Assembly: GCA_900319375.1 (NCBI GenBank)
Contig: ONOI01000001.1
Location: forward strand, 89,745 to 153,744
Reading direction: 5' to 3'
Length of the DNA stretch: 64,000 nucleotides
DNA from: an uncultured Bacteroidales bacterium
GTDB lineage: Bacteria > Bacteroidota > Bacteroidia > Bacteroidales > UBA932
In this document: positions 1 through 64,000 of the stretch, one piece after another
How the letters are laid out: each line of letters opens with the position of its first letter
Numbering within the stretch: the stretch's first letter is position 1
Notes under the pieces: model-generated
What the model was told of the DNA's origin: nothing
The model's database searches: none
The model's input: only the letters and a program-made list of their open reading frames with translations
Position numbers and translations under genes: made by a program

Positions 1-1781
1 GCGGTCAGTTCGTCGCAAAGGGCGAGGAACTCGTCGGCTGCCTTTACCATCTCGTCGCGATTTCCTTTGTAGTATGCTTGCGTGAAGCGGTCTCTTATTG
101 CGGGGGCTTTGTTGTCGAGGACCTGACGGCGGGCGTTGGCGAGATCGTACTTGAAGTAATCCGAGGAGCCCTTTACGGTTTCGAGCGTTTTCAGCGCCTC
201 TTCGAGCTCGCGAATATCATAGCCCCTGTTGAAAAGCGTTGTCCAGTGCCAGACACCATCGAGGTTAGGATGTGCGCAGATAAGGCTCGAGCTCGAAGTC
301 CGGGAGTGAGTCTTGCTGACTTTATCGACGTAAGTATGCCAGTATTGTCTGAAGGCTTCGTCTTTATATCCGAGATGTCTGTCGGCGATGTTGTCTACAT
401 ACTCGTCTACTGGGAGAGCGCCACTCCATGCCTGCTGCAGGAGGTGTTCGTAGACGGGCTCGTTGACTCCAAATCCTTCGAGGGTAGAGCCGATTCCTAC
501 GAAGCCGGGGCCGGCATTAGCCTTAGTTTCCGCGAGCCACTCGGCATTCTGATGGAAGTCGCCCTCGATTCCGGTCATTCCACCGAAGTTTCCGAGGTAA
601 CACCATATGAACGGCTGGCCGTAGAAGCTGTTGGTACGTTTCCATATCTGAGTAGCGTCGCAGTAGTAGTCCAGGATTATCATCCTGCCCTGAGGCACCG
701 CGGTAAGGTATGCTTCGATATTCTCGTCTGTCCAGTGTTGCTGGTCGGCCCAGAAGAGCCATCCCATCTGGAGCCAAACAGCCTCAGGATCGACCGCAGT
801 CATAGACTCGAAGATGCCTTTCGATATCTTGGCGAGAGTCTCGGGATCCCAGAACGGAGCGTCTACCTCGTTGAAGGGGTCTACACCATAGATGTGGTTG
901 GTACCGTACATCTTAGTCTGTTCCTCAAGGAAGTCTTTCTGGATCTTCGCATAGATAGGATCCATCGGGCTGAGGAAGGTACAGCGGTACTGGTTTGCAA
1001 AACCGCCCCAGTAGCTGACGCGGAAGGTGTCGATCTTCTCGGGTATTGCCTCAGCTAGTTCGGCGGGGACATGGCCTGCGAAAGCGGGCAGGATCGGGGT
1101 CATGTTGAGAGCCCGCTCCCGCTTCAATATGCGTTTTTGGAGCTTGGCCTGGCCGTCGATCCACCCCTGCGGGAGCGGTCCCTGCCAACGGTCGAGGTTA
1201 CACATCCTTTGCCACGGCAGATGTGCCGGGCCTACGAAAAATGCCCTGATCTGTTCGTCTGTAAGGCCGTACTTTTTCCAGACCTTCTGCCAGACTGCTT
1301 CCTGACCGGTAATCGCAAGAGGCATATTCACCCCGTTCAGGGCCATCCAGTCTATGAATCTCTCCCACTGCTCCCACTTCCACCAGGCCATCGTATAGCC
1401 GAAGGTACAGTAGTTCAGGAAGAACCTGTCCGGTACTTCCGCCTTAGCCTTAACCGGGACGGGGATTTCGGGAAGGGTTTCAGGAAGTTCGACAGGATTG
1501 AAATCGTACCAGCTGACATTTGTCAGGCAATACTGCTGAAGATAGCGGTTAAGACCTACCGCCATCGAGTTGGCGTTGTTTCCTTTTATTAGAATTTTGG
1601 AACCCTTCTGTTCCAGTTCGTAGGTATCTTTCTCCGAGGGGACTTGTTTAAAAATGATGTCGCGCGCCTGCTGGCCCATTACCCTCTTGGCGAGGGCGGC
1701 CGCCTGGCGTTCGTCTTTTGTTCCACACGCAGTAAGCGCTCCTGCGAGGACTAAAAACAGGGTTAGTTTCAGTATCTTCAT
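1..1781 (-). CDS. Alpha-N-acetylglucosaminidase, GH89, lipoprotein (3' end outside window)
   Basis: The frame is open from ATG 1781 to the window edge, giving 593 complete codons. GH89 proteins usually exceed 700 residues, so the C-terminal helical part is missing here. The family removes terminal alpha-linked GlcNAc (NAGLU in humans). The N-terminus is a lipoprotein signal with lipobox LTAC and Cys19, so the enzyme is probably anchored in the envelope. Family blocks seen are YCTFGYTMAWW, GPAHLPWQRM, PILPAFAGHVP and GVDPFNE. Glu305 (in DPFNE) and Glu435 (in STLEG) are the two expected catalytic acids. Their 130-residue spacing equals that of human NAGLU Glu316/Glu446 (from memory). It is the last visible gene of the minus-strand run, 41 bp after an SGNH esterase. 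No -7 box of its own is seen, so it is probably co-transcribed. Confidence 0.93.
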   Translation of the reverse strand, partial: MKILKLTLFLVLAGALTACGTKDERQAAALAKRVMGQQARDIIFKQVPSEKDTYELEQKGSKILIKGNNANSMAVGLNRYLQQYCLTNVSWYDFNPVELPETLPEIPVPVKAKAEVPDRFFLNYCTFGYTMAWWKWEQWERFIDWMALNGVNMPLAITGQEAVWQKVWKKYGLTDEQIRAFFVGPAHLPWQRMCNLDRWQGPLPQGWIDGQAKLQKRILKRERALNMTPILPAFAGHVPAELAEAIPEKIDTFRVSYWGGFANQYRCTFLSPMDPIYAKIQKDFLEEQTKMYGTNHIYGVDPFNEVDAPFWDPETLAKISKGIFESMTAVDPEAVWLQMGWLFWADQQHWTDENIEAYLTAVPQGRMIILDYYCDATQIWKRTNSFYGQPFIWCYLGNFGGMTGIEGDFHQNAEWLAETKANAGPGFVGIGSTLEGFGVNEPVYEHLLQQAWSGALPVDEYVDNIADRHLGYKDEAFRQYWHTYVDKVSKTHSRTSSSSLICAHPNLDGVWHWTTLFNRGYDIRELEEALKTLETVKGSSDYFKYDLANARRQVLDNKAPAIRDRFTQAYYKGNRDEMVKAADEFLALCDELT

Positions 1782-1822
1782 ACGGTTCTGTAGTTTAGTC
1801 CTCTAATTTACGAAAAATCCCG

Positions 1823-2911
1823 TTATTTCTTCATATGTTTCTTGATATGCGGGATGAGCCACTCAGCGTAGCGCATCATTCCGAGGTCGGTGAAGTGTGT
1901 GTTTTCCACGAAGGCTTCGTTGTCGTCGCCGACCATATCGTCTGACTTCAGATACCAGATCTTCTTCTCGCCCTGCTTCTTGAGTTTCTTGAACAGAGCC
2001 CTCTGAGCGGCGTTTTTCTTGTCGACCTCGTTCCTGATAAAGCTGTCCCACTCATAGTGTGCGAAGTGAGGATCTTCCAAGAAGAGGATAGGGACATCGG
2101 GGTGTGCGTCACGAACTATCCTGAAGAATTTCTCGCCTTCCTCGCCCGCAATCAGATAGTCCCAGGCATTGGGGACATAGTCGAATACTATCAAAGCGGG
2201 ATCCTTTACATCGGCAATAAGTTCAGCAATCTCATAGTCAAGCAGAGCGTTTCCGCTGAAGCCAAGGTTGATCACTTCGCGGTTCAAACGGCGGGAAATG
2301 ATACTGGTGTGACACATTCCGGGTCTGTTTGCGCAGCCGCCCTGCAGGATCGAAGTTCCGTACATCACGATCGGCCTCTCGTGCTGGGGGCTGTCGACCT
2401 TCGGGGGCTCGACTGTAGCAGTAGAATCAACTCCGATCTCGAGGGATGTAACTCCGTCGTACAGAGGCAGATAGAGCATATACTCGCGCCACTCCGGGGT
2501 CATATTGCCGACGATCTTGTCGGTAGTAGTCCTGTCGTTTATCGCAGACTTTCCAGCGCCCATGAAGCGCCAGCCGTTCTTTTCCGTCAGAGTATAAAGG
2601 TCCACGCCGCGGGTTCCGATCAGGGTCTGATGGTTCATCTGGTTGCCGAACTTCGCGGTCCAGCGACACCATATCGCAGTACTGTTCGAGCGGAACCTTA
2701 CGTATAAGCCCGCGCTGTTTCGGCCGAGATACCATACGGCATCGCGCGAGCGGCCTTCGAACTCGGCCGGGAGGCGCTCGTAACGTTCTTTAGTATCTTC
2801 GCGGGCCTTGCCGAAGAGGGGCAGTTCGTCCGCGTTTGTCCAAACCTGGGCAGTGGCCGTGGTGGCCAGAAGAAGCAGCGCTGCGGCTGCGATAAGTCTA
2901 CTTGAATTCAT
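1823..2911 (-). CDS. Secreted SGNH/GDSL-type hydrolase with N-terminal GxDLY domain
   Basis: This 362-residue protein has a cleavable signal peptide ending near Ala21. An N-terminal beta domain carries the GVDLY signature (about 25-170) and is followed by an SGNH hydrolase domain. Ser187 lies in GTSILQGG, the Gly220-Asn221 block in FSGNALLD, and the presumed catalytic His339 in ENTHFTD. Members of this group usually read D-x-x-H at the last block; here the Asp position is Glu336, a conservative but unusual change. The family removes O-acyl groups, commonly acetyl esters on sugars; the exact substrate cannot be read from sequence. The start overlaps the 3' end of the upstream CE2 gene by 14 bp, indicating translational coupling. 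It probably deacetylates the glycan handled by this locus. Confidence 0.82.
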   Translation of the reverse strand: MNSSRLIAAAALLLLATTATAQVWTNADELPLFGKAREDTKERYERLPAEFEGRSRDAVWYLGRNSAGLYVRFRSNSTAIWCRWTAKFGNQMNHQTLIGTRGVDLYTLTEKNGWRFMGAGKSAINDRTTTDKIVGNMTPEWREYMLYLPLYDGVTSLEIGVDSTATVEPPKVDSPQHERPIVMYGTSILQGGCANRPGMCHTSIISRRLNREVINLGFSGNALLDYEIAELIADVKDPALIVFDYVPNAWDYLIAGEEGEKFFRIVRDAHPDVPILFLEDPHFAHYEWDSFIRNEVDKKNAAQRALFKKLKKQGEKKIWYLKSDDMVGDDNEAFVENTHFTDLGMMRYAEWLIPHIKKHMKK

Positions 2912-3986
2912 ATGCGTTCAACGGGAGATCCCAATCCATGAGTGACGAAATAAACGGGGCGACAACGCTCGCAATCTTACGGTTGCCGCTGAAATTCGGG
3001 TGCCACGCGGCCCCAAGGTCGCTGTCGTCGTAGCGGAAGGTGCCCTTCATAATGGGCACTACCTGGATGTTTGAAAGGCCGCTGCGCTCGACCGCCTCAT
3101 AGACATAATCGTCCATAAGCTCGTCGCAGGGCGAGGCCATACAGATGATCGGGACGTTCGGGCCGTGGAATTCGCGAACTTTCTCGAGCAGCGCCTTGTA
3201 GCCCTGACACCAGAGCCAAAGAGCGGGCTGCTTACCCTCGGAGAAGTCGTTGGTCCCAAGGTAGATGACGACCAGGTCCGGCTTGTAGGTCGGGGTCCAT
3301 GGGTCAGTCTTCAGCTCATCGAAGGTCTGGGCGTAGCGGACGACCATATTCTGGGTCTTGTCGTAGTCGCCGTAGTTGCGGACGACCCCACGGCCGCTGT
3401 GGCTGATATGGACCGTCTCAGCCTCGAACAGGCGGCCAAGGATGTCGGCATATGTACGGGCGGGGTTCTCTTCGGCAACCACGAACGGGCCGTCGTGGTG
3501 CAGAGCCTCAATCCCATAACCGCAGGTATATGAGTCGCCGATGAACTCGATCAGGCGCTTTTTCGGCTCGGGGGCCTGCTTGAACTGACCGTCTGTATAG
3601 AGATTCTGGACGGCAAAGGCGCCATACTCTCCTTCGTTTCGCTTCTGCAGGATGATTACATGATCGGCCGCCTTCTTCGCAGTGAAGAGAGTGATAAGGG
3701 TGTCGGAGGTAATCTTAAGGACCTTATCCTCAATAGGGCCCTGCTCCGAATCAATCCAGATGTTGAAGTATGCAGGTTTGTTTGCTGCGCAGGCCAGTTT
3801 CAGGGTCTTTCCTTTGAAGGCCACCCTGAAGGTAGTCGCGCTCCAGTCGAACCAGACAGATCCATCTTCCTGGACCTCGGTACGTCCGATATAAGAAATC
3901 TTGCTGTCGGAGCCCTTGATAGTTTCGGCTCCGCAAATAGTGCAGGCGAGCAGCAGCGCTGCTGCGATTAATGTGGTTCGTTTCAT
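2898..3986 (-). CDS. CE2-type acetyl esterase, secreted
   Basis: The 362-residue product starts at ATG 3986, chosen because a clean signal peptide begins there (MKRTTLIAAALLLA) and a -7 box lies 5 nt upstream; a longer reading from 4016 has no signal. A jelly-roll N-terminal domain (about 25-135) precedes the SGNH domain, the CE2 layout. Ser152 is in GDSYTCGYG, the oxyanion Gly in HSGRG, Asn246 in LGTND, and His329 in AAWHP. The usual Asp two residues before His is Ala327, so any third catalytic residue must come from elsewhere; Ser-His dyads are known in CE2. The likely reaction is removal of O-acetyl groups from sugar residues. It is first in a three-gene run with the SGNH hydrolase and GH89. 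Confidence 0.85.
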   Translation of the reverse strand: MKRTTLIAAALLLACTICGAETIKGSDSKISYIGRTEVQEDGSVWFDWSATTFRVAFKGKTLKLACAANKPAYFNIWIDSEQGPIEDKVLKITSDTLITLFTAKKAADHVIILQKRNEGEYGAFAVQNLYTDGQFKQAPEPKKRLIEFIGDSYTCGYGIEALHHDGPFVVAEENPARTYADILGRLFEAETVHISHSGRGVVRNYGDYDKTQNMVVRYAQTFDELKTDPWTPTYKPDLVVIYLGTNDFSEGKQPALWLWCQGYKALLEKVREFHGPNVPIICMASPCDELMDDYVYEAVERSGLSNIQVVPIMKGTFRYDDSDLGAAWHPNFSGNRKIASVVAPFISSLMDWDLPLNAYEFK

Positions 3987-3991
3987 AACTA

Positions 3992-3999
3992 CAAATTTA
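3992..3999 (-). promoter_or_regulatory. -7 box (TAnnTTTG) of the CE2 operon
   Basis: The minus strand reads TAAATTTG and ends 5 nt before the ATG of the CE2 gene. If the G is at -7, transcription would begin at the start codon, giving an essentially leaderless message. No TTTG element is seen at the expected -33 position. Confidence 0.55.
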
Positions 4000-4016
4000 T
4001 CAAAAAAGGGGCGCAA

Positions 4017-5813
4017 CTACTTCACCAGGTTACCGCTGAAATCTACCGGTTTCTCAAACGGGTCAAGATATTTGTCGAGAAGGACAGCGGCTTCAAGGCG
4101 TGTAATCTCGGCGGAAGGATCGGAGGGTTCACCTATCACATCAGCGCCGAGGTCACGCAGCAGGGCATAGAAATCCTCGGCCTGGACCGGCTCGTCGGAA
4201 TCCACCACCACCGCACCATAATAATCTCCAAGGTCGAGCTCATTCCAGAGCAGCGGGTCGCCGGCGCGGAACCACGACTCGTTGGCCCAGCCGACATTGC
4301 GGCCGATACCGCGCAGAATACCAGTGCTGCCTATACGCTGCAGGGCTTCGAAGCCCTCCTCACCCGGCTTCAGATCGAGCCACGGCTGGAGGTAGGCGCC
4401 GGCGGCAAGCAGCGCTTTCTGGACCGAACGGACGTCGACCTCGCGAACCGCGCAACCGCGCTGGACGGAAAGCGCTGCCAGGATGCCGGCGGTCTGCCCT
4501 ATCTCCACCACCACCGGCTGAAGGCGGGTCGAGCCGTTGATAAGATTAGTCACACTGATCGATTTTTCCGCCACTATCAGATCCTCGACCTTTAGAGGCA
4601 CGAGCGAGCCGAGCGGCAGGGTAAACGACGGGATCGGTGCGAAATGAAGGCGCGGAAGCGATGCCCAATCAGGGTAAGCATAGTGATGATGGTCGACAGG
4701 ATAATCGCCTACGCAGACGCCCGTACGGTAGGCGTTAGTCGAATAGCGGTCGCGCGCCTCGTCTACTGTAAACAGATGTTCGCCCTCGATACGGCGGCTC
4801 TCACGATAGTACGGGAACAGCGCGAGCCCATCCTCCGACGGGTATTCGTCTGCCAGCCCGAGGCTTTTCATCCCAAGGCTGGTCTGCAGGAAGTAGAGGA
4901 AACCGAGCGTGCGCTGCTTCGCCACCGCGATAACGGAATCCCTCCGCTCGCGCGACATCTCAATAATATTGGCGTAGAAGTCGTTCGCCTCCACCGGCCA
5001 GTTTATCATCATCTCCCCGCCTGGCAGCAGGCCGTAAGAGAGCATCATCTCCGGCGACCACAGCGGTTGCCCCTTCGAGATCGAAGGGTCGTTGAGCGGG
5101 TTCTTGCAGCTGTTGATATAGTTGCGCTCGTTGTATCCCTCCGGCCGGGCGATAGTCATATCCGCCTCCGGGCCGAAGTCCTTGATCGTCATGACCATGG
5201 TCATATCCTGAACGATATCGTTACCCTCTTCGAGGGCCATCTCCTCGCCCGTGTACGAACGCGGGTCGAAGCCGATGTGGTATGCGACTCCGCAGGCCTT
5301 CGCAACATCGCCGAGCTCGGTCCCGTCGATCAGGACCTTACAGCGCACGGTCTTCTTCGCCCCTGATTCGGACTCGAAGCCCACTTCCCATCCGCGGGAG
5401 AGTTTTTTCGCGCAGACGAAACGCAGCCCCTTCACTACCTTCAGCTTGGGTTCTGCCGCTGCGAGGTCTTCAAGGATCTGTTCGCCCACCTTAGGTTCGA
5501 ACTGGATATGACTTACCCAGCCTGTCTTAAGGTTTTCGTAGCCGCCATAATGCTGGGCCACGGCGTCAGTGAATTCGCGGAACAAGCCGCCTCGCAGGCG
5601 GTAGTTGCCGTCGATGGCGGACACGCCGGCCGACGTCAACATACCGCCGAGCCAGGGCGTCTCTTCGACTATAAGGGTATTCACACCACAGCGCGCGGCC
5701 TGAACGCCTGCGGCAGTTCCCGAGGCGCCGCCGCCGACTATGAGTACATCTACGTTTTGGGCGCAAGACATCGCAAACGCGAGAGTTGCGATAAAAAGAA
5801 GGATACGTTTCAT
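4017..5813 (-). CDS. Secreted FAD-dependent oxidoreductase (FAD_oxidored family)
   Basis: The 598-residue protein has a lipoprotein-like signal (AMSC, Cys17) followed directly by a dinucleotide-binding fold with GGGASG at 27-32 and a Glu at the end of the second strand (IVEET). The LGGMLTSAGVS and RGGLFREF blocks match the FAD_oxidored family (PF12831), which is frequent in Bacteroidota glycan loci and sometimes annotated as a xanthan-lyase-like protein without good reason. The substrate is unknown; oxidation of a sugar or of an aglycone alcohol is possible. The C-terminal 150 residues form a separate domain ending in a Leu-rich helix. It has its own -7 box just behind the terminator of the upstream beta-helix gene, and the CE2 gene follows after 30 bp. 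Confidence 0.8.
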   Translation of the reverse strand: MKRILLFIATLAFAMSCAQNVDVLIVGGGASGTAAGVQAARCGVNTLIVEETPWLGGMLTSAGVSAIDGNYRLRGGLFREFTDAVAQHYGGYENLKTGWVSHIQFEPKVGEQILEDLAAAEPKLKVVKGLRFVCAKKLSRGWEVGFESESGAKKTVRCKVLIDGTELGDVAKACGVAYHIGFDPRSYTGEEMALEEGNDIVQDMTMVMTIKDFGPEADMTIARPEGYNERNYINSCKNPLNDPSISKGQPLWSPEMMLSYGLLPGGEMMINWPVEANDFYANIIEMSRERRDSVIAVAKQRTLGFLYFLQTSLGMKSLGLADEYPSEDGLALFPYYRESRRIEGEHLFTVDEARDRYSTNAYRTGVCVGDYPVDHHHYAYPDWASLPRLHFAPIPSFTLPLGSLVPLKVEDLIVAEKSISVTNLINGSTRLQPVVVEIGQTAGILAALSVQRGCAVREVDVRSVQKALLAAGAYLQPWLDLKPGEEGFEALQRIGSTGILRGIGRNVGWANESWFRAGDPLLWNELDLGDYYGAVVVDSDEPVQAEDFYALLRDLGADVIGEPSDPSAEITRLEAAVLLDKYLDPFEKPVDFSGNLVK

Positions 5814-5832
5814 TGGTCAATCAGTTTGAGTT

Positions 5833-5840
5833 CAAAGTTA
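5833..5840 (-). promoter_or_regulatory. -7 box of the FAD oxidoreductase gene
   Basis: The minus strand reads TAACTTTG, a full match to TAnnTTTG, 19 nt before the ATG at 5813. It sits 3 bp downstream of the T-tract of the preceding terminator. No clear -33 TTTG is seen, because the space is taken by the terminator hairpin. Confidence 0.55.
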
Positions 5841-5842
5841 AC

Positions 5843-5873
5843 AAAAAAAGAGGGCGGCCCAAAGGCCACCCTC
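5843..5873 (-). terminator. Rho-independent terminator of the beta-helix lipoprotein gene
   Basis: On the minus strand a 10-bp stem (arms 5864-5873 and 5850-5859, one G-U pair) closes a 4-nt loop and is followed by seven T residues. It lies 22 bp after the stop codon of the large lipoprotein. The G-U pair forms only in minus-strand RNA, which fits the direction. Confidence 0.85.
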
Positions 5874-5895
5874 AATTTTTGAAAGATATCAAGTA

Positions 5896-8800
5896 TTAAA
5901 GCTTGAACTCGAAGAGTGCTGCACCGGTGCTACGGAGACCAACTCCGATGTAAACCTTTCCGTCAACTGTGATGACATCGAGGTTACCGCAGGCGTTGCC
6001 GTTGGCAGTCGTTGAAGGGAGTTCGTAGGAAGCAACTGCGGTTGCATCTGCAAGGTCAGCAAGGAGATTGCCGGTAGGCAGAGCGTATACGCGGACGATT
6101 CCACCATAGGAGTTGGTATTGTTGTAGCCCTTCATCTCTACGAGAGCCATGAACTCCTTACCATCTGCGACGAAGAAGCTTGCACCGCGAGTCTGCTTGA
6201 CACCAAGGTCAGCGATAGTGACGGTTCCGACAAGTTCTCCACCCCCTGTTGAAGGATTGGCGGTAACGACAGCATCAGGGTTAGCTGCTCCGTCATAAGA
6301 GACATAGTAGGTGTTGTCCTTATAGAGAGTCTCAGTACCGATACTGGGCTTTACAGCAACACCAAAGCCGTTCTTATGGTAGATCATGCTGGCATAACGG
6401 TCCTTAATCTCACCGGGCTTGACGGTCCAGAAGAAGGTACGCGCAGAAGCGGGAATATAGTCAACGCTGACAACACGGATATCGTCCTTTGTTCCGCTTG
6501 CGGTAATCATATCGCCAAGACGAGGAACTGCACCGTCGATAGCGACATTCTTCCACTTGGCGAGGGTATCGAGCTTCGTTCCATCATAGGTGAAGAGCTT
6601 GAAGTATGTATCAGCAGCATTGACCATGTTGGAGAGAACGATCGTTCCGTCGTCGAGCGAGGCCATACCGTCGAGCTTGAACAGACCGTCTGTGAGAGTC
6701 ATAGCATCCTTCTTTACGACTGAACCGTCAGCCATATTGAGGGTGTAGATCTGGCCACCTGTTGCTGCAAGATACATTCCGTTTGCATTCATTGCCATGT
6801 TACGGATGTTTGCGAGATCAGGAACGTTGGCTGCCCAGGCTGCATCGTCCATGTGTGACCATACGAGCGAGAGCTTCGGCTCCCTCTTACCACTTGTGGT
6901 AGGAGTATTGAAGGAGAGGCTTGTAGGCTTGATGGTTACGCCGTTGAAGATGTAATCTGCAAGACCGTGAACACTGTAGATAGCCTCGGTAACGCCGGTT
7001 CCATAGTAGTTGTCATCAGTAACACCGTCACCCATGATGAGGGATCCCTTGTAGTCGAGGAAGTCGTTGTAGAGCTCGATAGCCTCACCTGCGATGTTGA
7101 ATTCGTTGCCGGTGATGACAGCGTTGGTCTTATCCATTACGCGGATAGCCCATGCTTTCTTTCCGAGTCCGTTGAAGACGTTGCCGCTCCAGAGAACGTC
7201 GGCTTCGTGGGTCTGGTTAGGGCAGTATGCACCGCCTGCGACTGCATCGAACTGGCAGTTGATAACCTTGATGTTCTTAGCCTGGGAGATCCAGAGCATC
7301 GACATTGTGCTGGCGAAGTCTGCAACTTCGGTAGTAGCGTCGAAGCGGACATTCTCGAAGGTTACGTTGGTTGCGCCGTTCTCAACACGTGCGAGGTAGA
7401 TGTGGCCCCACTCGTAGTTGTCTCCGCTGACCTTTACGCCGAGGTCTTTGGTGGTAAGACCTTCCTTAGTCTTAAGGGTGAGGTCCTTGATGGTAAGAGA
7501 ACCTGAGATCTCAAGGTTACCGTTGATGACGGACTTGGTCATGCCTGCGCCCTTGATAGTGAGGGTCTTTCCGTTAGGAACCTTTACGTTGTCGTCGATC
7601 TCACCCTCACCAACCTCGATAACAGATCCTGTAGGAGCTGCTGCGATAGCTGCAGAAAGGGTAGGATACTTGATAGCGCCAAGCTTGACGATTCCTTCGC
7701 CGCCCTTGGTGGCAGGAACTGCCGCCTTAGAACCGGTATAAACGTTCACGACTCTGTCTGAATAGACGTTGGTGTCGTCAACTGTCTTGCCGTCTGCGAC
7801 TGCAGGAGAAACTACATTGTTTTCAGTCCTGACATTTACGAAATCTCCAACGCAGTCAACAGTACTGTTCTTAATAGTAAGATTGACTGAATCGTAAATA
7901 CGGAGGTTGTAAGCGGAAATGTCATTTACGAAAGTACATCCGTCGAAGACATATTCGGTTGAACCCCATACCTGGCCGAAACGCTGGACACCGGGGGTGA
8001 AAGTACATCCGGTGAATGTTGCTTTGCCGGTGAGGCTTCCGTTGGCATAAATGACGGTAGGCTCCTGATCTCTCCAAGTCTCATTGGAGTTGTCGAAAAC
8101 AACATTGGTAACTGTCAGATTAACAGCACCGGGCTTGATGAGGAGAGCGGTTCCATTACCATTTGTTCCATCAGTGCAGTTATTGAAACCTGCGACCAAT
8201 TCCTTGTTTGCAGGACGGATCACAATATTCTCAATAGTTGTAGGGATACCGGCAGGAACGGTAACAGCACTTACGACGACCTTGGAAGGATCTGCTGCAG
8301 GAAAACCGATTCCGCGAGGGAGGATCTTGAGAGCCTTGATAGCATCGTTTGCAGGGAGATCGATACGTGCGAGTTCAGTATCCTGAGAAATGATAACCTG
8401 AACGGTACCGTCATTAAGAATATTCTTTCCGTCTGCTGTTGCGGTTGCAAGAGCCGCTGCAGCCTCTTCCCATGTAGCGAAAGAAACCTGGTTGTTGAGG
8501 AAGAACTTAGGGCAGCCTTGCTGGACAACTTCGAGATCCTGTACGACATTTCCAGCGCCGTCCTTTACGAAGACGTGGCCGGTACGGTTAGCGCTTGAAG
8601 GAGTAGGGGCAATCTTTACGGTAACCTCATACTCGTCTGTAGCCTTTGTTCCCTCGAAGGTAAGCCAAGGAACATCGGTAGAGAAGGTGACGGGGACGTT
8701 GGAGACAACGTTCTCCTTGAAGGAATCACCCCAGAAGTAACCGACACGTGCGAAAGCGGTTGTAACCTCGAGTTCCTGACCGACGATGTTGATGGTCTTT

Positions 8801-9423
8801 ACAGAAACCTTTCCGTCTCCGCGGTCTGCCATCACAACGATGGTGTTAGGAGTAAGAACTGCGGGAGCGGTGATGAGGATCTCAGGAGAGTTCTCGCTGA
8901 CCTTAGCGGTGTACTCGCCACCAGCTACGACATGGACCTTAGTCTGAGGGGTCTCGCCCTTGATACGATAAAGGAGAGGGGTTGTAGCGGCTGCCTTGAG
9001 AACGACATCCTCGGTGAGGAGCTGGAGCTCGAACTCAACATTGAGAGGAAGTACGAAGGTCGTTCCGTCTACAAGCTTGATGATGACGGTATCGCCGTCA
9101 ACCTCTACGCTTGAGAAGAAGGCATCGCCGTTCTCACCATCCTTACCGGGAGCACCGTCTGCACCGTTTGCACCGTTGGTTCCGTTGTAGAGAGTAAGAA
9201 CAGTGTCGTCGCTAAGGGTGATAGTCCATCCAGTAGTAGTCTGAGCAACATTCTGGATAACTGCACCGCCCTGGAGTTTCGCGATAGCTGCTTTGTTTGC
9301 TTCTACCTGCTGTTCAAGAGCAGAGACTCTGGAATTGAGGTCATTGACCGCAGTCTGAATCTCCTTGGTACAACCCACCATAAGGAGAGCTGCGCCAAAA
9401 ATAGCTAACAGAATTTTTTTCAT
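5896..9423 (-). CDS. Large surface lipoprotein: coiled coil, collagen-like stretch, BACON-like domain, beta-helix, propeller
   Basis: This 1175-residue lipoprotein has lipobox MVGC with Cys18. In order it shows a short coiled coil (about 22-50), a glycine-every-third-residue stretch at 81-100 resembling a collagen triple helix, two small beta domains, a BACON-like domain (about 220-305), a right-handed beta-helix (about 320-860, many short Asn- and Val-rich turns) and a C-terminal beta-propeller-like region (about 880-1175) similar to the end of the DUF5018-like proteins nearby. The N-terminal coiled coil plus collagen-like arrangement matches DUF4988-type leaders known in Bacteroidota. No catalytic residues can be named, so it could bind or cleave a polysaccharide. 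It has its own terminator and sits between the GHL10 gene and the oxidoreductase. Confidence 0.75.
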   Translation of the reverse strand: MKKILLAIFGAALLMVGCTKEIQTAVNDLNSRVSALEQQVEANKAAIAKLQGGAVIQNVAQTTTGWTITLSDDTVLTLYNGTNGANGADGAPGKDGENGDAFFSSVEVDGDTVIIKLVDGTTFVLPLNVEFELQLLTEDVVLKAAATTPLLYRIKGETPQTKVHVVAGGEYTAKVSENSPEILITAPAVLTPNTIVVMADRGDGKVSVKTINIVGQELEVTTAFARVGYFWGDSFKENVVSNVPVTFSTDVPWLTFEGTKATDEYEVTVKIAPTPSSANRTGHVFVKDGAGNVVQDLEVVQQGCPKFFLNNQVSFATWEEAAAALATATADGKNILNDGTVQVIISQDTELARIDLPANDAIKALKILPRGIGFPAADPSKVVVSAVTVPAGIPTTIENIVIRPANKELVAGFNNCTDGTNGNGTALLIKPGAVNLTVTNVVFDNSNETWRDQEPTVIYANGSLTGKATFTGCTFTPGVQRFGQVWGSTEYVFDGCTFVNDISAYNLRIYDSVNLTIKNSTVDCVGDFVNVRTENNVVSPAVADGKTVDDTNVYSDRVVNVYTGSKAAVPATKGGEGIVKLGAIKYPTLSAAIAAAPTGSVIEVGEGEIDDNVKVPNGKTLTIKGAGMTKSVINGNLEISGSLTIKDLTLKTKEGLTTKDLGVKVSGDNYEWGHIYLARVENGATNVTFENVRFDATTEVADFASTMSMLWISQAKNIKVINCQFDAVAGGAYCPNQTHEADVLWSGNVFNGLGKKAWAIRVMDKTNAVITGNEFNIAGEAIELYNDFLDYKGSLIMGDGVTDDNYYGTGVTEAIYSVHGLADYIFNGVTIKPTSLSFNTPTTSGKREPKLSLVWSHMDDAAWAANVPDLANIRNMAMNANGMYLAATGGQIYTLNMADGSVVKKDAMTLTDGLFKLDGMASLDDGTIVLSNMVNAADTYFKLFTYDGTKLDTLAKWKNVAIDGAVPRLGDMITASGTKDDIRVVSVDYIPASARTFFWTVKPGEIKDRYASMIYHKNGFGVAVKPSIGTETLYKDNTYYVSYDGAANPDAVVTANPSTGGGELVGTVTIADLGVKQTRGASFFVADGKEFMALVEMKGYNNTNSYGGIVRVYALPTGNLLADLADATAVASYELPSTTANGNACGNLDVITVDGKVYIGVGLRSTGAALFEFKL

Positions 9424-9480
9424 AAATTTGGTTGATTAATGAATTATTATAAGGTTAGTTTGGAATTTTCGTATCGAGTG

Positions 9481-9488
9481 TAAAGTTA
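9481..9488 (-). promoter_or_regulatory. Possible -7 box of the beta-helix lipoprotein gene
   Basis: The minus strand reads TAACTTTA, one base from the TAnnTTTG consensus, in the AT-rich 108-bp gap before ATG 9423. No -33 match is seen, so a separate promoter here is only possible. Confidence 0.3.
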
Positions 9489-9531
9489 GTAAAATTTTTT
9501 AATCCTCGATGTAAAATTATTAAATACAACA

Positions 9532-10974
9532 CTATTTACCAAGGGCCTGATCGATGCCTGCCTTGGCATAACGCCACTGGTCTGCCATCTTCAGATGGAT
9601 CATGTCGAAGAGGAAGTAGCCGTCGCACGCATCATAACAAGCTTTAACAGAATTAGTTATAGCAGCATTTTCCTGCTCCTGGGTATACTTGTTGTCTGAA
9701 TCCCAGTTGCCTACATCGGGGCCTCCGGCAACGATGGGGCATGCATCGCCGATTTTCTGCTTTGCCAGGCGGCAGAAGCCCTGCATGGTCCATTCGCTGC
9801 TGCCGTAGACTGAGCCGGGACTTGCGTATGCGCCTATAAGCATATGGTTGCAATGGTCTGCGAATCCGAAATTCTTATAATCCGCACTCGCCCATTCGCT
9901 GTAGTAGGCGCTGGTGTTGTAGCTGGGGCTGGCCCAGTTGACACCTACGTCGTAGTATTGGCTGTACCATCCTCCTACGTAGACGCCGAACTTGATGTCC
10001 GGGTTCTGTCCGTGGGCGGTGTCGTGGGCCTTTTCGATGAAGTCGTGGATAACTTTAGCCCTCCACTCCAGCCACTTCTTATAGTACTTCGGCTTCTTTG
10101 AAGGCTGGGTACTGTAAGTTGTTCCGGCAGGAAGGACATCTGCGGGCCAGTCGAGAGTAACTACTCCTATATAGTCCATGAACTGTTTCTTGGACTCATC
10201 CGAGAAATCGGTCTGCAGGCCCGTATAGCGACAGCGGTCGAGGAAGATTCCGTCGAGGTCTTTATAGGAAGCCAGGTCCTTGATTAACTGAAGGAGATAA
10301 GCCTGGACATCGGGATGGGCCGGATTGAAGAAGAGCGTACTCTGCCCCGCATCTATTGCGTTCATGATGCCGGACTGAAGGTTGTAGCTGGTAGCCCAGC
10401 CCTTCTTCGAGGAGTCGCGGTAGAGGAGGCCCTGCTGGCCGAGACTGGTTTTGTTGCCGCCGACCATGGTGTTGATAGCGGCATGGACCCGGAGGCCGAG
10501 GTCGTGGCCGATTTCGATAAAGGCCTGCAGGTAATCCCAGTCCGCAGTTCGCTCGAACTTCTTGTAGCCGCCGGTGACCCATGCTCCCAGCCATGCGACC
10601 GGGGTGCCGACCGAAGACGAGAACAGGATGTCGCCCGTTGTGGGGCGGACATCCACGACGACGTCCGTGAAGCCCGTATCCTTAGCGAGCTGCAGGTCGC
10701 GCCTGATGTTGTCCTTCGAATTGGCGAAATCGGGGAAATTGGCAGCCGCGTCGATCCAGATGTAGAAGGGTTTGGTGTTCTCCACCGGTTCGGGAGGCGT
10801 AACGGGGTCGGTTCCGGTAGAGTCGTCCGGATTCTGAGGCTTCTCCTGTTCGTGGTTTGGGTCCGGAAGCTGCCACTCCGGGGTCTTGAACCTCCCGCTG
10901 TCGTCTCCGCAGGCTGAGAAGCCCAGGAAAGCGGCGAGCGCGAGAGTCAAAACTGATATCATCGTTCTTTTCAT
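9532..10974 (-). CDS. GHL10-family glycoside-hydrolase-like lipoprotein
   Basis: The 480-residue product has a lipoprotein signal (lipobox FSAC, Cys22), then a Pro/Asp/Glu-rich linker to about residue 68, then a TIM-barrel domain. Blocks DVVVDVRPTTGD, LRVHAAINTM, LDGIFLDRCRY and IKFGVYVG match the GHL10 family (PF02638, formerly DUF187), which includes glycosidase-like surface proteins. The Asp in FLDRCRY and the Arg in DVRP are conserved family positions. The real activity is not established for most members, so the bond cleaved is unknown. It starts 2 bp after the upstream stop and is the fourth gene of the susC-susD transcript. Confidence 0.82.
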   Translation of the reverse strand: MKRTMISVLTLALAAFLGFSACGDDSGRFKTPEWQLPDPNHEQEKPQNPDDSTGTDPVTPPEPVENTKPFYIWIDAAANFPDFANSKDNIRRDLQLAKDTGFTDVVVDVRPTTGDILFSSSVGTPVAWLGAWVTGGYKKFERTADWDYLQAFIEIGHDLGLRVHAAINTMVGGNKTSLGQQGLLYRDSSKKGWATSYNLQSGIMNAIDAGQSTLFFNPAHPDVQAYLLQLIKDLASYKDLDGIFLDRCRYTGLQTDFSDESKKQFMDYIGVVTLDWPADVLPAGTTYSTQPSKKPKYYKKWLEWRAKVIHDFIEKAHDTAHGQNPDIKFGVYVGGWYSQYYDVGVNWASPSYNTSAYYSEWASADYKNFGFADHCNHMLIGAYASPGSVYGSSEWTMQGFCRLAKQKIGDACPIVAGGPDVGNWDSDNKYTQEQENAAITNSVKACYDACDGYFLFDMIHLKMADQWRYAKAGIDQALGK

Positions 10975-10976
10975 AT

Positions 10977-12644
10977 CTACATATTGAGGCAGTCAAACTG
11001 AACCCTTGCCACCTTACCGCCGCTGAACATAAAGTATACGTCCATATAGAAGCCGTTGTCGGATACCCTCACGGCTACATCTCCGGTCTGATTGGCATTT
11101 GCTACGTTGGCTGTTGCGAAGGAGCCATAGAGACCCTTCTCACACTGCCAGCAGGTTCCGTCGAGATTATCCTGACTCAGGTCGTAGAGATAGATGACAT
11201 CGTCTGCGCCCCAGGTGAAGCCGTTGATGGTGTTGGAGACCATGAAGCCGACTCCGTTGAAGAAGGCGTAATCGATGGCGTTGGGGACCCAGTTGACGCT
11301 GTAGTTCGGGCTCTGGAACTTGATCGTGTGTGTCTTACCGTCCATCCAGAGGTGGTTGCGCTCGCCTCCTGTAATTGCGGAGTAGCTGGAAAGGAAGTAG
11401 TCCGCAGTTACATCGGTCGCGCTGGAGTAGACGACATCGCAGTTGTAAGTCCAGGCACCCATCTTGGAGTCAGCGACAGTCACGAGGTCCGGAGTAGGAT
11501 TGAGGACGCCTCCGGTAACGGTCCAGCGATAGAACTCGTTTGCACCCTGATAGACCGGGGCGGTGATGATAGCATCTCCGTCGAGGTCTCCGTAGACCGA
11601 AATCTTTCGGCCCATGGATTTAGCCGTATCGAGAGTGATATAAAGAGTAGGAGTTCCGCTGATGCCGTTGATACGCCAGATCTTGAAGGTTGTTCCGTCG
11701 TTCGGAGTAAGGTTACATACGAGGATGTTGTCCTTGCTGTCTGCGGTACAGTAGAAGTTGGTGACATTGCTCTTGAAATCAAGAGTAATTGTACCGGTCT
11801 TCTCTCCCGTTTCTTTATTCAGAACGACCATGTCTTCGCCGCGGGTATTGAGGACTACATAGTCCTTGATAACGGCCATACCTCCGGTAAGGAGAGTGTT
11901 GCCGATTCCGAGGGTGTTCATATCAACAGTCCAGAGGAACTTCTCACTGCCGTAGCGCATACCCTTCGAGAGGATGTCCGGGGTCTCGGTCTTTACCGTG
12001 TAGGTAGCCTTTGTAACGCCGTCCTGGGCGACAACGGTAATGTCTACAGGATCAGTGTAGTCGAGGGCGGTTACGGTAGGATCCGTTCCCTCGAAGGAGG
12101 CTCCGAAAGACAGGCTGATATTTGCGAGCTGCGTTCCGAGAGGAGAGTCGTAGATGATCGATATGGCCTTTGAGGTCTCGTTGATGACGCCGGTTAGGTT
12201 AAGTGCGGGGAATTCGAATTTAGTTATCTGGCAGAGATTGCTCTTTCGAATCTCGGCCTTAACCTGATAGGTCTTCTTGACCTTTCTCTGGTCTGTAACC
12301 GTAATGAAGTTATCGTCTTTTGTGAGATCCATGAACAGCAGCGGCGGATCGACCACTACGTTGTCGTCGAGATTTGCCACCAGCTTGACCTTCGTCAGAT
12401 CCGACATTTCGAGGTGAGAGGCTGAATTAGCCGGATAGGTATAAGGGAATACAATGGTAATGATTCCGGCCTCATAGTCGATTACGCTCGGGAACTCGTT
12501 CTCCTCGCGGTCGTCATAGAGGAAATAGGCCGTAACGCTGTTGATGCCATAGCGCGACTCCGAAGGCATCAGAGTCTCAGGCTCCTGGCAGGAGGCCAGC
12601 ATCGCTGCGGCTATCGCAATAAATATGTAAAGTATCTTTTTCAT
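10977..12644 (-). CDS. Surface lipoprotein, DUF5018-like, probable glycan-binding protein
   Basis: Start ATG 12644 is preferred over 12659 because the lipoprotein signal begins there (lipobox LASC) and it leaves a 5-bp gap after susD. The 555-residue protein has two N-terminal immunoglobulin-like domains (about 25-220) in the style of DUF5018, each pairing a sheet with a TYQVK or TYTVK strand. A beta-propeller-like region follows to the end, with repeated aspartate-rich turns such as YGDLDGDA. The position directly behind SusD is where loci of this type keep their surface glycan-binding protein, which is the inferred role. No catalytic motif is visible. Its C-terminal part resembles those of the beta-helix lipoprotein and the BACON lipoprotein at 21.4 kb. 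Confidence 0.7.
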   Translation of the reverse strand: MKKILYIFIAIAAAMLASCQEPETLMPSESRYGINSVTAYFLYDDREENEFPSVIDYEAGIITIVFPYTYPANSASHLEMSDLTKVKLVANLDDNVVVDPPLLFMDLTKDDNFITVTDQRKVKKTYQVKAEIRKSNLCQITKFEFPALNLTGVINETSKAISIIYDSPLGTQLANISLSFGASFEGTDPTVTALDYTDPVDITVVAQDGVTKATYTVKTETPDILSKGMRYGSEKFLWTVDMNTLGIGNTLLTGGMAVIKDYVVLNTRGEDMVVLNKETGEKTGTITLDFKSNVTNFYCTADSKDNILVCNLTPNDGTTFKIWRINGISGTPTLYITLDTAKSMGRKISVYGDLDGDAIITAPVYQGANEFYRWTVTGGVLNPTPDLVTVADSKMGAWTYNCDVVYSSATDVTADYFLSSYSAITGGERNHLWMDGKTHTIKFQSPNYSVNWVPNAIDYAFFNGVGFMVSNTINGFTWGADDVIYLYDLSQDNLDGTCWQCEKGLYGSFATANVANANQTGDVAVRVSDNGFYMDVYFMFSGGKVARVQFDCLNM

Positions 12645-12649
12645 AGGGC

Positions 12650-14263
12650 TTATTTCCATTCGTCATACTGAACAGCCAGCTTGTTGTCCTTGAGCTCGTC
12701 GTCGGGCACAGGCAGGCAATAAAGTTTCGAGAAGAAGCGACGGTCTTCCAGGTCGCAGGGGACATATTCGTAGGTTGTACCAGTGATCATGAAACCATGG
12801 ACACGGTAGCCGGTAAGCTCGGTATGGGCGACCTTCCAGCGGCGGAGATCCCAGAAGTAGTGGCCTTCGTAGGCAAGCTCCACCTTACGCTCGCGGCGGT
12901 AAGCCTTCCACCAATCCTCGCCGGTAAGGTTCTTTCCGTGGAGACCGACCCTCGTACGGACCTGATCTACCGGGTTCTGATACTTGATCGCAGGGGCGCC
13001 GGAACGATACATAGCCTCGGCTTTGTTGAGCAGAACCTCGGCATAACGGATCTCGACCCATGTCTGGGTACTCTGTACTCCCCGGAGGTCGGTATGGCTC
13101 TCGTCCACGAGCTTGCGCAGGAAGTAACCGGTAGTAGTCTTACCATAAGAGTAAGGTACGGTTCCATACTCGACGAACTCGCCGTTCTGCCCGTGGACGC
13201 TGCAGTCCATGGTCTTACCCTTCCACTCGCAGCCGGGATAGATGATAGTCGCGGCGAAGCGGGGCTCGAGCGACTCGTAGTTCGGGCGGTTGGTGGCAGT
13301 TCCGTCGTGCCATGCGGACCAGTCGAAGTCGGTTCCGTCGTAGCGCTCGTAAGTCTCGACCATTTCCTGGGTCGGGGTTCCGAGGGCGCCGTAGTCGTAG
13401 CCGTCGCAGAGAGGAACGTAGTCCTGATCGAAGGTATGGTTAGGGCCGGAAACGGTGTACTTGAACTCAAGGATGCTTTCCTTGTTGCCGCCCTTCCATG
13501 AATCCTGATACTTGTCTACCAGGCCATATCTGCCGCTTGATACAACAGAATCTGCCGCCTCGATGACATCTTCCCAGCGCTCTGCATAAAGCATCGCGCG
13601 GGTCATAAATGCATAAGCGGCGTATTTTGTTACGCGGCCGTTGTCTGCAGACTTCCACTCTGCGGGAAGGTTATCAGCGGCAAACTTAAGGTCGTCGTAA
13701 ATAAACTGCCAGGTCTCATCGGCACTACTGAGGGCCTTGTCGTTTCCTACGGGAAGAGTATCGTAAAGGATGACACCCTTAGGATGGCGCTTGGCGAGCT
13801 GGAAGTAGATGAATGCGCGGAAGAAACGGGCCTGGGCTTCGAGCAGTGCATTCTTTTCGGGCGAAAGCTTGGAGAATTTGTGCATCGAATCGAGGAAACC
13901 GTTTACCCTGCGGATGTTTTCGTAGGCCGTACCCCAGATTCCCCAGAGGCAACCGGCGGTAGTGATGGCCTCGGGATTTACAACGTAGTTGTTGGGATGG
14001 CCGGCTTTGTGGCCAAGAGACAGACTTCCGTACTTGAAGGTGTCTGTAAGGCTCTCGGTCATACTTCCTCCGAACTGATAGGTACCGAACTGGCCGTACT
14101 TGCTGAGATAGGTATAGAAACCGTTTACATACAGCTGAGCGGAGGCTTCGTCTTTCCACACGAGTTCGTCTGTGAGGTAAGTATTGTTTTCTGTTCCGTC
14201 AAGCCACTCGTTACATGAAACGAAGGCAAGAACTGCAATTATAATCGCTATATACTTTTTCAT
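12650..14263 (-). CDS. susD: SusD/RagB-family outer-membrane lipoprotein
   Basis: The 537-residue protein has lipobox FVSC (Cys17) and the SusD signature start, with NEWLDG and then a helical TPR-rich core. Late blocks EIRYAEVLLNKAEAMYR, RVGLHG and RRERKVELAYEGHYFWDLRRWK are diagnostic. SusD caps the SusC channel and captures the oligosaccharide at the cell surface. It lies 12 bp behind susC. A perfect AAGGAGG at 14271-14277, partly made from the susC stop codon, stands 7 nt before the ATG; this is notable in a phylum where such sites are rare, and probably sets the SusD to SusC ratio. Confidence 0.96.
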   Translation of the reverse strand: MKKYIAIIIAVLAFVSCNEWLDGTENNTYLTDELVWKDEASAQLYVNGFYTYLSKYGQFGTYQFGGSMTESLTDTFKYGSLSLGHKAGHPNNYVVNPEAITTAGCLWGIWGTAYENIRRVNGFLDSMHKFSKLSPEKNALLEAQARFFRAFIYFQLAKRHPKGVILYDTLPVGNDKALSSADETWQFIYDDLKFAADNLPAEWKSADNGRVTKYAAYAFMTRAMLYAERWEDVIEAADSVVSSGRYGLVDKYQDSWKGGNKESILEFKYTVSGPNHTFDQDYVPLCDGYDYGALGTPTQEMVETYERYDGTDFDWSAWHDGTATNRPNYESLEPRFAATIIYPGCEWKGKTMDCSVHGQNGEFVEYGTVPYSYGKTTTGYFLRKLVDESHTDLRGVQSTQTWVEIRYAEVLLNKAEAMYRSGAPAIKYQNPVDQVRTRVGLHGKNLTGEDWWKAYRRERKVELAYEGHYFWDLRRWKVAHTELTGYRVHGFMITGTTYEYVPCDLEDRRFFSKLYCLPVPDDELKDNKLAVQYDEWK

Positions 14264-14275
14264 ATCCTGTCCTCC

Positions 14276-17200
14276 TTAGAATGTAATTTTAACACCGACC
14301 TGATAGGTCTTCTGCTGAGGATAATAACCGTTGTTGACACCCGGCTGCTCAGGATCGATGTTATATTTCGTCAGGCCGCTGAAGGTGAGCAGGTTGGAGC
14401 CCTGGAGGTAGAAGCGGAGGGCGGTAATTCCGGCGTGTTTCAAGAGCGACTGAGGGAAGGTGTAACCCAGCTGCAGGGTCTTGAGACGCAGGTAAGAGCC
14501 GTCGCGGTACCAGAAGGTAGAGGAGTAAGCGTTGTTCGAGCTCAGAGGAGTGATGGAAGGACGAGGGAACTCGCCGCCCTTGTTTTCGGGCGTCCATGAA
14601 TTTTCGAGCAGGAACAGAGGAGAGTTTCCTCCGTGGTAGAAAGGCTTGGTAAGGAAGGTGTTGTCCATGATTCCTTCCGAACCGGTAGCGGTATAGACAC
14701 CGGTCAGGGAGACCGTACGTCCGGTCGCGCCCTGCCAGAGCATATCGATGTCGATTCCGCGCCAGGAGGCGAAGAGGTTGATCGAGCCCTGTACCTTAGG
14801 ATAGGGGCTGCCGGCTACATATCCACGGTCCTGGGCGTAGGTAATCTTACCGTCTCCGTTGCGGTCCAGATACTTGATGTATCCGGCTGCAACCCTCGAT
14901 CCGGGGATAGTCGCCGAATTGGCGGCGTCGGAATCGTTCTTGAACAGGCCGAGAGCGATGAAGCCCTGCTGAGCGCCCACTTCTTTGCCGGTAAGCTTGA
15001 GGTAGTCAGGGGTATTGTCCGAGTCCCCGGCGTAGTACAGCCAGCGGCGGTACGCGTAGGAGAGAACAACCTTGGCTCCGTAGTTGACCTCGCCGATATA
15101 GTTGTTGTGGCGAAGGGTCAGGTCGAAGCCCTTATAATCCCTCTTGTTCTCGTTTCCATAGGAGTAGTAGTATCCTCCGCGGGAAGGAGCGTAGGATCCG
15201 GTAACGCCGGAGAGGATGTCATACTCATATTTATAGAAGACGTCGAACTCGAGTCCGAGAAGGCCCTTCCAGGCTTCGAAATCAACACCGACGTTGTAGT
15301 TGAGTACCTTAGCCCAGGTAAGGTTCGGGTTTCCGAGCGTGCTGGCATAGACCATACTCTGGCTGGCGCCTCCGAAAACGACCTGTTTCTTACTGAGAGA
15401 GACCAGGTCCATATACTGGTAAGCCGCAACATTGGAGTTCGCGGTCTTACCAACACTGGCGCGGAGTTTCAGGAGGTCGATTCCGTTTACATCGAACCAG
15501 TCTTCCTTGTTGATTACCCAACCGGCCGACACACCGGGCAGCGAGACCCAGCGGGCACCGGCCTTTCCTCCGAAGACATACGAACCGTCGTAACGGAACG
15601 AAGCCTCGAGGAGGTATTTGTCTTTATATGAGTAATTCAGACGTCCTACATAACCGGCGACTCGGGAGTGTCCGCTGTAACCGCTGATGGCAGGTATCTT
15701 CTCGGAACCGTCTCCGGTCTGGTTGGAGATGTAGTTCAGTTCGTCCTGCTGGACGAAGTCGAGGCCCCAACCGGTGGCGCCGAAGGCATGGGACCTGTTT
15801 TCGCGGGTCTCGAGCAGGGCGAGGGCATGGACTTTATGATCCCCGAACTTGGCGTCGTAGTCGATGCTGGTCTGGGTAGTAATGTTGTAGGACCATGCTC
15901 CGCCTTCCGTAATGCTGGTGCTGGTTCCGCGGGCGTCGGTAGAGAGACCGTAGGAAAGGTCCTGTACGCCGGCGGTCGGAAGGGTCAGAACGGCCGTGTA
16001 GTAAGGGGTCGCGAGCTGCTTTCCGAACTGGTAGCTAGCATCGAACGAGACCATCTCCTTGAGAGACAGACCCTTGATGAAGGGGACGTCGTACTGGAGG
16101 GCCATATTGCTCTGGAGATACGAGTAATTGGTGTCCTGATGTCCTGTCTGGTCGGCAGCGGCGATAGGGTTGACCCACGAGGAGGCGGTTCTGGTAGAGA
16201 CCGGGTATACGGTTCCGTTCAGCTCGTAGGTCTCGGGAACATACGGCAGCGCACGGACGGCCTGCTGAGGGATGTTGCTCCAGTCACCGGGGTCTGCGGA
16301 GAAACCGGGACGGTGTCTTTTCTCAACGCGGCCTGCAAGGTTGACCGTAAAGGTAAGGTCGTCTGTAATCTTGGCGTCTACGTTCGAGCGGAGGTTGTAG
16401 CGCTGATAGTAGAAGTTGCTGACGTTACCCTGCTGATCGTAGTAACCGAGAGAGGTGAAGAACTTCACTCTGTCGTTTCCTCCGGTGGCGCTGATGTTGT
16501 GGTGTTGAGTAGTACCGGTTCCGAAGGTCTTCTCATACCAGTTGGTGTTTCCCCAGCCGTGGGTTCCTTCGTTCATCCACTGGACGTGTTGCGCAGTAAA
16601 GACGGGAGTGAAGGCGGTGTCGAAAGCGTCGCAGTCCAGCTCGTAGGCCTTGTTGTACCAATAAGCGTACTCGGGGCCGTCCAGCAGACGGAGCATATTG
16701 GTGTTTCGGCTGATACCGTACTCTCCGTTGTAGGAGATGCGGGTCTTCTGGGAGTCTCCCTTCTTGGTAGTCACGAGGATAACGGCGCTGGAGTTCAGAC
16801 CGTACATCGCAGCGGAAGTAGCGTCCTTCAGAACGGAGATGCTTTCGATTTCGTTCGGCTCGATTTCGTTGAGGTCGCGCGCTACACCGTCTACGATGCA
16901 GACAGCGCCTTGTCCGCGGACGAGCAGCGAGGCGCCGTCGGCGCCTGGCTGGCCGCTCTCCTGGAGAGCGACGACACCCGCAACGCGGGTTCCGACCGCG
17001 GACGAGACGCCCACCGCCGGAGCTTTAAGGATCTCTGAGCCCTTGACGGTCGAAACCGCATTGGTAAGGGAGGCTTTTTGCTGAGAACCGTAACCGACGA
17101 CTACGACCTCGTTGAGGACCGTTGAATCGTCTTCCAGCGTTACGTTGATAGTCTTCTGTTTTTCTACTGCCACAGTCTTTGTCTTCATTCCGAGGAATGA

Positions 17201-17416
17201 GAATTCAAGAGTAGCACCGCCGGCGACAGTAATCTCATACAAACCGTCGAGGTTTGTGATTACGCCATTATTGGTACCCAGCTCAAATACCGACGCACCC
17301 GGGATTGGATCTCCGTGTGTATCAGTGACTTTGCCTTGTACCAACTGCTGAGCCATGGCGGTAAAGACCGACAGCGGCAACAGCAATGCGATAAGAAGCA
17401 AATGCTTGTGTGTCAT
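14276..17416 (-). CDS. susC: SusC-family TonB-dependent outer-membrane receptor
   Basis: The 1046-residue protein has a signal peptide to about residue 22, a CarboxypepD_reg-like domain (about 25-105, GKVTDTHGDPIPGASV), the linker VVVGYGSQQKASLT where the plug begins, a plug with the SusC block SVLKDATSAAMYGLNSSAVILVTT split over residues 190-220, and a long 22-stranded barrel ending with aromatic Phe. It imports oligosaccharides through the outer membrane with TonB energy and its partner SusD. It is the first gene of the minus-strand locus, with a -7 box 33 nt upstream, and is divergent from the DUF4434-transporter operon. No FecR or ECF-sigma gene is present, so regulation by a hybrid sensor outside the window is more likely. 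Confidence 0.97.
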   Translation of the reverse strand: MTHKHLLLIALLLPLSVFTAMAQQLVQGKVTDTHGDPIPGASVFELGTNNGVITNLDGLYEITVAGGATLEFSFLGMKTKTVAVEKQKTINVTLEDDSTVLNEVVVVGYGSQQKASLTNAVSTVKGSEILKAPAVGVSSAVGTRVAGVVALQESGQPGADGASLLVRGQGAVCIVDGVARDLNEIEPNEIESISVLKDATSAAMYGLNSSAVILVTTKKGDSQKTRISYNGEYGISRNTNMLRLLDGPEYAYWYNKAYELDCDAFDTAFTPVFTAQHVQWMNEGTHGWGNTNWYEKTFGTGTTQHHNISATGGNDRVKFFTSLGYYDQQGNVSNFYYQRYNLRSNVDAKITDDLTFTVNLAGRVEKRHRPGFSADPGDWSNIPQQAVRALPYVPETYELNGTVYPVSTRTASSWVNPIAAADQTGHQDTNYSYLQSNMALQYDVPFIKGLSLKEMVSFDASYQFGKQLATPYYTAVLTLPTAGVQDLSYGLSTDARGTSTSITEGGAWSYNITTQTSIDYDAKFGDHKVHALALLETRENRSHAFGATGWGLDFVQQDELNYISNQTGDGSEKIPAISGYSGHSRVAGYVGRLNYSYKDKYLLEASFRYDGSYVFGGKAGARWVSLPGVSAGWVINKEDWFDVNGIDLLKLRASVGKTANSNVAAYQYMDLVSLSKKQVVFGGASQSMVYASTLGNPNLTWAKVLNYNVGVDFEAWKGLLGLEFDVFYKYEYDILSGVTGSYAPSRGGYYYSYGNENKRDYKGFDLTLRHNNYIGEVNYGAKVVLSYAYRRWLYYAGDSDNTPDYLKLTGKEVGAQQGFIALGLFKNDSDAANSATIPGSRVAAGYIKYLDRNGDGKITYAQDRGYVAGSPYPKVQGSINLFASWRGIDIDMLWQGATGRTVSLTGVYTATGSEGIMDNTFLTKPFYHGGNSPLFLLENSWTPENKGGEFPRPSITPLSSNNAYSSTFWYRDGSYLRLKTLQLGYTFPQSLLKHAGITALRFYLQGSNLLTFSGLTKYNIDPEQPGVNNGYYPQQKTYQVGVKITF

Positions 17417-17449
17417 TGATTGTATAGGTTAGTAATGTGGTTCAATGTT

Positions 17450-17457
17450 CAAAAGTA
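17450..17457 (-). promoter_or_regulatory. -7 box of susC
   Basis: The minus strand reads TACTTTTG, a full match to TAnnTTTG, 33 nt before the susC ATG, giving a leader of about 27 nt. The -33 TTTG is missing, which suits a promoter that needs an activator. Confidence 0.6.
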
Positions 17458-17479
17458 CGAAAAAAATAGATAAAATCCT

Positions 17480-17487
17480 TAAATTTG
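17480..17487 (+). promoter_or_regulatory. -7 box of the DUF4434-transporter operon
   Basis: TAAATTTG on the plus strand, 27 nt before ATG 17515. It faces away from the susC box only 22 bp off, so the two divergent operons probably share regulation. No -33 TTTG is visible. Confidence 0.55.
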
Positions 17488-17514
17488 TATACACTGAAAC
17501 TAACCTCAAACGAT

Positions 17515-18591
17515 ATGACATCAAGAAGATCTTTCCTTAAGACGGCAGCTGCAGCAACAGCAGCCGCCGCGGCAGCTCCTATCCTGTCCGGTTGCAAGGA
17601 CACCCCGGCCCTCGCAGGAGTCGACCGTACAACCAGACTCATAGTTCCGAGAAGCGCCGGCCTCCCTATCACCGGTACTTTCCTCGATGAGATTTCCCAC
17701 GACATCCCCCACCAGAACTGGGGCCCGGAAGAGTGGGATCAGGACTTCAGGAATATGAAGGCCATCGGTATCGACACCGTAATCATGATACGCAGCGGCT
17801 ACCGCAAGTTCATCACCTGGCCGAGCAAGTATCTCTTGAATCAAGGCTGCTACATGCCTTCAATAGACCTCCTCGAGCTTTTCCTCTATCTCGCAGACAA
17901 ATACGATATGAAGTTCTACTTCGGACTGTACGACTCAGGCCGCTACTGGGATTTCGGTGATATGATCCACGAAGCAGAAGTCAACAAATTCGTCATCGAC
18001 GAAGTCTGGGAGAACTACGGACACCACAAAAGCTTCCAGGGCTGGTATCTCTCTACCGAGATTTCCCGCGCGACAAAGGGCGCTGTAGACTGCTTCTATA
18101 CTATGGGTAAGATGTGTAAGGAGGTCAGCAACGGCCTTCCTACCTTCATCTCCCCCTGGATAGACGGAAAGAAAGCCGTAAGCGCCGCGGGCGGCAACCT
18201 CTCCAAGGAAGAAGCCGTCAGCGTCCAGCAACACGAAAAAGAGTGGGACGAGATCTTCTCCGGAATCCACGAAGTAGTAGACGCAGTAGCCTTCCAGGAC
18301 GGACACATCGACTACGATGAGCTCGACGCCTTCTTCTCCGTCAACAAGAAACTCGCAGACAAATACGGAATGCAGTGCTGGACAAACGCCGAGACCTTCG
18401 ACCGCGATATGCCTATCAAGTTCCTCCCCATCAAGTTCGACAAACTCCGTATGAAACTTGAGGCCGCCGCCCGTTGCGGCTACGACAAGGCAATCACCTT
18501 CGAGTTCTCACACTTCATGAGTCCTCAGAGCGCCTACCTCCAGGCAGGACACCTCTACGACCGTTACAAAGATTACTTTAACATCAAATAA
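17515..18591 (+). CDS. Tat-exported DUF4434 protein, putative glycosidase
   Basis: The start ATG 17515 gives a twin-arginine signal (TSRRSFLK, then an Ala-rich core and LSGC), so the 358-residue protein is exported folded and may be lipidated at the Cys. The block ITGTFLDEISHDIPHQNW and the TIM-barrel-like pattern match DUF4434, a glycoside-hydrolase-like family common in Bacteroidota. Acidic residues in WYLSTEIS and in AFQDGHIDYDELD are candidate catalytic positions by their place at strand ends, which is inference. A Tat signal suggests a cofactor or metal, unusual for a glycosidase. It is the first gene of a three-gene operon, followed 2 bp later by the sugar transporter. Confidence 0.75.
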   Translation: MTSRRSFLKTAAAATAAAAAAPILSGCKDTPALAGVDRTTRLIVPRSAGLPITGTFLDEISHDIPHQNWGPEEWDQDFRNMKAIGIDTVIMIRSGYRKFITWPSKYLLNQGCYMPSIDLLELFLYLADKYDMKFYFGLYDSGRYWDFGDMIHEAEVNKFVIDEVWENYGHHKSFQGWYLSTEISRATKGAVDCFYTMGKMCKEVSNGLPTFISPWIDGKKAVSAAGGNLSKEEAVSVQQHEKEWDEIFSGIHEVVDAVAFQDGHIDYDELDAFFSVNKKLADKYGMQCWTNAETFDRDMPIKFLPIKFDKLRMKLEAAARCGYDKAITFEFSHFMSPQSAYLQAGHLYDRYKDYFNIK

Positions 18592-18593
18592 CC

Positions 18594-20009
18594 ATGGCAT
18601 CTAAAACTGAAAACGTCAATATGGGATACGTCGTATTCCTGGCAGTGGTAGCCGCTATTGGCGGTATCCTGTTCGGTTACGACACGGCCGTCATCTCCGG
18701 AACGACCAAGGCCGTCACTACCCAGTTCGCCCTCAACACTATCCAGGAAGGTTGGTATGTAGGCTGCGCCCTTATCGGCTCCATCATCGGGGTCCTCGTC
18801 GCCGGAATGCTTTCAGACGGAATCGGCCGTAAAAGGACCATGCTCATCGCGGCCCTTATGTTCAGCATCTCCGCCTTAGGCTGCGCAATAGCCGCCAACT
18901 TCAGCCAGCTCGTAGTCTTCCGTATGTTCGGAGGCTTCGGTATCGGTGTGGTTTCAATCGTCTCCCCTATGTACATCTCCGAGGTAGCCGTAGCAAGCAA
19001 GCGCGGAACTCTCGTAGCCCTGTACCAGCTGATGATTACCCTCGGCTTCCTTCTGGCCTATCTGGTCAACTTTATCATTTATAAGAATGTAGATGAAAGC
19101 GTCAGCGGCTCCCTGATGACAAACATGTTCAACTCGGAGTACTGGAGAGGAATGCTCGGATGCAACCTTATCCCTGACGTTATCTTCCTTGTCGTCATCT
19201 TCTTCATCCCCGAAAGTCCCCGCTGGCTGCTCGTCAAGGGCCGCGGCGCGGAGGCTTCCGCCATCCTCCAGAGGATTTACATTACTGAAGAAGAGGCCTC
19301 AAAGCAGGCCGGCGAGACCCTTTCCGCAATTGGCAGCGAGGTCAAGGCCAACTGGAAGGAAATCTTCGAGCCCGGCATCTTCCGCGCCGTTCTCATCGGC
19401 TGCGCGATCGCAATCCTGGGCCAGTTCATGGGCGTAAATGCCGTTCTCTACTATGGTCCCAAGATCTTCGAAGACGCCGGTATGACCGGAGACGTATCGC
19501 TTCTGTCGACCGTTCTCGTAGGCGCCGTGAACTTCCTTACCACTATCATCGCTACCGTCATTATCGACAAGGTAGGCCGCAAGCAGCTCGTCTACTGGGG
19601 TGTAAGCTCGATGATAGTCTGCCTGCTCGCCATCTCCCTGTACTTCTTCAAGGGAGCGGCCCTCGGCCTTGGAAACGGCTTCCTGCTGACCTTCTTCCTC
19701 CTCTACGTCTTCTCGACCGCCATCTCGATCAGCGCCGTCGTGTTCGTCATCCTCTCGGAGATGTATCCGAACCGCGTCCGCGGACTCGCCATGTCGATAG
19801 CCGGAATGGCGCTGTGGGTAGGAACCTACCTCATCGGCCAGCTCACCCCCTGGTTCCTTGCGAACCTCACCCCCGCCGGAACCTTCCTCATGTTCGCGGT
19901 CATGTGTATCCCGTACTTGCTCATCATGTGGAAGCTTATGCCTGAGACCACCGGCATGACGCTCGAGGAAATCGAACGCTACTGGAAGAGCAAGGGCCGG
20001 AAAAAATAG
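18594..20009 (+). CDS. MFS sugar:proton symporter (sugar porter family)
   Basis: The 471-residue inner-membrane protein has 12 predicted membrane spans. Sugar-porter signatures are GILFGYDTAVISG in span 1, DGIGRKR in the 2-3 loop, PESPRWLL before the central loop, and PETTG after span 12. It would carry a monosaccharide or small sugar released by the locus into the cytoplasm; the sugar cannot be told from sequence (relatives carry xylose, glucose or GlcNAc). It is the middle gene of a tightly packed operon (gaps of 2 and 3 bp) between the DUF4434 protein and the acetyltransferase-like protein. Confidence 0.93.
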   Translation: MASKTENVNMGYVVFLAVVAAIGGILFGYDTAVISGTTKAVTTQFALNTIQEGWYVGCALIGSIIGVLVAGMLSDGIGRKRTMLIAALMFSISALGCAIAANFSQLVVFRMFGGFGIGVVSIVSPMYISEVAVASKRGTLVALYQLMITLGFLLAYLVNFIIYKNVDESVSGSLMTNMFNSEYWRGMLGCNLIPDVIFLVVIFFIPESPRWLLVKGRGAEASAILQRIYITEEEASKQAGETLSAIGSEVKANWKEIFEPGIFRAVLIGCAIAILGQFMGVNAVLYYGPKIFEDAGMTGDVSLLSTVLVGAVNFLTTIIATVIIDKVGRKQLVYWGVSSMIVCLLAISLYFFKGAALGLGNGFLLTFFLLYVFSTAISISAVVFVILSEMYPNRVRGLAMSIAGMALWVGTYLIGQLTPWFLANLTPAGTFLMFAVMCIPYLLIMWKLMPETTGMTLEEIERYWKSKGRKK

Positions 20010-20012
20010 ACC

Positions 20013-21389
20013 ATGAACAAGCGCATCGCTTCGATCGACGCCCTGCGCGGGATTGCCATCATCATGATGATCCTCTGCTCGTCGATCGGCTGGAACTCGG
20101 GCCTCCCGGCCTGGATGTTCCACGGCCAATGTCCCCCTCCCACCTATGCCTTTGACCCCACGGTCAAGGGCATAACCTGGGTGGACCTCGTATTCCCGTG
20201 GTTTCTCTTCTCGATGGGCGCGGCCATCCCCTTCGCCCTTGGGTCCCGGCTCCGCAAGGGCATCGGCATCGGCCGCATATCGCTCGGGCTGGTCAGGCGC
20301 TGGCTCACTCTCGCCGCCTTCGGCCTGATCCTCGGCAACGCCGGCCTGGTAGCCGACTACAGCGCCTGGGCCCCCTCGCTCCTTCGCCTTGGGATCTGGT
20401 GCGGACTGTTCCTCGCCCTCTGGAGAGTCCCCGGAAAGCGCGGATGGGTGGTGAACCTCGCCGGCGCGCTGGTTATAGTCGCTATGTTGCTGGTGGAGCG
20501 CTTCGTCTTTGGGGCTAAACTCGGCCTTCACAACATAGACATTATAATCATGGTCCTGTCGCTGGTCGCGCTGCTGGGCGGCTTTGCCTGGCTGCTGACC
20601 CGCGAGCATCTTTCCTGGCGCCTTGCCATCCTGGCGCTGGTATTCATCACCAAAGAAGTCAACTGGCACACCCACGCCTTGGATGTTCTGGCCTTCCCCG
20701 GCTGGATCGACTGGCTCCTGCGCTGGTCCTATGTCCAGTACCTGTTTGTAGTGTTGCTCGGGACAATAGTCGGAGATGTTCTTGCGCTGGTTTCTTCCGA
20801 AGGAGTCTCCCCTTGCGAGAATCCGCTTTCGACCCGAAGCACTATAGCCGCCGGCCTGTGTTTCCTGATGACTCCCCTGGCGCTGTGGGGCTTCTTTACC
20901 CGCCACATCTGGATACTCTTTGCCGCCGTTTTCGTCCTCGGTGCCCTGGCTATGTGGCTGACCCGCAAGGACAATTCGGCATGGACAATTATAATGAAGA
21001 TAGGTCTTGCCGCCCTGCAGTTCGGAATAGTTTTCGACCCTATCGACGGCGGAATTACCAAGGACCACTGCAATATGAGCTACATGCTCTCGACCGCCGG
21101 CCTTGCCTGCCTGATGGTATCGTTCCTGCTGTGGTGTGAGAGTGCCGGGGCCCTTCGCGGCAGATCCCTCAGCCGGGTCCTTACCATGACCGGCCAGAAC
21201 CCCATGATCGCCTATACGATAGTCTGGTTCGTGATAATGCCGCTTCTTAGCGCCTGCGGCTTCGGCCACTTCATGAACGCTACGGTAGGCAACCCTATTC
21301 TGGGCCTTCTTCAAGGCCTTATCATCACCGGCCTGATGGTCGGCGCAACCTGCTTCCTTACCAGCCGCCGCATCTTCTGGCGCAGCTGA
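20013..21389 (+). CDS. Heparan-alpha-glucosaminide N-acetyltransferase-like membrane protein (DUF5009/COG4299)
   Basis: The 458-residue protein has about 11-12 membrane spans. It opens with SIDALRGIAIIMMIL, the acyltransferase start shared with HGSNAT, followed by WVDLVFPWFLFSMGAAIPFAL and, near the end, TMTGQNPMIAYTI, all typical of this group. The human relative moves acetyl from cytosolic acetyl-CoA across a membrane to the free amine of a terminal alpha-glucosamine, creating the substrate of NAGLU. In this locus a GH89 NAGLU homologue is present, so a periplasmic analogue of that step is plausible but unproven. It is last in the operon and is followed by a strong bidirectional terminator. 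Confidence 0.8.
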   Translation: MNKRIASIDALRGIAIIMMILCSSIGWNSGLPAWMFHGQCPPPTYAFDPTVKGITWVDLVFPWFLFSMGAAIPFALGSRLRKGIGIGRISLGLVRRWLTLAAFGLILGNAGLVADYSAWAPSLLRLGIWCGLFLALWRVPGKRGWVVNLAGALVIVAMLLVERFVFGAKLGLHNIDIIIMVLSLVALLGGFAWLLTREHLSWRLAILALVFITKEVNWHTHALDVLAFPGWIDWLLRWSYVQYLFVVLLGTIVGDVLALVSSEGVSPCENPLSTRSTIAAGLCFLMTPLALWGFFTRHIWILFAAVFVLGALAMWLTRKDNSAWTIIMKIGLAALQFGIVFDPIDGGITKDHCNMSYMLSTAGLACLMVSFLLWCESAGALRGRSLSRVLTMTGQNPMIAYTIVWFVIMPLLSACGFGHFMNATVGNPILGLLQGLIITGLMVGATCFLTSRRIFWRS

Positions 21390-21395
21390 AAAAAA

Positions 21396-21429
21396 GAACT
21401 ACTCTGCGGGATTTTCCGCAGAGTAGTTC
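21396..21429. terminator. Bidirectional terminator between convergent operons
   Basis: A perfect 14-bp stem (21396-21409 with 21416-21429) has a 6-nt loop. An A-run upstream gives seven T residues for the minus direction; AATATTTT follows for the plus direction. The stem core recurs at 51632-51663. Confidence 0.88.
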
Positions 21430-21447
21430 AATATTTTCAACCAAGAA

Positions 21448-23163
21448 TTACTTGCTGAAGGTGTACTTGACGAGCACCTTGTTTGCGCCGTCAACGATGT
21501 ATGCGCTCAGATTGTTGTTGGAATCAATAACGAGAGCGATATCTGTTGCACCAGGCTTATAGGCGTGGATGCTCTGGTCGGCATCAAGTCCTTCTTTTGT
21601 GAGGGCATTGTACTTGAGGGTTGCGAGAGGCTCGAGAGTCGAACCATTTCCCTTCATGAGCCATACATCCGAAGGCATGCTCCACACAGGGAAGTAGGAC
21701 ATACCTACTGCAACGCTGTAGTCTTCACCGTCCCAGTTGATGCTCTTGAAACTGTTCACACCGTTCTCCCAGGTGTAAGGAGTGGAGAGCACCTCAGCCC
21801 AAGCGCTTCCGTTGTGATACAAGAATTTGTATTGTGAGTCGTATCCGTTAAAAACGAAGCCATCGCTGACGCGCGGTCCGACTGGAGCGAAGAAACAGCG
21901 ATAGGAATCCCAGCAGTCATGTTTCACGAGGTGGTCGGGAGTTATGTTTCCGGTAGGCTCAGTGACCCAGGAGTTCTCGTCGGCGGGATCTTTCTGAATC
22001 CATGCGGCCATACCGTCACCGATATTCCAGTAGAGGCAAGCGTTTACTCCGGAGTAGGACGGAGCGCCACCGTTGAACAGGGTCACGACAGCCTGCTTGG
22101 TGACATCGCCCTTAGCGGTCAACTTCTTAAGACCATAGCCGTAGTAAGGATTCGGCCAATTGAGAAGGGCGAACGATTCGGAACCGTCGACAGGCATCAC
22201 GACCACTGTAGTAACCTCTGTATAGGCACCTCCGATCTGGAAGAGGATGTTGCCGGCGTCATCGTTGGCAATGCTGACAAACTGCTTTCCGCCGAAATCA
22301 ATAGCTTCAGAGCCAACTTCACCATTCACGGGGTTGACCATAAACACTTCGGAACCGTTGCAAAGCAGAGGGAATACGCCGTACATTGCAAAGGAGTAGT
22401 TAGTCGCATTGGACACAATCGCCTCGGGGATCTGGGCAATCCACTCCTGTTTGGCGTGTCCTGACTGGGTAAGGTAGATGCGGAATGCTTTATCTTCAGT
22501 CTCTCCTGTCTCTTTTCCTTCATCGTCGAGAACGGGAACCTGGAATGCGGGAACGGTAAATTTCACATAAGCCTCGCGCTCCGCAAATTCAGGGTTGGCG
22601 TCAACGGTGAACTTGCAGCTTGTTCCATCGATAGTGAAATGGGCCCACTCCTCGAATTCATCGTAGGTCATATAGTTGAACTCGGTGTTGGTTTCAATAG
22701 TGAAAGACACTTCTCCTCCCGATGCGGGGACTGAAAGTTTTTCTACGTCTACATTGAAGAAGGGCTCGAATGCGCCGTTCTGGGTAATTGTAACGATAAC
22801 ATCATCAAGTCCGTCGGGCTTGAGGGTAAGTTTGATAATTCTGGAGGCGTTCTTCTCCGCGAAGGGCTTAACTGTTACCTTCACGAAATTGTCTTCCGCG
22901 GAACCGGACTTGATGTTAAGCGTCGCAACGTCTGTAGCGACATCCAGAGATGCTGCCCAATCGACTGTAGAAGTAAATCTGACGGTAATGTCTCCGCCGG
23001 CTTCGTCGATAGTTTCGGCCGCCTCGGAAGTAAGGACGAATTCGCCCTTTCCTGTAGGCTTATTGCCTTCATTTTCATTAGGGCCGTCGGGGCCGACTTC
23101 AGGCTTTCCGCAGGCCGTAAAGATAAAGGCCAGCGAACAGAGTAAATAAACTAGTTTCTTCAT
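21448..23163 (-). CDS. BACON-domain surface lipoprotein
   Basis: ATG 23163 is chosen because the lipoprotein signal begins there (lipobox FTAC, Cys20). The 571-residue product has two BACON-type domains (about 45-130 and 135-235), each starting with a DEAGG or PASGG turn and ending in a TITQNG or YLTQSG strand, and then a C-terminal propeller-like region with Trp/Asn/Gly-rich repeats. BACON domains are found in surface glycan-binding and glycosidase proteins of Bacteroidota and often bind mucin-type glycans. No catalytic residues are evident. It follows the NAGPA-type gene after 11 bp and ends at the bidirectional terminator, so the two form an operon. Confidence 0.75.
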   Translation of the reverse strand: MKKLVYLLCSLAFIFTACGKPEVGPDGPNENEGNKPTGKGEFVLTSEAAETIDEAGGDITVRFTSTVDWAASLDVATDVATLNIKSGSAEDNFVKVTVKPFAEKNASRIIKLTLKPDGLDDVIVTITQNGAFEPFFNVDVEKLSVPASGGEVSFTIETNTEFNYMTYDEFEEWAHFTIDGTSCKFTVDANPEFAEREAYVKFTVPAFQVPVLDDEGKETGETEDKAFRIYLTQSGHAKQEWIAQIPEAIVSNATNYSFAMYGVFPLLCNGSEVFMVNPVNGEVGSEAIDFGGKQFVSIANDDAGNILFQIGGAYTEVTTVVVMPVDGSESFALLNWPNPYYGYGLKKLTAKGDVTKQAVVTLFNGGAPSYSGVNACLYWNIGDGMAAWIQKDPADENSWVTEPTGNITPDHLVKHDCWDSYRCFFAPVGPRVSDGFVFNGYDSQYKFLYHNGSAWAEVLSTPYTWENGVNSFKSINWDGEDYSVAVGMSYFPVWSMPSDVWLMKGNGSTLEPLATLKYNALTKEGLDADQSIHAYKPGATDIALVIDSNNNLSAYIVDGANKVLVKYTFSK

Positions 23164-23174
23164 AATGGTATAAA

Positions 23175-24236
23175 TTATTTGATATAGATACAACTGCCTA
23201 CCTTACGTTGATTTCCATCGGAAGGCTTGAATAGTTCTTTTCCGCAAACAAGCATCATCGACGAGCCGCCCCCGTCGAGGTTGATAGCCTCTACGCAGCC
23301 GTAATTGAGGAGGATATTAGCCAGCTCTTCTGTAGTAAAACCTACAACTCCCTCGGTCTGTTCCCTGCCTTCGCAGGCAAAAAGGACGAGGTGATTTTCG
23401 GATGTGATACCTATAGCCGTACGGGGATTGTTGGGACTTGTAGGATTGATACCTCCAGAGTCGTACATCTCTTCGATATAGGTGTTCTTTATCTCGCCGC
23501 CCTTGATAAGAACCGGACCGCCGCCAATTCCATTGACTGCTTCCAGCTGTTCTCCCTTAACGGGGAAAGTAGCGCTTGGAGCCTGAAGCGGATCCTTGGC
23601 GTACGAGTTGTCTGCCGGCTGCTGGTATACCCAGTGTTCGGTTGAACTCTTGTAGTAAGACCATGCCGCCTCGTAGGTCCCGTCTTCGTGTTGCAGAAAT
23701 ACGGCCCTCGTAGGATAGTAGATCTTTACCCAGTCCTGGGAGGCATAGTTGATATTGGGAGAGAGGAGTTTACCTCCGCTAACCGCAAGGCTTGCGGGAT
23801 AATTCTTTCCGCCGCTTGAGTAGAAGTAGCCTCCGTTAATTACAACTGCAGGATTCCCTTCTGCAGAATAAACCTGACTGGGCGTTTTCAGTGCATCCGT
23901 CGTACCCTGAAGACCAGGGTCATTGAGTCCCCATACGCTGAATCCTCCCTTCGAGAGGTCAACATCGGCAATGAAAGCAATCGCTTTCCTGTTCTGAAGT
24001 GTAGAGGGAGACTTGAAAATCTTTACATAAGCGGGAAGTCCTTCGTAGTCTGCGCTTACGTCTGTCCAATCGGTACTGACCTCAGGGACAACCGGATCTA
24101 CAGGCTTTGCTGTATCTTTCTGAACCTCAGGATCCTCCCACGGCCAGTCGGGCACGCGGGACTGATGCTTTTTATCACAAGAAGCAAATAGAATCATGAC
24201 TGCCTGAACGGCAGCAAGCAGTGTGGTTAGTTTCAT
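23175..24236 (-). CDS. Phosphodiester glycosidase family lipoprotein (NAGPA domain)
   Basis: The 353-residue lipoprotein (lipobox FASC, Cys20) carries a Pro/Asp/Glu linker and then a NAGPA domain (PF09992). Blocks are VVINGGYF, GIGGGPVLIKGG, NPRTAIGI and EAINLDGGGSSMM, the last being the family hallmark. The human member removes GlcNAc from a GlcNAc-phosphodiester on lysosomal enzymes, and bacterial members act on other glycosyl phosphodiesters. With GH89 in the same locus, a substrate with alpha-GlcNAc, possibly phosphodiester-linked, is a reasonable guess. It has its own near-leaderless promoter directly behind the ribosomal terminator, and leads the BACON lipoprotein. Confidence 0.88.
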   Translation of the reverse strand: MKLTTLLAAVQAVMILFASCDKKHQSRVPDWPWEDPEVQKDTAKPVDPVVPEVSTDWTDVSADYEGLPAYVKIFKSPSTLQNRKAIAFIADVDLSKGGFSVWGLNDPGLQGTTDALKTPSQVYSAEGNPAVVINGGYFYSSGGKNYPASLAVSGGKLLSPNINYASQDWVKIYYPTRAVFLQHEDGTYEAAWSYYKSSTEHWVYQQPADNSYAKDPLQAPSATFPVKGEQLEAVNGIGGGPVLIKGGEIKNTYIEEMYDSGGINPTSPNNPRTAIGITSENHLVLFACEGREQTEGVVGFTTEELANILLNYGCVEAINLDGGGSSMMLVCGKELFKPSDGNQRKVGSCIYIK

Positions 24237-24241
24237 AAGCC

Positions 24242-24249
24242 CAAATATA
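24242..24249 (-). promoter_or_regulatory. -7 box of the NAGPA-BACON operon
   Basis: The minus strand reads TATATTTG, 5 nt before ATG 24236, so the message would have almost no leader. It begins 4 bp after the rplQ terminator T-tract. The -33 site falls inside the terminator stem and is not a match. Confidence 0.6.
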
Positions 24250-24252
24250 CGT

Positions 24253-24285
24253 AAAAAAATGGACTCCCGCTTTTGCGGAAGTCCA
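24253..24285 (-). terminator. Terminator of the spc/alpha ribosomal operon
   Basis: The minus strand forms an 11-bp stem (24275-24285 with 24260-24270, one G-U pair) with a 4-nt loop and a seven-T tract, 24 bp after the rplQ stop codon. It closes the transcript that starts before rplP. Confidence 0.88.
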
Positions 24286-24309
24286 CTTTTTATTGACCGG
24301 AGTATTTAA

Positions 24310-24804
24310 TTACTCGGCCTTGGGCTCTTCGGCTGCTGACTCTGCAGGGGCTGCAACGGGCTCCTCGACCTTAGCCTCAGCCTTCTTGGTGCTACGGCGG
24401 GTGGTCTTCTTCGCAGCTGCTTTAGGAGCGCTTGCGAGAGCTGCCTCGTTGAAGTCTACGAGCTCGATAAGAGCCATTTCGGCGGCGTCTCCCTGACGGA
24501 AACCGAGATGCAGGACGCGGGTGTATCCGCCCGGGCGGTCTGCGATCTTCGGAGCGACGGTACGGAAGAGCTCTGCAACTGCGTTCTTGTCCTTCAGGTA
24601 GCTGAAGACAACGCGGCGGGAGTGGGTGCTGTCGTCCTTCGATTTCGTGATGAGGGGCTCGACATAGGTCTTGAGGGCCTTAGCCTTGGCGACCGTAGTG
24701 GTGATCCTCTTCTTCAGGATGAGCGAGGAAGCGAGGTTTGCAAGGAGGGCCTTGCGATGACCTGCCTGACGTCCGAGATGATTGATAGATCTATTGTGTC
24801 TCAT
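24310..24804 (-). CDS. rplQ: 50S ribosomal protein L17
   Basis: The 164-residue protein opens with [20 protein letters not shown] and has the L17 core to about residue 117 ([23 protein letters not shown] region). An Ala/Lys/Glu-rich tail of some 45 residues follows, a lineage-typical extension. L17 lines the exit-tunnel region of the large subunit. It is last in the ribosomal operon, 2 bp after rpoA. Confidence 0.98.
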
Positions 24805-24806
24805 CG

Positions 24807-25814
24807 TTATACGTTCTTTTTCTTGGGTTCAATATTGTACTTAGTAACATCCATTCCGAATGAGAGGTGGTTCTGTTCTACGAGAACGTCGATCTCATTG
24901 AGCGACTTGCGTCCGAAGTTGCGGAATCTCATAAGTTCGCTCCTCGAGTAAGATACGAGGTCTGCGAAGGTGTCGATATCAGCAGCCTTGAGGCAGTTGA
25001 AAGCTCTTACGGAAAGGCCCACGTCTGAGAGCTTGGTCATGAGGAGATGCCTGATGTGGAGGCTCTCTTCGTCAAGCTCCTTGCTGTCGGACTCGACGAG
25101 GGTATCGAGGGATACCTTCTTGTCGTCTGTGAACAGCTTGAAGTGGTAGATAAGGATGTTTGCTGCGTCCTGAAGTGCTGCATCCGGGGAGATGCTGCCG
25201 TCGGTGACAACCTCGAGGTTGAGCTTCTCGTAGTCGGTCTTCTGCTCTACTCGCCAGTTCTCAACTGTCCAGTTGACCTTGCGGATAGGAGTGTAGATTG
25301 CGTCTACGGGAATAGTACCGATGGGAGCGTTGTCGTCTCTGAGTTCGTCTGCAGGAACGAAGCCGCGACCCTTGGTGATAACGATCGAGATTTCGAGCTT
25401 GACGGACGGCTCAAGAGAGCAGATGTGCTGTTCAGGATTCAACACCACGAAAGAAGACAATCCCTTGGAGATGTCCTCTGCGGTAAACTCGGGTTTTCCG
25501 CTGATGACGATGTTCGCTGTCTCAGTGTCGACAGTCTCGACCATTCTCTTGAAGCGGACCTGCTTGAGGTTGAGGATGATATCCTGCATACCCTCGATCA
25601 CGCCGGGGATGGTCTGGAACTCCTGCGAAACGCCGGAGATCCTGATCTGACTGATAGCGAAACCTTCCAAAGAAGCGAGAAGGATGCGGCGAAGGGCGTT
25701 GCCGATGGTCTGTCCGTAGCCCGGCTCAAGAGGGCGGAACTCGAAACGACCGACGGTGTCAGTTCCTTCGAGCATTATCACCTTGTCAGGTTTTTGAAAT
25801 GCTAAGATTGCCAT
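24807..25814 (-). CDS. rpoA: RNA polymerase alpha subunit
   Basis: The 335-residue protein has the N-terminal assembly domain ([24 protein letters not shown] region) and the C-terminal domain (about 255-325) with helix-hairpin-helix block GRKSLNEI. It assembles core polymerase and contacts upstream promoter DNA and activators. It is in its usual place between rpsD and rplQ. Confidence 0.99.
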
Positions 25815-25834
25815 AATTCTGTTGGTGTTAAATG

Positions 25835-26437
25835 TTACTTGGAGTACAGGTCGACGATAAGCTGCTCGTTGATAGGCTCAGGGATCTCTGCGCGGACGGG
25901 CATGTTGAGGAACTTGCCGGTAAGAGTCTTTGCATCGAACTCAAGCCAGGAGTACTTTGTTACAGATGCAACAGACTTCTGGATAACCTCGAGGCTCTTG
26001 CTCCTTTCGCGGACTGCTACTACGTCGCCGGGCTTAACCTGTGCAGACGGGATGTTGCAGTGGTTTCCGTTGAGGGTGATATGGTTGTGGGAAACGAGCT
26101 GACGTGCGGCTGCCCTGGTAGGGGCGATACCGAGACGGTACACTACGTTGTCGAGACGGCTCTCGAGGAGGAGGATGAGGTTCTCACCCTTCTGACCGGC
26201 GAGGCGGGAAGCCTTTACGTAAGTGTTGTGGAACTGGCGCTCCAGAACTCCGTACATGTATTTGACTTTCTGCTTCTCCTTGAGCTGAGTTCCGTACTCT
26301 TTGCTCTTTTTGCGCTTCGCTGCGAGACCGTGCTGTCCCGGAGGGAAGTTTCTCTTCTCAAAATATTTGTCTCCGCCGAAGATGGGCTCGCCGAATTTAC
26401 GGGCGATTTTGGTGTTGGGACCGGTATATCTTGCCAT
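25835..26437 (-). CDS. rpsD: 30S ribosomal protein S4
   Basis: The 200-residue protein begins [17 protein letters not shown] and has an S4 RNA-binding domain (about 90-150, [20 protein letters not shown]). The N-terminal zinc cysteines found in some species are absent (C-minus form). S4 starts 16S rRNA folding and often represses its own operon; no leader site for that is apparent here. It is 20 bp before rpoA. Confidence 0.98.
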
Positions 26438-26456
26438 AATTCTTAACTTTTAGAAA

Positions 26457-26843
26457 TTAAACTTTACGACGACCTTTAGGGCGGCATCCGTTGTGGGGCA
26501 TAGGGGTCACGTCGATGATCTCGGTGACGGTAATGCCTGCATTGTTGATGGTGCGGATGGCAGACTCACGGCCTGCGCCCGGGCCCTTTACATATACCTT
26601 TACCTTGCGAAGGCCTGCGTCGAATGCGGTCTTAGCTGCATCTTCTGCTGCCATCTGAGCGGCATAAGGAGTGTTCTTCTTGCTTCCGCGGAAGCCACAC
26701 TTACCTGCCGAACCCCAGCTGATCACCTGACCCTGGGCGTTGGTAAGAGTTACGATAACGTTGTTGAAGGTTGATGAAACATGGGCCTCGCCATAAGCGT
26801 CAACCTTGACAACCCTTTTGGATGTTGTTGTTTTCTTTGCCAT
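26457..26843 (-). CDS. rpsK: 30S ribosomal protein S11
   Basis: The 128-residue protein shows [19 protein letters not shown] and ends [15 protein letters not shown], both characteristic of S11, which forms the platform near the mRNA exit of the small subunit. It lies in the usual rpsM-rpsK-rpsD order, with 13 bp to rpsM. Confidence 0.98.
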
Positions 26844-26856
26844 AGTTCATCAATTT

Positions 26857-27234
26857 TTACTTAGTCGCCTTCTTCTTGTTGGCAACAGTCTTCTTCTTGC
26901 CCTTACGAGTACGGGCGTTGTTTTTGGTGCTCTGTCCGCGAACGGGGAGACCACTACGGTGACGGATTCCGCGATAGCAACCGATGTCCATAAGGCGCTT
27001 GATGTCCATCTGGACGGAAGTGCGGAGCTCACCTTCGATTCGATACTCCGAAGCGATCTTGTTACGGATTGCGGCAATCTGCTCGTCATCCCAGTCACCG
27101 ACCTTGATCGATGCGTCGATTCCACACTCTGCGAGAATCTTCTTCGCTGAGCTGCGGCCGATTCCGAAAATGTAAGTAAGACCTACTTCTCCGATTTTGT
27201 TGTTGGGTAAATCAACACCGGCTATACGTGCCAT
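26857..27234 (-). CDS. rpsM: 30S ribosomal protein S13
   Basis: The 125-residue protein begins [20 protein letters not shown] and carries [14 protein letters not shown] before a Lys-rich tail that reaches the P-site tRNA. S13 sits in the small-subunit head and forms bridges to the large subunit. It follows rpmJ by 39 bp. Confidence 0.98.
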
Positions 27235-27273
27235 AATTTATACTTTAGTTATTGTTAGTAAACTTGTTAACTA

Positions 27274-27390
27274 TTATCCCTGACGCATCTTGAACTTAGG
27301 GTTCTTCTTGCAGATCACGTAAAGACGACCTTTACGACGAACGATCTTGCAATCCTCGCTGCGCTTCTTGATGGATGTTTTGACTTTCAT
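27274..27390 (-). CDS. rpmJ: 50S ribosomal protein L36
   Basis: A 38-residue reading frame runs from ATG 27390 to TAA 27274; it starts [10 protein letters not shown] and ends NPKFKMRQG, clearly L36. The family zinc ribbon normally uses four ligands (Cys11, Cys14, Cys27, His32). Only Cys14 and Cys27 remain, while positions 11 and 32 are Ser and Lys, so zinc is probably not bound. It lies between infA and rpsM, as usual. Confidence 0.97.
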
Positions 27391-27403
27391 AATATTGAAA
27401 ATT

Positions 27404-27622
27404 TTATTTGTATCTGAAAGATATTCTACCCTTGGTCAAATCATAAGGAGAGATTTCAACTCTCACTTTGTCTCCGTTGAGGATGTGGATGAAATGCATT
27501 CTCATCTTTCCTGAGATGTTGCACAGAAGGACGTGGCCATTCTCCAACTCCACCTTGAACATTGCGTTGGGCAGGGTTTCGATGACTCTTCCGTCTTGTT
27601 CGATAGCTACTTGTTTCGACAT
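27404..27622 (-). CDS. infA: Translation initiation factor IF-1
   Basis: The 72-residue S1-like OB-fold protein begins [20 protein letters not shown] and ends [13 protein letters not shown], the full IF-1 length. It blocks the A site during initiation. It is placed between map and rpmJ, 12 bp after map. Confidence 0.98.
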
Positions 27623-27634
27623 TGAAATATCTCT

Positions 27635-28414
27635 TTAAAAATTGATTGTCGGATCTTTCTCGATAAAATCAAAGGTAGACAGCTGCTCAGCATGTCCGCG
27701 ACGGACAACAACCGTAAGCTCGTAGTGAGCCGATTTGGCGCGGTCGGCGGTGTGGACTGCCCAACCATTACGGTCGAGATAGACCCCGCGGCCGCCCGCG
27801 TTGATCATAGGCTCGATACAGATGACCATTCCGTCTACGAGATGCGGACCATGGCCCCTTCTTCCGTAATTCGGAATTCCGGGCTGTTCGTGCATCTCCT
27901 TTCCGAGACCGTGGCCTTCCAGCTCACGGACTACGGAGAAACCGAATGATTCGGCATACGACTGCACCGCGTATCCGATGTCGCCGACCCTGCCGCCTGC
28001 CACAGCCGCCTCTATTCCTTTGTAAAGCGAGGCCTTGGTAACATCAAGGAGCTTGCGGGTCTTCGCATCCACCTCCCCTACCGGGAAAGTGTATGCGGAG
28101 TCACCGTTGTACCCCTTGTATAAGGTACCGCAGTCTACGCTCACGACATCGCCCTCCTTGAGGACATAGTCCGACGGAAAACCGTGGACGACGACGTCGT
28201 TGACCGAAAGACAGAGAGCTGCGGGAAAACCTTCGAAACCGAGGAAACTGGGAATCGCGCCGTGGTCGCGGATGAAGGTCTCAGCCACCCTATTCAACTC
28301 TAAGGTTGTCACACCTGGGGCAACTATTTTACCGACCTCAGCCAGCGTCTTTGAGACAAGAATTGCGTTCTCTCTCAAAAGCTCGATCTCTTCTTCAGTC
28401 TTAGGCTTAACCAT
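27635..28414 (-). CDS. map: Methionine aminopeptidase, type I
   Basis: The 259-residue cytoplasmic enzyme removes the initiator Met from new proteins. The pita-bread fold is recognisable, with metal ligands in VSVDCGTLYKGYNGD (two Asp), the His of GHGLGKEMHEQP and the Glu residues of CIEPMIN and HYELT. No N-terminal zinc-finger extension is present. It lies between secY and infA, its standard place in this phylum. Confidence 0.97.
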   Translation of the reverse strand: MVKPKTEEEIELLRENAILVSKTLAEVGKIVAPGVTTLELNRVAETFIRDHGAIPSFLGFEGFPAALCLSVNDVVVHGFPSDYVLKEGDVVSVDCGTLYKGYNGDSAYTFPVGEVDAKTRKLLDVTKASLYKGIEAAVAGGRVGDIGYAVQSYAESFGFSVVRELEGHGLGKEMHEQPGIPNYGRRGHGPHLVDGMVICIEPMINAGGRGVYLDRNGWAVHTADRAKSAHYELTVVVRRGHAEQLSTFDFIEKDPTINF

Positions 28415-28438
28415 CTTTCCTTTGTGTTTTTCAAAGAA

Positions 28439-29773
28439 CTACATGCCCGAGCGACCGCTGAGACGACCGGTCTTCATCAGACCGTCGTAGTGGCGCATGA
28501 GCAGATAACCTTCAACCTGCTGCAGTGTGTCGAGGACAACGCCCACAAGAATCAGAAGCGAAGTACCGCCGTAGAAGCTTGCGAACGAGTTCGAAACTCC
28601 GAAGATCATTGCAAGAGCGGGAAGGATCGCGATGAAAGCCAGAGCGATAGAACCGGGGAGAGTAACCCTCGACATAATGGAGTCGAGATACTCAACGGTC
28701 TTCTTGCCGGGCTTCACACCGGGGATGAATCCGCCGTTGCGCTTCATGTCTTCTGCCATCATAGTCGGGTTGACCGTAACGGCTGTGTAGAAGTACGTGA
28801 AGATGATAACCATCAGGGCGAACAGGAAGTTGTACCAGAATCCGGTGTAGTTACCAAGGGTCGCAGCGAGTCCACGTGTTGCGTCCCAACGCGAGAAGAG
28901 GATAGGGAAGAGCATCAGCGCCTGGGCGAAGATGATAGGCATAACGCCGGCTGCGTTGATCTTCAGAGGGATGTACTGGCGTACACCGCCGTACTGACGG
29001 TTTCCGATAACTCTCTTGGCGTACTGTACGGGAACCTTGCGGACTGCCTGTACGAGTGCGATAGCTGCAACGATAACAAAGAACCAGATAACCAGTTCGA
29101 TGATGAGCAGAATCACACCGCCGTTTGTAGTGGTAACCTTCTCAGTGATTTCGGCCATGAGTGCGTAAGGGAGGCGGGCTACGATACCGATCATAATGAT
29201 GATGGAGATACCGTTACCGATACCGCGATCGGTAATACGCTCGCCAAGCCACATCACGAACATCGAGCCCGACATCAGGATGAGGGTGGATACAAGGTTG
29301 AACACGAAGCCGCTCCATCCGAGGTTGCGGACTGCTACGAAGGCCTCTGCAGGAATCTGAGAGTGGATCGAAGCGAGGTACGCGGGGGCCTGGATGCAGA
29401 TGACGATGATCGTGAGGACACGGGTCATCTGGTTCATCTTCTTACGTCCGCTTTCACCCTCCATCTGGAGTTTGCGGAAATAAGGAACGAACACTCCGAG
29501 AAGCTGGATGACGATGGATGCCGAGATGTAAGGCATCACACCCAATGCAAAGATAGAGGCGTTGCCGAAGGCACCTCCCGAGAACATGTTCAGGAGTCCT
29601 ACGAGACCCTGATTGGAGTTGCTCTGGAGAGTTGCCAGCATCGATGCATCGATACCCGGAAGCACAATGAAGCAACCGAGACGATACACCAGAAGGAGGG
29701 CGACCGTATAGACGATCCTCTTACGCAGCTCCTCAATCTTGAAGATGTTCTTTATTGTCTCTATGAACTTCAT
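28439..29773 (-). CDS. secY: Protein translocase subunit SecY
   Basis: The 444-residue inner-membrane protein has 10 predicted spans, with signature GIDASMLATL (plug region), MSGGAFGNASIFALGVMPYI split around residue 65-80, and the cytoplasmic loops KRNGGFIPGVKPG and DTLQQVEGYLL. It forms the Sec channel for secreted and membrane proteins. It follows rplO by 8 bp. Confidence 0.98.
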   Translation of the reverse strand: MKFIETIKNIFKIEELRKRIVYTVALLLVYRLGCFIVLPGIDASMLATLQSNSNQGLVGLLNMFSGGAFGNASIFALGVMPYISASIVIQLLGVFVPYFRKLQMEGESGRKKMNQMTRVLTIIVICIQAPAYLASIHSQIPAEAFVAVRNLGWSGFVFNLVSTLILMSGSMFVMWLGERITDRGIGNGISIIIMIGIVARLPYALMAEITEKVTTTNGGVILLIIELVIWFFVIVAAIALVQAVRKVPVQYAKRVIGNRQYGGVRQYIPLKINAAGVMPIIFAQALMLFPILFSRWDATRGLAATLGNYTGFWYNFLFALMVIIFTYFYTAVTVNPTMMAEDMKRNGGFIPGVKPGKKTVEYLDSIMSRVTLPGSIALAFIAILPALAMIFGVSNSFASFYGGTSLLILVGVVLDTLQQVEGYLLMRHYDGLMKTGRLSGRSGM

Positions 29774-29781
29774 TGTTGTAA

Positions 29782-30231
29782 TTATTCAGCTACGACTGCC
29801 TTACCGCCGGCAGCCTCGATTTTGGTGATAGCGGACTTTGAGAAAGCGTCTGCGGTTACTGTAACAGCAGCCTTGATTTCTCCGTTTCCGAGCACCTTGA
29901 TAAGATCGTTCTTGCCGGCGAAGCCTGCCGCCTTGATGTCGTCCACACCGATCTCGGTGAGGTTGAACTTCTGGGCGATGGTCTCAAGAGTCGCTACGTT
30001 GACAGCTTTGTACTCAACGCGGGTAGGGTTCTTGAAACCGAACTTCGGCATACGCCTCTGGAGGGGCATCTGGCCACCTTCAAAGCCGATCTTGTGGGAG
30101 AAACCGGAACGAGATCCGGCGCCGTTCATACCACGGGTCGAAGTGCCGCCGCGTCCTGAACCTTCTCCACGACCGATTCTTTTCCTTGTTTTTGTCGATC
30201 CCTTAGCGGGTGTCAAATTTTCAAGTTTCAT
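29782..30231 (-). CDS. rplO: 50S ribosomal protein L15
   Basis: The 149-residue protein has the Gly/Arg-rich N-terminus RKRIGRGEGSGRGGTSTRG, then GFEGGQMPLQRRMPKFGF, diagnostic for L15. An AAGGAGG at 30240-30246 stands 8 nt before the ATG, one of several such sites inside this operon. L15 binds 23S rRNA late in assembly. Confidence 0.98.
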   Translation of the reverse strand: MKLENLTPAKGSTKTRKRIGRGEGSGRGGTSTRGMNGAGSRSGFSHKIGFEGGQMPLQRRMPKFGFKNPTRVEYKAVNVATLETIAQKFNLTEIGVDDIKAAGFAGKNDLIKVLGNGEIKAAVTVTADAFSKSAITKIEAAGGKAVVAE

Positions 30232-30244
30232 TTCTCAGTCCTCC

Positions 30245-30439
30245 TTACTTTTTCTTGGATTTGACTTCTTCAACCTTTACGAGATGAGCGACTTTCTGGA
30301 TCTGACCCCTTGCAACGGGAGTATCCTCGATCTCGACGGTCTGATTAAGCTTGCGGATGCCAAGGCAGCGCAGGTTAGCGATCTGCCTCTTGGTCTCTCC
30401 GTTCTTGCTGATAACCTGGGTTACTTTAATCTTAGCCAT
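30245..30439 (-). CDS. rpmD: 50S ribosomal protein L30
   Basis: The L30 reading frame can start at ATG 30454 or 30439. The second is preferred because MAKIKVTQV is the family start and a GGAGG lies 8 nt before it. The 64-residue product contains NLRCLGIRKLNQTVEIED, typical of L30. It lies between rpsE and rplO. Confidence 0.95.
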   Translation of the reverse strand: MAKIKVTQVISKNGETKRQIANLRCLGIRKLNQTVEIEDTPVARGQIQKVAHLVKVEEVKSKKK

Positions 30440-30456
30440 ATTCTTATCCTCCATGA

Positions 30457-30975
30457 TTAACCGTTAAACACTTTGGACATAGGAATACCGCGAAGACCGG
30501 CAACCGTATAGGCATCCCTCATCTCGGTCAGAGCTGCTACAGTGGCCTTGATAAGGTTGTGGGGGTTGGAAGAGCCCTTCGACTTTGCGAGGACGTTCTG
30601 TACGCCTGCGCTCTCGAAGACAGCACGCATAGCACCACCGGCCTTAACACCGGTACCGGGAGCTGCGGGCTTCATGAAGACGCGTGCTCCACCATAGCGG
30701 GCTTCCTGCTCGTGGGGGATGGTCTTGTTGATGACCGGAACCTTCACGAGGTTCTTCTTCGCATCCTCGGTAGCCTTCGCGATAGCGGAGGTAACTTCGT
30801 TTGCCTTGCCCAGACCATAACCAACTACGCCGTTCTCATCTCCCACTACCACGATAGCGGCAAAGCGGAAGTGACGACCACCCTTGGTCACCTTGGTAAC
30901 CCTCTGGATGGCGACAAGCCTGTCCTTAAGCTCAAGGTCAGACGTCTTTACTCTTTTAACATTTGTATTTGCCAT
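30457..30975 (-). CDS. rpsE: 30S ribosomal protein S5
   Basis: The 172-residue protein has the double-stranded-RNA-binding S5 N-domain (about 10-75, [21 protein letters not shown]) and the C-domain with [20 protein letters not shown]5 contributes to decoding accuracy and mRNA unwinding. It lies between rplR and rpmD. Confidence 0.98.
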
Positions 30976-30986
30976 AGTCTGTACTG

Positions 30987-31349
30987 TTAGAATACGAGGC
31001 CGCCTTCACGGGCAGCGTCTGCCAAACTTTTAACCCTTCCATGGTAGAGGTAACCTCCACGGTCGAAGCAGACCGTCTTGATACCTGCTGCGAGAGCGCG
31101 CTCTGCGACTGCCTTTCCGACGATCGCTGCGGCCTCGATACCATTCTTGCCCTTGCACTCTACTGCGAGAGCCTTGTCATTTGAAGAAGCAGCTACAAGA
31201 GTTCTGCCCTGCTCGTCATCAATTACCTGTGCGTAGATAGCCTTGTTGCTCCTGAATACGGCAAGACGGGGCTTTTCTGCAGTTCCGCTGACGTGTTTGC
31301 GAATACGGTAATGAATCCTTCTTCTTCTTTCAATTCTATTCAATGCCAT
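30987..31349 (-). CDS. rplR: 50S ribosomal protein L18
   Basis: The 120-residue protein starts [19 protein letters not shown] and ends [24 protein letters not shown], both L18 blocks. It binds 5S rRNA in the central protuberance. It lies 14 bp after rplF and 11 bp before rpsE. Confidence 0.98.
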
Positions 31350-31363
31350 AATTCAATCTCCTA

Positions 31364-31927
31364 TTATTTAGCGGCTGCAGTCTTACCAGCTTTGCGACGA
31401 AGCTGCTCACCAACGAACTTAATACCTTTACCCTTGTAAGGTTCGGGCTTACGGAATGAACGGATCTTGGCTGCCACCTGGCCCACAAGCTGCTTATCGC
31501 AGCTCTTGAGGACGAGCTTAGGATTTTCTCCCTTCTTGACTTCGGGAATCTCTGCTGTGACCTCCTTGGGAAGCTGGAGCTGAATTTCGTGAGAGTAACC
31601 GAGAGAGAACTGAAGAATGTTGTTGCCGAGGCTTGCGACACGGTAACCAACACCGACGAGTTCCTGACGGATAGTGAACTGCTCGCTGACGCCAACCACC
31701 ATGTTGTGGACGAGGGCACGGTAAAGGCCGTGCATCGAACGGTGACGAGGCTGGTCTGTCGGGCGGGCAAACTTGATCTGATTGTCCTCGATGGAAACGG
31801 TGATGTCCGGATCTACTTTCTGGGACATCTCGCCATGAGGTCCTTTAACCTTCACTACGTTGCCGGGGAGCAGCTCAGCTGTTACTCCGGTCGGAAGGCT
31901 TACAGGCAATTTACCAATTCGTGACAT
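31364..31927 (-). CDS. rplF: 50S ribosomal protein L6
   Basis: The 187-residue protein has two L6 repeats; the block PEPYKGKGIKFVGEQLRRKAGK near the C-terminus is characteristic. L6 lies close to the sarcin-ricin loop and factor-binding site. It lies between rpsH and rplR. Confidence 0.98.
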   Translation of the reverse strand: MSRIGKLPVSLPTGVTAELLPGNVVKVKGPHGEMSQKVDPDITVSIEDNQIKFARPTDQPRHRSMHGLYRALVHNMVVGVSEQFTIRQELVGVGYRVASLGNNILQFSLGYSHEIQLQLPKEVTAEIPEVKKGENPKLVLKSCDKQLVGQVAAKIRSFRKPEPYKGKGIKFVGEQLRRKAGKTAAAK

Positions 31928-31948
31928 TATTTATAATAAGTTTAAATA

Positions 31949-32344
31949 TTAATATACGTAGCAAATAACCTCTCCGCCGACGCCAAGTTCCTTGGCTTCT
32001 TTGTCGGTGATGATGCCCTTGGAGGTCGAGAGGATTGCGATTCCGAGGCCGTTGAGGACGCGGGGAAGGTTCTCGGCGTCTGTGTACTTCCTAAGACCAG
32101 GGGTAGACACGCGGTCAATTCCCTTGATGGCGGCTGCCTTAGTCTGAGGATGATACTTCAGAGCGATCTTGATAGTATTCTGCGGCTGAGCCTCAACTAC
32201 CTTGTAGGAGAGGATGTAGCCTTTCTCAAAAAGGATCTGGGTCATGGCGACCTTCATCTTAGAGGAAGGGATCTCCACGACTTTCTTTCCTGCCATGTAG
32301 GCGTTGCGGATCCTGGTGAGATAATCTGCAATGGGATCTGTCAT
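31949..32344 (-). CDS. rpsH: 30S ribosomal protein S8
   Basis: The 131-residue protein starts [20 protein letters not shown] and ends [13 protein letters not shown]8 binds helix 21 of 16S rRNA and in Escherichia coli represses the spc operon through a site near rplE; no equivalent structure was recognised here. Confidence 0.98.
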
Positions 32345-32364
32345 ATCTGTTTACTTTTTAATTT

Positions 32365-32634
32365 CTACCAACTTGCCTTCTTGACGCCGGGGATGAGGCC
32401 GTTAGCGGCCATCTCACGGAACTGGATACGGCTGAGACCGAACGCTCTCATATATCCCTTCGGACGGCCGGTGAGGCTGCAACGGTTGTGCAGACGGACG
32501 GGCGACGCATTCTTAGGGAGCTTGTCGAGGGCGGCATAGTCGCCGGCTTCCTTCAGAGCCTTTCTCTTCTCGGCATACTTGGCAACGAGCTTTGCGCGCT
32601 TTACTTCGCGGGCTTTCATTGATTCTTTTGCCAT
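32365..32634 (-). CDS. rpsN: 30S ribosomal protein S14, long C-minus form
   Basis: The 89-residue protein is the long form without the zinc CxxC pairs; [19 protein letters not shown] and the terminal KKASW are diagnostic. S14 acts in late assembly of the small-subunit head. It lies 5 bp after rplE. Confidence 0.98.
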
Positions 32635-32639
32635 AATCT

Positions 32640-33236
32640 TTAGTTGTTATGTTTCTTGAAAGGAATGCCGAAACCTGCGAGAAGTGCGTGGCACTCTTCG
32701 TCTGTCCTGGCGGTTGTTACGAATGTGATCTCAAGACCGTGGATGCGCGGGTTCTTGTCGATATCGATTTCGGGGAAGATGATCTGCTCCTTGATACCGA
32801 GGGTGTAGTTTCCGCGGCCGTCCATATTCTCGGCGACACCGTTGAAGTCACGGATACGAGGGAGAACAACACGGACGAGCTTCTCGAGGAACTCATACAT
32901 CTTGACGTCACGGAGGGTGACCTTCACGCCGACGGGCATGCCCTTACGGAGCTTGAAGTTCGAGATGTCTTTCCTTGAGGTGGTGATGAGGGCCTTCTGG
33001 CCGGTGATGAGTGAAAGTTCTGCTGCAGCTTCCTCGACAACCTTGCGGTCCTGAGTTCCTTCGCCGACACCTTCGTTGATGGTGATCTTGACGAGTTTAG
33101 GGCACTGCATTACAGTCGAGTAATTGAACTGCTTCACGAGAGAATCTACGATCTGCTCCTTGTAAACCTTCTTGAGGGTGGGAACGTAGCCTGCAGGGAG
33201 TACCTGAGCCTCAGCTGCTTTATTTGTCTTTGCCAT
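32640..33236 (-). CDS. rplE: 50S ribosomal protein L5
   Basis: The 198-residue protein has an N-terminal extension of roughly 15 residues before the L5 core, with [31 protein letters not shown] and a [17 protein letters not shown] block. L5 binds 5S rRNA and the P-site tRNA elbow. It lies 2 bp after rplX. Confidence 0.98.
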
Positions 33237-33238
33237 AA

Positions 33239-33556
33239 TTACTTGATCTCCTCTCCTGATTTTTTAGCATAACGGACCTTCTTGCCGTCCACGACCTTGT
33301 AACCTACGCGGGTAGCGGTGTTGCTCTTAGGGTCGATGAGCGAGAGGTTTGAAACATGAATGGGGGCCTCTTTCTTGATGATACCACCCTGAGGGGCCTT
33401 TGAATTCGGTTTGGTGTGCTTGCTGACGAGGTTTACTCCTTCAACGATAGCACGGTTGTCGGCGGGAGCGACGGAGAGGACCTTACCGGTCTTACCCTTA
33501 TCATTTCCGGCGATGACGATGACGTTGTCACCTTTCTTGATGCGTAATTTGTTCAT
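33239..33556 (-). CDS. rplX: 50S ribosomal protein L24
   Basis: The KOW-motif protein has [21 protein letters not shown] near its N-terminus. Start ATG 33556 ([10 protein letters not shown]) fits the family better than the upstream in-frame ATG 33565, which adds three residues. L24 initiates assembly of the large subunit near the tunnel exit. Confidence 0.96.
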
Positions 33557-33568
33557 GGTGCTCATTTG

Positions 33569-33934
33569 TTAAAGGACCTCGGGGGCCAATGAAACGATTT
33601 TCATATAGTTCTCGCGGAGCTCCCTGGCGACGGGGCCAAAGATACGGGTACCGCGGAGCTCGCCTGCGTTGTTGAGAAGGACGCATGCGTTCTCGTCGAA
33701 GCGGATGTATGAACCGTCAACCCTGCGGATCTCTTTCTTGGTGCGTACTACTACAGCCTTCGAAACTGTACCCTTCTTGGCATCACTGCCAGGGATAGCA
33801 CTCTTGATCGACACGACAATCTGATCTCCGACTGTCGCATAACGGTGGTGTGTTCCTCCAAGAACGCGGATGCAAAGAACTTCCTTCGCACCGCTGTTGT
33901 CGGCCACCTGTAAACGTGTTTCCTGCTGTATCAT
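33569..33934 (-). CDS. rplN: 50S ribosomal protein L14
   Basis: The 121-residue protein starts [19 protein letters not shown] and contains [16 protein letters not shown] and [13 protein letters not shown], typical of L14, which forms intersubunit bridges. It lies 2 bp after rpsQ. Confidence 0.98.
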
Positions 33935-33936
33935 AA

Positions 33937-34191
33937 TTACTTAGCCTTTTCTACGATTTCAACTAATCTCCAATTCTTAGTCTTGCTCAGAGGACGGGTC
34001 TCCATGATGCGGACGGTATCACCCTCACCGCACTCGTTCTTTTCGTCCTGAGCGACGAATTTGGTGGTCTTCTTTACGAACTTTCCGTACATAGGATGCT
34101 TCTCCTTACGCTCGACGGCGACGACGATCGTCTTGTCCATCTTGGCGCTGACCACTACTCCTGTTCTTTCCTTACGAAGATTTCTTTCCAT
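33937..34191 (-). CDS. rpsQ: 30S ribosomal protein S17
   Basis: The 84-residue OB-fold protein has [20 protein letters not shown] and [21 protein letters not shown], both S17 blocks. It lies 2 bp after rpmC. Confidence 0.98.
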
Positions 34192-34193
34192 AA

Positions 34194-34388
34194 TTAGTTC
34201 TGTTTTTCTTTTTCAGCAAGGATAGTGATCATAAGAGCGATATCCCTTCTGGTCTTCTGAAACTTAGATGTGTCCTCCAGGGGAGAAATGGCGTGGTTGA
34301 TCTTCATCTGGTCGAGGTTTGACTTCTCGACTGCAATACGGTCGCGCAGGTCTGCTACAGACATTTCGCGTGCTTCTGCTGCTTTCAT
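34194..34388 (-). CDS. rpmC: 50S ribosomal protein L29
   Basis: The 64-residue helical hairpin protein contains [21 protein letters not shown]. An AGGAG at 34394-34398 lies 5 nt before the ATG. L29 is near the exit tunnel. It lies 16 bp after rplP. Confidence 0.97.
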
Positions 34389-34404
34389 CTTGTCTCCTGG
34401 TTAA

Positions 34405-34824
34405 TTATTCAACATAGTCCCTGCGGACGATAAACTTAGTCGCAACGGGGAGCTTGTTGGCTGCGAGCCTCATAGCTTCCTTTGCAACTGCGAGCGACAC
34501 GCCCTCAGCCTCGAAAAGAATACGGCCGGGGGTGATAGGGGCTACGAATCCGTAAGGATCGCCCTTACCTTTACCCATACGGGTATCGAGAGGCTTCTTG
34601 GTGACAGGCTTGACAGGGAATACCCTGATCCAGATCTGGCCTTCACGGTTCATATAACGCGAAATAGCCTGACGTGCAGCCTCAATCTGCTGGGCTGTAA
34701 GCCAGCAGTTCTCAAGGGTCTTAATGCCGAAAGAACCGAAGGCGAGCTGGTTTCCTCTCTGGGCCATTCCCTTCATACGGTTCTTCTGTTCCCTTCTGAA
34801 TTTGGTTCTTTTTGGTTGTAACAT
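34405..34824 (-). CDS. rplP: 50S ribosomal protein L16
   Basis: The 139-residue protein starts [19 protein letters not shown] and includes [17 protein letters not shown] and [20 protein letters not shown]16 helps position the A-site tRNA. Normally rplP directly follows rpsC; here rpsC is 20 kb away and rplP heads the transcript, with its own canonical promoter 48 nt upstream. Confidence 0.98.
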
Positions 34825-34872
34825 TGCTATATTACTTTAAATAATTTGTTTCGTCTCTTGCAAAAAGGGCTG

Positions 34873-34903
34873 CAAATTTAACACTATTTCTCGGATCTGC
34901 AAA
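34873..34903 (-). promoter_or_regulatory. Promoter of the rplP-rplQ ribosomal operon
   Basis: The minus strand reads TTTG (34903-34900), 19 nt, TAAATTTG (34880-34873), an exact match to the Bacteroidota housekeeping promoter. The predicted start is about 34866, giving a leader of roughly 42 nt before rplP. It lies in the 254-bp gap between rplP and the DUF4294 gene; the remainder of that gap is AT-rich and holds only the divergent promoter. Confidence 0.85.
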
Positions 34904-35028
34904 TTATTTTTTAAAAATTTTCGACACAAAATTCGAATACTTAACTCCCGTATTTTGGGCGAGTTGCTAAAAAGCCTCAAAAAAAGTTTGCGAACTTTTC
35001 GACGCGATTTTGCATCTATAATCGGAAC

Positions 35029-35059
35029 TTTGGCTCGAAATGTGATTTATGTATATTTG
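35029..35059 (+). promoter_or_regulatory. Promoter of the DUF4294 gene
   Basis: TTTG at 35029-35032, 19 nt, TATATTTG at 35052-35059, an exact consensus match. The predicted start near 35066 leaves about 13 nt before ATG 35079. Confidence 0.85.
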
Positions 35060-35078
35060 CAATCGAACTGAAATCAGT

Positions 35079-35741
35079 ATGAAACGGGTTCTTCTATCCC
35101 TGATGGTTTTACTGTGTCTCGGCGTACCTACCGAGGCTCAGGAAGGCGTTCAGACCCACGAGCCCGATGTTGAATATTGGGACTATATCTCCCCCAGTTC
35201 CGTTACCGGCCGCCGCAAGCGAACTCGCAAGGAGCGCAGGGAATGGCGCAGACATTACCGCCTGGTCTACAATTTCAACAAGGTATACCCCTACGCTCTG
35301 GTCGGCCGAAAGCTGATGAATCAGGTAGACAGTACTATCGCCGCAGACCATCTCGACAAGGGCGTACGCGCGCGCTACATAAATGATGTAGAAAAAGAGC
35401 TTCTCAGACTCTTTGAAAAGGATATAAGGAATACTACCATCACCCAGGGCTTCCTGCTGGTCAGGCTGGTCGACCGCGAATGCGGACACACCGTCTACGA
35501 CATAATCAAAGACTATGAGGGCGGATTTGCCGCCGGCTTCTGGAATCTGGTCGGAAAACTATTCGACCAGGATCTGAAATCCCACTACGACCCCGAAGGG
35601 GTGGATAAAGACACCGAAGAACTGATCCGCGTCTGGGAGAGCGGAGCCTGGGATGAGTTCTATTGGGAGATTTTCGGGAAATACCCGGAAAAGACGGTGA
35701 TCGCTACTGACCGACTCTCAACGACTGCCCGTCAAAAATAA
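35079..35741 (+). CDS. DUF4294 protein, secreted
   Basis: ATG 35079 is chosen for its signal peptide (KRVLLSLMVLLCLGVPTEAQ) and the promoter just upstream. The 220-residue protein has a basic region (GRRKRTRKERREWRRHYRLV), then VYPYAL, ELLRLFEKDIRNTTITQG and QDLKSHYDPEGVDKDTEELI, the conserved blocks of DUF4294, a Bacteroidota family of unknown function. The product is likely periplasmic. Its 3' end overlaps the 3' end of lpxH on the other strand by 38 bp, so the two genes are convergent. Confidence 0.85.
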   Translation: MKRVLLSLMVLLCLGVPTEAQEGVQTHEPDVEYWDYISPSSVTGRRKRTRKERREWRRHYRLVYNFNKVYPYALVGRKLMNQVDSTIAADHLDKGVRARYINDVEKELLRLFEKDIRNTTITQGFLLVRLVDRECGHTVYDIIKDYEGGFAAGFWNLVGKLFDQDLKSHYDPEGVDKDTEELIRVWESGAWDEFYWEIFGKYPEKTVIATDRLSTTARQK

Positions 35742-36438
35742 GGCAGGGTGTTCCGCCCTTAAGCCAGGTATCCATTACGAATAACTCGCTGCCGTCCGAC
35801 AAGGTCTGGCGGGCTTCGACGTGGAAATGACCGAAGATGAAAAAGTCTGCCTTACGGCCGGCGGCAATCTCGTCTTCCGCGAAACGGACCAGCGGCTCGT
35901 CGGCTCCCTTCCACTCGTAGGGGGTGTGGGTATAGCGGTTGCGGGTTGAGCAGCGGGTGGCTAAACTGAACGCGAGGCGAGGATGGAGCGCGCTGAAAAG
36001 CGCCTGGCAGAAGCGGCTCTTGAACACCCTCATCATAAAACGGTAGCCGCGGGTCGCGTCCTTAAGGCCGTCTCCATGGCCAAGGCAGAAGCGGCGCCCG
36101 CCGATCTCGGTATAGAACGGCTGCTCGATCTTTCGCATTCCCAGCGACTCGAAGTAACCGTAACACCAGACGTCGTGGTTGCCGGGCATGAACCAGACCT
36201 CGACCCCGTGGTCCATCAGGTCGATGAGCTGAGCGATCGCGCGGACCCCCTCTTTAGGAACTACGTCGCGATATTCGTACCAGAAGTCCCAGATATCGCC
36301 GAGAAGGTAAAGGGCTTTCGCCTCGCGCGGTAGACTCTTCAGCCAGAGGACGAAGCGCTCCTCGCGCTCTTTCGGATCCGCGGTAGTCAGCCCGAGGTGG
36401 ACATCAGACGTAAAAAATACCTTCGTGCGCTCCATCAT
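35704..36438 (-). CDS. lpxH: UDP-2,3-diacylglucosamine pyrophosphatase-like metallophosphatase (LpxH type)
   Basis: The 244-residue calcineurin-like phosphoesterase has the metal-binding blocks FFTSDVHLG, LLGDIWDFWYEY, MPGNHDVW, CLGHGDG and FGHFHVEA. LpxH cleaves UDP-diacylglucosamine to lipid X in lipid A synthesis; DIWDFW is typical of that subfamily. The start is ATG 36438, overlapping the uppP stop (TAATG), with ATG 36435 as an alternative. It is the last gene of the ftsX-DUF3098-uppP run, an envelope-synthesis operon, and is convergent with DUF4294. Confidence 0.85.
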   Translation of the reverse strand: MMERTKVFFTSDVHLGLTTADPKEREERFVLWLKSLPREAKALYLLGDIWDFWYEYRDVVPKEGVRAIAQLIDLMDHGVEVWFMPGNHDVWCYGYFESLGMRKIEQPFYTEIGGRRFCLGHGDGLKDATRGYRFMMRVFKSRFCQALFSALHPRLAFSLATRCSTRNRYTHTPYEWKGADEPLVRFAEDEIAAGRKADFFIFGHFHVEARQTLSDGSELFVMDTWLKGGTPCLIFDGQSLRVGQ

Positions 36439-37247
36439 TAGAAGATCTGGGTAAGGATTACGATAAAGCCTACGATTACGCAGTAAAGCGCGAACCATTT
36501 AAGCTGGGCTTTCTTGACGAGGGCGATCATGGCCTTGCAGGCGAAAAGGCCGGTGATGAAGGCGGAGATGAAGCCGAGCGCCAGCGGCAGGGCCCCGACC
36601 GTAGAGGCGGCAAGCTCGCCGCCCACTATCGAGAGGAACATCTCCCCGAGGATGGGGATGATGACCATCAGGAACGAGAACTGGGCGACCACTTCCCTCT
36701 TCACTCCGGCGATAAGACCGGTTGAGATAGTCGCGCCGCTGCGCGACAGGCCCGGGAGGACAGCGAACGCCTGCCCGATGCCGATTACCAGTGCCTGCCA
36801 GAACGAGAGCCCGTTTCGGGCAGCGTTCTCCCCCTCCCGGGCCTTCGCCTTCGCCGCGGCATCCGAGAAGTACAGCAGAACTGAGGTTATAAGCAGCGAA
36901 CCGCCTACTACCCAGAGCGAAGAGAACAGCTCTTCGACCTTGTCCTTGAAGAACAGGCCCACTATCATAACGGGTATGGTTCCTACCAGTATCTTGCAGA
37001 TGTAGTCAGTCTCGTCGTTGTACTTAAACTTGAAAAGACCGGAGAACAACTGTACTATAGACTTCCAGAACACTACTATAGTAGCCAGAACGGTAGCCGC
37101 GTGGACGGTAACCTCGAACATAAGGTCTTCCGACGCCTCGACTCCGAGAAGTTCCCTGAAGATAGCGAGATGTCCGCTGCTGCTGACGGGGAGAAACTCC
37201 GTCAGGCCCTGAACTATTCCAAGAATAATTGCCTGCAACCAGTCCAT
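36438..37247 (-). CDS. uppP: Undecaprenyl-diphosphate phosphatase
   Basis: The 269-residue membrane protein (BacA family) starts at ATG 37247, directly after the DUF3098 stop. It has about 8 spans and both family motifs: GLTEFLPVSSSGH near the N-terminus and PGLSRSGATIS in the middle. It regenerates the undecaprenyl carrier lipid used for peptidoglycan and O-antigen. The ftsX-DUF3098-uppP order is a conserved Bacteroidota arrangement. Confidence 0.96.
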   Translation of the reverse strand: MDWLQAIILGIVQGLTEFLPVSSSGHLAIFRELLGVEASEDLMFEVTVHAATVLATIVVFWKSIVQLFSGLFKFKYNDETDYICKILVGTIPVMIVGLFFKDKVEELFSSLWVVGGSLLITSVLLYFSDAAAKAKAREGENAARNGLSFWQALVIGIGQAFAVLPGLSRSGATISTGLIAGVKREVVAQFSFLMVIIPILGEMFLSIVGGELAASTVGALPLALGFISAFITGLFACKAMIALVKKAQLKWFALYCVIVGFIVILTQIF

Positions 37248-37248
37248 A

Positions 37249-37485
37249 CTATTCCTCCTCCTTAGGTTTACGCATAATGGCCACGACAACCACCACGATG
37301 CCGGCCACTATTACCACCGGGGCCGCGACCAGCCTCCTGAAGTCAAACATAGCATAGTTGAACACTTCGGGGTCTTTCACCCCACCGCCCGCCAGGAGGA
37401 CGTAACCGGCCACCATCACAATCAGACCTGCCAGAAGCAGCCTGATACTTTTACGGGACATAGGCATTTTATCCATAGAGTTCAT
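37249..37485 (-). CDS. DUF3098 small membrane protein
   Basis: The 78-residue protein has two membrane spans (about 14-32 and 53-69) with the loop GGGVKDPEVFNYAMFDFRR between them, the DUF3098 pattern. The function is unknown. Start candidates are ATG 37485 (17-bp overlap with ftsX), 37476 and 37467. It is tucked between ftsX and uppP, which suggests a role linked to division or cell-wall lipid recycling. Confidence 0.85.
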   Translation of the reverse strand: MNSMDKMPMSRKSIRLLLAGLIVMVAGYVLLAGGGVKDPEVFNYAMFDFRRLVAAPVVIVAGIVVVVVAIMRKPKEEE

Positions 37486-38347
37486 CGTTCGATAGTTTCA
37501 CGATCTTGGAGACCACCGCATTTCCGCAGAGCCAGCAAAGCACTACGCCGAAGGCGATCACGCTGAGGGCCGTACCCACGAAAGCGGGGATGGTGAATAT
37601 TTCATAGATTTCGGGATGCGATTTCCATACCAGATAGACGGCCAGCGCGATAAGCCCGAGGGCGATAAGCGCTGCGATCAGGCCCTGGGCCACCGTCCTG
37701 CGGACGTACGGGCGGGCGATAAAGCTGCGGCTGGCGCCGACCAGCTGCATGGTATGGATCGTAAACCTGTTTGCATAAAGATTGAGCCTGACCGTGTTCG
37801 CGATCAGGGCCACGGAGATAACCACGAGCAGCGCGAGCACCAGCAAAATAGCCAGCCAGACCTTGCCGAAGCTGACGCTCAGCGACTCGACCAGCGGGAT
37901 CCTGCAGTCTACCTCGTCTACTATCGGAGAGTCCGACAGGCGTTTGTGGACGGTAAGCAGGCTGTCCGGATTCATCCATGCCGCGCGGACCGTAACCTCG
38001 ACCGAACTAGGCACGGGCGAACTCTCGAACACATCCAGGAAATCCTCTCCCAGCATCTCCCTCATCTCCTTTTCCCCCTCCTGAACGCTCACATAACGGG
38101 TGTCCTTGACGAAAGGCTCCGCCTCGATCTTGCGCTGATATGCGACAGCCTGAACGGCGGGAGTATCCTTTTTCAGAATAACCGTTACATGTATGTGTTC
38201 GCGGAAATAAGCCCCGACGGCTGAAGCGTTGAAAGCCAGAAACGAAGCCGCTCCGACCAGCAGAAGAACCATGCTGATACTGATTACGGAGGACAAATAA
38301 GAGCCCGCCAGCCTTCTTCTTATAATTTTGTTTTGTTTTCGGGACAT
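37469..38347 (-). CDS. ftsX: Cell-division protein FtsX
   Basis: ATG 38347 is chosen (MSRKQNKIIRRRLAGSYLSS); an upstream in-frame ATG at 38407 would run into the divergent gene. The 292-residue protein has one N-terminal span, a periplasmic domain with EPFVKDTRYVSVQEGEKEMREM, then three C-terminal spans, the FtsX layout. With FtsE it controls peptidoglycan hydrolases at the septum. ftsE is not in the window, as usual in this phylum where the two are separated. Confidence 0.95.
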   Translation of the reverse strand: MSRKQNKIIRRRLAGSYLSSVISISMVLLLVGAASFLAFNASAVGAYFREHIHVTVILKKDTPAVQAVAYQRKIEAEPFVKDTRYVSVQEGEKEMREMLGEDFLDVFESSPVPSSVEVTVRAAWMNPDSLLTVHKRLSDSPIVDEVDCRIPLVESLSVSFGKVWLAILLVLALLVVISVALIANTVRLNLYANRFTIHTMQLVGASRSFIARPYVRRTVAQGLIAALIALGLIALAVYLVWKSHPEIYEIFTIPAFVGTALSVIAFGVVLCWLCGNAVVSKIVKLSNDELYG

Positions 38348-38377
38348 AATTCGGGGCGAATTTAGAAAAAATTTTCG

Positions 38378-38385
38378 TATCTTTG
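38378..38385 (+). promoter_or_regulatory. -7 box of the glycogen-synthase-like gene
   Basis: TATCTTTG, full match to TAnnTTTG, ends 6 nt before ATG 38392. With the G at -7 the first transcribed base would be the A of the ATG, a leaderless message. Confidence 0.6.
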
Positions 38386-38391
38386 AGCCAA

Positions 38392-39213
38392 ATGGAGAAT
38401 TCCGCACAAAAAGTACTTTTCGTCTGCTCTGAAATATTTCCTTATGTTCCGGAGAGTGAGATCGCGACCTTAGGCCGCTATCTGCCTCAGGGTACTCAGG
38501 AAAGAAAAAAGGAAATTCGTGCCTTCATGCCCCGCTACGGATGCATCAACGAGCGTAAGAATCAGCTCCACGAAGTCATCAGACTCTCGGGCATGAACCT
38601 CATTATCGACAATATGGACAGGCCCCTTATAATTAAGGTCGCCAGTATCGCCGCGGCGCATACTCAGGTCTATTTTATCGACAACGAAGATTACTTCAAG
38701 CGCAAACAGATCGAGCGCGACGAGGAGGGTAAATTCTTCGAAGACAACGACGAACGTGCGATTTTCTTCGCCCGTGGCGTCCTCGAGACCGTCAAGAAGC
38801 TCCGCTGGGCCCCGGACATCATCCACTGCAGCGGATGGATCTCACACCTTTTGCCTCTGTATCTCAAGAAAGCGTATAAAGACGACCCTATCTTCAGCCA
38901 CAGCAAGGTAGTGCTCTCGCTTCACGACGACCTCCCCAAGGAGCAGTTCTCTCCCTCTTTTGCCGACAAGATTTACTTCGGCGCAGTCAGCGAGAAGGAC
39001 ATCGACCTCCTGAAGGCCGCCCCCGATGGCATAAATCTTGCCAAAACTGCGGCCAGGTTCTCAGACGGAGTGGTGGTAGCTGGCGAGAATATCCCGGCTT
39101 CGCTTATCAGCTATTGCAAAGACCGCGGACTCAAAGTCGCCAAAATCAAAGCAAAAAGCTTCGCCGACGGAACCTACATAGACGAATACAACGCTTTTTA
39201 CGATCAGCTGTAG
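38392..39213 (+). CDS. Glycogen/starch-synthase-like protein, N-terminal domain only
   Basis: The 273-residue protein matches the N-terminal Rossmann half of GT5 glycogen synthases: KVLFVCSEIFPYVPESEIA, EIRAFMPRYG, and APDIIHCSGWISHLLPLYLK. The second glycosyltransferase half is absent, and the ADP-glucose-binding KxGGL motif near the start is replaced by PESEIA, so catalysis is unlikely. Such short forms are conserved in Bacteroidota beside a DUF4270 lipoprotein, exactly as here (the two genes abut), so a shared unknown envelope or storage role is possible. Confidence 0.85.
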   Translation: MENSAQKVLFVCSEIFPYVPESEIATLGRYLPQGTQERKKEIRAFMPRYGCINERKNQLHEVIRLSGMNLIIDNMDRPLIIKVASIAAAHTQVYFIDNEDYFKRKQIERDEEGKFFEDNDERAIFFARGVLETVKKLRWAPDIIHCSGWISHLLPLYLKKAYKDDPIFSHSKVVLSLHDDLPKEQFSPSFADKIYFGAVSEKDIDLLKAAPDGINLAKTAARFSDGVVVAGENIPASLISYCKDRGLKVAKIKAKSFADGTYIDEYNAFYDQL

Positions 39214-40884
39214 ATGAAATTACTCGGACACATCATACTCGGCGCAGCTATTATCGGCTGCGTTTCCTGTGTTGAGACAGACGGACTTATCGGGGGAAAC
39301 CTCATCCCTATAGATTCCCAGTATCAGGTTTTTTCAACGGAACTCCCCATCGACAAGGTGGAGATGAAGATGGCAGACAGCCTCTCGGGCTTTTCAAGTT
39401 CGAGGATAGTGATGGGGGCCGTCCGTGACGACATCTTCGGTCTTTCTACCCGCAGCTGTGCCCTGACCCTGGTCCCGCTCGCAGACACTCTCGATTTCGG
39501 TGACGTCCAGTCCGTCAAGACGTTCCACCTCCACGCCACCTTCGACACTACCGCCACCAGCCAGGCCGGCCAGGAAAGAATACTTCAGAACGTATATGCA
39601 TACGAACTGAACGACGGAACCGACTGGACTAAACTGATGGACGCCAACGATGTAGCCGGCCTTCTCGGCCACAAACCAGCCAGCGTCATCAAGGGAACCC
39701 CGCTTCTTAACGGCGCCGCTGATCTGGACCTCGACTTTACAGACGAATACGCCAGCGCATACGTCAACTACCTCAACGGAAAGACTCTGTCAGACTCTAC
39801 AACCTTCAAGGCTTTCCTCGAGAAGTTCCCGGGAATCTGGATTGAGACAGACTCGCCCAGCGGAAACGGCGGCCGCCTCAACTCCTTCGACCTCCAGATG
39901 GAGTTCAACAGTTCGCAGTATTATCTGGAAGACAATTACGGAACCCTTACGATCAATACTATATACGATCCCGAGGCAGGCCCGGTAGACACAACCTTCT
40001 ATTTTTATGCCGGAGCCCAGAAATATAACGAGGTAAAGGCCCTGTTCTCAGACTATAAGACGGGAACCTTCCCGCAATACGCCTTCAACCTTACCTCACA
40101 TTCGACCCGCACAATGGCAGGAAGCGCAGCAGACAAGGTCTACCTTGAAGGCGGAGCAGGCCTTAAGCCCGTTATCACCGCCCGCACCCTCATCGACCTT
40201 GCCTCCAAAGCAATCTCAGATACTATTGCGGCCCATGGAATGGACGCTTCGCTGCTTTCCAAGACCGTAGTCAACAAGGCAACCATAGTTCTGCCATACG
40301 ACATGCCGGCAGACTATACCGATATAGACAATTACTTCCCTCCGAGGCTCAGCCCCACCTGCCGAATCAGGACGGATACTACCTCAACCTTCATGGGACT
40401 TACAGACGCAAGTTCGGAAAATGAAGACCAGGGCGACATCAAGCGCTCTATCTGCAGCTATACTCCTGACATCACCTATCACCTCCAGCAGCTCCTCAAC
40501 ACTACAGACGACAACACTAATCTCGTCAGGGGAAACTATGACATCTGGCTGCTCATAATGAATACTCAGGAGACTACTACCACCTCCAATTCCAACAACG
40601 ACCTCAGCGAATACTATCAGTATCTCGCTTATCAGAGCTATTACAACAGCATGTACGGAGGATATGGCGGTTACGGCGGATATGGTTACGGCGGCTATGG
40701 CAGCAATTACTACAGCAACTATTACAGCTATATGATGGCTGCAATGTATGCCGGAGGCCAGACTACTACCTCCACCACCTACGAGCTGGATAAGGATTTC
40801 TATTACAGAGTAGCTCTCTGCGGACCGGCCTCCACTACGGAAGTTCCCAAACTCCGCATTACATTCTCGGTCCCGAGACAATAA
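39214..40884 (+). CDS. DUF4270 lipoprotein
   Basis: The 556-residue lipoprotein (lipobox VSC, Cys20) has the DUF4270 start, with IGGNLIPIDSQYQVFSTEL and then the SSRIVMGAVRDDIFG block. Near residues 475-505 is a low-complexity Tyr/Gly/Ser run built from GGY units, probably a flexible surface linker. DUF4270 proteins are predicted outer-membrane lipoproteins of unknown function. The start immediately follows the stop of the glycogen-synthase-like gene, so both are co-transcribed. The stop codon abuts that of the opposing PEGA-FISUMP gene with no intervening base. Confidence 0.88.
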   Translation: MKLLGHIILGAAIIGCVSCVETDGLIGGNLIPIDSQYQVFSTELPIDKVEMKMADSLSGFSSSRIVMGAVRDDIFGLSTRSCALTLVPLADTLDFGDVQSVKTFHLHATFDTTATSQAGQERILQNVYAYELNDGTDWTKLMDANDVAGLLGHKPASVIKGTPLLNGAADLDLDFTDEYASAYVNYLNGKTLSDSTTFKAFLEKFPGIWIETDSPSGNGGRLNSFDLQMEFNSSQYYLEDNYGTLTINTIYDPEAGPVDTTFYFYAGAQKYNEVKALFSDYKTGTFPQYAFNLTSHSTRTMAGSAADKVYLEGGAGLKPVITARTLIDLASKAISDTIAAHGMDASLLSKTVVNKATIVLPYDMPADYTDIDNYFPPRLSPTCRIRTDTTSTFMGLTDASSENEDQGDIKRSICSYTPDITYHLQQLLNTTDDNTNLVRGNYDIWLLIMNTQETTTTSNSNNDLSEYYQYLAYQSYYNSMYGGYGGYGGYGYGGYGSNYYSNYYSYMMAAMYAGGQTTTSTTYELDKDFYYRVALCGPASTTEVPKLRITFSVPRQ

Positions 40885-43491
40885 CTAATCAGCAGTGTAA
40901 TCATCACCCTTCCAGCTGCCTATAGTATAGGAGCCGGAGGGACGATAATATATGCCGCGACCGTTGCGCGAGCCGTCTTCCCAGTAACCAAACCATGCAC
41001 CCCCGTCTGTCCAGAGGAAGACGCCCCATCCATGTCGTTTGCCATCCTTGGTCTCGCCTACGTACATATTGCCGTTGGTGTACTCGATACACTCAAACTT
41101 ATATGCTTTGAAGCGGCCTTCCATGGGATAAGACTCCGTAGGCGCGTCGTTCTTGAAATCGCCGAAGTAGATCAGGGTTCCGTTTTTGTCGTAGCAGGTG
41201 CCGGTTCCCTCTTTGATATTCTTTGAGTAGCTGCCTACGAAGTATGCGCAGTCTTTGCAATTATTGATGTAACGGCCGTCTTTCCCTATGAAATAGATTC
41301 CCATCCCATCGCGGTCGCCGTCTTTATAACGGCCGAAGTACATATCATCATCGTCGCTCCACCAATACGCACCATAACCATTGCGGCCGTCGCTCAACTG
41401 GCCGCGATATTTTCCGTTGGTGTAAGTCCATTCCGGATTGTCAAACGACTTCTTCATCATATTGCGCCAATCTCCCCGGACAAGGGCGTTGCCGGTTACA
41501 GCAGAAGAGGAATAGTTGCTCTCGCCGCTTATCACCGGGCGGACGGACATTCCGAAATAACGGAACAGGTCATACACCTTAAAGGTGCCGGTCCAGTTTG
41601 TAAGGCAGTATGCGCTATGCGAGCTCGAGAGGGTTGAAGACCAGTACTCCAGCTCTTTCCCTGCAAGCATATTGTTGTATCCTGCAGCCGGAAGGAAAAT
41701 TGACTGGCCGGTAGTTTTGCTGACAAACCTATAGCCATTCACGCCATCAAGGGTTATCCAGGAGTAAGTACACTTGTCGAGCAACTCCTGCAATTCTTCC
41801 TTGGAAGGCATACGCCAACGGCCGCCCCAATTCTGTCTTGCAATATCATCGGCATAGGACAGACTGGTAAGATTATCTACTGGGCCGTATTTAGAATTCG
41901 TAACGTATTTCGAAATTTTTACATTGTCCCAGGAATCTCCGCTTGTCCTGAAGCGATAATTCGGCCAGCTATATTCTCCCTTCGAAGACGTCTCTCCCCA
42001 GGCAAACAACTTTCCACCGTCGGCTGGCTTCGAAGCGCCCACATTGCAGGTCGCCCATTTTACGCTCAGACCAAGGTCCACCCATTCGTGGCCATTTTCA
42101 GAGCCACTGACCGAAGATGGTTGGGCGGGAGTCGGCTTTGCCGGGGTCGGCTGAGGCGCGCTCTTTACCTTAAGATCCTTTGAAAGCTGGGTAGTCTGGT
42201 CGCGCTGAATGTCAACTGTGAAGGTCAGCGGATCATAACCGTCTTTTCGGAGCTCGACACTGTGTTTGCCGATAAGAATAGTCTGTGAGAAGATAGTATT
42301 GCCTGCATGCTCGCCGTCAATCCAGACCTCAGCGCGGCTGGGGTTGGACTGTATCTGAAGTTCGCCGAACATAGGAACCGGAGCGTCAACTTTGACATCT
42401 ACTGTTTGGCCTTCGATAGTGGAACCGATTACTCCGCGGGATTGCGGGATGTGTGAGGGACGGCTTGCCTCTACTTTGTAGGTCAGTTGGCTGTTCAACT
42501 GAGTCTTCGACCCGCTCTTGCCGCGGAAAACTTCCTTGCCCGCCGGATCGGTAACCACTATGTCCGCCAGGGGGTCATCACAAAGGAGAGTAACCACTCC
42601 GAACTGAGGCTTGAGCTCGACCTCCCAGTATAACAGGCTACCGTCTCCACTTAGCGTTTCCCGAGAATTTGTTACGTAGTAATTGTCCTTACGGAAGGTG
42701 AACATATGTTCGCCCTTGGATATCTTCGTGGATTGTTCGATAGGGGTTGTCCCTAGAAACTCTCCGTCTACATACACATCCGTTCCATCAGGATAGCAGT
42801 CAATATTATAGGTGTTGTATGCCGGTTTGAGCTTGACCTTAACCTCTTTCATCCCCCTCTTCACATTGATATTGGAAGTCCAGGTTTCGTAGAATTTACT
42901 GCTTACTTCGAACCAGTAGCTGCCTTCGGCGAGGAATGCGTCATAGTAGCCATCCGTTATTTCCTTGAAATTGATGACTTCGTTTTTGCTGAGTCCATAG
43001 GCGACGCGCGCCTGCTTAGGGTCGATAGTCATCTGGACTCCTACCAGTCCTGAACCACTGTATGTCTTCACTATCGTCACCGACGATTCTACGTTCAGCC
43101 TCATCCTGTAGACTTTACCGGGCTTGAGCGAGACTCCTATCCAGTCGGTGGGGGTATAGCCCTCAGAAGTGAACATGATGTTGGTGACTTTAGGCGAAAC
43201 CCAATACCACCATTCTCCGGTCTCCTGACGGTAATTCGAGCCTCCTCTGGGAGGCGCAACCGGGGCCATCCCTCCCCTGGTCTGGAGAACCAGGGTCCCG
43301 GACAGGCTGTTGTCCGGGACGACCTTGATAATCGCGCAAACATTGTCGTTGACATCGGTCTGACGATAGTAGGATGTCGCGTCCGCATCGTCGGGGACCA
43401 GCTCAACTTTTGATCCGACGCTCATCGATATCTGCCCGAAGGCTGTCAGGCCGGCGAGCAGAAGGCAGAGAGAGGTAAGCAGCTTTTTCAT
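40885..43491 (-). CDS. PEGA-FISUMP-MORN fusion protein, secreted
   Basis: The 868-residue protein has a signal peptide ending GQ at about 20, a conserved N-terminal beta domain (about 20-205), PEGA-type repeats (about 230-290 and 375-430, e.g. IDCYPDGTDVYVDGEFLGTT), a Pro/Ala/Ser linker (about 440-465), a FISUMP domain (about 465-650: DLGLSVKWATCNVGA, RWRMPSKEELQELLDKC, SVRPV) and MORN-type repeats (about 690-868, GxYxNGKYRGQ-like, MYFGRYKDGDRDG). PEGA domains are envelope surface modules, FISUMP is a C-type-lectin-like fold, and MORN repeats bind membranes or partners. Its N-terminal half is a paralogue of the protein at 44992-46968. It is last in a five-gene operon. Confidence 0.85.
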   Translation of the reverse strand: MKKLLTSLCLLLAGLTAFGQISMSVGSKVELVPDDADATSYYRQTDVNDNVCAIIKVVPDNSLSGTLVLQTRGGMAPVAPPRGGSNYRQETGEWWYWVSPKVTNIMFTSEGYTPTDWIGVSLKPGKVYRMRLNVESSVTIVKTYSGSGLVGVQMTIDPKQARVAYGLSKNEVINFKEITDGYYDAFLAEGSYWFEVSSKFYETWTSNINVKRGMKEVKVKLKPAYNTYNIDCYPDGTDVYVDGEFLGTTPIEQSTKISKGEHMFTFRKDNYYVTNSRETLSGDGSLLYWEVELKPQFGVVTLLCDDPLADIVVTDPAGKEVFRGKSGSKTQLNSQLTYKVEASRPSHIPQSRGVIGSTIEGQTVDVKVDAPVPMFGELQIQSNPSRAEVWIDGEHAGNTIFSQTILIGKHSVELRKDGYDPLTFTVDIQRDQTTQLSKDLKVKSAPQPTPAKPTPAQPSSVSGSENGHEWVDLGLSVKWATCNVGASKPADGGKLFAWGETSSKGEYSWPNYRFRTSGDSWDNVKISKYVTNSKYGPVDNLTSLSYADDIARQNWGGRWRMPSKEELQELLDKCTYSWITLDGVNGYRFVSKTTGQSIFLPAAGYNNMLAGKELEYWSSTLSSSHSAYCLTNWTGTFKVYDLFRYFGMSVRPVISGESNYSSSAVTGNALVRGDWRNMMKKSFDNPEWTYTNGKYRGQLSDGRNGYGAYWWSDDDDMYFGRYKDGDRDGMGIYFIGKDGRYINNCKDCAYFVGSYSKNIKEGTGTCYDKNGTLIYFGDFKNDAPTESYPMEGRFKAYKFECIEYTNGNMYVGETKDGKRHGWGVFLWTDGGAWFGYWEDGSRNGRGIYYRPSGSYTIGSWKGDDYTAD

Positions 43492-43495
43492 GGGG

Positions 43496-44989
43496 CTAGA
43501 GGGTTATGGCCTTCGCGCCCGAATTGTCCATGCCCGGCATCGTGAGCCCGACGGGCGCGCCTACGTAGGTCGGGTCGCAGACTACGTATTTCTTACCTTC
43601 GATCAGCAGGTAGTCTCCGCTTACTTCGCCGGAGAAGTTGACCGCCGTGGCAAGATGTCCGGGGTAGTAGATCAGAACCACCGGCCGGCCTACGAGGTCG
43701 CGGACGAGACGCGAGAACAGAATCGAACGGTCTTCGCAGTCAGAGTACGGGTAGAATAGCGTTTCGTCGGCGAAGAACGCACGGTCGCAGCCCCAGACTG
43801 TGTTGTCGTATTCGTAGACGAAGGCGGTCTGGACGAAGTTCAGAAGGACGCTGATCGCCTGGAAATCGTTCATTCCGGCTATCGCCTCGCGGAGTTTCGG
43901 GTAGATGGATTCGCGGGCAACTGCGCTCATAGGGGTATTCGCATAGAAGCGCCAGCGGGTGATGCCGTTGTTGTTTGCAAATGACTCCGGGTATCCGTTG
44001 TAAAAGTCGATGAGGTTCCGGTTCGTACAGACGCTGACGCTTGCGGCCGGATAGTCCCGGGACTTCAGGGCCCGCGGCTCGCTAAGGTTTGCTTCGAAGG
44101 CGTTTTCCTTCATCATGACTACAGACATGGGGACGGTTCCTTCGAGGCCCTTACCCATCACATGGTAAGACCTGTCATCCGAGCCGTCGAAAAGGTAGCA
44201 CCTCCGGTCTTCGATATTGACGAACGGGTATTTGTAGATGTCCTGGTCTGCGGGAACGAGTTTGTGGAGCGAGTTTTTCGAGTCCCTGGCCAGATACAGG
44301 CGGAAGCCGGACTGGGTGAGAATGTAGGTCTGCAGGACTACTGCCTCGGGGGCGGCAGCGCTGCCGTAAAGAGTCTCCGTAAATTTATCGACCACCTTCA
44401 GGTATGCCCAGTCGCAGAGTGAACGTTTCTGTTTTTGGGCCAGAAGGTCCACCAGCATATTGTCGTAGTCCGGACCGCTGAGGGTGTTCCAGAAGTCGGC
44501 GACCTGATTCTCCTCTACTCCGCTCAGGCGGGCCGGCGCAGGATGGCGGACGGAGAAAGGGGTTCCGTAAATCGTGAACGAAGAGACTTCCTGCTCGGGG
44601 ACTACGAGCTCCTCAATAGGATAGACGGGGGTAGGCTCGGGGACCGGAGCGGGAGCAACCGGCATCTCATCAATAACGATGGGTTTATCCTTCGGGGTGA
44701 CATTCTTCTCCTCTTCCTTTATTACGACGGGAGGGATATTCTTGTCTTTGTTCTTCGGAACGGGGGTTGCCTTTTTGACGGATTTCTTTTCCCACGGCAG
44801 ACGCATCGACTCCTCGAAGCGCTTGTTTACCGCTTCGCGCTGAGCCCTGAAGGTCTTTTCGACCCTCTCTGTCTGCTGTTTGAATTTCTTGTCGTTCTTA
44901 CTGCGCAGGGCGTCGAACTTCGAGTCCTGGGCCAGGGCGGAGAGGGGCAGAAGAAGTACCGCCACCAGTATTGCAATTATCCTTTTCAT
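43496..44989 (-). CDS. Transglutaminase-like cysteine peptidase, secreted
   Basis: ATG 44989 gives a signal peptide (MKRIIAILVAVLLLPLSALA). The 497-residue protein continues with a charged helical stretch (about 22-90), a Pro/Glu/Lys linker (about 90-145) and a C-terminal transglutaminase-like domain. The presumed triad is Cys418 (YSDCEDRSILFSRLV), His445 (YPGHLATAV) and Asp472 (VVCDPTYVG), in the right order and spacing. Such domains cut or cross-link peptides or amides; the target is unknown. It lies between the two PEGA paralogues (overlap-free, gaps 2-4 bp), so it probably works with them at the outer membrane or in the periplasm. Confidence 0.85.
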   Translation of the reverse strand: MKRIIAILVAVLLLPLSALAQDSKFDALRSKNDKKFKQQTERVEKTFRAQREAVNKRFEESMRLPWEKKSVKKATPVPKNKDKNIPPVVIKEEEKNVTPKDKPIVIDEMPVAPAPVPEPTPVYPIEELVVPEQEVSSFTIYGTPFSVRHPAPARLSGVEENQVADFWNTLSGPDYDNMLVDLLAQKQKRSLCDWAYLKVVDKFTETLYGSAAAPEAVVLQTYILTQSGFRLYLARDSKNSLHKLVPADQDIYKYPFVNIEDRRCYLFDGSDDRSYHVMGKGLEGTVPMSVVMMKENAFEANLSEPRALKSRDYPAASVSVCTNRNLIDFYNGYPESFANNNGITRWRFYANTPMSAVARESIYPKLREAIAGMNDFQAISVLLNFVQTAFVYEYDNTVWGCDRAFFADETLFYPYSDCEDRSILFSRLVRDLVGRPVVLIYYPGHLATAVNFSGEVSGDYLLIEGKKYVVCDPTYVGAPVGLTMPGMDNSGAKAITL

Positions 44990-44991
44990 CG

Positions 44992-46968
44992 TTAATATAA
45001 GGAATAAAGAAGAGCGTAAGGGAAGAAGCAGATACCTAATCCCAGGCTTACTGTAGGAACCAGTCCAACCGGAGTAACCTGAACGCCTGCGCCGATATCG
45101 AACCAACTGAATTTATCGCTGTGCCAGCCAAGGCGAGTTCCGGCCTCAACACCCATTCCTTCATACATAAAACCGGCGCCGGCATACAGCTGCCAGTCCA
45201 CTTTCCTATAATCCCAGGTTAGCCTCACGACCGGCCCTGCCGAGAAAGAAGCCTCTTCGTATCCAATTGAGCCCATATACCTGAGATAGTAACCAAGGTG
45301 TTTGCCGCACTGGGCATATTGGAGGCCGATCGCAAAGTCGTCGGGGACAAAGCCCATTTCATAATCAAGGAAATACTTGGCGAATTTATCCTCTTCCCAA
45401 CCCCATTTCCAGTTGAAGAGGTGGACATCCTTTCTCATTGTAAGGTTTAGAGACGTTGTCTTAGCCTCGCGGATGAAGACCTCAGAAGATGCTTTCTTGT
45501 ATCCGCTGTGGGTGGCGGTAACTGTGTATTTCCCCTCAGGAAGAGAGGTTGTGAAAGGAGAAAACTTCGTGATTGCGGCTTTACCTCCGGTGATATTTAC
45601 GGTGGCCCCGGACACATTGCCGGTACTGACGCTCAGGAAACCGTCTCCCGGGCCCTTGATCATTGCCTTGGCGATCGAGACGACCTGACCCTCTTCGATC
45701 TGGACGGTGAACGGGTCGAGGTGGTAGCCGTCCAACTTAAGCTCCACGGTGTGCCTGCCGACAAGCAATTCCCGGCTGAAGGCCGTGGTCTTTTTGGTAT
45801 CTACTCCGTCGATGAAAACTCGCGCACGCGAGGGGCTCGAGGATATCTGGAGGCCGCCGTAGATGCCGACCGGGGCGTCGACCTTGATTTCGACTTCCTT
45901 GCCCTCGATCGTGCTGCCCTTGATTCCCTGGGCCTGAGAGTGGTGGGACGGCCTGGACGATTCGAGCTTGTAGGTAGTTCCGCCGCTGTTGAGCTTGACC
46001 CGAAGGCCGCTCTTTCCGGTAGCGATTATCTTGGTCGCGTCGCTGACGGTAAGGGTAGCGTCGGGGTCGTCGCAGACGCAGGTGACCCATCCGAACTGCG
46101 GACGGAGCTCCACTGTAGGCACTTCCTGAACCGAGCCGTCGCCGGGGATATCGACAGTGATCGGCTGGATATAGTAGTCTTCCTTCCGGAATTCGAGTCT
46201 GATGCCCTGCCCGCGGCGAATCTTGTCCGACTTGGAGATGGGGGTTGTTCCAATCAGGCGGCCGTTGACATAGACCTCGGCGCCCGAGGGCTCGGAATCG
46301 AGGCTGAGGTAATTGAAGGCCGGCTTAAGGGAGACTGAGACTTCTGGAGAATCGCTCGTGACCTCGTACTTACCGGTAGCGGGCTCGTAGAAGCGGCTCT
46401 CGACGCGGTAGTAGTATGTTCCCTTATCGAGAAAAGCCTCGAAAAGGCCGTCTGAAAGGACACGGCTTCCCATATCGCAGTCCGGGGTGCGTCCGTAAAG
46501 GACGGTGGCCTCGGGCGGGAAGACGTTGAGCTTCATGACGCTCTGGCCGAGAGTAAAGGTAGTTACGGTAGCTACTGCGGCATCGACCGTGAGCTTCAAC
46601 CTGTAGACATTCTTCCCCCTGAGGTTTACTCCAAGGTATTTTGTAGGAGTATATCCCTCGCAGGAGAACATTATGTTAGTGACGACCGGAGATACCCAGA
46701 ACCACCACTCCCCATCGGGCCGCTTCTCGGATTTGACGGTTGCCGCTCCACCCTTCGTCTGAAGGACGAGGGTTCCGGTAACCGGATTGTTGAGACTGAC
46801 CTTGATAATAGCGCAGTCCATGTCGTTTGCGTCCTTAAGGGCGTAGTACGAGCGCGCGTCGTTGTCTTGAGAATCCAACTCGGCGCGTCCGTTAACCGAC
46901 ATATTGATCTGCGCAGACATCAGCATCGGGATCAACAATGCCTGCAGCACGATAAGAAACCGTCTCAT
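44992..46968 (-). CDS. PEGA-domain protein with C-terminal beta-barrel-like region
   Basis: The 658-residue protein has a signal peptide and an N-terminal domain strongly alike that of the FISUMP fusion (shared blocks CAIIKV, GTLVLQT, EWWFWVSP, TNIMF, EGYTPT). PEGA-type repeats follow at about 235-290, 375-430 and 440-500 (LDSEPSGAEVYVNGRLIGTT, ISSSPSRARVFIDGVD). The last 150 residues alternate aromatic and polar residues and end in Tyr (FAIGLQYAQCGKHLGYYLRY region), like an outer-membrane barrel, which would anchor the PEGA part at the cell surface. Its start overlaps the stop of the upstream gene by 4 bp. Confidence 0.8.
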   Translation of the reverse strand: MRRFLIVLQALLIPMLMSAQINMSVNGRAELDSQDNDARSYYALKDANDMDCAIIKVSLNNPVTGTLVLQTKGGAATVKSEKRPDGEWWFWVSPVVTNIMFSCEGYTPTKYLGVNLRGKNVYRLKLTVDAAVATVTTFTLGQSVMKLNVFPPEATVLYGRTPDCDMGSRVLSDGLFEAFLDKGTYYYRVESRFYEPATGKYEVTSDSPEVSVSLKPAFNYLSLDSEPSGAEVYVNGRLIGTTPISKSDKIRRGQGIRLEFRKEDYYIQPITVDIPGDGSVQEVPTVELRPQFGWVTCVCDDPDATLTVSDATKIIATGKSGLRVKLNSGGTTYKLESSRPSHHSQAQGIKGSTIEGKEVEIKVDAPVGIYGGLQISSSPSRARVFIDGVDTKKTTAFSRELLVGRHTVELKLDGYHLDPFTVQIEEGQVVSIAKAMIKGPGDGFLSVSTGNVSGATVNITGGKAAITKFSPFTTSLPEGKYTVTATHSGYKKASSEVFIREAKTTSLNLTMRKDVHLFNWKWGWEEDKFAKYFLDYEMGFVPDDFAIGLQYAQCGKHLGYYLRYMGSIGYEEASFSAGPVVRLTWDYRKVDWQLYAGAGFMYEGMGVEAGTRLGWHSDKFSWFDIGAGVQVTPVGLVPTVSLGLGICFFPYALLYSLY

Positions 46969-48833
46969 AGATTGTTTATACCGTAGATTCCAAAGTCCGG
47001 ATCAGGCTCAGGCTGCCAGGTTCTTACATGGATAAGAGGCCTCGCCTGGTCTGAGATATCTACCAAAAGATACAGGTAACCGGAGTCACCGTAGTTGCTG
47101 GAGAAATAATCCTGCTTAACCTGAATGCCGTACAGATTGGTGTTGGTTCCTCGAGTAGTCTTAAGAACGCTTACGTTCGAGAACTTGAGGTTGATGTATT
47201 CCTTACTGCGGAAACTGCGCTCAAGATTCTTTATGTACTGAGCCTTAGTCTGGCGGTTGTACTCGAAGGCCTCGCCCTGGAGTTGAATTCCTCCTTCGAT
47301 CACTGTCCTGACCACCCTCTTTCCGGTGATGATAAGGGCGTCGTCGGAGAAGATGGACGAGATGTGGTCTATGTTCATCAGGGCAAATGCGGTCTTATAT
47401 CCCTCAAGGAAATTGATGAGGACCATCTTTGCGTCGTCTTCCCACTTTGTCTTACTTAGAATATCCTGCAGCGACTCCGACTCAAGACCGAAGGTAACGT
47501 CATTGATAAGGCCCTCACTGTTAAACGAAAACACTACATTCTCCATGAAAGATTTATAGTTGTTCCCGAAGGAGAACATCATCGGGATGCTTCTGCAGTA
47601 GACGTTTCCGTCGAAGTTGAGCAGTTTCACCGGGCCCCTCTTGATAACTCGTGCATTGCCGTAGTTAAGCAGGCGGGTATAGGTATCGAAGCCCTCTTTC
47701 GAGAAGAGATCGACACACGATTCATAGTCCTTTGCGATAAGGCCGTCGAGGACTCGGTTTATCGTACGAACGTAATAAGCGCTGTCCCTGACTTCGGAGA
47801 ACTTAGTATGGGCAAAGCCGCTGTTTACCTCGCGCGCGAGTTCATTCGCCGCGCTGGCTTCGATCGCTTCCTTCGCCTTTTTTATCTGCCGCCTGGTCTT
47901 CGGAACCTCGTCCTTCACCGGGATCCCGGTCTTGTATGCGTCTGCGAAACGTATTCGGCCGACCTCGCCGAGCGCGAGCTTCATCTCCGGATCGGAGATT
48001 GATTCGTCTTCGTAGGTATACTCGACCCTGACATCGACATTCCTTATGTCCATATTCGCCCGAAACTCGAACGGGCCGACCCCGTCGCGCGCCTGAAGGA
48101 CCCCGCTTTCCCCAAGGCCGTCGTTGACCGTGTAGTCCAGGGTAGTGACCGGCTCGCCTTCGAAGGTGACGTCGAACAGGCCGAGCAGGTTATCCTCAGG
48201 CGAACGGCCGGTGAACGTGAACTTTATCCCGTCCAGGATACGCTCTATCGCTGAGCGTGAGTACCACTGCGCCGGCTCGCCTCCGTATTCGGGCTGGTCT
48301 GCCGGAGGGAGTGTGCTGTTCAGCAGCAGCGCCCAATAGTTGTACTTCAGCGCCACGTCGAACTTCCTTTCGGCCTCGGCGTTCTCGGCGACCTTTAGCA
48401 TGCTCGTCACCTTGCCGGCGCGGGCATCATAGATGTCCTGCAGGTCCTTCTTCGAAAGGAAAGCCAGGGCATAGCCTGTTTTCTTGCGTTTGTCGTAGAA
48501 GGTTCTCGTCTCTACGAAACGAAGGGTTACGTCTGAAGAGAAGCTGACGCTGGAGGTGTATTCCGTCTCCGCCTGGCCGTTGACGTCGTGGTCCTTGAAC
48601 TGGGTTACTGTCTGGACATTGACCTTTATCTGGCTTGCAATGTCGCGGCGCGCCGCGGCCAGAAGAGCCTCGACACACTCAGCTCCTGACCCTCCGGCCT
48701 TATTCACCTCATGTTTGAGGGAATAATAATACTTCGGGGTCAGGTACTCATCCCACTCCGTAGGGTAGCCCTGAGAATACCCCGCGACTGAGAACAGAAC
48801 GCTCAGCGCGGCGGCGGCCAGTAACTTACGCAT
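46965..48833 (-). CDS. Secreted protein with LPP20-like N-terminus and NTF2-like C-terminus
   Basis: The 622-residue protein has a signal peptide (to about 20), then an LPP20-like domain (about 45-140: EALLAAARRDIASQIKVNV, VETRTFYDKRKKTGYALAFL). A middle region carries beta strands, and a C-terminal domain of about 150 residues (from SDDALIITGKRVV) resembles SnoaL/NTF2-like folds. The function is unknown; LPP20-like domains occur in envelope lipoproteins and adhesion-associated proteins. It is the second gene of the five-gene operon, 3 bp after the LPP20-like lipoprotein and overlapping the next gene by 4 bp. Confidence 0.7.
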   Translation of the reverse strand: MRKLLAAAALSVLFSVAGYSQGYPTEWDEYLTPKYYYSLKHEVNKAGGSGAECVEALLAAARRDIASQIKVNVQTVTQFKDHDVNGQAETEYTSSVSFSSDVTLRFVETRTFYDKRKKTGYALAFLSKKDLQDIYDARAGKVTSMLKVAENAEAERKFDVALKYNYWALLLNSTLPPADQPEYGGEPAQWYSRSAIERILDGIKFTFTGRSPEDNLLGLFDVTFEGEPVTTLDYTVNDGLGESGVLQARDGVGPFEFRANMDIRNVDVRVEYTYEDESISDPEMKLALGEVGRIRFADAYKTGIPVKDEVPKTRRQIKKAKEAIEASAANELAREVNSGFAHTKFSEVRDSAYYVRTINRVLDGLIAKDYESCVDLFSKEGFDTYTRLLNYGNARVIKRGPVKLLNFDGNVYCRSIPMMFSFGNNYKSFMENVVFSFNSEGLINDVTFGLESESLQDILSKTKWEDDAKMVLINFLEGYKTAFALMNIDHISSIFSDDALIITGKRVVRTVIEGGIQLQGEAFEYNRQTKAQYIKNLERSFRSKEYINLKFSNVSVLKTTRGTNTNLYGIQVKQDYFSSNYGDSGYLYLLVDISDQARPLIHVRTWQPEPDPDFGIYGINNL

Positions 48834-48836
48834 TGT

Positions 48837-49514
48837 TTACTCCTCGTCTTCGTCCTCTACCTGGAAGATAGTTCCGAGGATGTCTTTCTGAACCTTCTCG
48901 AAAGCCTTGAGTTCCTTAGTGGAGAGCTCCTTCGGTTTGTAGTTGAGGCAGTTTTTGTAGATCTTCTCCCAGTTCTTTGCGGGCATACCTACACGGGCCC
49001 AGATCTTATAGAGCTTGCTTTCCTGATCGAACTGGATTACGGTCTCGCCGAAGGGGGTGAAGCCCTGTACGGTACTGGTACTTACCTGAGAAAGATACCT
49101 GCTGAAGTCCTCGGTTGCGCGGGTTACGCGGGTGACTTCTTCCTCGCTTCCCTGATCTGTAATCTCGCTGATAGCGTCAGAAACCTTCTGGTCAATGTTC
49201 TTCACATTGAAAGTATTCGAGATCAGAGAGTAAGCGGCGCTGCGGGCCATCTCCTCCGCGATCCTCTGGTTCTGGGACTCGCCTACTGCGGTGAAGTAAA
49301 CGAAAGGAACTTCTACGATCTTACCGCTCTTGTAGCCTTCGCCCATTGCGTAGCCGAACTGCGACCAAGGGGCCTGGTTTACTGTTGTTCCCTCAACGGT
49401 TTCGGTCTGAGTTACCTCGCCGGGCTGAGGCTGAGTTGCTTTCTTGGAAGATCCGCAGGAAATAGCAGCGACCATTACTGCCGCCACTGCGATGATAGAA
49501 AGAATGCGTTTCAT
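48837..49514 (-). CDS. LPP20-like lipoprotein
   Basis: ATG 49514 gives a lipoprotein signal (lipobox AISC, Cys20). The 225-residue protein has conserved blocks SGKIVEVPFVYFTAVGES, QNQRIAEEMARSAAYSLIS and GETVIQFDQESKLYKIWARV. The same blocks occur, shortened, in the lipoprotein at 50319-50705, so the two are paralogues; the longer one has about 50 extra residues before GET. The role is unknown. It heads the five-gene PEGA/transglutaminase operon and has a -7 box at 49551-49558. The first codons and leader are copied in front of the gene at 50273. Confidence 0.75.
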   Translation of the reverse strand: MKRILSIIAVAAVMVAAISCGSSKKATQPQPGEVTQTETVEGTTVNQAPWSQFGYAMGEGYKSGKIVEVPFVYFTAVGESQNQRIAEEMARSAAYSLISNTFNVKNIDQKVSDAISEITDQGSEEEVTRVTRATEDFSRYLSQVSTSTVQGFTPFGETVIQFDQESKLYKIWARVGMPAKNWEKIYKNCLNYKPKELSTKELKAFEKVQKDILGTIFQVEDEDEE

Positions 49515-49558
49515 AAGTGTGTTATTTAGTTTTAATATGTTGTCGGTTTTCAAATATA
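49486..49558. repeat. Duplicated leader and signal-peptide start, copy A
   Basis: This 73-bp segment matches 50245-50317 at 67 positions. It covers the first codons of the LPP20-like lipoprotein, its leader and its -7 box. Copy A keeps an intact -7 box, ATG and lipoprotein signal. Confidence 0.85.
49551..49558 (-). promoter_or_regulatory. -7 box of the five-gene envelope operon
   Basis: The minus strand reads TATATTTG, 36 nt before ATG 49514, giving a leader of about 30 nt. No -33 TTTG lies 19 nt upstream. The terminator of the preceding gene begins 23 bp beyond. Confidence 0.55.
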
Positions 49559-49580
49559 CTTCTTTTTTCTTATTTCCAAT

Positions 49581-49612
49581 AAAAAGAGAACGACTCTTCA
49601 GCCGTTCTCCTT
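49581..49612 (-). terminator. Terminator of the 49629 lipoprotein gene, copy of the acpP terminator
   Basis: The minus strand forms a 10-bp stem (one G-U pair, loop GAAG) followed by five T residues, 17 bp after the stop at 49629. All 32 bp are identical to 50722-50753 behind acpP, so this is a duplicated terminator. Confidence 0.85.
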
Positions 49613-49628
49613 GTACGCGTTTCCGATA

Positions 49629-50273
49629 TCATTCGTCCAGAATAATTATCTCTGGCGGGTTATACATGAATCGGCAAGTAATCGTCCTCTCCTTTCCTGT
49701 AAGGGTTAGCACGAATACGCTATTTTGAGGAGGGGTATGGTCGGCGTCAAATTCAATATTGCCGCGTAGACCGACAAGGTCCCAATCTGACAAATTGACG
49801 TCTGCCAAACTACAAAATTTTGTTGTAGGAAGCTCGGGCCATGGAATTGAATCGAAATTAGCGTAAGTCTCATACTTTACCTTTACATACGGATTCCATG
49901 TTTCGCCAGGCTCAATTCCATACCATTTGTCCTCGCATGAAATATTAATGCTTGTCAATCTACAAATGTATGGAGCATTAGGCTGCTCATCCCTATATCC
50001 TCCTTTATTATCCCCCAGTTCTTCCCGAATCTGCTTCACCTCCTCATAAGAGTATCTGCCGGACCGGTCAAATTCCCACGACATCCCTCTTGTGCCATAA
50101 GGTTGGGACAGTGTTATCTTCTTGGGGTAAAAGAAATCATCGAAATAATATGACCAATAACTACCTGTTCCAGGAAGTGGAAGGTTCTGCTCGGATGTGC
50201 CCTCATTATTGGGTTTACATCCGCAAAAAACAGCCCCCGAAACGACTGCGATGATAGAAAGAATGCGTTTCAC
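49629..50273 (-). CDS. Hypothetical lipoprotein with GTG start
   Basis: The 214-residue product begins with GTG 50273; the first ten codons match those of the LPP20-like lipoprotein (KRILSIIAV), where the same position is ATG. The lipobox is FCGC (Cys19). The mature part is not LPP20-like: it has a Trp/Tyr-rich start (GTGSYWSYYFDDFFYP), two Cys (in YICRL and ISCEDK) and a beta-rich end (VFVLTLTGKERTITCRF). No family was recognised with confidence. The copied -7 box in front of it is damaged, so it is probably read through from the gene at 50705. A copied terminator follows. Confidence 0.7.
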   Translation of the reverse strand: MKRILSIIAVVSGAVFCGCKPNNEGTSEQNLPLPGTGSYWSYYFDDFFYPKKITLSQPYGTRGMSWEFDRSGRYSYEEVKQIREELGDNKGGYRDEQPNAPYICRLTSINISCEDKWYGIEPGETWNPYVKVKYETYANFDSIPWPELPTTKFCSLADVNLSDWDLVGLRGNIEFDADHTPPQNSVFVLTLTGKERTITCRFMYNPPEIIILDE

Positions 50274-50317
50274 AAGTGTGTTATTTAGTTTTAATATGTT
50301 GCCAGTCTTCGAAGATA
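50245..50317. repeat. Duplicated leader and signal-peptide start, copy B
   Basis: This segment matches 49486-49558 at 67 of 73 positions. Differences include ATG to GTG at the start codon and two changes in the -7 box (TATATTTG became TATCTTCG), which should disable it. It begins inside the 49629 gene and ends 1 bp before the stop codon of the upstream lipoprotein gene. Confidence 0.85.
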
Positions 50318-50318
50318 A

Positions 50319-50705
50319 TCATTTCTTTTTATATCTGTCGATATTCTGCCTTGGAACCCCGACTCTTAAGTATACCGTATAGAGTTTGCTGTCTTCATCG
50401 AAGCGGATTATCGTTTCGCCGACACGGGTTACGCCGCTTAGTTTCGCTCTGTCTTTCCTGAACGCCTCTGCCATCCTGGCCTTAGCATCAGCTTCGGCTT
50501 TCGACTCTGCCTGACTCCGGATAGTAGATTGACCGATACCGATGAAACAGGAGTATTCCACCTCCACGATCTTACCGTCCAGATACGTGTCCATTTTCTC
50601 ATAACTGAACTCCGGCCACGGATCGTCCAGGTTGAGCTTTTTATGTGAAGCGCCGCATCCGGTAAGGATCATCGCTATTGAAAGTATGGTTATCAGCCGT
50701 TTCAT
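50319..50705 (-). CDS. Short LPP20-like lipoprotein
   Basis: The 128-residue lipoprotein (lipobox LTGC, Cys17) shares DGKIVEVEYSCFIGIGQS and GETIIRFDEDSKLYTVYLRVG with the protein at 48837-49514 but lacks its middle segment, so it is a shortened paralogue. A helical Ala/Glu/Lys stretch (QAESKAEADAKARMAEAF) is typical of LPP20-like domains. It has a -7 box 5 nt before the ATG and sits behind the acpP terminator. The GTG lipoprotein follows after 45 bp. Confidence 0.75.
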   Translation of the reverse strand: MKRLITILSIAMILTGCGASHKKLNLDDPWPEFSYEKMDTYLDGKIVEVEYSCFIGIGQSTIRSQAESKAEADAKARMAEAFRKDRAKLSGVTRVGETIIRFDEDSKLYTVYLRVGVPRQNIDRYKKK

Positions 50706-50710
50706 GCCCT

Positions 50711-50718
50711 CAAATATA
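50711..50718 (-). promoter_or_regulatory. -7 box of the short LPP20-like lipoprotein gene
   Basis: The minus strand reads TATATTTG, 5 nt before ATG 50705. This gives an almost leaderless message. The acpP terminator T-tract begins 3 bp upstream, leaving no room for a -33 element. Confidence 0.55.
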
Positions 50719-50721
50719 CAA

Positions 50722-50753
50722 AAAAAGAGAACGACTCTTCAGCCGTTCTCCTT
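50722..50753 (-). terminator. Terminator of acpP
   Basis: The minus strand forms a 10-bp stem (50741-50750 with 50727-50736, one G-U pair) with loop GAAG and a T-run, 23 bp after the acpP stop. An identical 32-bp copy is at 49581-49612. Confidence 0.88.
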
Positions 50754-50775
50754 ATAGGTTTGTTGCGATTAAGAA

Positions 50776-51018
50776 TTAACCGAGCTTCTCGGCGACCTTG
50801 TCGCAAGCGTCCTTTACAGTCGAGATGTTAGCAGTCTCCTCATCGGGAATCTTGATGCCGAACACCTTCTCGAACTCCATAAGAAGTTCTACAGTGTCGA
50901 GAGAATCTGCTCCCAGATCATTTGTGAAATTTGCGGTCTCTGTAACCTCAGAAGGTTCTACACCGAGTTTGTCAACGATGATAGCCTGAACCTTTTTTAC
51001 GATTTCAGCGTACTCCAT
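50776..51018 (-). CDS. acpP: Acyl carrier protein
   Basis: The 80-residue acidic protein has the phosphopantetheine site [20 protein letters not shown], with Ser39 as the modified residue. It carries acyl chains in fatty-acid synthesis. The usual neighbour fabF is missing; the gene stands alone between a canonical promoter and its own terminator. Confidence 0.98.
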
Positions 51019-51078
51019 TGTGATTTAAATTTTAGTAGTTTGTATTTTTTAACTCTTTCTTTCTAACCGATTGAACTG

Positions 51079-51109
51079 CAAAGTTAGTTAAATTTTTTAT
51101 TATCCCAAA
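51079..51109 (-). promoter_or_regulatory. Promoter of acpP
   Basis: The minus strand reads TTTG (51109-51106), 19 nt, TAACTTTG (51086-51079), an exact match to the Bacteroidota consensus. The leader would be about 54 nt. Confidence 0.85.
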
Positions 51110-51141
51110 TCCGCCCCGCTTCCCCTCACGTCCGAATATAT

Positions 51142-51253
51142 ATTCTGAGCCCCCGGTATGGCCTCCGCACTCATTTCCGCCAAACTGCCGTCCCGACAAC
51201 TTGCCCCACACCATGTTCTAGTAAGGGTGAGGTTTGCGCCTAAGGCCGAAATC
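51142..51253. repeat. First pair of degenerate 72-73 bp repeat units
   Basis: The motif (A/G)TTCT followed by a G/C-rich box recurs at 51142 and 51215, 73 bp apart. The second copy (TTCTAGTAAGGGTG, then AAGGCCGAAATC) resembles the unit at 51488 (TTCTGGTAGGGGTG, then AAGGCCGAAATC). The similarity is lower than in the second pair. Confidence 0.45.
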
Positions 51254-51294
51254 GGCCATAGCCGTCCCGCTCACCTATCCCTGGATACCTTCTG

Positions 51295-51310
51295 CAAGGG
51301 GCGCCCCTTG
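51295..51310. repeat. 16-bp perfect palindrome
   Basis: CAAGGGGCGCCCCTTG is self-complementary over its full length. It could be a protein-binding site or a hairpin without a loop; nothing nearby identifies a binder. Confidence 0.6.
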
Positions 51311-51378
51311 AGGCTACCTGGCGGAAACACTCATTCCGTCGGAAATACGCCCTCGATCTTCGCCGGCAACAAGAAGAA

Positions 51379-51522
51379 TCGCCAAGATGAAGCCAGGCGA
51401 TATGCCGTACAGCATATTCTGAGAGGGGTATGCTGGCTTCATACGACGAAATCGGCATGTGAAGCCAGGCCGAAGCCCTCAGAGGCCATTCTGGTAGGGG
51501 TGGTCTGGCTTCATCTTGGCGA
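51379..51522. repeat. Nested inverted and direct repeats, two 56-bp units
   Basis: An 18-bp perfect inverted repeat (51379-51396 with 51505-51522) encloses two 56-bp units at 51387-51442 and 51459-51514, identical at 39 of 56 positions and spaced 72 bp. Each unit begins with (A/G)TGAAGCCAG and ends with CTGGCTTCAT, so each can fold as a hairpin. Differences fall in the inner part. Confidence 0.8.
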
Positions 51523-51631
51523 AAAGGCCGAAATCCGCGCCAAAAGCGCCTCAATCGGCGCCGGAAAGGGGAAAAACGGAGCGATCCGCGCCAAAAACCC
51601 GGAAATAGGCGCCGCACAGCCGAAAACTTCG

Positions 51632-51663
51632 TACTACTCTGCGGAAATTCCCGCAGAGTAGTA
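51632..51663. terminator. Hairpin resembling the 21396 terminator, possible end of pnuC transcript
   Basis: A perfect 13-bp stem with a 6-nt loop; its 12-bp core is identical to that of the terminator at 21396-21429. It has no good T-tract on either side, so termination is uncertain. It lies about 75 bp after the pnuC stop. A weaker 7-bp hairpin (51697-51703 with 51719-51725) lies in between. Confidence 0.5.
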
Positions 51664-51736
51664 GCAACTTTCTGCCAAGTAGCTCTGAAAAGCATAGTCT
51701 CCCAGCGAAAAAACAGTAGGGAGACGACGAAATAAT

Positions 51737-52507
51737 TTATGCTTCCGGTTTGCTGAGTTTCCACCAGATGCGGACTCCGTTGATGCCGTTGATAAGGTAG
51801 AAAGAGTATTTTACCAGAGGGATGATGGCGTAACTGGCAGAAGGGTCGTGGATAAGGATTCCGGCCCACATCACTATCGAAGAGATATTGACCAGCAGCC
51901 AGAGATACCACTGCTCCATATAGGCGAATGCGCCCATCGCGAAGGCGACTATATTGGCCGTTGTGATGAGTGCGTCGAGAATAATTTTTCCGGCAGAAAG
52001 ATCCGAGCCCGACTTAGAAAGGGCGAACCAGGAGATGACGGCAGCGAGAGCGAACACCCCGACGAAAATGCCACCGAATTTCAGCCATTCAGAACCCTTG
52101 CCGATACGCTGGGCCTTGACCTGCTTTTTCGCTCCCGCTCCCTTTTTCCGCCATTGGAAGAATCCCACGAACTCCATCGGAATCATATACAGGACATGGA
52201 GAAGGAACTGCGAAGGATTCTTGCTGTCGAAAAGAATATAGGAGTAGATTGCCACGTCAATCAAGCCGAAAAGGAAGGTCCAGATCGAGCCGTTGGCAGA
52301 ACATACAGTACTGGCCACTCCGGCGAGAGCCCCCACGGCGGTAAGCAGAAGCAACAGCACCCGCGACTCCGAGAGAGACTGCACGAACAGGCCCCAATCT
52401 GTAATTCCCAAGTCGCGCATCTTCGCAAGACACGAAAGCACTACACAGATCGACATCCCAGCAAGGATGAAGACGTTGAACCATTTATTGAATTTCTCTT
52501 CGTTCAT
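51737..52507 (-). CDS. pnuC: Nicotinamide riboside transporter PnuC-like
   Basis: The 256-residue inner-membrane protein has about 8 spans and PnuC blocks YMIPMEFVGFFQWRKKG and EQWYLWLLVNISSIVMW, whose aromatic residues line the substrate site. It admits nicotinamide riboside (or, in some relatives, thiamine or riboflavin precursors) by facilitated diffusion. No riboswitch or salvage kinase is nearby to settle the substrate. The start overlaps the uvrC stop by 4 bp, so it is the third gene of the tlpA-uvrC-pnuC operon. Confidence 0.9.
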   Translation of the reverse strand: MNEEKFNKWFNVFILAGMSICVVLSCLAKMRDLGITDWGLFVQSLSESRVLLLLLTAVGALAGVASTVCSANGSIWTFLFGLIDVAIYSYILFDSKNPSQFLLHVLYMIPMEFVGFFQWRKKGAGAKKQVKAQRIGKGSEWLKFGGIFVGVFALAAVISWFALSKSGSDLSAGKIILDALITTANIVAFAMGAFAYMEQWYLWLLVNISSIVMWAGILIHDPSASYAIIPLVKYSFYLINGINGVRIWWKLSKPEA

Positions 52508-54291
52508 TTCAGTTTTTCTTTAATTGTCGAGGCGAGCTTAGGGCCGACGAGCGCGGCGAGGTCGGCCTCTGAGGCGGCGGCGATTCGGGCGACGCTGCCG
52601 AAGCGCAGCAGCAGGCGCTGCTGCGTACGCTCGCCGACTCCCGGGATATCGTCGAGCACGGAATGGACCTGCGACTTGCGCCGTAGGCTACGGTGGAAGG
52701 TAATGCCGAAGCGGTGAGCTTCGTCGCGAATATGGGTTATCACCCTGAATGCCTGCGAGTTGCGGTCGAGGAACAGCGGATACGGATCCCCCATCCGGAT
52801 GATTTCCTCCAGCCTCTCAGCCAGACCGACTATCGTAAAGCGTCCTTCGAGTCCCAGTTCCTGAATCGCCTGCCAGGCGTAATTGAGCTGGCCCTTGCCG
52901 CCGTCGATTACGACCAGCTGGGGCAGATCGTCGGGGGCCTCGGCCAGCATGCGGGAATAACGGCGGTTCACAACCTCTTTCATGGTCGCATAATCGTTCG
53001 CGCCCACGACTGTCTTTATCTTGAACTTCCGGTAGTCCTTCTTCGACGGGAGCCCCCCGCGGAACACGACGCACGCGCCGACCGGGTTGGTTCCCAGGAT
53101 ATTCGAGTTATCGAAGCACTCGATATGTTCCGGAAGTTCCTTCATCCCGAGCGCGTCGCGAATCTCCTCCAGAGCCTTTTTCCTGAACTGCTCCGGATCG
53201 GTCTTCTCCAGCTGTCTCAGCGAATTGAAATGGAACTCCTTCGCATTCTTCGCGCTTAGTTCAAGCAGCGCGAGCTTGTCGCCGCGAGAAGGAATCTTAA
53301 ACTCCACTCCCTCTATCTCCACATCCGGCATAAAAGGCACTATCACCTCCCTTGACAGCTCCCCGAACTGCGACTCGATCTCAGCGATAAAGGCGCTCAG
53401 CATCGACTCGCGGCTCTCCTCGATCTTACTCTTGAGCGACAGATTCAGCGACTGGATCACCGCCCCGCCGCGAATGCGCATATAATTGCCCCATGCGGAA
53501 AAATTGTTTTCGAAATCCAGCGAGAAGACATCGGCGTCCACATCGCGGGCAGCCTGAATGACGCTCTTTGAGTAGTGTTCATTCAGCACGTCCAACTTTT
53601 CCTTGCATTCCTGCGCCGTCTCAAAATCGAGCTCGGCCGCGGCCTGGTTCATACGCGCGGTATACTCGCGGATGAGCGCTGCGGTATCTCCCTTGAGGAT
53701 GCGGACTATCTCTTCGATATCTCGGGCATATTCTTCCTGGGAATAGGCTCCGATGCAGGGGCCCTTACACTTCCCGATATGGAAATCAAGGCAGGGACGG
53801 TATTTGTGGCGAAGTATCGCCTCCGAATCTATCTTATACTTGCAGGACCTCAGGGGGTACGCGGACCCGAAAAAATCTACCAGTGCATGGGCATGGCGGG
53901 CGGAACTGTAAGGCCCGAAATAGCGGGCGCCCTTAGTCACTCGGCGGGTAATGAACACCCGCGGAAAGGGCTCGTCTGTAACGCATATCCATGGATAGGT
54001 TTTCGAATCCTTTAATAATATATTGTACTTCGGCTTGTACTGCTTGATAAGATTGTTTTCAAGCAGAAGGGCATCTGCCTCCGAATCTACTACCGAATAC
54101 TGAGCGTCCGCAATCTTGCTTACAAGGACGCGGGTCTTCGCGTTCAGCCTTTCGGGCGCCACAAAGTATTGCGCGACCCGTTTATGGAGATCCTTAGCCT
54201 TGCCTACATAGATAACCGTTCCCTCGGAATCGTAATAACGATAGACTCCGGGGGAATGCGGAAACAGTGCTATTTTTTCTCTAACGTCCAA
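52504..54291 (-). CDS. uvrC: Excinuclease ABC subunit C
   Basis: The 595-residue protein has a GIY-YIG nuclease domain (about 10-95, SPGVYRYYDSEGTVIYVGKA), a UVR domain (about 200-235), an RNase H-like endonuclease domain with IECFDNSNILGTNPVG and VVIDGGKGQL, and a C-terminal helix-hairpin-helix region (DDIPGVGERTQQRLLLRFG). It makes the two incisions in nucleotide excision repair. It overlaps tlpA-like upstream by 11 bp and pnuC downstream by 4 bp. Confidence 0.98.
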   Translation of the reverse strand: MDVREKIALFPHSPGVYRYYDSEGTVIYVGKAKDLHKRVAQYFVAPERLNAKTRVLVSKIADAQYSVVDSEADALLLENNLIKQYKPKYNILLKDSKTYPWICVTDEPFPRVFITRRVTKGARYFGPYSSARHAHALVDFFGSAYPLRSCKYKIDSEAILRHKYRPCLDFHIGKCKGPCIGAYSQEEYARDIEEIVRILKGDTAALIREYTARMNQAAAELDFETAQECKEKLDVLNEHYSKSVIQAARDVDADVFSLDFENNFSAWGNYMRIRGGAVIQSLNLSLKSKIEESRESMLSAFIAEIESQFGELSREVIVPFMPDVEIEGVEFKIPSRGDKLALLELSAKNAKEFHFNSLRQLEKTDPEQFRKKALEEIRDALGMKELPEHIECFDNSNILGTNPVGACVVFRGGLPSKKDYRKFKIKTVVGANDYATMKEVVNRRYSRMLAEAPDDLPQLVVIDGGKGQLNYAWQAIQELGLEGRFTIVGLAERLEEIIRMGDPYPLFLDRNSQAFRVITHIRDEAHRFGITFHRSLRRKSQVHSVLDDIPGVGERTQQRLLLRFGSVARIAAASEADLAALVGPKLASTIKEKLK

Positions 54292-55093
54292 GAGCCTCCT
54301 TAACTGCAGCCTCGATAGCCGCGCCGCGAATACCCTTCTTAACGATAGTTCCGTCGGGGCCGAAGAGCATTATCTGAGGGATGGAGTCGAATCCATAAGC
54401 CTCGGAAGCGATCTTCTGGGCATTGATTATCTGGTTCCAGACAACGCCGTGTTCTGCGGCGGCTTTCTTTGTCTCTGCGGGATCGTCCCAGACTGCTACG
54501 CTCAGGACATCGAAATCGGGGCCTGCGTAGGTCTCATAGACGTGTTTGATGTTCGGGATTTCCCTCTTGCAGGGACCGCACCAGCTGGCCCAGAAGTCAA
54601 CGAGAACCCACTTCCCGCGGCCGACGAAATCGGAGAACTTCACTCCGTCAACTTCGAAATCGATAAAAGGCTTTCCTTCTGCGGATTTCTTAAGAGTCTC
54701 GAGGCTCTTTTTTACCTTAACTACAAAATCGGAGCCCTGAATCTCGGGGCCAAGGGTCGCGATGAGTTTCTCTGCCTCTTCCGGCTCAAGATCTCCGTAG
54801 ACCTCCTTAAAGGCCATCAGACCAAGTTCGTTGTTGCGGTTCTTCTTAACGGTCTTGAGACAAAGATCGGTGTATTTACCCTGAGCGGACTCGTAGACGG
54901 ACTGAATTTTAGCCTCTTTTTCAGCCTCCGTAAGGGCTGCGTCTGCCTCGACCGTCTCAACCGTAGTGTTGAACTCTGCTACGATAGCCTCCAGGTCCTG
55001 CTGGAACTTCGCCTTTTTTTCTTCGATATTGCCGCTTGAGCAGGCAACTACCATCGCGGCAGTTACCACTGCCAGATAAAAAACCTTCTTCAT
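54281..55093 (-). CDS. Thioredoxin-like lipoprotein (TlpA/ResA family)
   Basis: The 270-residue lipoprotein (lipobox VVAC, Cys18) has a charged helical region (about 22-110) typical of DUF4369-less TlpA relatives and a thioredoxin fold with VDFWASWCGPCKREIP; the active-site cysteines are Cys172 and Cys175. It would reduce disulfides in the periplasm or during cytochrome maturation. It begins only 20 bp behind the rpsC terminator, and no clear promoter fits in between, so the operon may depend on a site inside the terminator region or on read-through from rpsC. uvrC follows with overlap. Confidence 0.9.
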   Translation of the reverse strand: MKKVFYLAVVTAAMVVACSSGNIEEKKAKFQQDLEAIVAEFNTTVETVEADAALTEAEKEAKIQSVYESAQGKYTDLCLKTVKKNRNNELGLMAFKEVYGDLEPEEAEKLIATLGPEIQGSDFVVKVKKSLETLKKSAEGKPFIDFEVDGVKFSDFVGRGKWVLVDFWASWCGPCKREIPNIKHVYETYAGPDFDVLSVAVWDDPAETKKAAAEHGVVWNQIINAQKIASEAYGFDSIPQIMLFGPDGTIVKKGIRGAAIEAAVKEALGR

Positions 55094-55105
55094 AATAAAG
55101 CAATT

Positions 55106-55144
55106 AAAAAAACAACCGGCTGCGCCCGAAAGCGAAACCGGTTG
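55106..55144 (-). terminator. Terminator after rpsC
   Basis: The minus strand forms a 7-bp stem (55138-55144 with 55113-55119) around an 18-nt loop that can pair further, followed by a seven-T tract. It lies 30 bp after the rpsC stop and ends the rplC-rpsC transcript, which in most bacteria would continue into rplP. Confidence 0.8.
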
Positions 55145-55174
55145 TAAATATAAGTAATTTTTCCGTGAGGAAAA

Positions 55175-55924
55175 CTACTTTCCATTGTCCCTGCGGGGGC
55201 GACGGTCTCCGCGGCGTCCGCCACGGTCGCGTCCACCCTGACGGGGAGCGCCGGATGCCTGGGCATTGGCGGCAGCGACGGCTGCAGGAGTAAGATCCTG
55301 ACGTCCGTACTTCTCGCCGTTGCAGATCCAGACCTTGATGCCAAGAGCACCAACCTTGGTACTTGCGACTGCAAGTGCGTAGTCGATATCAGCGCGGAAT
55401 GTGTGGAGAGGCGTACGGCCTTCCTTGAACATTTCGCTACGGGCCATTTCAGCACCGCCGACGCGGCCGCTGATCTGAACCTTGATACCTTCTGCGCCTA
55501 CGCGCATCGTGTTCGCAACGGCCATCTTGATAGCCCTGCGGTAGCTGACACGACCCTCGATCTGACGAGCGATGGAATCGGCCACGATGTTGGCGTCGAC
55601 TTCGGGTTTCTTGACTTCGTAGATGTTGATCTGAACATCCTTACCGGTGACCTTCTTAAGCTCTTCCTTAAGTTTGTCGACCTCTGCGCCACCCTTACCG
55701 ATGATGAAACCGGGGCGTGCTGCGTAGATAGTGACGGTGACGAGCTTGAGAGTCCTCTCGATGATGATCCTCGAAAGGCTGGCCTTGGCAAGGCGGCCAC
55801 CCAGATACTTGCGGATTTCGAAATCTTCCGCGATCTTCTCCGCATAATTTCCACCACACCAGTTAGAGTCCCAACCACGTGTGATACCGATACGGTTGCT
55901 GATAGGATTAGTTTTCTGTCCCAT
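55175..55924 (-). CDS. rpsC: 30S ribosomal protein S3
   Basis: The 249-residue protein starts [20 protein letters not shown], has a KH domain (about 60-110, [21 protein letters not shown]) and ends with an Arg/Gly-rich tail. S3 lines the mRNA entry tunnel. Here it is the last gene of its transcript and is followed by a terminator, not by rplP. Confidence 0.98.
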
Positions 55925-55925
55925 A

Positions 55926-56342
55926 TTACTTGTTCTCTACTGGTTTTTTGACATCGAGGACGATGGTGACGTGGTTCGAGCGCTTGCGGATGCGGCCGGC
56001 CCTACCCTGGGGGCAAGGACGGATACGCTTCAGCGTACGGCCAGGACCTACCATGATCGACTTGACGATCACGTTTCCATTGTCCAGTTCTTTAGACAGT
56101 TCCGGGTTCTTCGCTTCCCAGTTTGCGATAGCGCTCTTGAGAAGTTTCTCGAGACGGCCGGATGCCTCCCTCTTCGAGAATTTGAGAAGATCGAGTGCGC
56201 GATTTACCTCAACGCCTCTGATGGTGTCTGCAACAAGACGCATCTTGCGAGGAGATGTAGGCACATCGTTCAGCTTTGCAATAGCGGTGGCTTTCTTCTG
56301 CTCCTTGAGCTTTTCAGCCATAAGTCTTTTACGAGCTCCCAT
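55926..56342 (-). CDS. rplV: 50S ribosomal protein L22
   Basis: The 138-residue protein contains [20 protein letters not shown], and its tunnel-reaching loop region [21 protein letters not shown]. An AAGGAGT at 56348-56354 stands in front of the ATG. It lies 10 bp after rpsS and 1 bp before rpsC. Confidence 0.98.
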
Positions 56343-56352
56343 TGTTTACTCC

Positions 56353-56625
56353 TTATTTCTTGTTGTTACCTGCATGTCCGCGGAATGTGCGGGTCGGAGC
56401 GAATTCTCCGAGTTTGTGACCTACCATCTGCTCAGTTACATAAACCGGAATAAACTTGTTTCCGTTGTGAACAGCGATAGTATGGCCGATGAAGTCAGGG
56501 GAGATCATGCTGGCACGTGACCAGGTCTTGACCACCTCTTTTTTCTTGCTACCATCATTCATAGCAAGAATTCTACTCTCCAGAGCTTCCTGGATGTATG
56601 GACCTTTTCTTAATGAACGACTCAT
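56353..56625 (-). CDS. rpsS: 30S ribosomal protein S19
   Basis: The 90-residue protein starts [19 protein letters not shown] and has [21 protein letters not shown], both typical of S19 in the small-subunit head. It lies 21 bp after rplB. Confidence 0.98.
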
Positions 56626-56646
56626 AATCTCAATTGTTTATTCCGA

Positions 56647-57471
56647 TTACTTCTTTCTTCTTTCGATGATGAACCTGTTGGATGCGGCCTTAGGGTTACG
56701 TGTCTTGTATCCCTTTGCAGGCAGACCCTTGCGGCTGCGAGGGTGTCCACCGGTTGCACGTCCTTCACCACCACCCATCGGGTGATCGTGCGGGTTCATA
56801 ACGACACCACGGTTGTGAGGGCGGCGGCCAAGCCAGCGGCTGCGGCCAGCCTTACCGAACGACTCGAGGTTGTGGTCTGTGTTGGAAACGACGCCAATGG
56901 TAGCGCGGCAGCTTACCAGAACCATACGGGTCTCGCCCGAAGGGAGACGAAGGATGGCGTGGTTGCCCTCACGGGCTGCAAGCTGAGCGAAGGTACCGGC
57001 GGAGCGGGCCATTGCGGCGCCCTGTCCGGGACGAAGCTCGATTGCGTGTACCATGGTACCGACCGGAATCTCACTGAGAGGAAGAGTGTTGCCTAACTCG
57101 GGAGCGACTCCGCTACCCGACTCGACAGTCTGTCCTACCTGAAGTCCGTTGGGAGCGATGATATACCTCTTCTCTCCGTCGGCATACTGAACAAGAGCGA
57201 TACGTGCGCTGCGGTTAGGATCGTACTCGATGGTAAGAACCTGTGCAGGCATGTTGTCTTTGTTACGAAGGAAATCGATGATGCGGTACATTTTCTTGTG
57301 TCCGCCACCGATATAACGCATGGTCATCTGACCAGTGTTGTTACGTCCGCCAGTACTCTTAAGAGGCTCGAGCAATGACTTCTGAGGCTTTTTGGTTGTG
57401 ATCTCCTCGAAGGAGCTGATAGCCTTATTCCTCTGACCCGGGGTTACCGGTTTGAATTTTCTGATTGCCAT
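56647..57471 (-). CDS. rplB: 50S ribosomal protein L2
   Basis: The 274-residue protein begins [19 protein letters not shown] and has [20 protein letters not shown], the L2 signature with the functionally important His. L2 is needed for peptidyl transfer and subunit joining. A GGAGG at 57480-57484 stands 8 nt before the ATG. Confidence 0.99.
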
Positions 57472-57483
57472 TGTACTTCCCTC

Positions 57484-57774
57484 CTAGATGTTAGCGTAAA
57501 AATCAATCTTATCCTCACCTGCAAGAGTAACGATAGCCTTCTTGAAGTGATTCATACGACCGCGGAGAAGGCCGGCCTTTGTGTAGCGCTGCTTTCTCTT
57601 GCCGTGATAGTTGATTGTATTGACGTCGGCAACCGAAACTCCGTAAAGGGTCTCGACTGCTTCCTTGATCTGAAGCTTGTTCGCCTTGCGGTCTACCACA
57701 AAGCCGTAACGGTTCAACTTGTCGCCCTGAGCCGTCAGCTTCTCTGTAACGATTGGCTTAATAATAATTCCCAT
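57484..57774 (-). CDS. rplW: 50S ribosomal protein L23
   Basis: The 96-residue protein has IIIKPIVTEKLTAQGDKLNRYGF and a basic loop (YHGKRKQRYTKAGLLRGR). L23 docks trigger factor and the signal-recognition particle at the tunnel exit. It lies 12 bp after rplD. Confidence 0.98.
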   Translation of the reverse strand: MGIIIKPIVTEKLTAQGDKLNRYGFVVDRKANKLQIKEAVETLYGVSVADVNTINYHGKRKQRYTKAGLLRGRMNHFKKAIVTLAGEDKIDFYANI

Positions 57775-57786
57775 CTCTTGTCAGTT

Positions 57787-58413
57787 TTATTTGACCCTCG
57801 ATGCGAGAACGTCCTGGACGCCGTCAACGAGAACGAGGTTGTTCGCGTTCATCACAGCGTAGGTGTTGATTTCGTCAACAGTAATGACGTTCACATAAGG
57901 AAGGTTGCGGGATGAAAGGAAAATGTTGTCCGAATTTGCAGGGAGAACGAAGAGGACCTTGCGGTCGCCAGCCTTAAGATTGGAAAGGATCTGAGCGAAT
58001 TCCTTGGTCTTGGGAGCCTCCATTGCAAACGGCTCTACGATAGTGATAGCGCCTTCTGCAGCCTTGTAAGAAAGAGCCGAGCAGCGGGCGAGGGATTTAA
58101 CCTTCTTGTTGAGTTTGTGCCAGTAGTTGCGAGGTTTCGGACCATGGATGGTACCGCCGCCTACGAAAATACCGGATTTGAGAGCACCGTGACGTGCACC
58201 GCCGCCGCCTTTCTGGCGTCCGAGCTTCTTGGTGCTGTGTGCGTTCTCGCTGCGGTCCTTCGACTTGCTGGTTCCCTGACGCTGATTTGCGAGGTACTGA
58301 ACTACGTCGAGATAAATTGCGTGGTCGTTCGGGGTAATACCGAATACTTTCTCGTCAAGAGCGACCTTCTTTCCGGACTCCTGTCCGTTGATTTTGTAAA
58401 CTGAAAGTTCCAT
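57787..58413 (-). CDS. rplD: 50S ribosomal protein L4
   Basis: ATG 58413 (MELSVYKINGQESGKKVAL) is the family start; an upstream in-frame ATG would overlap rplC. The 208-residue protein has QRQGTSKSKDRSENAHSTKK and GRQKGGGGARHGALKSG in the tunnel loop. L4 represses its own operon in some bacteria; a short hairpin in the rplC leader could be a target. Confidence 0.98.
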   Translation of the reverse strand: MELSVYKINGQESGKKVALDEKVFGITPNDHAIYLDVVQYLANQRQGTSKSKDRSENAHSTKKLGRQKGGGGARHGALKSGIFVGGGTIHGPKPRNYWHKLNKKVKSLARCSALSYKAAEGAITIVEPFAMEAPKTKEFAQILSNLKAGDRKVLFVLPANSDNIFLSSRNLPYVNVITVDEINTYAVMNANNLVLVDGVQDVLASRVK

Positions 58414-58417
58414 ACTC

Positions 58418-59044
58418 TTAAGCCTCCACAATTACATAAGAACCCTTGGCTCCGGGAACGGAACCTTTGACAACGATAAGATTGTTCTCAGGGATAACCT
58501 TAAGAACCTCAAGGTTTTCAACCTTTACACGGTCGCAACCCATGTGACCTGCCATACGCATTCCGGGGAATACGCGAGAAGGCCATGAAGATGCACCCAT
58601 AGAACCGGGGTGACGGAGACGGTTGTGCTGGCCGTGTGTCTGGCCACCTACTCCGGCGAATCCGTGGCGCTTGACGACGCCCTGGAATCCTTTACCCTTC
58701 GAAGTACCAACGACATCTACGAAAGGAACGCCTTCACCGAAAACGTCCGCGACCGTAAGGGTGTCGCCAAGTTTGAGCTCTCCTGCGAAGTCTGCCTTGA
58801 ACTCGACAAGCTTGCGCTTAGGAGTGGTTCCTGCCTTTTTGAAGTGCCCCTGAAGAGGCGCGCTGGTGTGCTTTTCTGTAGTTTCGTCATAGGCAAGCTG
58901 TACAGCGGCATAACCATCTTTTTCTACTGTACGGAGCTGCGTAACAACGCACGGACCAGCCTCGATAACGGTGCATGGAATATTCTTTCCCTCGGCACCG
59001 AAAACGGAAGTCATTCCGATTTTCTTTCCAATTAATCCAGGCAT
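58418..59044 (-). CDS. rplC: 50S ribosomal protein L3
   Basis: The 208-residue protein starts [20 protein letters not shown] and contains [20 protein letters not shown] and [20 protein letters not shown]. rpsJ (S10), which normally precedes rplC, is absent; rplC is first behind its own promoter, a second break in the ancestral cluster. Confidence 0.98.
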
Positions 59045-59097
59045 TGGTTTGATTAATTAATTGTTTATAAATACATATCCCTTTTTTCAAGGGGGTG

Positions 59098-59128
59098 CAA
59101 AGATACGATTATTTTTTTGATTGACAAG
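59098..59128 (-). promoter_or_regulatory. Promoter of the rplC-rpsC operon
   Basis: The minus strand reads CTTG (59128-59125), 19 nt, TATCTTTG (59105-59098), one base from the full consensus. The leader of about 47 nt begins with a small hairpin (CCCTT-N5-AAGGG at 59079-59093), a possible attenuator or L4 target. Confidence 0.75.
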
Positions 59129-59146
59129 AGGTTGGAAAGATTTTTG

Positions 59147-59154
59147 TAAATTTG
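59147..59154 (+). promoter_or_regulatory. -7 box of the serine-hydrolase gene
   Basis: TAAATTTG lies 3 nt before ATG 59158, divergent from the rplC promoter. The predicted transcript would start at or just after the ATG, so either it is leaderless or the real start lies elsewhere. Confidence 0.45.
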
Positions 59155-59157
59155 GGC

Positions 59158-60336
59158 ATGATTGGAAAGATTTTACTGATCGCGGCCGCTCTGTCCGGAT
59201 TCGAAAAGTGTGATTCCGTTATTCTGGCCGCCATCGCGCAGGGGAACGCGCCGGGGGCCGTGCTCTGCGTAGTCCAGGGCGATTCCATCGTCTATGAGAA
59301 GGCCTACGGCAACAAACGCGTCTACCCGAAACCCGAGCCCATGACCGTCGGGACCGTCTTCGACCTGGCCTCGCTGAGCAAATGTGTCGGGACCGAGATC
59401 TCGCTGATGCAGCTGGTCGAGCAGGGCCGCGTCGGGCTCGACGACTATGTAGACCAGTATCTTCCCGGCTTCGCGCCGTGGCAGGACAGTACCGGGGTCC
59501 AGCGGATTACCGTACGCCAGCTGATGACCCATACCTCAGGCCTCGCCCCGGTAGCCCGTGTCCTCGAGCTTGGCCGCCGCCATGCCGACAACCGCCCGAA
59601 AAAGCTCCGCTCTTATATAATAAAGGAACACGAACGTCGCGCCCGGCCCGGAACTCAGCTTATCTATAGCTGCCCCAACTTCATCACCCTTCAGTATATA
59701 CTCGAAAGCGTCACGGGCGAGCGCCTCTGCGACTACGCCCAGGCCAACGTTTTCGACGCTCTCGGCCTGCAACATACCTGTTACTTCCCTACCCGAAAAC
59801 GCATTCCGAAGGCCGTCAAGGCCAATATCGCCCCCACCGAAGTCCTATGGCGCAAGAAGACCGACCCTCAGCAGATAGGGCCGCGGACCAGGAACGGCAA
59901 GGCGCTGCTCGGTCAGGTCCACGACCCGACGGCCCGCCGCTTCAACTGCGGAAACTCCGGAAACGCGGGAGTCTTTTCCAGCGCCGAAGACCTTGCCGTC
60001 CTCTGCGCGGCCCTCATGAACGGGGGCGAATACCGCGGCCGCAGGATCCTTCGCCCGGAAACGGTCGAGCTTATGTTCACGGAACAGGATGGGGCCTTCG
60101 GCCGTGCGCTTGGCTGGGATACAGCCGGCGGAGGGTCCGGGTTCGCTCAGCCGTTCGCTCCGGATCGGGTCGCCTGCCACACCGGTTATACCGGCACCTC
60201 GATCGTGATCGACCTGGACCGTAAGATTGCCGTGATACTGCTCGCGAACAGGGTCCATCCGGTCGACGAAGGCGGACTAGGCAGGACCCGCGCCGCCGTG
60301 AGCCAGATTGTTGCCGAATCCCTCAATAATTACTAA
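59158..60336 (+). CDS. Serine hydrolase, class C beta-lactamase/esterase family
   Basis: The 392-residue protein has the penicillin-binding-like fold with Ser72-x-x-Lys75 (ASLSK), Tyr170-Ser-Cys (LIYSCPN) and His341-Thr-Gly (ACHTGYTGTS, in place of KTG). A short hydrophobic N-terminus may be a signal peptide. Such proteins act as D,D-peptidases, esterases or amidases; real beta-lactamase activity is unlikely from these motifs alone. The MTHTSGLAPV block is typical of the esterase-like group. Its stop codon lies inside the -7 box of the next gene, cdaA. Confidence 0.88.
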   Translation: MIGKILLIAAALSGFEKCDSVILAAIAQGNAPGAVLCVVQGDSIVYEKAYGNKRVYPKPEPMTVGTVFDLASLSKCVGTEISLMQLVEQGRVGLDDYVDQYLPGFAPWQDSTGVQRITVRQLMTHTSGLAPVARVLELGRRHADNRPKKLRSYIIKEHERRARPGTQLIYSCPNFITLQYILESVTGERLCDYAQANVFDALGLQHTCYFPTRKRIPKAVKANIAPTEVLWRKKTDPQQIGPRTRNGKALLGQVHDPTARRFNCGNSGNAGVFSSAEDLAVLCAALMNGGEYRGRRILRPETVELMFTEQDGAFGRALGWDTAGGGSGFAQPFAPDRVACHTGYTGTSIVIDLDRKIAVILLANRVHPVDEGGLGRTRAAVSQIVAESLNNY

Positions 60337-60341
60337 ATTTG
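60334..60341 (+). promoter_or_regulatory. -7 box of cdaA-mutS2, overlapping a stop codon
   Basis: TAAATTTG lies 6 nt before ATG 60348. Its first three bases are the TAA stop of the serine-hydrolase gene. The transcript would be leaderless, starting with the A of the ATG. No -33 TTTG is seen. Confidence 0.5.
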
Positions 60342-60347
60342 GGGGCT

Positions 60348-61169
60348 ATGCACAATTTGCTTCTCGATATAGGTTTTTTGCATGTGACGCTGATCGATGT
60401 CCTGGACATCCTGATGGTCGCGGCAATCATATATTTCCTCTTCCGCTGGATCAAGGGCTCCGCCGCGATGAACATCGCCCTGGCGATCGTGGCCCTGCTT
60501 TTCCTCCGGATTCTGGTAGACGCGCTGAAGATGACTATGATGTCCGCCCTGCTCGGGACGGTAATCGATGTGGGCGCTATCGCGCTGATCGTCATCTTCC
60601 AGCCCGAAATCCGTCACTTCCTTTATAATCTCGGGCGAACCACCTTCTCCGGCGACAGCAACTCCTGGCTCGGAAAACTCTTCCACCGCGGAGAGTCGAT
60701 CCTGGCGGCAGACGTAGCGGACGAAGTAGTCCAGGCCTGCTTCGAGATGGCAGAGCAGAAAGTAGGAGCGCTTATCGTCTTTACCAGTACGGATCCTCTG
60801 GAAGACATAGTCTCTACCGGCGACAAGGTAGACGCTACTGTTACAAAGCCTCTTATCGAGAACATTTTCTTTAAGAACGCACCGCTCCACGACGGAGCGA
60901 TGATAATTCGCGGCAGCCGTATCGTAGCGGCGCGCTGCACCCTTCCCATCACAGACAGGACGGACATCCCGGCCAGATACGGCATGCGCCATAAAGCCGC
61001 AATAGGCATCACGGAAAAGACCGATACGAAAGTGATTGTGGTGAGCGAGCAGACCGGAGACGTATCTTTCGTCGAAGACGGAAAGCTCGAGAAGATGAAG
61101 AGTAAGAACGCCTTAAAACTCAGGCTCGGAGATGACGGACAGAAGACTGGAAGCGAAGCTGGGGTTTGA
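60348..61169 (+). CDS. cdaA: Diadenylate cyclase CdaA
   Basis: The 273-residue protein has three N-terminal membrane spans (about 10-85) and a DAC domain (about 100-250) with Asp182-Gly-Ala (LHDGAMIIRG) and Arg214-His-Lys (MRHKAAIGITE), the two catalytic blocks (the second is RHR in many members). It makes the second messenger c-di-AMP from ATP, which governs osmotic balance and the cell wall. ATG 60348 is chosen; the upstream TTG is less likely. Its end overlaps mutS2 by 38 bp. Confidence 0.95.
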   Translation: MHNLLLDIGFLHVTLIDVLDILMVAAIIYFLFRWIKGSAAMNIALAIVALLFLRILVDALKMTMMSALLGTVIDVGAIALIVIFQPEIRHFLYNLGRTTFSGDSNSWLGKLFHRGESILAADVADEVVQACFEMAEQKVGALIVFTSTDPLEDIVSTGDKVDATVTKPLIENIFFKNAPLHDGAMIIRGSRIVAARCTLPITDRTDIPARYGMRHKAAIGITEKTDTKVIVVSEQTGDVSFVEDGKLEKMKSKNALKLRLGDDGQKTGSEAGV

Positions 61170-63609
61170 CAAGGTCCGGGAGACTATCTCCAACCGCTGT
61201 CAGACTGAATATGCCGCCGACAGAGTCGCCGGCGAGGAGTTCAGCGCCGATCCCGAAGAAATTCGCCGCCGCCTGCTGCTGACAGACGAGATGAGGCTCA
61301 TCCTGATGTTCGAGGACAACTTCCCGACCACCGGATATATAGACGCTCTTCCCTTCCTGGAGCCCCTTCTCAAGGAAGGCTTCAGTGTAGATAAACTCTC
61401 CCTCGCAAAGCTCGCTTCCCTGCTGGAACTCTCTCGAAAGACTTCTCAGTTTTTCATCACTATAAAAGACGGAGTCTACCCTGCCCTAAAGAAGATGACC
61501 TCGAAGATGGTCTCCTTCCCCGAGGTACGCCGCCGGATAGAGAGTATCCTCGATAAATACGGCGAAATAAAGGACTCCGCCTCCGAGGAGCTGCTCCACA
61601 TCCGCCAGGACCTCCGCGCAAAGGAAGCCGCAATCAGCAAGAAAGCGACCGCAATCCTGAGCAGCGCTAAGGCAGACGGAATAGTAGACGGCGATGCTTC
61701 GGTCTCCGTCCGCGACGGAAAATTCCTCATCCCGGTCAGCACCTCCTCCAAGCGCAAAATCCGCGGCTTTGTCTACGATCTTTCCGCCTCAGGAAAAACG
61801 ACCTTCGTAGAACCAGCCGAGATAATCGAACTTGAGAACGAAATCAGCGAACTCCGCTTCGAAGAAGCCCGCGAGATTTCCCATATACTGTACCTGTTCA
61901 GCGAATTCGTCCGCCCGTATGTCCCGGACCTTATCGAGACAGCCAGGGTTCTGGGCGAGGTCGATTTCCTTATCGCGAAAGCACAGACGGCGCTGGACTA
62001 TGTAGCCGGCGTCCCGGTAATTTCGGAGGACGGTTCGCTTAGCCTTCGCAAGGCCCGCCATCCCCTTCTCGAGAAATCGCTCAAGAAAGAAGGGCGGCAG
62101 ATCTGCCCCCTGACGGTAGAGCTCTCCGAGCGGAAACGCCTGCTCATAATCTCCGGCCCCAACGCGGGCGGAAAATCGGTCTGCCTTAAGACCACGGGCC
62201 TGCTTCAGTACATGTTCCAGTGGGGCATGCTTGTCCCCACCTCCGAAAGTTCGGAGCTGCCCGTTTTCGACAGGATACTGGTCTCGATCGGCGATGACCA
62301 GTCGCTCGAAAACGACCTCAGTACCTACAGCTCCTTCCTCGCGGACATGAAAGACATGCTCGCGAAAGCAGACGAACGGACCCTGATCCTGATAGACGAG
62401 TTCGGTTCGGGTACCGAGCCGGCGGCCGGCGGCGCGATTGCCGAAGCGATACTGGCCGAATTCGACCGTCGCGGCGCGTATGGGGTTATCACGACTCACT
62501 ATACGAACATCAAGCTCTACGCGGCCGGCGAGAACACACATGCCGTCAACGGCGCCATGCTCTACGATACCTCCCGTATCGCGCCCCTCTTCCAGCTCAA
62601 GATCGGCCTGCCGGGCAACTCGTTCGCCTTCGAGCTCGCCCGTAAGATGCAGCTCCCCGAGCCCATAGTCAAAGACGCCGAAAACCGGGCGGGCGAGGAG
62701 TTCGTGGGAATCGAGCGCAACCTCCGCAAGATAGCGAGGAACCGCCGTGTCCTGGACGAAAAGATCAGCAAGGTAAAGAAGACGGACAAGAACCTCGAAG
62801 AGCTCTCGGAGCAGTATGAGCGCGAACTGGAAGATATACGCAGCCGTAAGAAGGAGATACTCGACCAGGCCCGTCTGGAGGCCGAAGAAATAATCCGCAG
62901 CGCCGGAAGACAGGTCGAAAAGACTATCAAGGACATTAAGGAAAGCCAGGCAGACAAGGCTAAGACCAAGGAAGCCAGGGCCGAACTGTCCGGCTTTATC
63001 TCCGCCCTGGAGGAAAAGAAAACAAAGGAACGCAAAGACCACGACGAATACATCGAGCGTAAAAAAGCCCTGCTGGACAAGCGTAAGAAGCCGGTAAAGA
63101 ATACCGAAGAAAGCCGCGAGGAGGCCTTCCGCAGCGCCCCTCTCAAGATAGGCGAAAAGGTAAGGGTCAAATCCAACGGTATGGTCGGCGAAGTTGTAGG
63201 AGTAAGCGGGAAGAAAGTAACGGTAGTGATAGGAAACATTACCAGCAAACTGCCATCAGAAAGAGTGGAGAGAATCTCCTCCAACGAATTCAAGGAAGCC
63301 TCGAAGAAGACCTATACGCCGGTCTACGAAAAGCGCGATCCCGCGATTACTGCCCGCAGGCTGAACTTCTCCCCCGAACTTGACATCAGGGGCGAGAGGC
63401 TTCAGGCCGCCCTCGATATAGTAGTCCGGTATATAGACGACGCCCAGATGCTTGGAATCGGGTCCGTACGCATCATCCACGGTAAGGGCACAGGTGCCCT
63501 CCGCACCGCTATTCATCAGATGCTGCGACGCAATAAAGCAGTGAAATCCTTCCGGCTCGGTGTTTTCGGAGAAGGTGAAACCGGCGTTACGATAGTGGAG
63601 TTGAAATAG
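61132..63609 (+). CDS. mutS2: Endonuclease MutS2
   Basis: The 825-residue protein has the MutS core with Walker A GPNAGGKS (about 342-349), STYSSFLADM and LILIDEFGSGTEP (Walker B), followed by a long coiled coil (about 510-660) and a C-terminal Smr nuclease domain (about 750-825, LDIRGERLQAAL, IIHGKGTGALR). It suppresses homologous recombination or splits collided ribosomes, according to species. The overlap with cdaA indicates coupling. Confidence 0.96.
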   Translation: MTDRRLEAKLGFDKVRETISNRCQTEYAADRVAGEEFSADPEEIRRRLLLTDEMRLILMFEDNFPTTGYIDALPFLEPLLKEGFSVDKLSLAKLASLLELSRKTSQFFITIKDGVYPALKKMTSKMVSFPEVRRRIESILDKYGEIKDSASEELLHIRQDLRAKEAAISKKATAILSSAKADGIVDGDASVSVRDGKFLIPVSTSSKRKIRGFVYDLSASGKTTFVEPAEIIELENEISELRFEEAREISHILYLFSEFVRPYVPDLIETARVLGEVDFLIAKAQTALDYVAGVPVISEDGSLSLRKARHPLLEKSLKKEGRQICPLTVELSERKRLLIISGPNAGGKSVCLKTTGLLQYMFQWGMLVPTSESSELPVFDRILVSIGDDQSLENDLSTYSSFLADMKDMLAKADERTLILIDEFGSGTEPAAGGAIAEAILAEFDRRGAYGVITTHYTNIKLYAAGENTHAVNGAMLYDTSRIAPLFQLKIGLPGNSFAFELARKMQLPEPIVKDAENRAGEEFVGIERNLRKIARNRRVLDEKISKVKKTDKNLEELSEQYERELEDIRSRKKEILDQARLEAEEIIRSAGRQVEKTIKDIKESQADKAKTKEARAELSGFISALEEKKTKERKDHDEYIERKKALLDKRKKPVKNTEESREEAFRSAPLKIGEKVRVKSNGMVGEVVGVSGKKVTVVIGNITSKLPSERVERISSNEFKEASKKTYTPVYEKRDPAITARRLNFSPELDIRGERLQAALDIVVRYIDDAQMLGIGSVRIIHGKGTGALRTAIHQMLRRNKAVKSFRLGVFGEGETGVTIVELK

Positions 63610-63716
63610 TGCCTCATGCACAGCTCTTTGCGGGTGAATCTGATTGTCAGATTCGTGAGAAAATCAGGCGAAGAATGCATCGAAAATGTTGAAATCCACC
63701 AAATATCAACTGGTTG

Positions 63717-63745
63717 TTGACGTTTGATGAAAAATATGATATTTT
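63717..63745 (+). promoter_or_regulatory. Sigma-70-like promoter of the HPr gene
   Basis: TTGACG at 63717-63722, 17 nt, TATTTT at 63740-63745 with a TGA extension in front. This follows the general sigma-70 pattern, unlike the TTTG-N19-TAnnTTTG promoters elsewhere in the window. The 169-bp gap before the gene otherwise holds one 8-bp hairpin (63636-63654) with no T-tract. Confidence 0.6.
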
Positions 63746-63778
63746 ACATTCGTATTTTATGGTAAGGAGCGGAGGATT

Positions 63779-64000
63779 ATGGTATCCAAAGAGGTAGTTA
63801 TTAATAATCAGGTTGGTCTTCATGCAAGACCTGCGACTTTCTTTATCCAGAAAGCCAATGAGTTCAAGAGCAGCATCTGGGTCGAAAAGGACGAGCGCCG
63901 TGTCAATGCGAAGAGCCTTCTCGGTGTTCTTTCCCTCGGTATTGTAAAGGGGACTGCAATTACCATCATCGCTGACGGTTCAGATCAGGACGAGGCCATT
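63779..64000 (+). CDS. ptsH: Phosphocarrier protein HPr, Firmicutes type (3' end outside window)
   Basis: The first 74 codons are present (full length is normally about 85-90). His15 lies in NNQVGLHARPA, the site phosphorylated by enzyme I. Ser46 lies in NAKSLLGVLSLGI, the site used by HPr kinase in Firmicutes regulation. The sequence closely recalls clostridial HPr proteins. AAGGAG and GGAGG (63764-63775) precede the ATG, a strong ribosome-binding site. Enzyme I and other PTS genes are not seen. Promoter, ribosome-binding site and protein type all differ from the rest of the window, suggesting transfer or an assembly join after mutS2. Confidence 0.92.
   Translation, partial: MVSKEVVINNQVGLHARPATFFIQKANEFKSSIWVEKDERRVNAKSLLGVLSLGIVKGTAITIIADGSDQDEAI

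Follow-up and report, generated by a model that had tools for sequence, protein, structure and literature searches.

A ribosomal protein gene cluster cut into three separate pieces within the Candidatus Cryptobacteroides family

In a large group of gut bacteria, a ribosomal gene block that is normally continuous has long been divided into three separate pieces. The two junctions concerned, rpsJ-rplC and rpsC-rplP, belong to the best-conserved ones known from bacteria; in the Candidatus Cryptobacteroides family both are broken throughout a single clade, and promoter-like and terminator-like signals stand at the resulting ends, as can be read directly from the sequences. Very probably, both borders were cut in one ancestor, which would have left three separately transcribed units that were rearranged later, the near spacing of two of them in one genus being secondary.

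Results

The window, i.e., the whole stretch of 64,000 nucleotides analyzed here, belongs to a metagenome-assembled genome (MAG) of 1.91 Mb in 80 contigs. It holds two ribosomal blocks, with rpsC and rplP 20.35 kb apart:

59127-59098, minus strand: promoter-like site of rplC, TTG-N19-TATCTTTG (from sequence)
59044-55175, minus strand: rplC-rplD-rplW-rplB-rpsS-rplV-rpsC, seven genes, middle block of the S10 operon (open reading frames, gene order, Pfam)
55175-55924, minus strand: rpsC (Pfam)
55145-55106, minus strand: intrinsic-terminator-like hairpin and T run 3' of rpsC
50776..55093, minus strand: genes for acyl carrier protein, PnuC, UvrC, and a TlpA/ResA-like thioredoxin
40885..50705, minus strand: about 10 kb of PEGA, MORN, Lcl_C-like (below cut-off), and NTF2-like lipoprotein-type genes
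35049..40884, mixed strands: DUF4294 (+), LpxH-like phosphoesterase (-), uppP (-), DUF3098 (-), ftsX (-), GT5-type (+), and a 556-aa gene (+)
34903-34873, minus strand: promoter-like site of rplP, exact TTTG-N19-TAAATTTG (from sequence)
34825..34872, minus strand: 5' leader of rplP, 48 bases from box to ATG
34405-34824, minus strand: rplP (Pfam)
34824-24310, minus strand: rplP-rpmC-rpsQ-rplN-rplX-rplE-rpsN-rpsH-rplF-rplR-rpsE-rpmD-rplO-secY-map-infA-rpsM-rpsK-rpsD-rpoA-rplQ, spc and alpha with rplP first (open reading frames, gene order, Pfam)

Pfam identities agree for rplC, rplD, rplW, rplB, rpsS, rplV, and rpmC through rplQ, and locus comparison finds both blocks contiguous, on the minus strand, and in the usual gene order; the rplC...rpsC block is intact in every fetched locus covering it. 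Pfam and gene order thus confirm an earlier note on this DNA, which had described two minus-strand blocks in ancestral order about 20 kb apart. Its envelope, lipoprotein, repair, and transport genes in the gap were likewise recovered (uppP, lipoprotein-like genes, uvrC, and pnuC, among others), as were the exact TTTG-N19-TAnnTTTG site before rplP and the terminator after rpsC, the former as a promoter-like and the latter as a terminator-like sequence. The note had also called rpsJ missing before rplC: The gene is indeed not in that place, which makes a second break common to the same clade, but it is not absent. It lies at C42:33861-34145 (plus strand) on the window's own contig, after rpsL-rpsG-fusA and 55.6 kb before the window, and its loss from the genome is therefore rejected.

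A survey of the family covered 149 genomes, of which 134 have both rpsC and rplP (recounted by script; mostly MAGs, and related genomes whose counts are non-independent). The two genes are separated in 105/105 scorable genomes of 19 genera and adjacent in 29/29 scorable genomes of six other genera. Outside the family the junction is intact in all 150 scorable genomes, comprising 38/38 from other families of the order and 112/112 from elsewhere in the phylum. One genome, G071, was left unscored, as each gene lies close to the end of its sequence stretch. Named records (n = 80) place rplP within 1.5 kb of rpsC in 0 of the 73 with sufficient sequence. Cluster breaks of this kind are known rearrangements, and the loss of contiguity is seen in three one-contig genomes, with gaps of 442 kb (G103), 275 kb (G110), and 155 kb (G176); in these three, the distance of the blocks to dnaA follows no clear pattern. 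Twelve split genomes outside the window's genus carry rpsC and rplP on one contig, the others on separate contigs, and 11 of the 12 have them 47-454 kb apart; the twelfth, G101 of genus g42, has a gap of 22 kb filled by different genes.

In a 49-genome tree built from the cluster's own proteins, the 39 split genomes, which represent 18 of the 19 split genera, group in a single clade with an SH-aLRT support of 100. The split is thus inherited by descent, with one change on the tree and intact outgroups.

The second break accompanies the first. Among split genomes having both rpsC and rpsJ, 99/99 have rpsJ out of its usual place; of the genomes of intact genera, 24/29 have it 3.8-5.6 kb before rpsC, measured between gene starts, and 5/29 on a separate contig. 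Every scorable split genome has both cuts, and no scorable intact genome has either; a genome with a single cut was not seen among those surveyed, where intermediates may have been missed. By the operon limits defined in E. coli, the two cuts lie within S10 itself and not between operons.

The new ends carry recurrent signals. TAnnTTTG stands 5' of rplP in 103/104 split genomes (12.6 in shuffles), together with a -33 TTG in 97/104 (1.1 in shuffles), and the extended form TAnnTTTGCAnYC in 101/104 (0.06 in shuffles). The spaced pattern also precedes rplC in 35/35 split genomes (0.26 in shuffles), and it was found before neither gene in intact genomes (0/10 for each). In their spacing, with TTG or TTTG some 19 bases ahead of TAnnTTTG, these sites match the Bacteroides main promoter type. 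Of 44 split genomes, 32 have a terminator-like hairpin after rpsC (1.0 in shuffles) and 12 lack one, whereas intact genomes have it in 0/10; after rpsJ such a hairpin occurs in just 3/14. A simple consensus terminator scan of 54900-55300 gave no match, probably because the central part of the rpsC hairpin exceeds the permitted loop length. The promoter-like and terminator-like signals are presumably active.

The gap itself is composite. The 35049..40884 string consists of rplP neighbors common to many split genera (the LpxH-like phosphoesterase scores under the NCBIfam cut-off, and the 556-aa gene has no family match). The 50776..55093 string links rpsC with the rplP side in the window's genus: Among fetched loci, a 10 kb string, Trx-uvrC-pnuC-ACP-...-DUF4294, separates rpsC from rplP in this genus only. 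The 40885..50705 genes are unique to the window among the loci compared, so that its 20 kb gap equals that 10 kb string plus about 10 kb of window-only genes. In intact relatives, DUF4294 was found near uppP or the LpxH-like gene in 0/10 loci within about 1.4 kb, and ten neighbor proteins at the block edges of deep-branching split genera included no transposase or integrase by Pfam (one was without a family).

The leader of rplP, about 80-100 bases long in most of the window's genus, might be a new regulatory RNA substituting for the feedback control lost with the operon, which we consider distinctly unlikely. Leaders are well conserved and similar in length across the genus, and over 96 leaders the mean folding z is -1.4, with 25 under -2. 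Against this, 48 distinct genus leaders contain no four-pair helix that covaries above column-shuffled alignments (best 1.09; shuffled mean 1.04, maximum 1.33), and an Rfam search of the window at the gathering score returned no match, which leaves a structured leader RNA unsupported. In the available text of PMC7247131, the leader RNAs given for Bacteroidia include those of L13 and S4, with none for rplP or rplC.

Discussion

The history that best accounts for these observations would begin in a single ancestor within the family, in which the str-S10-spc-alpha run was cut at rpsJ|rplC and rpsC|rplP by chromosome rearrangement; transposition, paired inversions, and segmental duplication with gene loss are options, and the number of steps behind the two cuts is one that we infer. 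The products would be the units rpsL-rpsG-fusA-rpsJ, rplC-rpsC, and rplP-rplQ. Thereupon rplC and rplP would have acquired main-type promoters (TTTG / TAnnTTTG) and become the heads of transcription units of their own, and rpsC a terminator. Transcriptional repair of the break, as the earlier note had put it, holds insofar as promoter-like and terminator-like ends recur in split genomes, and the ends look rebuilt. Later rearrangements would have shifted the intact pieces about the chromosome. In the ancestor of the window's genus, they would have placed the rplC-rpsC piece on the strand of rplP and about 10 kb upstream of it, and in the window's lineage about 10 kb of surface-protein-like genes would then have been added between rpsC and rplP.

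Most genomes being MAGs, an assembly or binning artefact has to be weighed, but we regard it as virtually impossible: The split recurs in three one-contig genomes and in all scorable members of the clade, and flanking genes and promoter-like sites are shared across the junctions. The rearrangement is real and old, as already proposed, and gene order in relatives bears this out, split and intact genera standing side by side in one family. The idea that a gene block was inserted between rpsC and rplP, pushing apart an otherwise stationary cluster so that far states derive from near ones, fares less well and appears unlikely to us. In its favor, the window preserves strand and ancestral order to either side of the gap, as do 20/23 genomes of the genus in which one contig carries both genes, and the insertion costs just two parsimony steps more for the whole split clade (8 if the ancestor of all split genomes was near, versus 6). 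Yet the other split genera mostly have the genes far apart or on separate contigs, G101 excepted, and those outside the window's genus have different genes beside rpsC; no fetched genome contains a shorter, partial insertion, and rpsJ is detached as well. Locus comparison, distances, and parsimony thus disfavor a simple insertion.

As the rplC-rpsC and rplP-rplQ units lie mostly far apart in the other split genera, the 10-20 kb spacing in the window's genus looks like a secondary return to proximity with a local insert added. Parsimony on distance, with G101 coded as far, weakly favors this; for the genus ancestor itself, near and far tie at 6 and 6 steps. That selection for closeness of the ribosomal blocks drew rplC-rpsC back upstream of rplP in the genus ancestor, as a partial re-assembly of the superoperon, seems to us rather doubtful. 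A reading compatible with the two-border cut, to which we give slightly less than an even chance, makes the cuts separate events on the same stem lineage, each an insertion followed by full separation. This stepwise pattern is frequent according to the available text of Brandis 2021 (PMC8046335). In G213 of g1 and in eight genomes from g44, g45, and g50, a distance of 39-59 kb separates rpsJ from rplP, both on one strand, and one g44 and one g50 genome have several genes of the gap in common; the consistent pairing of the two cuts speaks against it.

The loss of these junctions on one branch and its retention by 19 genera amount to a natural experiment on the purpose of ribosomal-protein operon linkage: Intact sister genera permit comparison of protein balance, growth-rate control, and gene dosage, and within the family the break itself marks descent cleanly.

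A full-text search, covering few subscription journals and not Coenye and Vandamme 2005, had no paper on the rpsJ|rplC or rpsC|rplP break among the matches listed, and a search of the available text of Brandis 2021 for the term 'bacteroid' gave no match. As far as that text goes, the study likewise maps rare breaks of the same supercluster on a tree, with pieces that may drift further later, but its breaks fall mostly between operons (75/115 rearrangements break between-operon links and leave operons intact), whereas both cuts here lie inside S10. Aquifex aeolicus, according to the accessible part of PMC3879981, has str, S10, spc, and alpha at different genome places, together in relatives; there, however, one species is compared with two relatives and the separation is operon by operon, unlike the cuts within S10 in a 19-genus clade. 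The putative promoters resemble those of the Bacteroides main sigma factor, which, in the portion of PMC7366714 at hand, have TTTG near -33 and TAnnTTTG at -7, and differ in standing before genes that have no such sites in intact relatives.

Gene order in the window

The earlier note had placed rpsC and rplP about 20 kb apart, with rpsJ missing before rplC, and both statements proved correct: the two genes were confirmed by Pfam, as were the other genes of the rplC-rpsC and rplP-rplQ blocks, each block is contiguous and in the usual order, and rpsJ is present elsewhere on the same contig (C42, of which the window covers 89745-153744).

55175-55924, minus strand: rpsC (Pfam)
34405-34824, minus strand: rplP (Pfam)
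33861-34145 in contig C42 numbering, plus strand: rpsJ, directly 3' of rpsL-rpsG-fusA

Envelope, repair, lipid and transport genes stand between rpsC and rplP. PEGA, MORN, Lcl_C-like and NTF2-like lipoprotein-type genes take up some 10 kb (40885-50705); the other loci compared contain no relatives of these. A 276-aa GT5-type gene (38383-39213), found in many split genera, has a match to starch/glycogen synthase that is limited to the N-terminal catalytic domain. The source genome (1.91 Mb, 80 contigs) belongs to a family that we take to be UBA932 (GTDB name). A Bacteroidales MAG from yak rumen has an rpsC 99% identical to the one in the window, and the best 80 named records include Candidatus Cryptobacteroides gallistercoris (87%), faecipullorum (87%) and intestinipullorum (84%); the window's genus, g1, is very likely Cryptobacteroides.

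Distribution and origin of the split

The positions of rpsC and rplP were compared among relatives (101 genomes), within the family and across the phylum. That related genomes might all be intact, the outcome that the earlier note had set against its own reading, does not hold: 42 of 60 same-genus genomes have both genes, and they are adjacent in none. Where both lie on one contig (23 genomes), they are 10.3-26.9 kb apart, start to start and on one strand, in 20, and 64-506 kb apart on opposite strands in three. In other families of the order they are adjacent in 38/40, one of the others lacking both genes and one (G071) not being scorable. The family set, recounted and including partial matches, comprises 149 genomes of 25 genera, 134 with both genes. 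Here rpsC and rplP are adjacent in 29/29 genomes of g47, g48, g49, g60, g61 and g64 and split in all 105 scorable genomes of the remaining 19 genera, on one contig in 19 (10.9-454 kb) and on different contigs in 86. The phylum set (118 genomes, 113 with both genes) yields adjacency in 112/112 once the window's own genome is set aside. Among the best 80 named loci, 73 extend at least 1.5 kb beyond rpsC, and none of these has rplP in that stretch.

Of the same named loci, 47 reach at least 5 kb upstream of rpsC; rpsJ was seen in one of them, at a distance of about 10 kb. It occupies its usual place in 0/99 split genomes with rpsC and rpsJ; the closest case is G136, where 13.8 kb separate the two genes and they lie on different strands. 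rpsJ shares a contig with rplP in 19 split genomes and a strand in 13, nine of which (g44, g45, g50, plus G213 of g1) have the two 39-59 kb apart. In six g51 genomes (G176, G187, G197, G148, G207, G226) rpsJ and rpsC are on opposite strands and 33-37 kb apart, which is a second semi-stable layout.

A tree of 20 concatenated proteins from the cluster itself (49 genomes, 3284 columns kept, quick search, SH-aLRT support alone), covering 18 of the 19 split genera as g65 had too few genes, separates all 39 split genomes from the rest by a single branch (SH-aLRT 100), and one change is enough to explain the trait. The break-up of the S10 operon into three units, seen in 19 genera, is real and still maintained, and apparently of single origin.

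Signals at the new ends

The promoter and terminator claimed for rplP and rpsC were borne out as sequence patterns, counted over related genomes and hence not as independent events. TAnnTTTG occurs within 160-200 bases 5' of rplP in 103/104 split genomes of 18 genera (shuffled mean 12.6), TTG-N18-22-TAnnTTTG in 97 (1.1) and TAnnTTTGCAnYC in 101 (0.06). The spaced pattern precedes rplC in 35/35 (shuffled 0.26), and TAnnTTTGCAnYC in 30/35; with start codons as first called, a similar spaced pattern scored lower (37/44 for rplP, 32/35 for rplC). TAnnTTTG was found 5' of neither gene in ten intact genomes, whose rpsC-rplP spacer is merely 20-29 bases. A hairpin of at most -10 kcal/mol followed by TTTT within 150 bases lies 3' of rpsC in 32/44 split genomes (1.0 in shuffles) versus 0/10 intact ones, and 3' of rpsJ in 3/14. 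Judged by sequence, these promoter-like sites and the terminator-like hairpin are probably active.

From the end of the box to rplP there are 86-92 bases at 27/48 sites (48 bases in the window), and to rplC 58-65 bases at 28/37. At both genes GCAnYC follows the -7 box (34873-34880 and 59098-59105 in the window); a common C-rich start region could place the new units under a single growth-rate signal. Leaders of rplP in the genus mostly measure about 80-100 bases, many with a conserved stretch around CCCAACCAGCTGATAC; the window's (34825-34872) is shorter and lacks it. A search for covarying structure in the genus's rplP leaders found none.

Neighboring genes and later rearrangements

In the fetched split loci covering the blocks, rplC-rpsC stays together, as does rplP onward. 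Many split genera carry DUF4294, LpxH-like, uppP, DUF3098, ftsX, GT5-type and 556-aa genes 5' of rplP; in some cases DUF4294 is separated from rplP by one or two genes. Among fetched loci this string is full in g1, g43, g44, g45, g50, g51, g53, g57 and g62, partial in g56, g58 and g59, and not seen in g42, g46, g52, g54, g55 and g63. At one locus (L174 of G183) the whole string lies between rpsC and rplP in reversed orientation. Genes 3' of rpsC vary by genus, a beta-lactamase-family gene recurring in several; among fetched loci, Trx or uvrC beside rpsC is confined to g1, where G041 and G213 lack it.

Because the string in the far-split G016, G033 and G044 is cut between uvrC and pnuC, Trx-uvrC remaining with rpsC and pnuC-ACP with rplP, we read an ancestor within g1 as having probably had the near arrangement, broken again later. 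Distance-only parsimony, in which G101 of g42 counted as far (its two genes are 22 kb apart and flank a different set of genes), does not decide between near and far, giving a tie for the g1 ancestor (6 vs 6 steps) and far over near for the ancestor of all split genomes (6 vs 8).

Possible routes to the split

No transposase or integrase occurs among 10 neighbor proteins of deep-branching split genera. Several genes are common to the rpsJ-rplP gaps of G103 (g44) and G109 (g50), where they run in opposite order, suggesting that the former site of the seven-gene block rplC-rpsC came to be occupied by other DNA. For comparable cases, Brandis 2021 (PMC8046335) puts forward two routes, segmental duplication with gene loss and transposon-directed recombination. 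The dismantling described here is ordinary in kind and unusual in place and extent.
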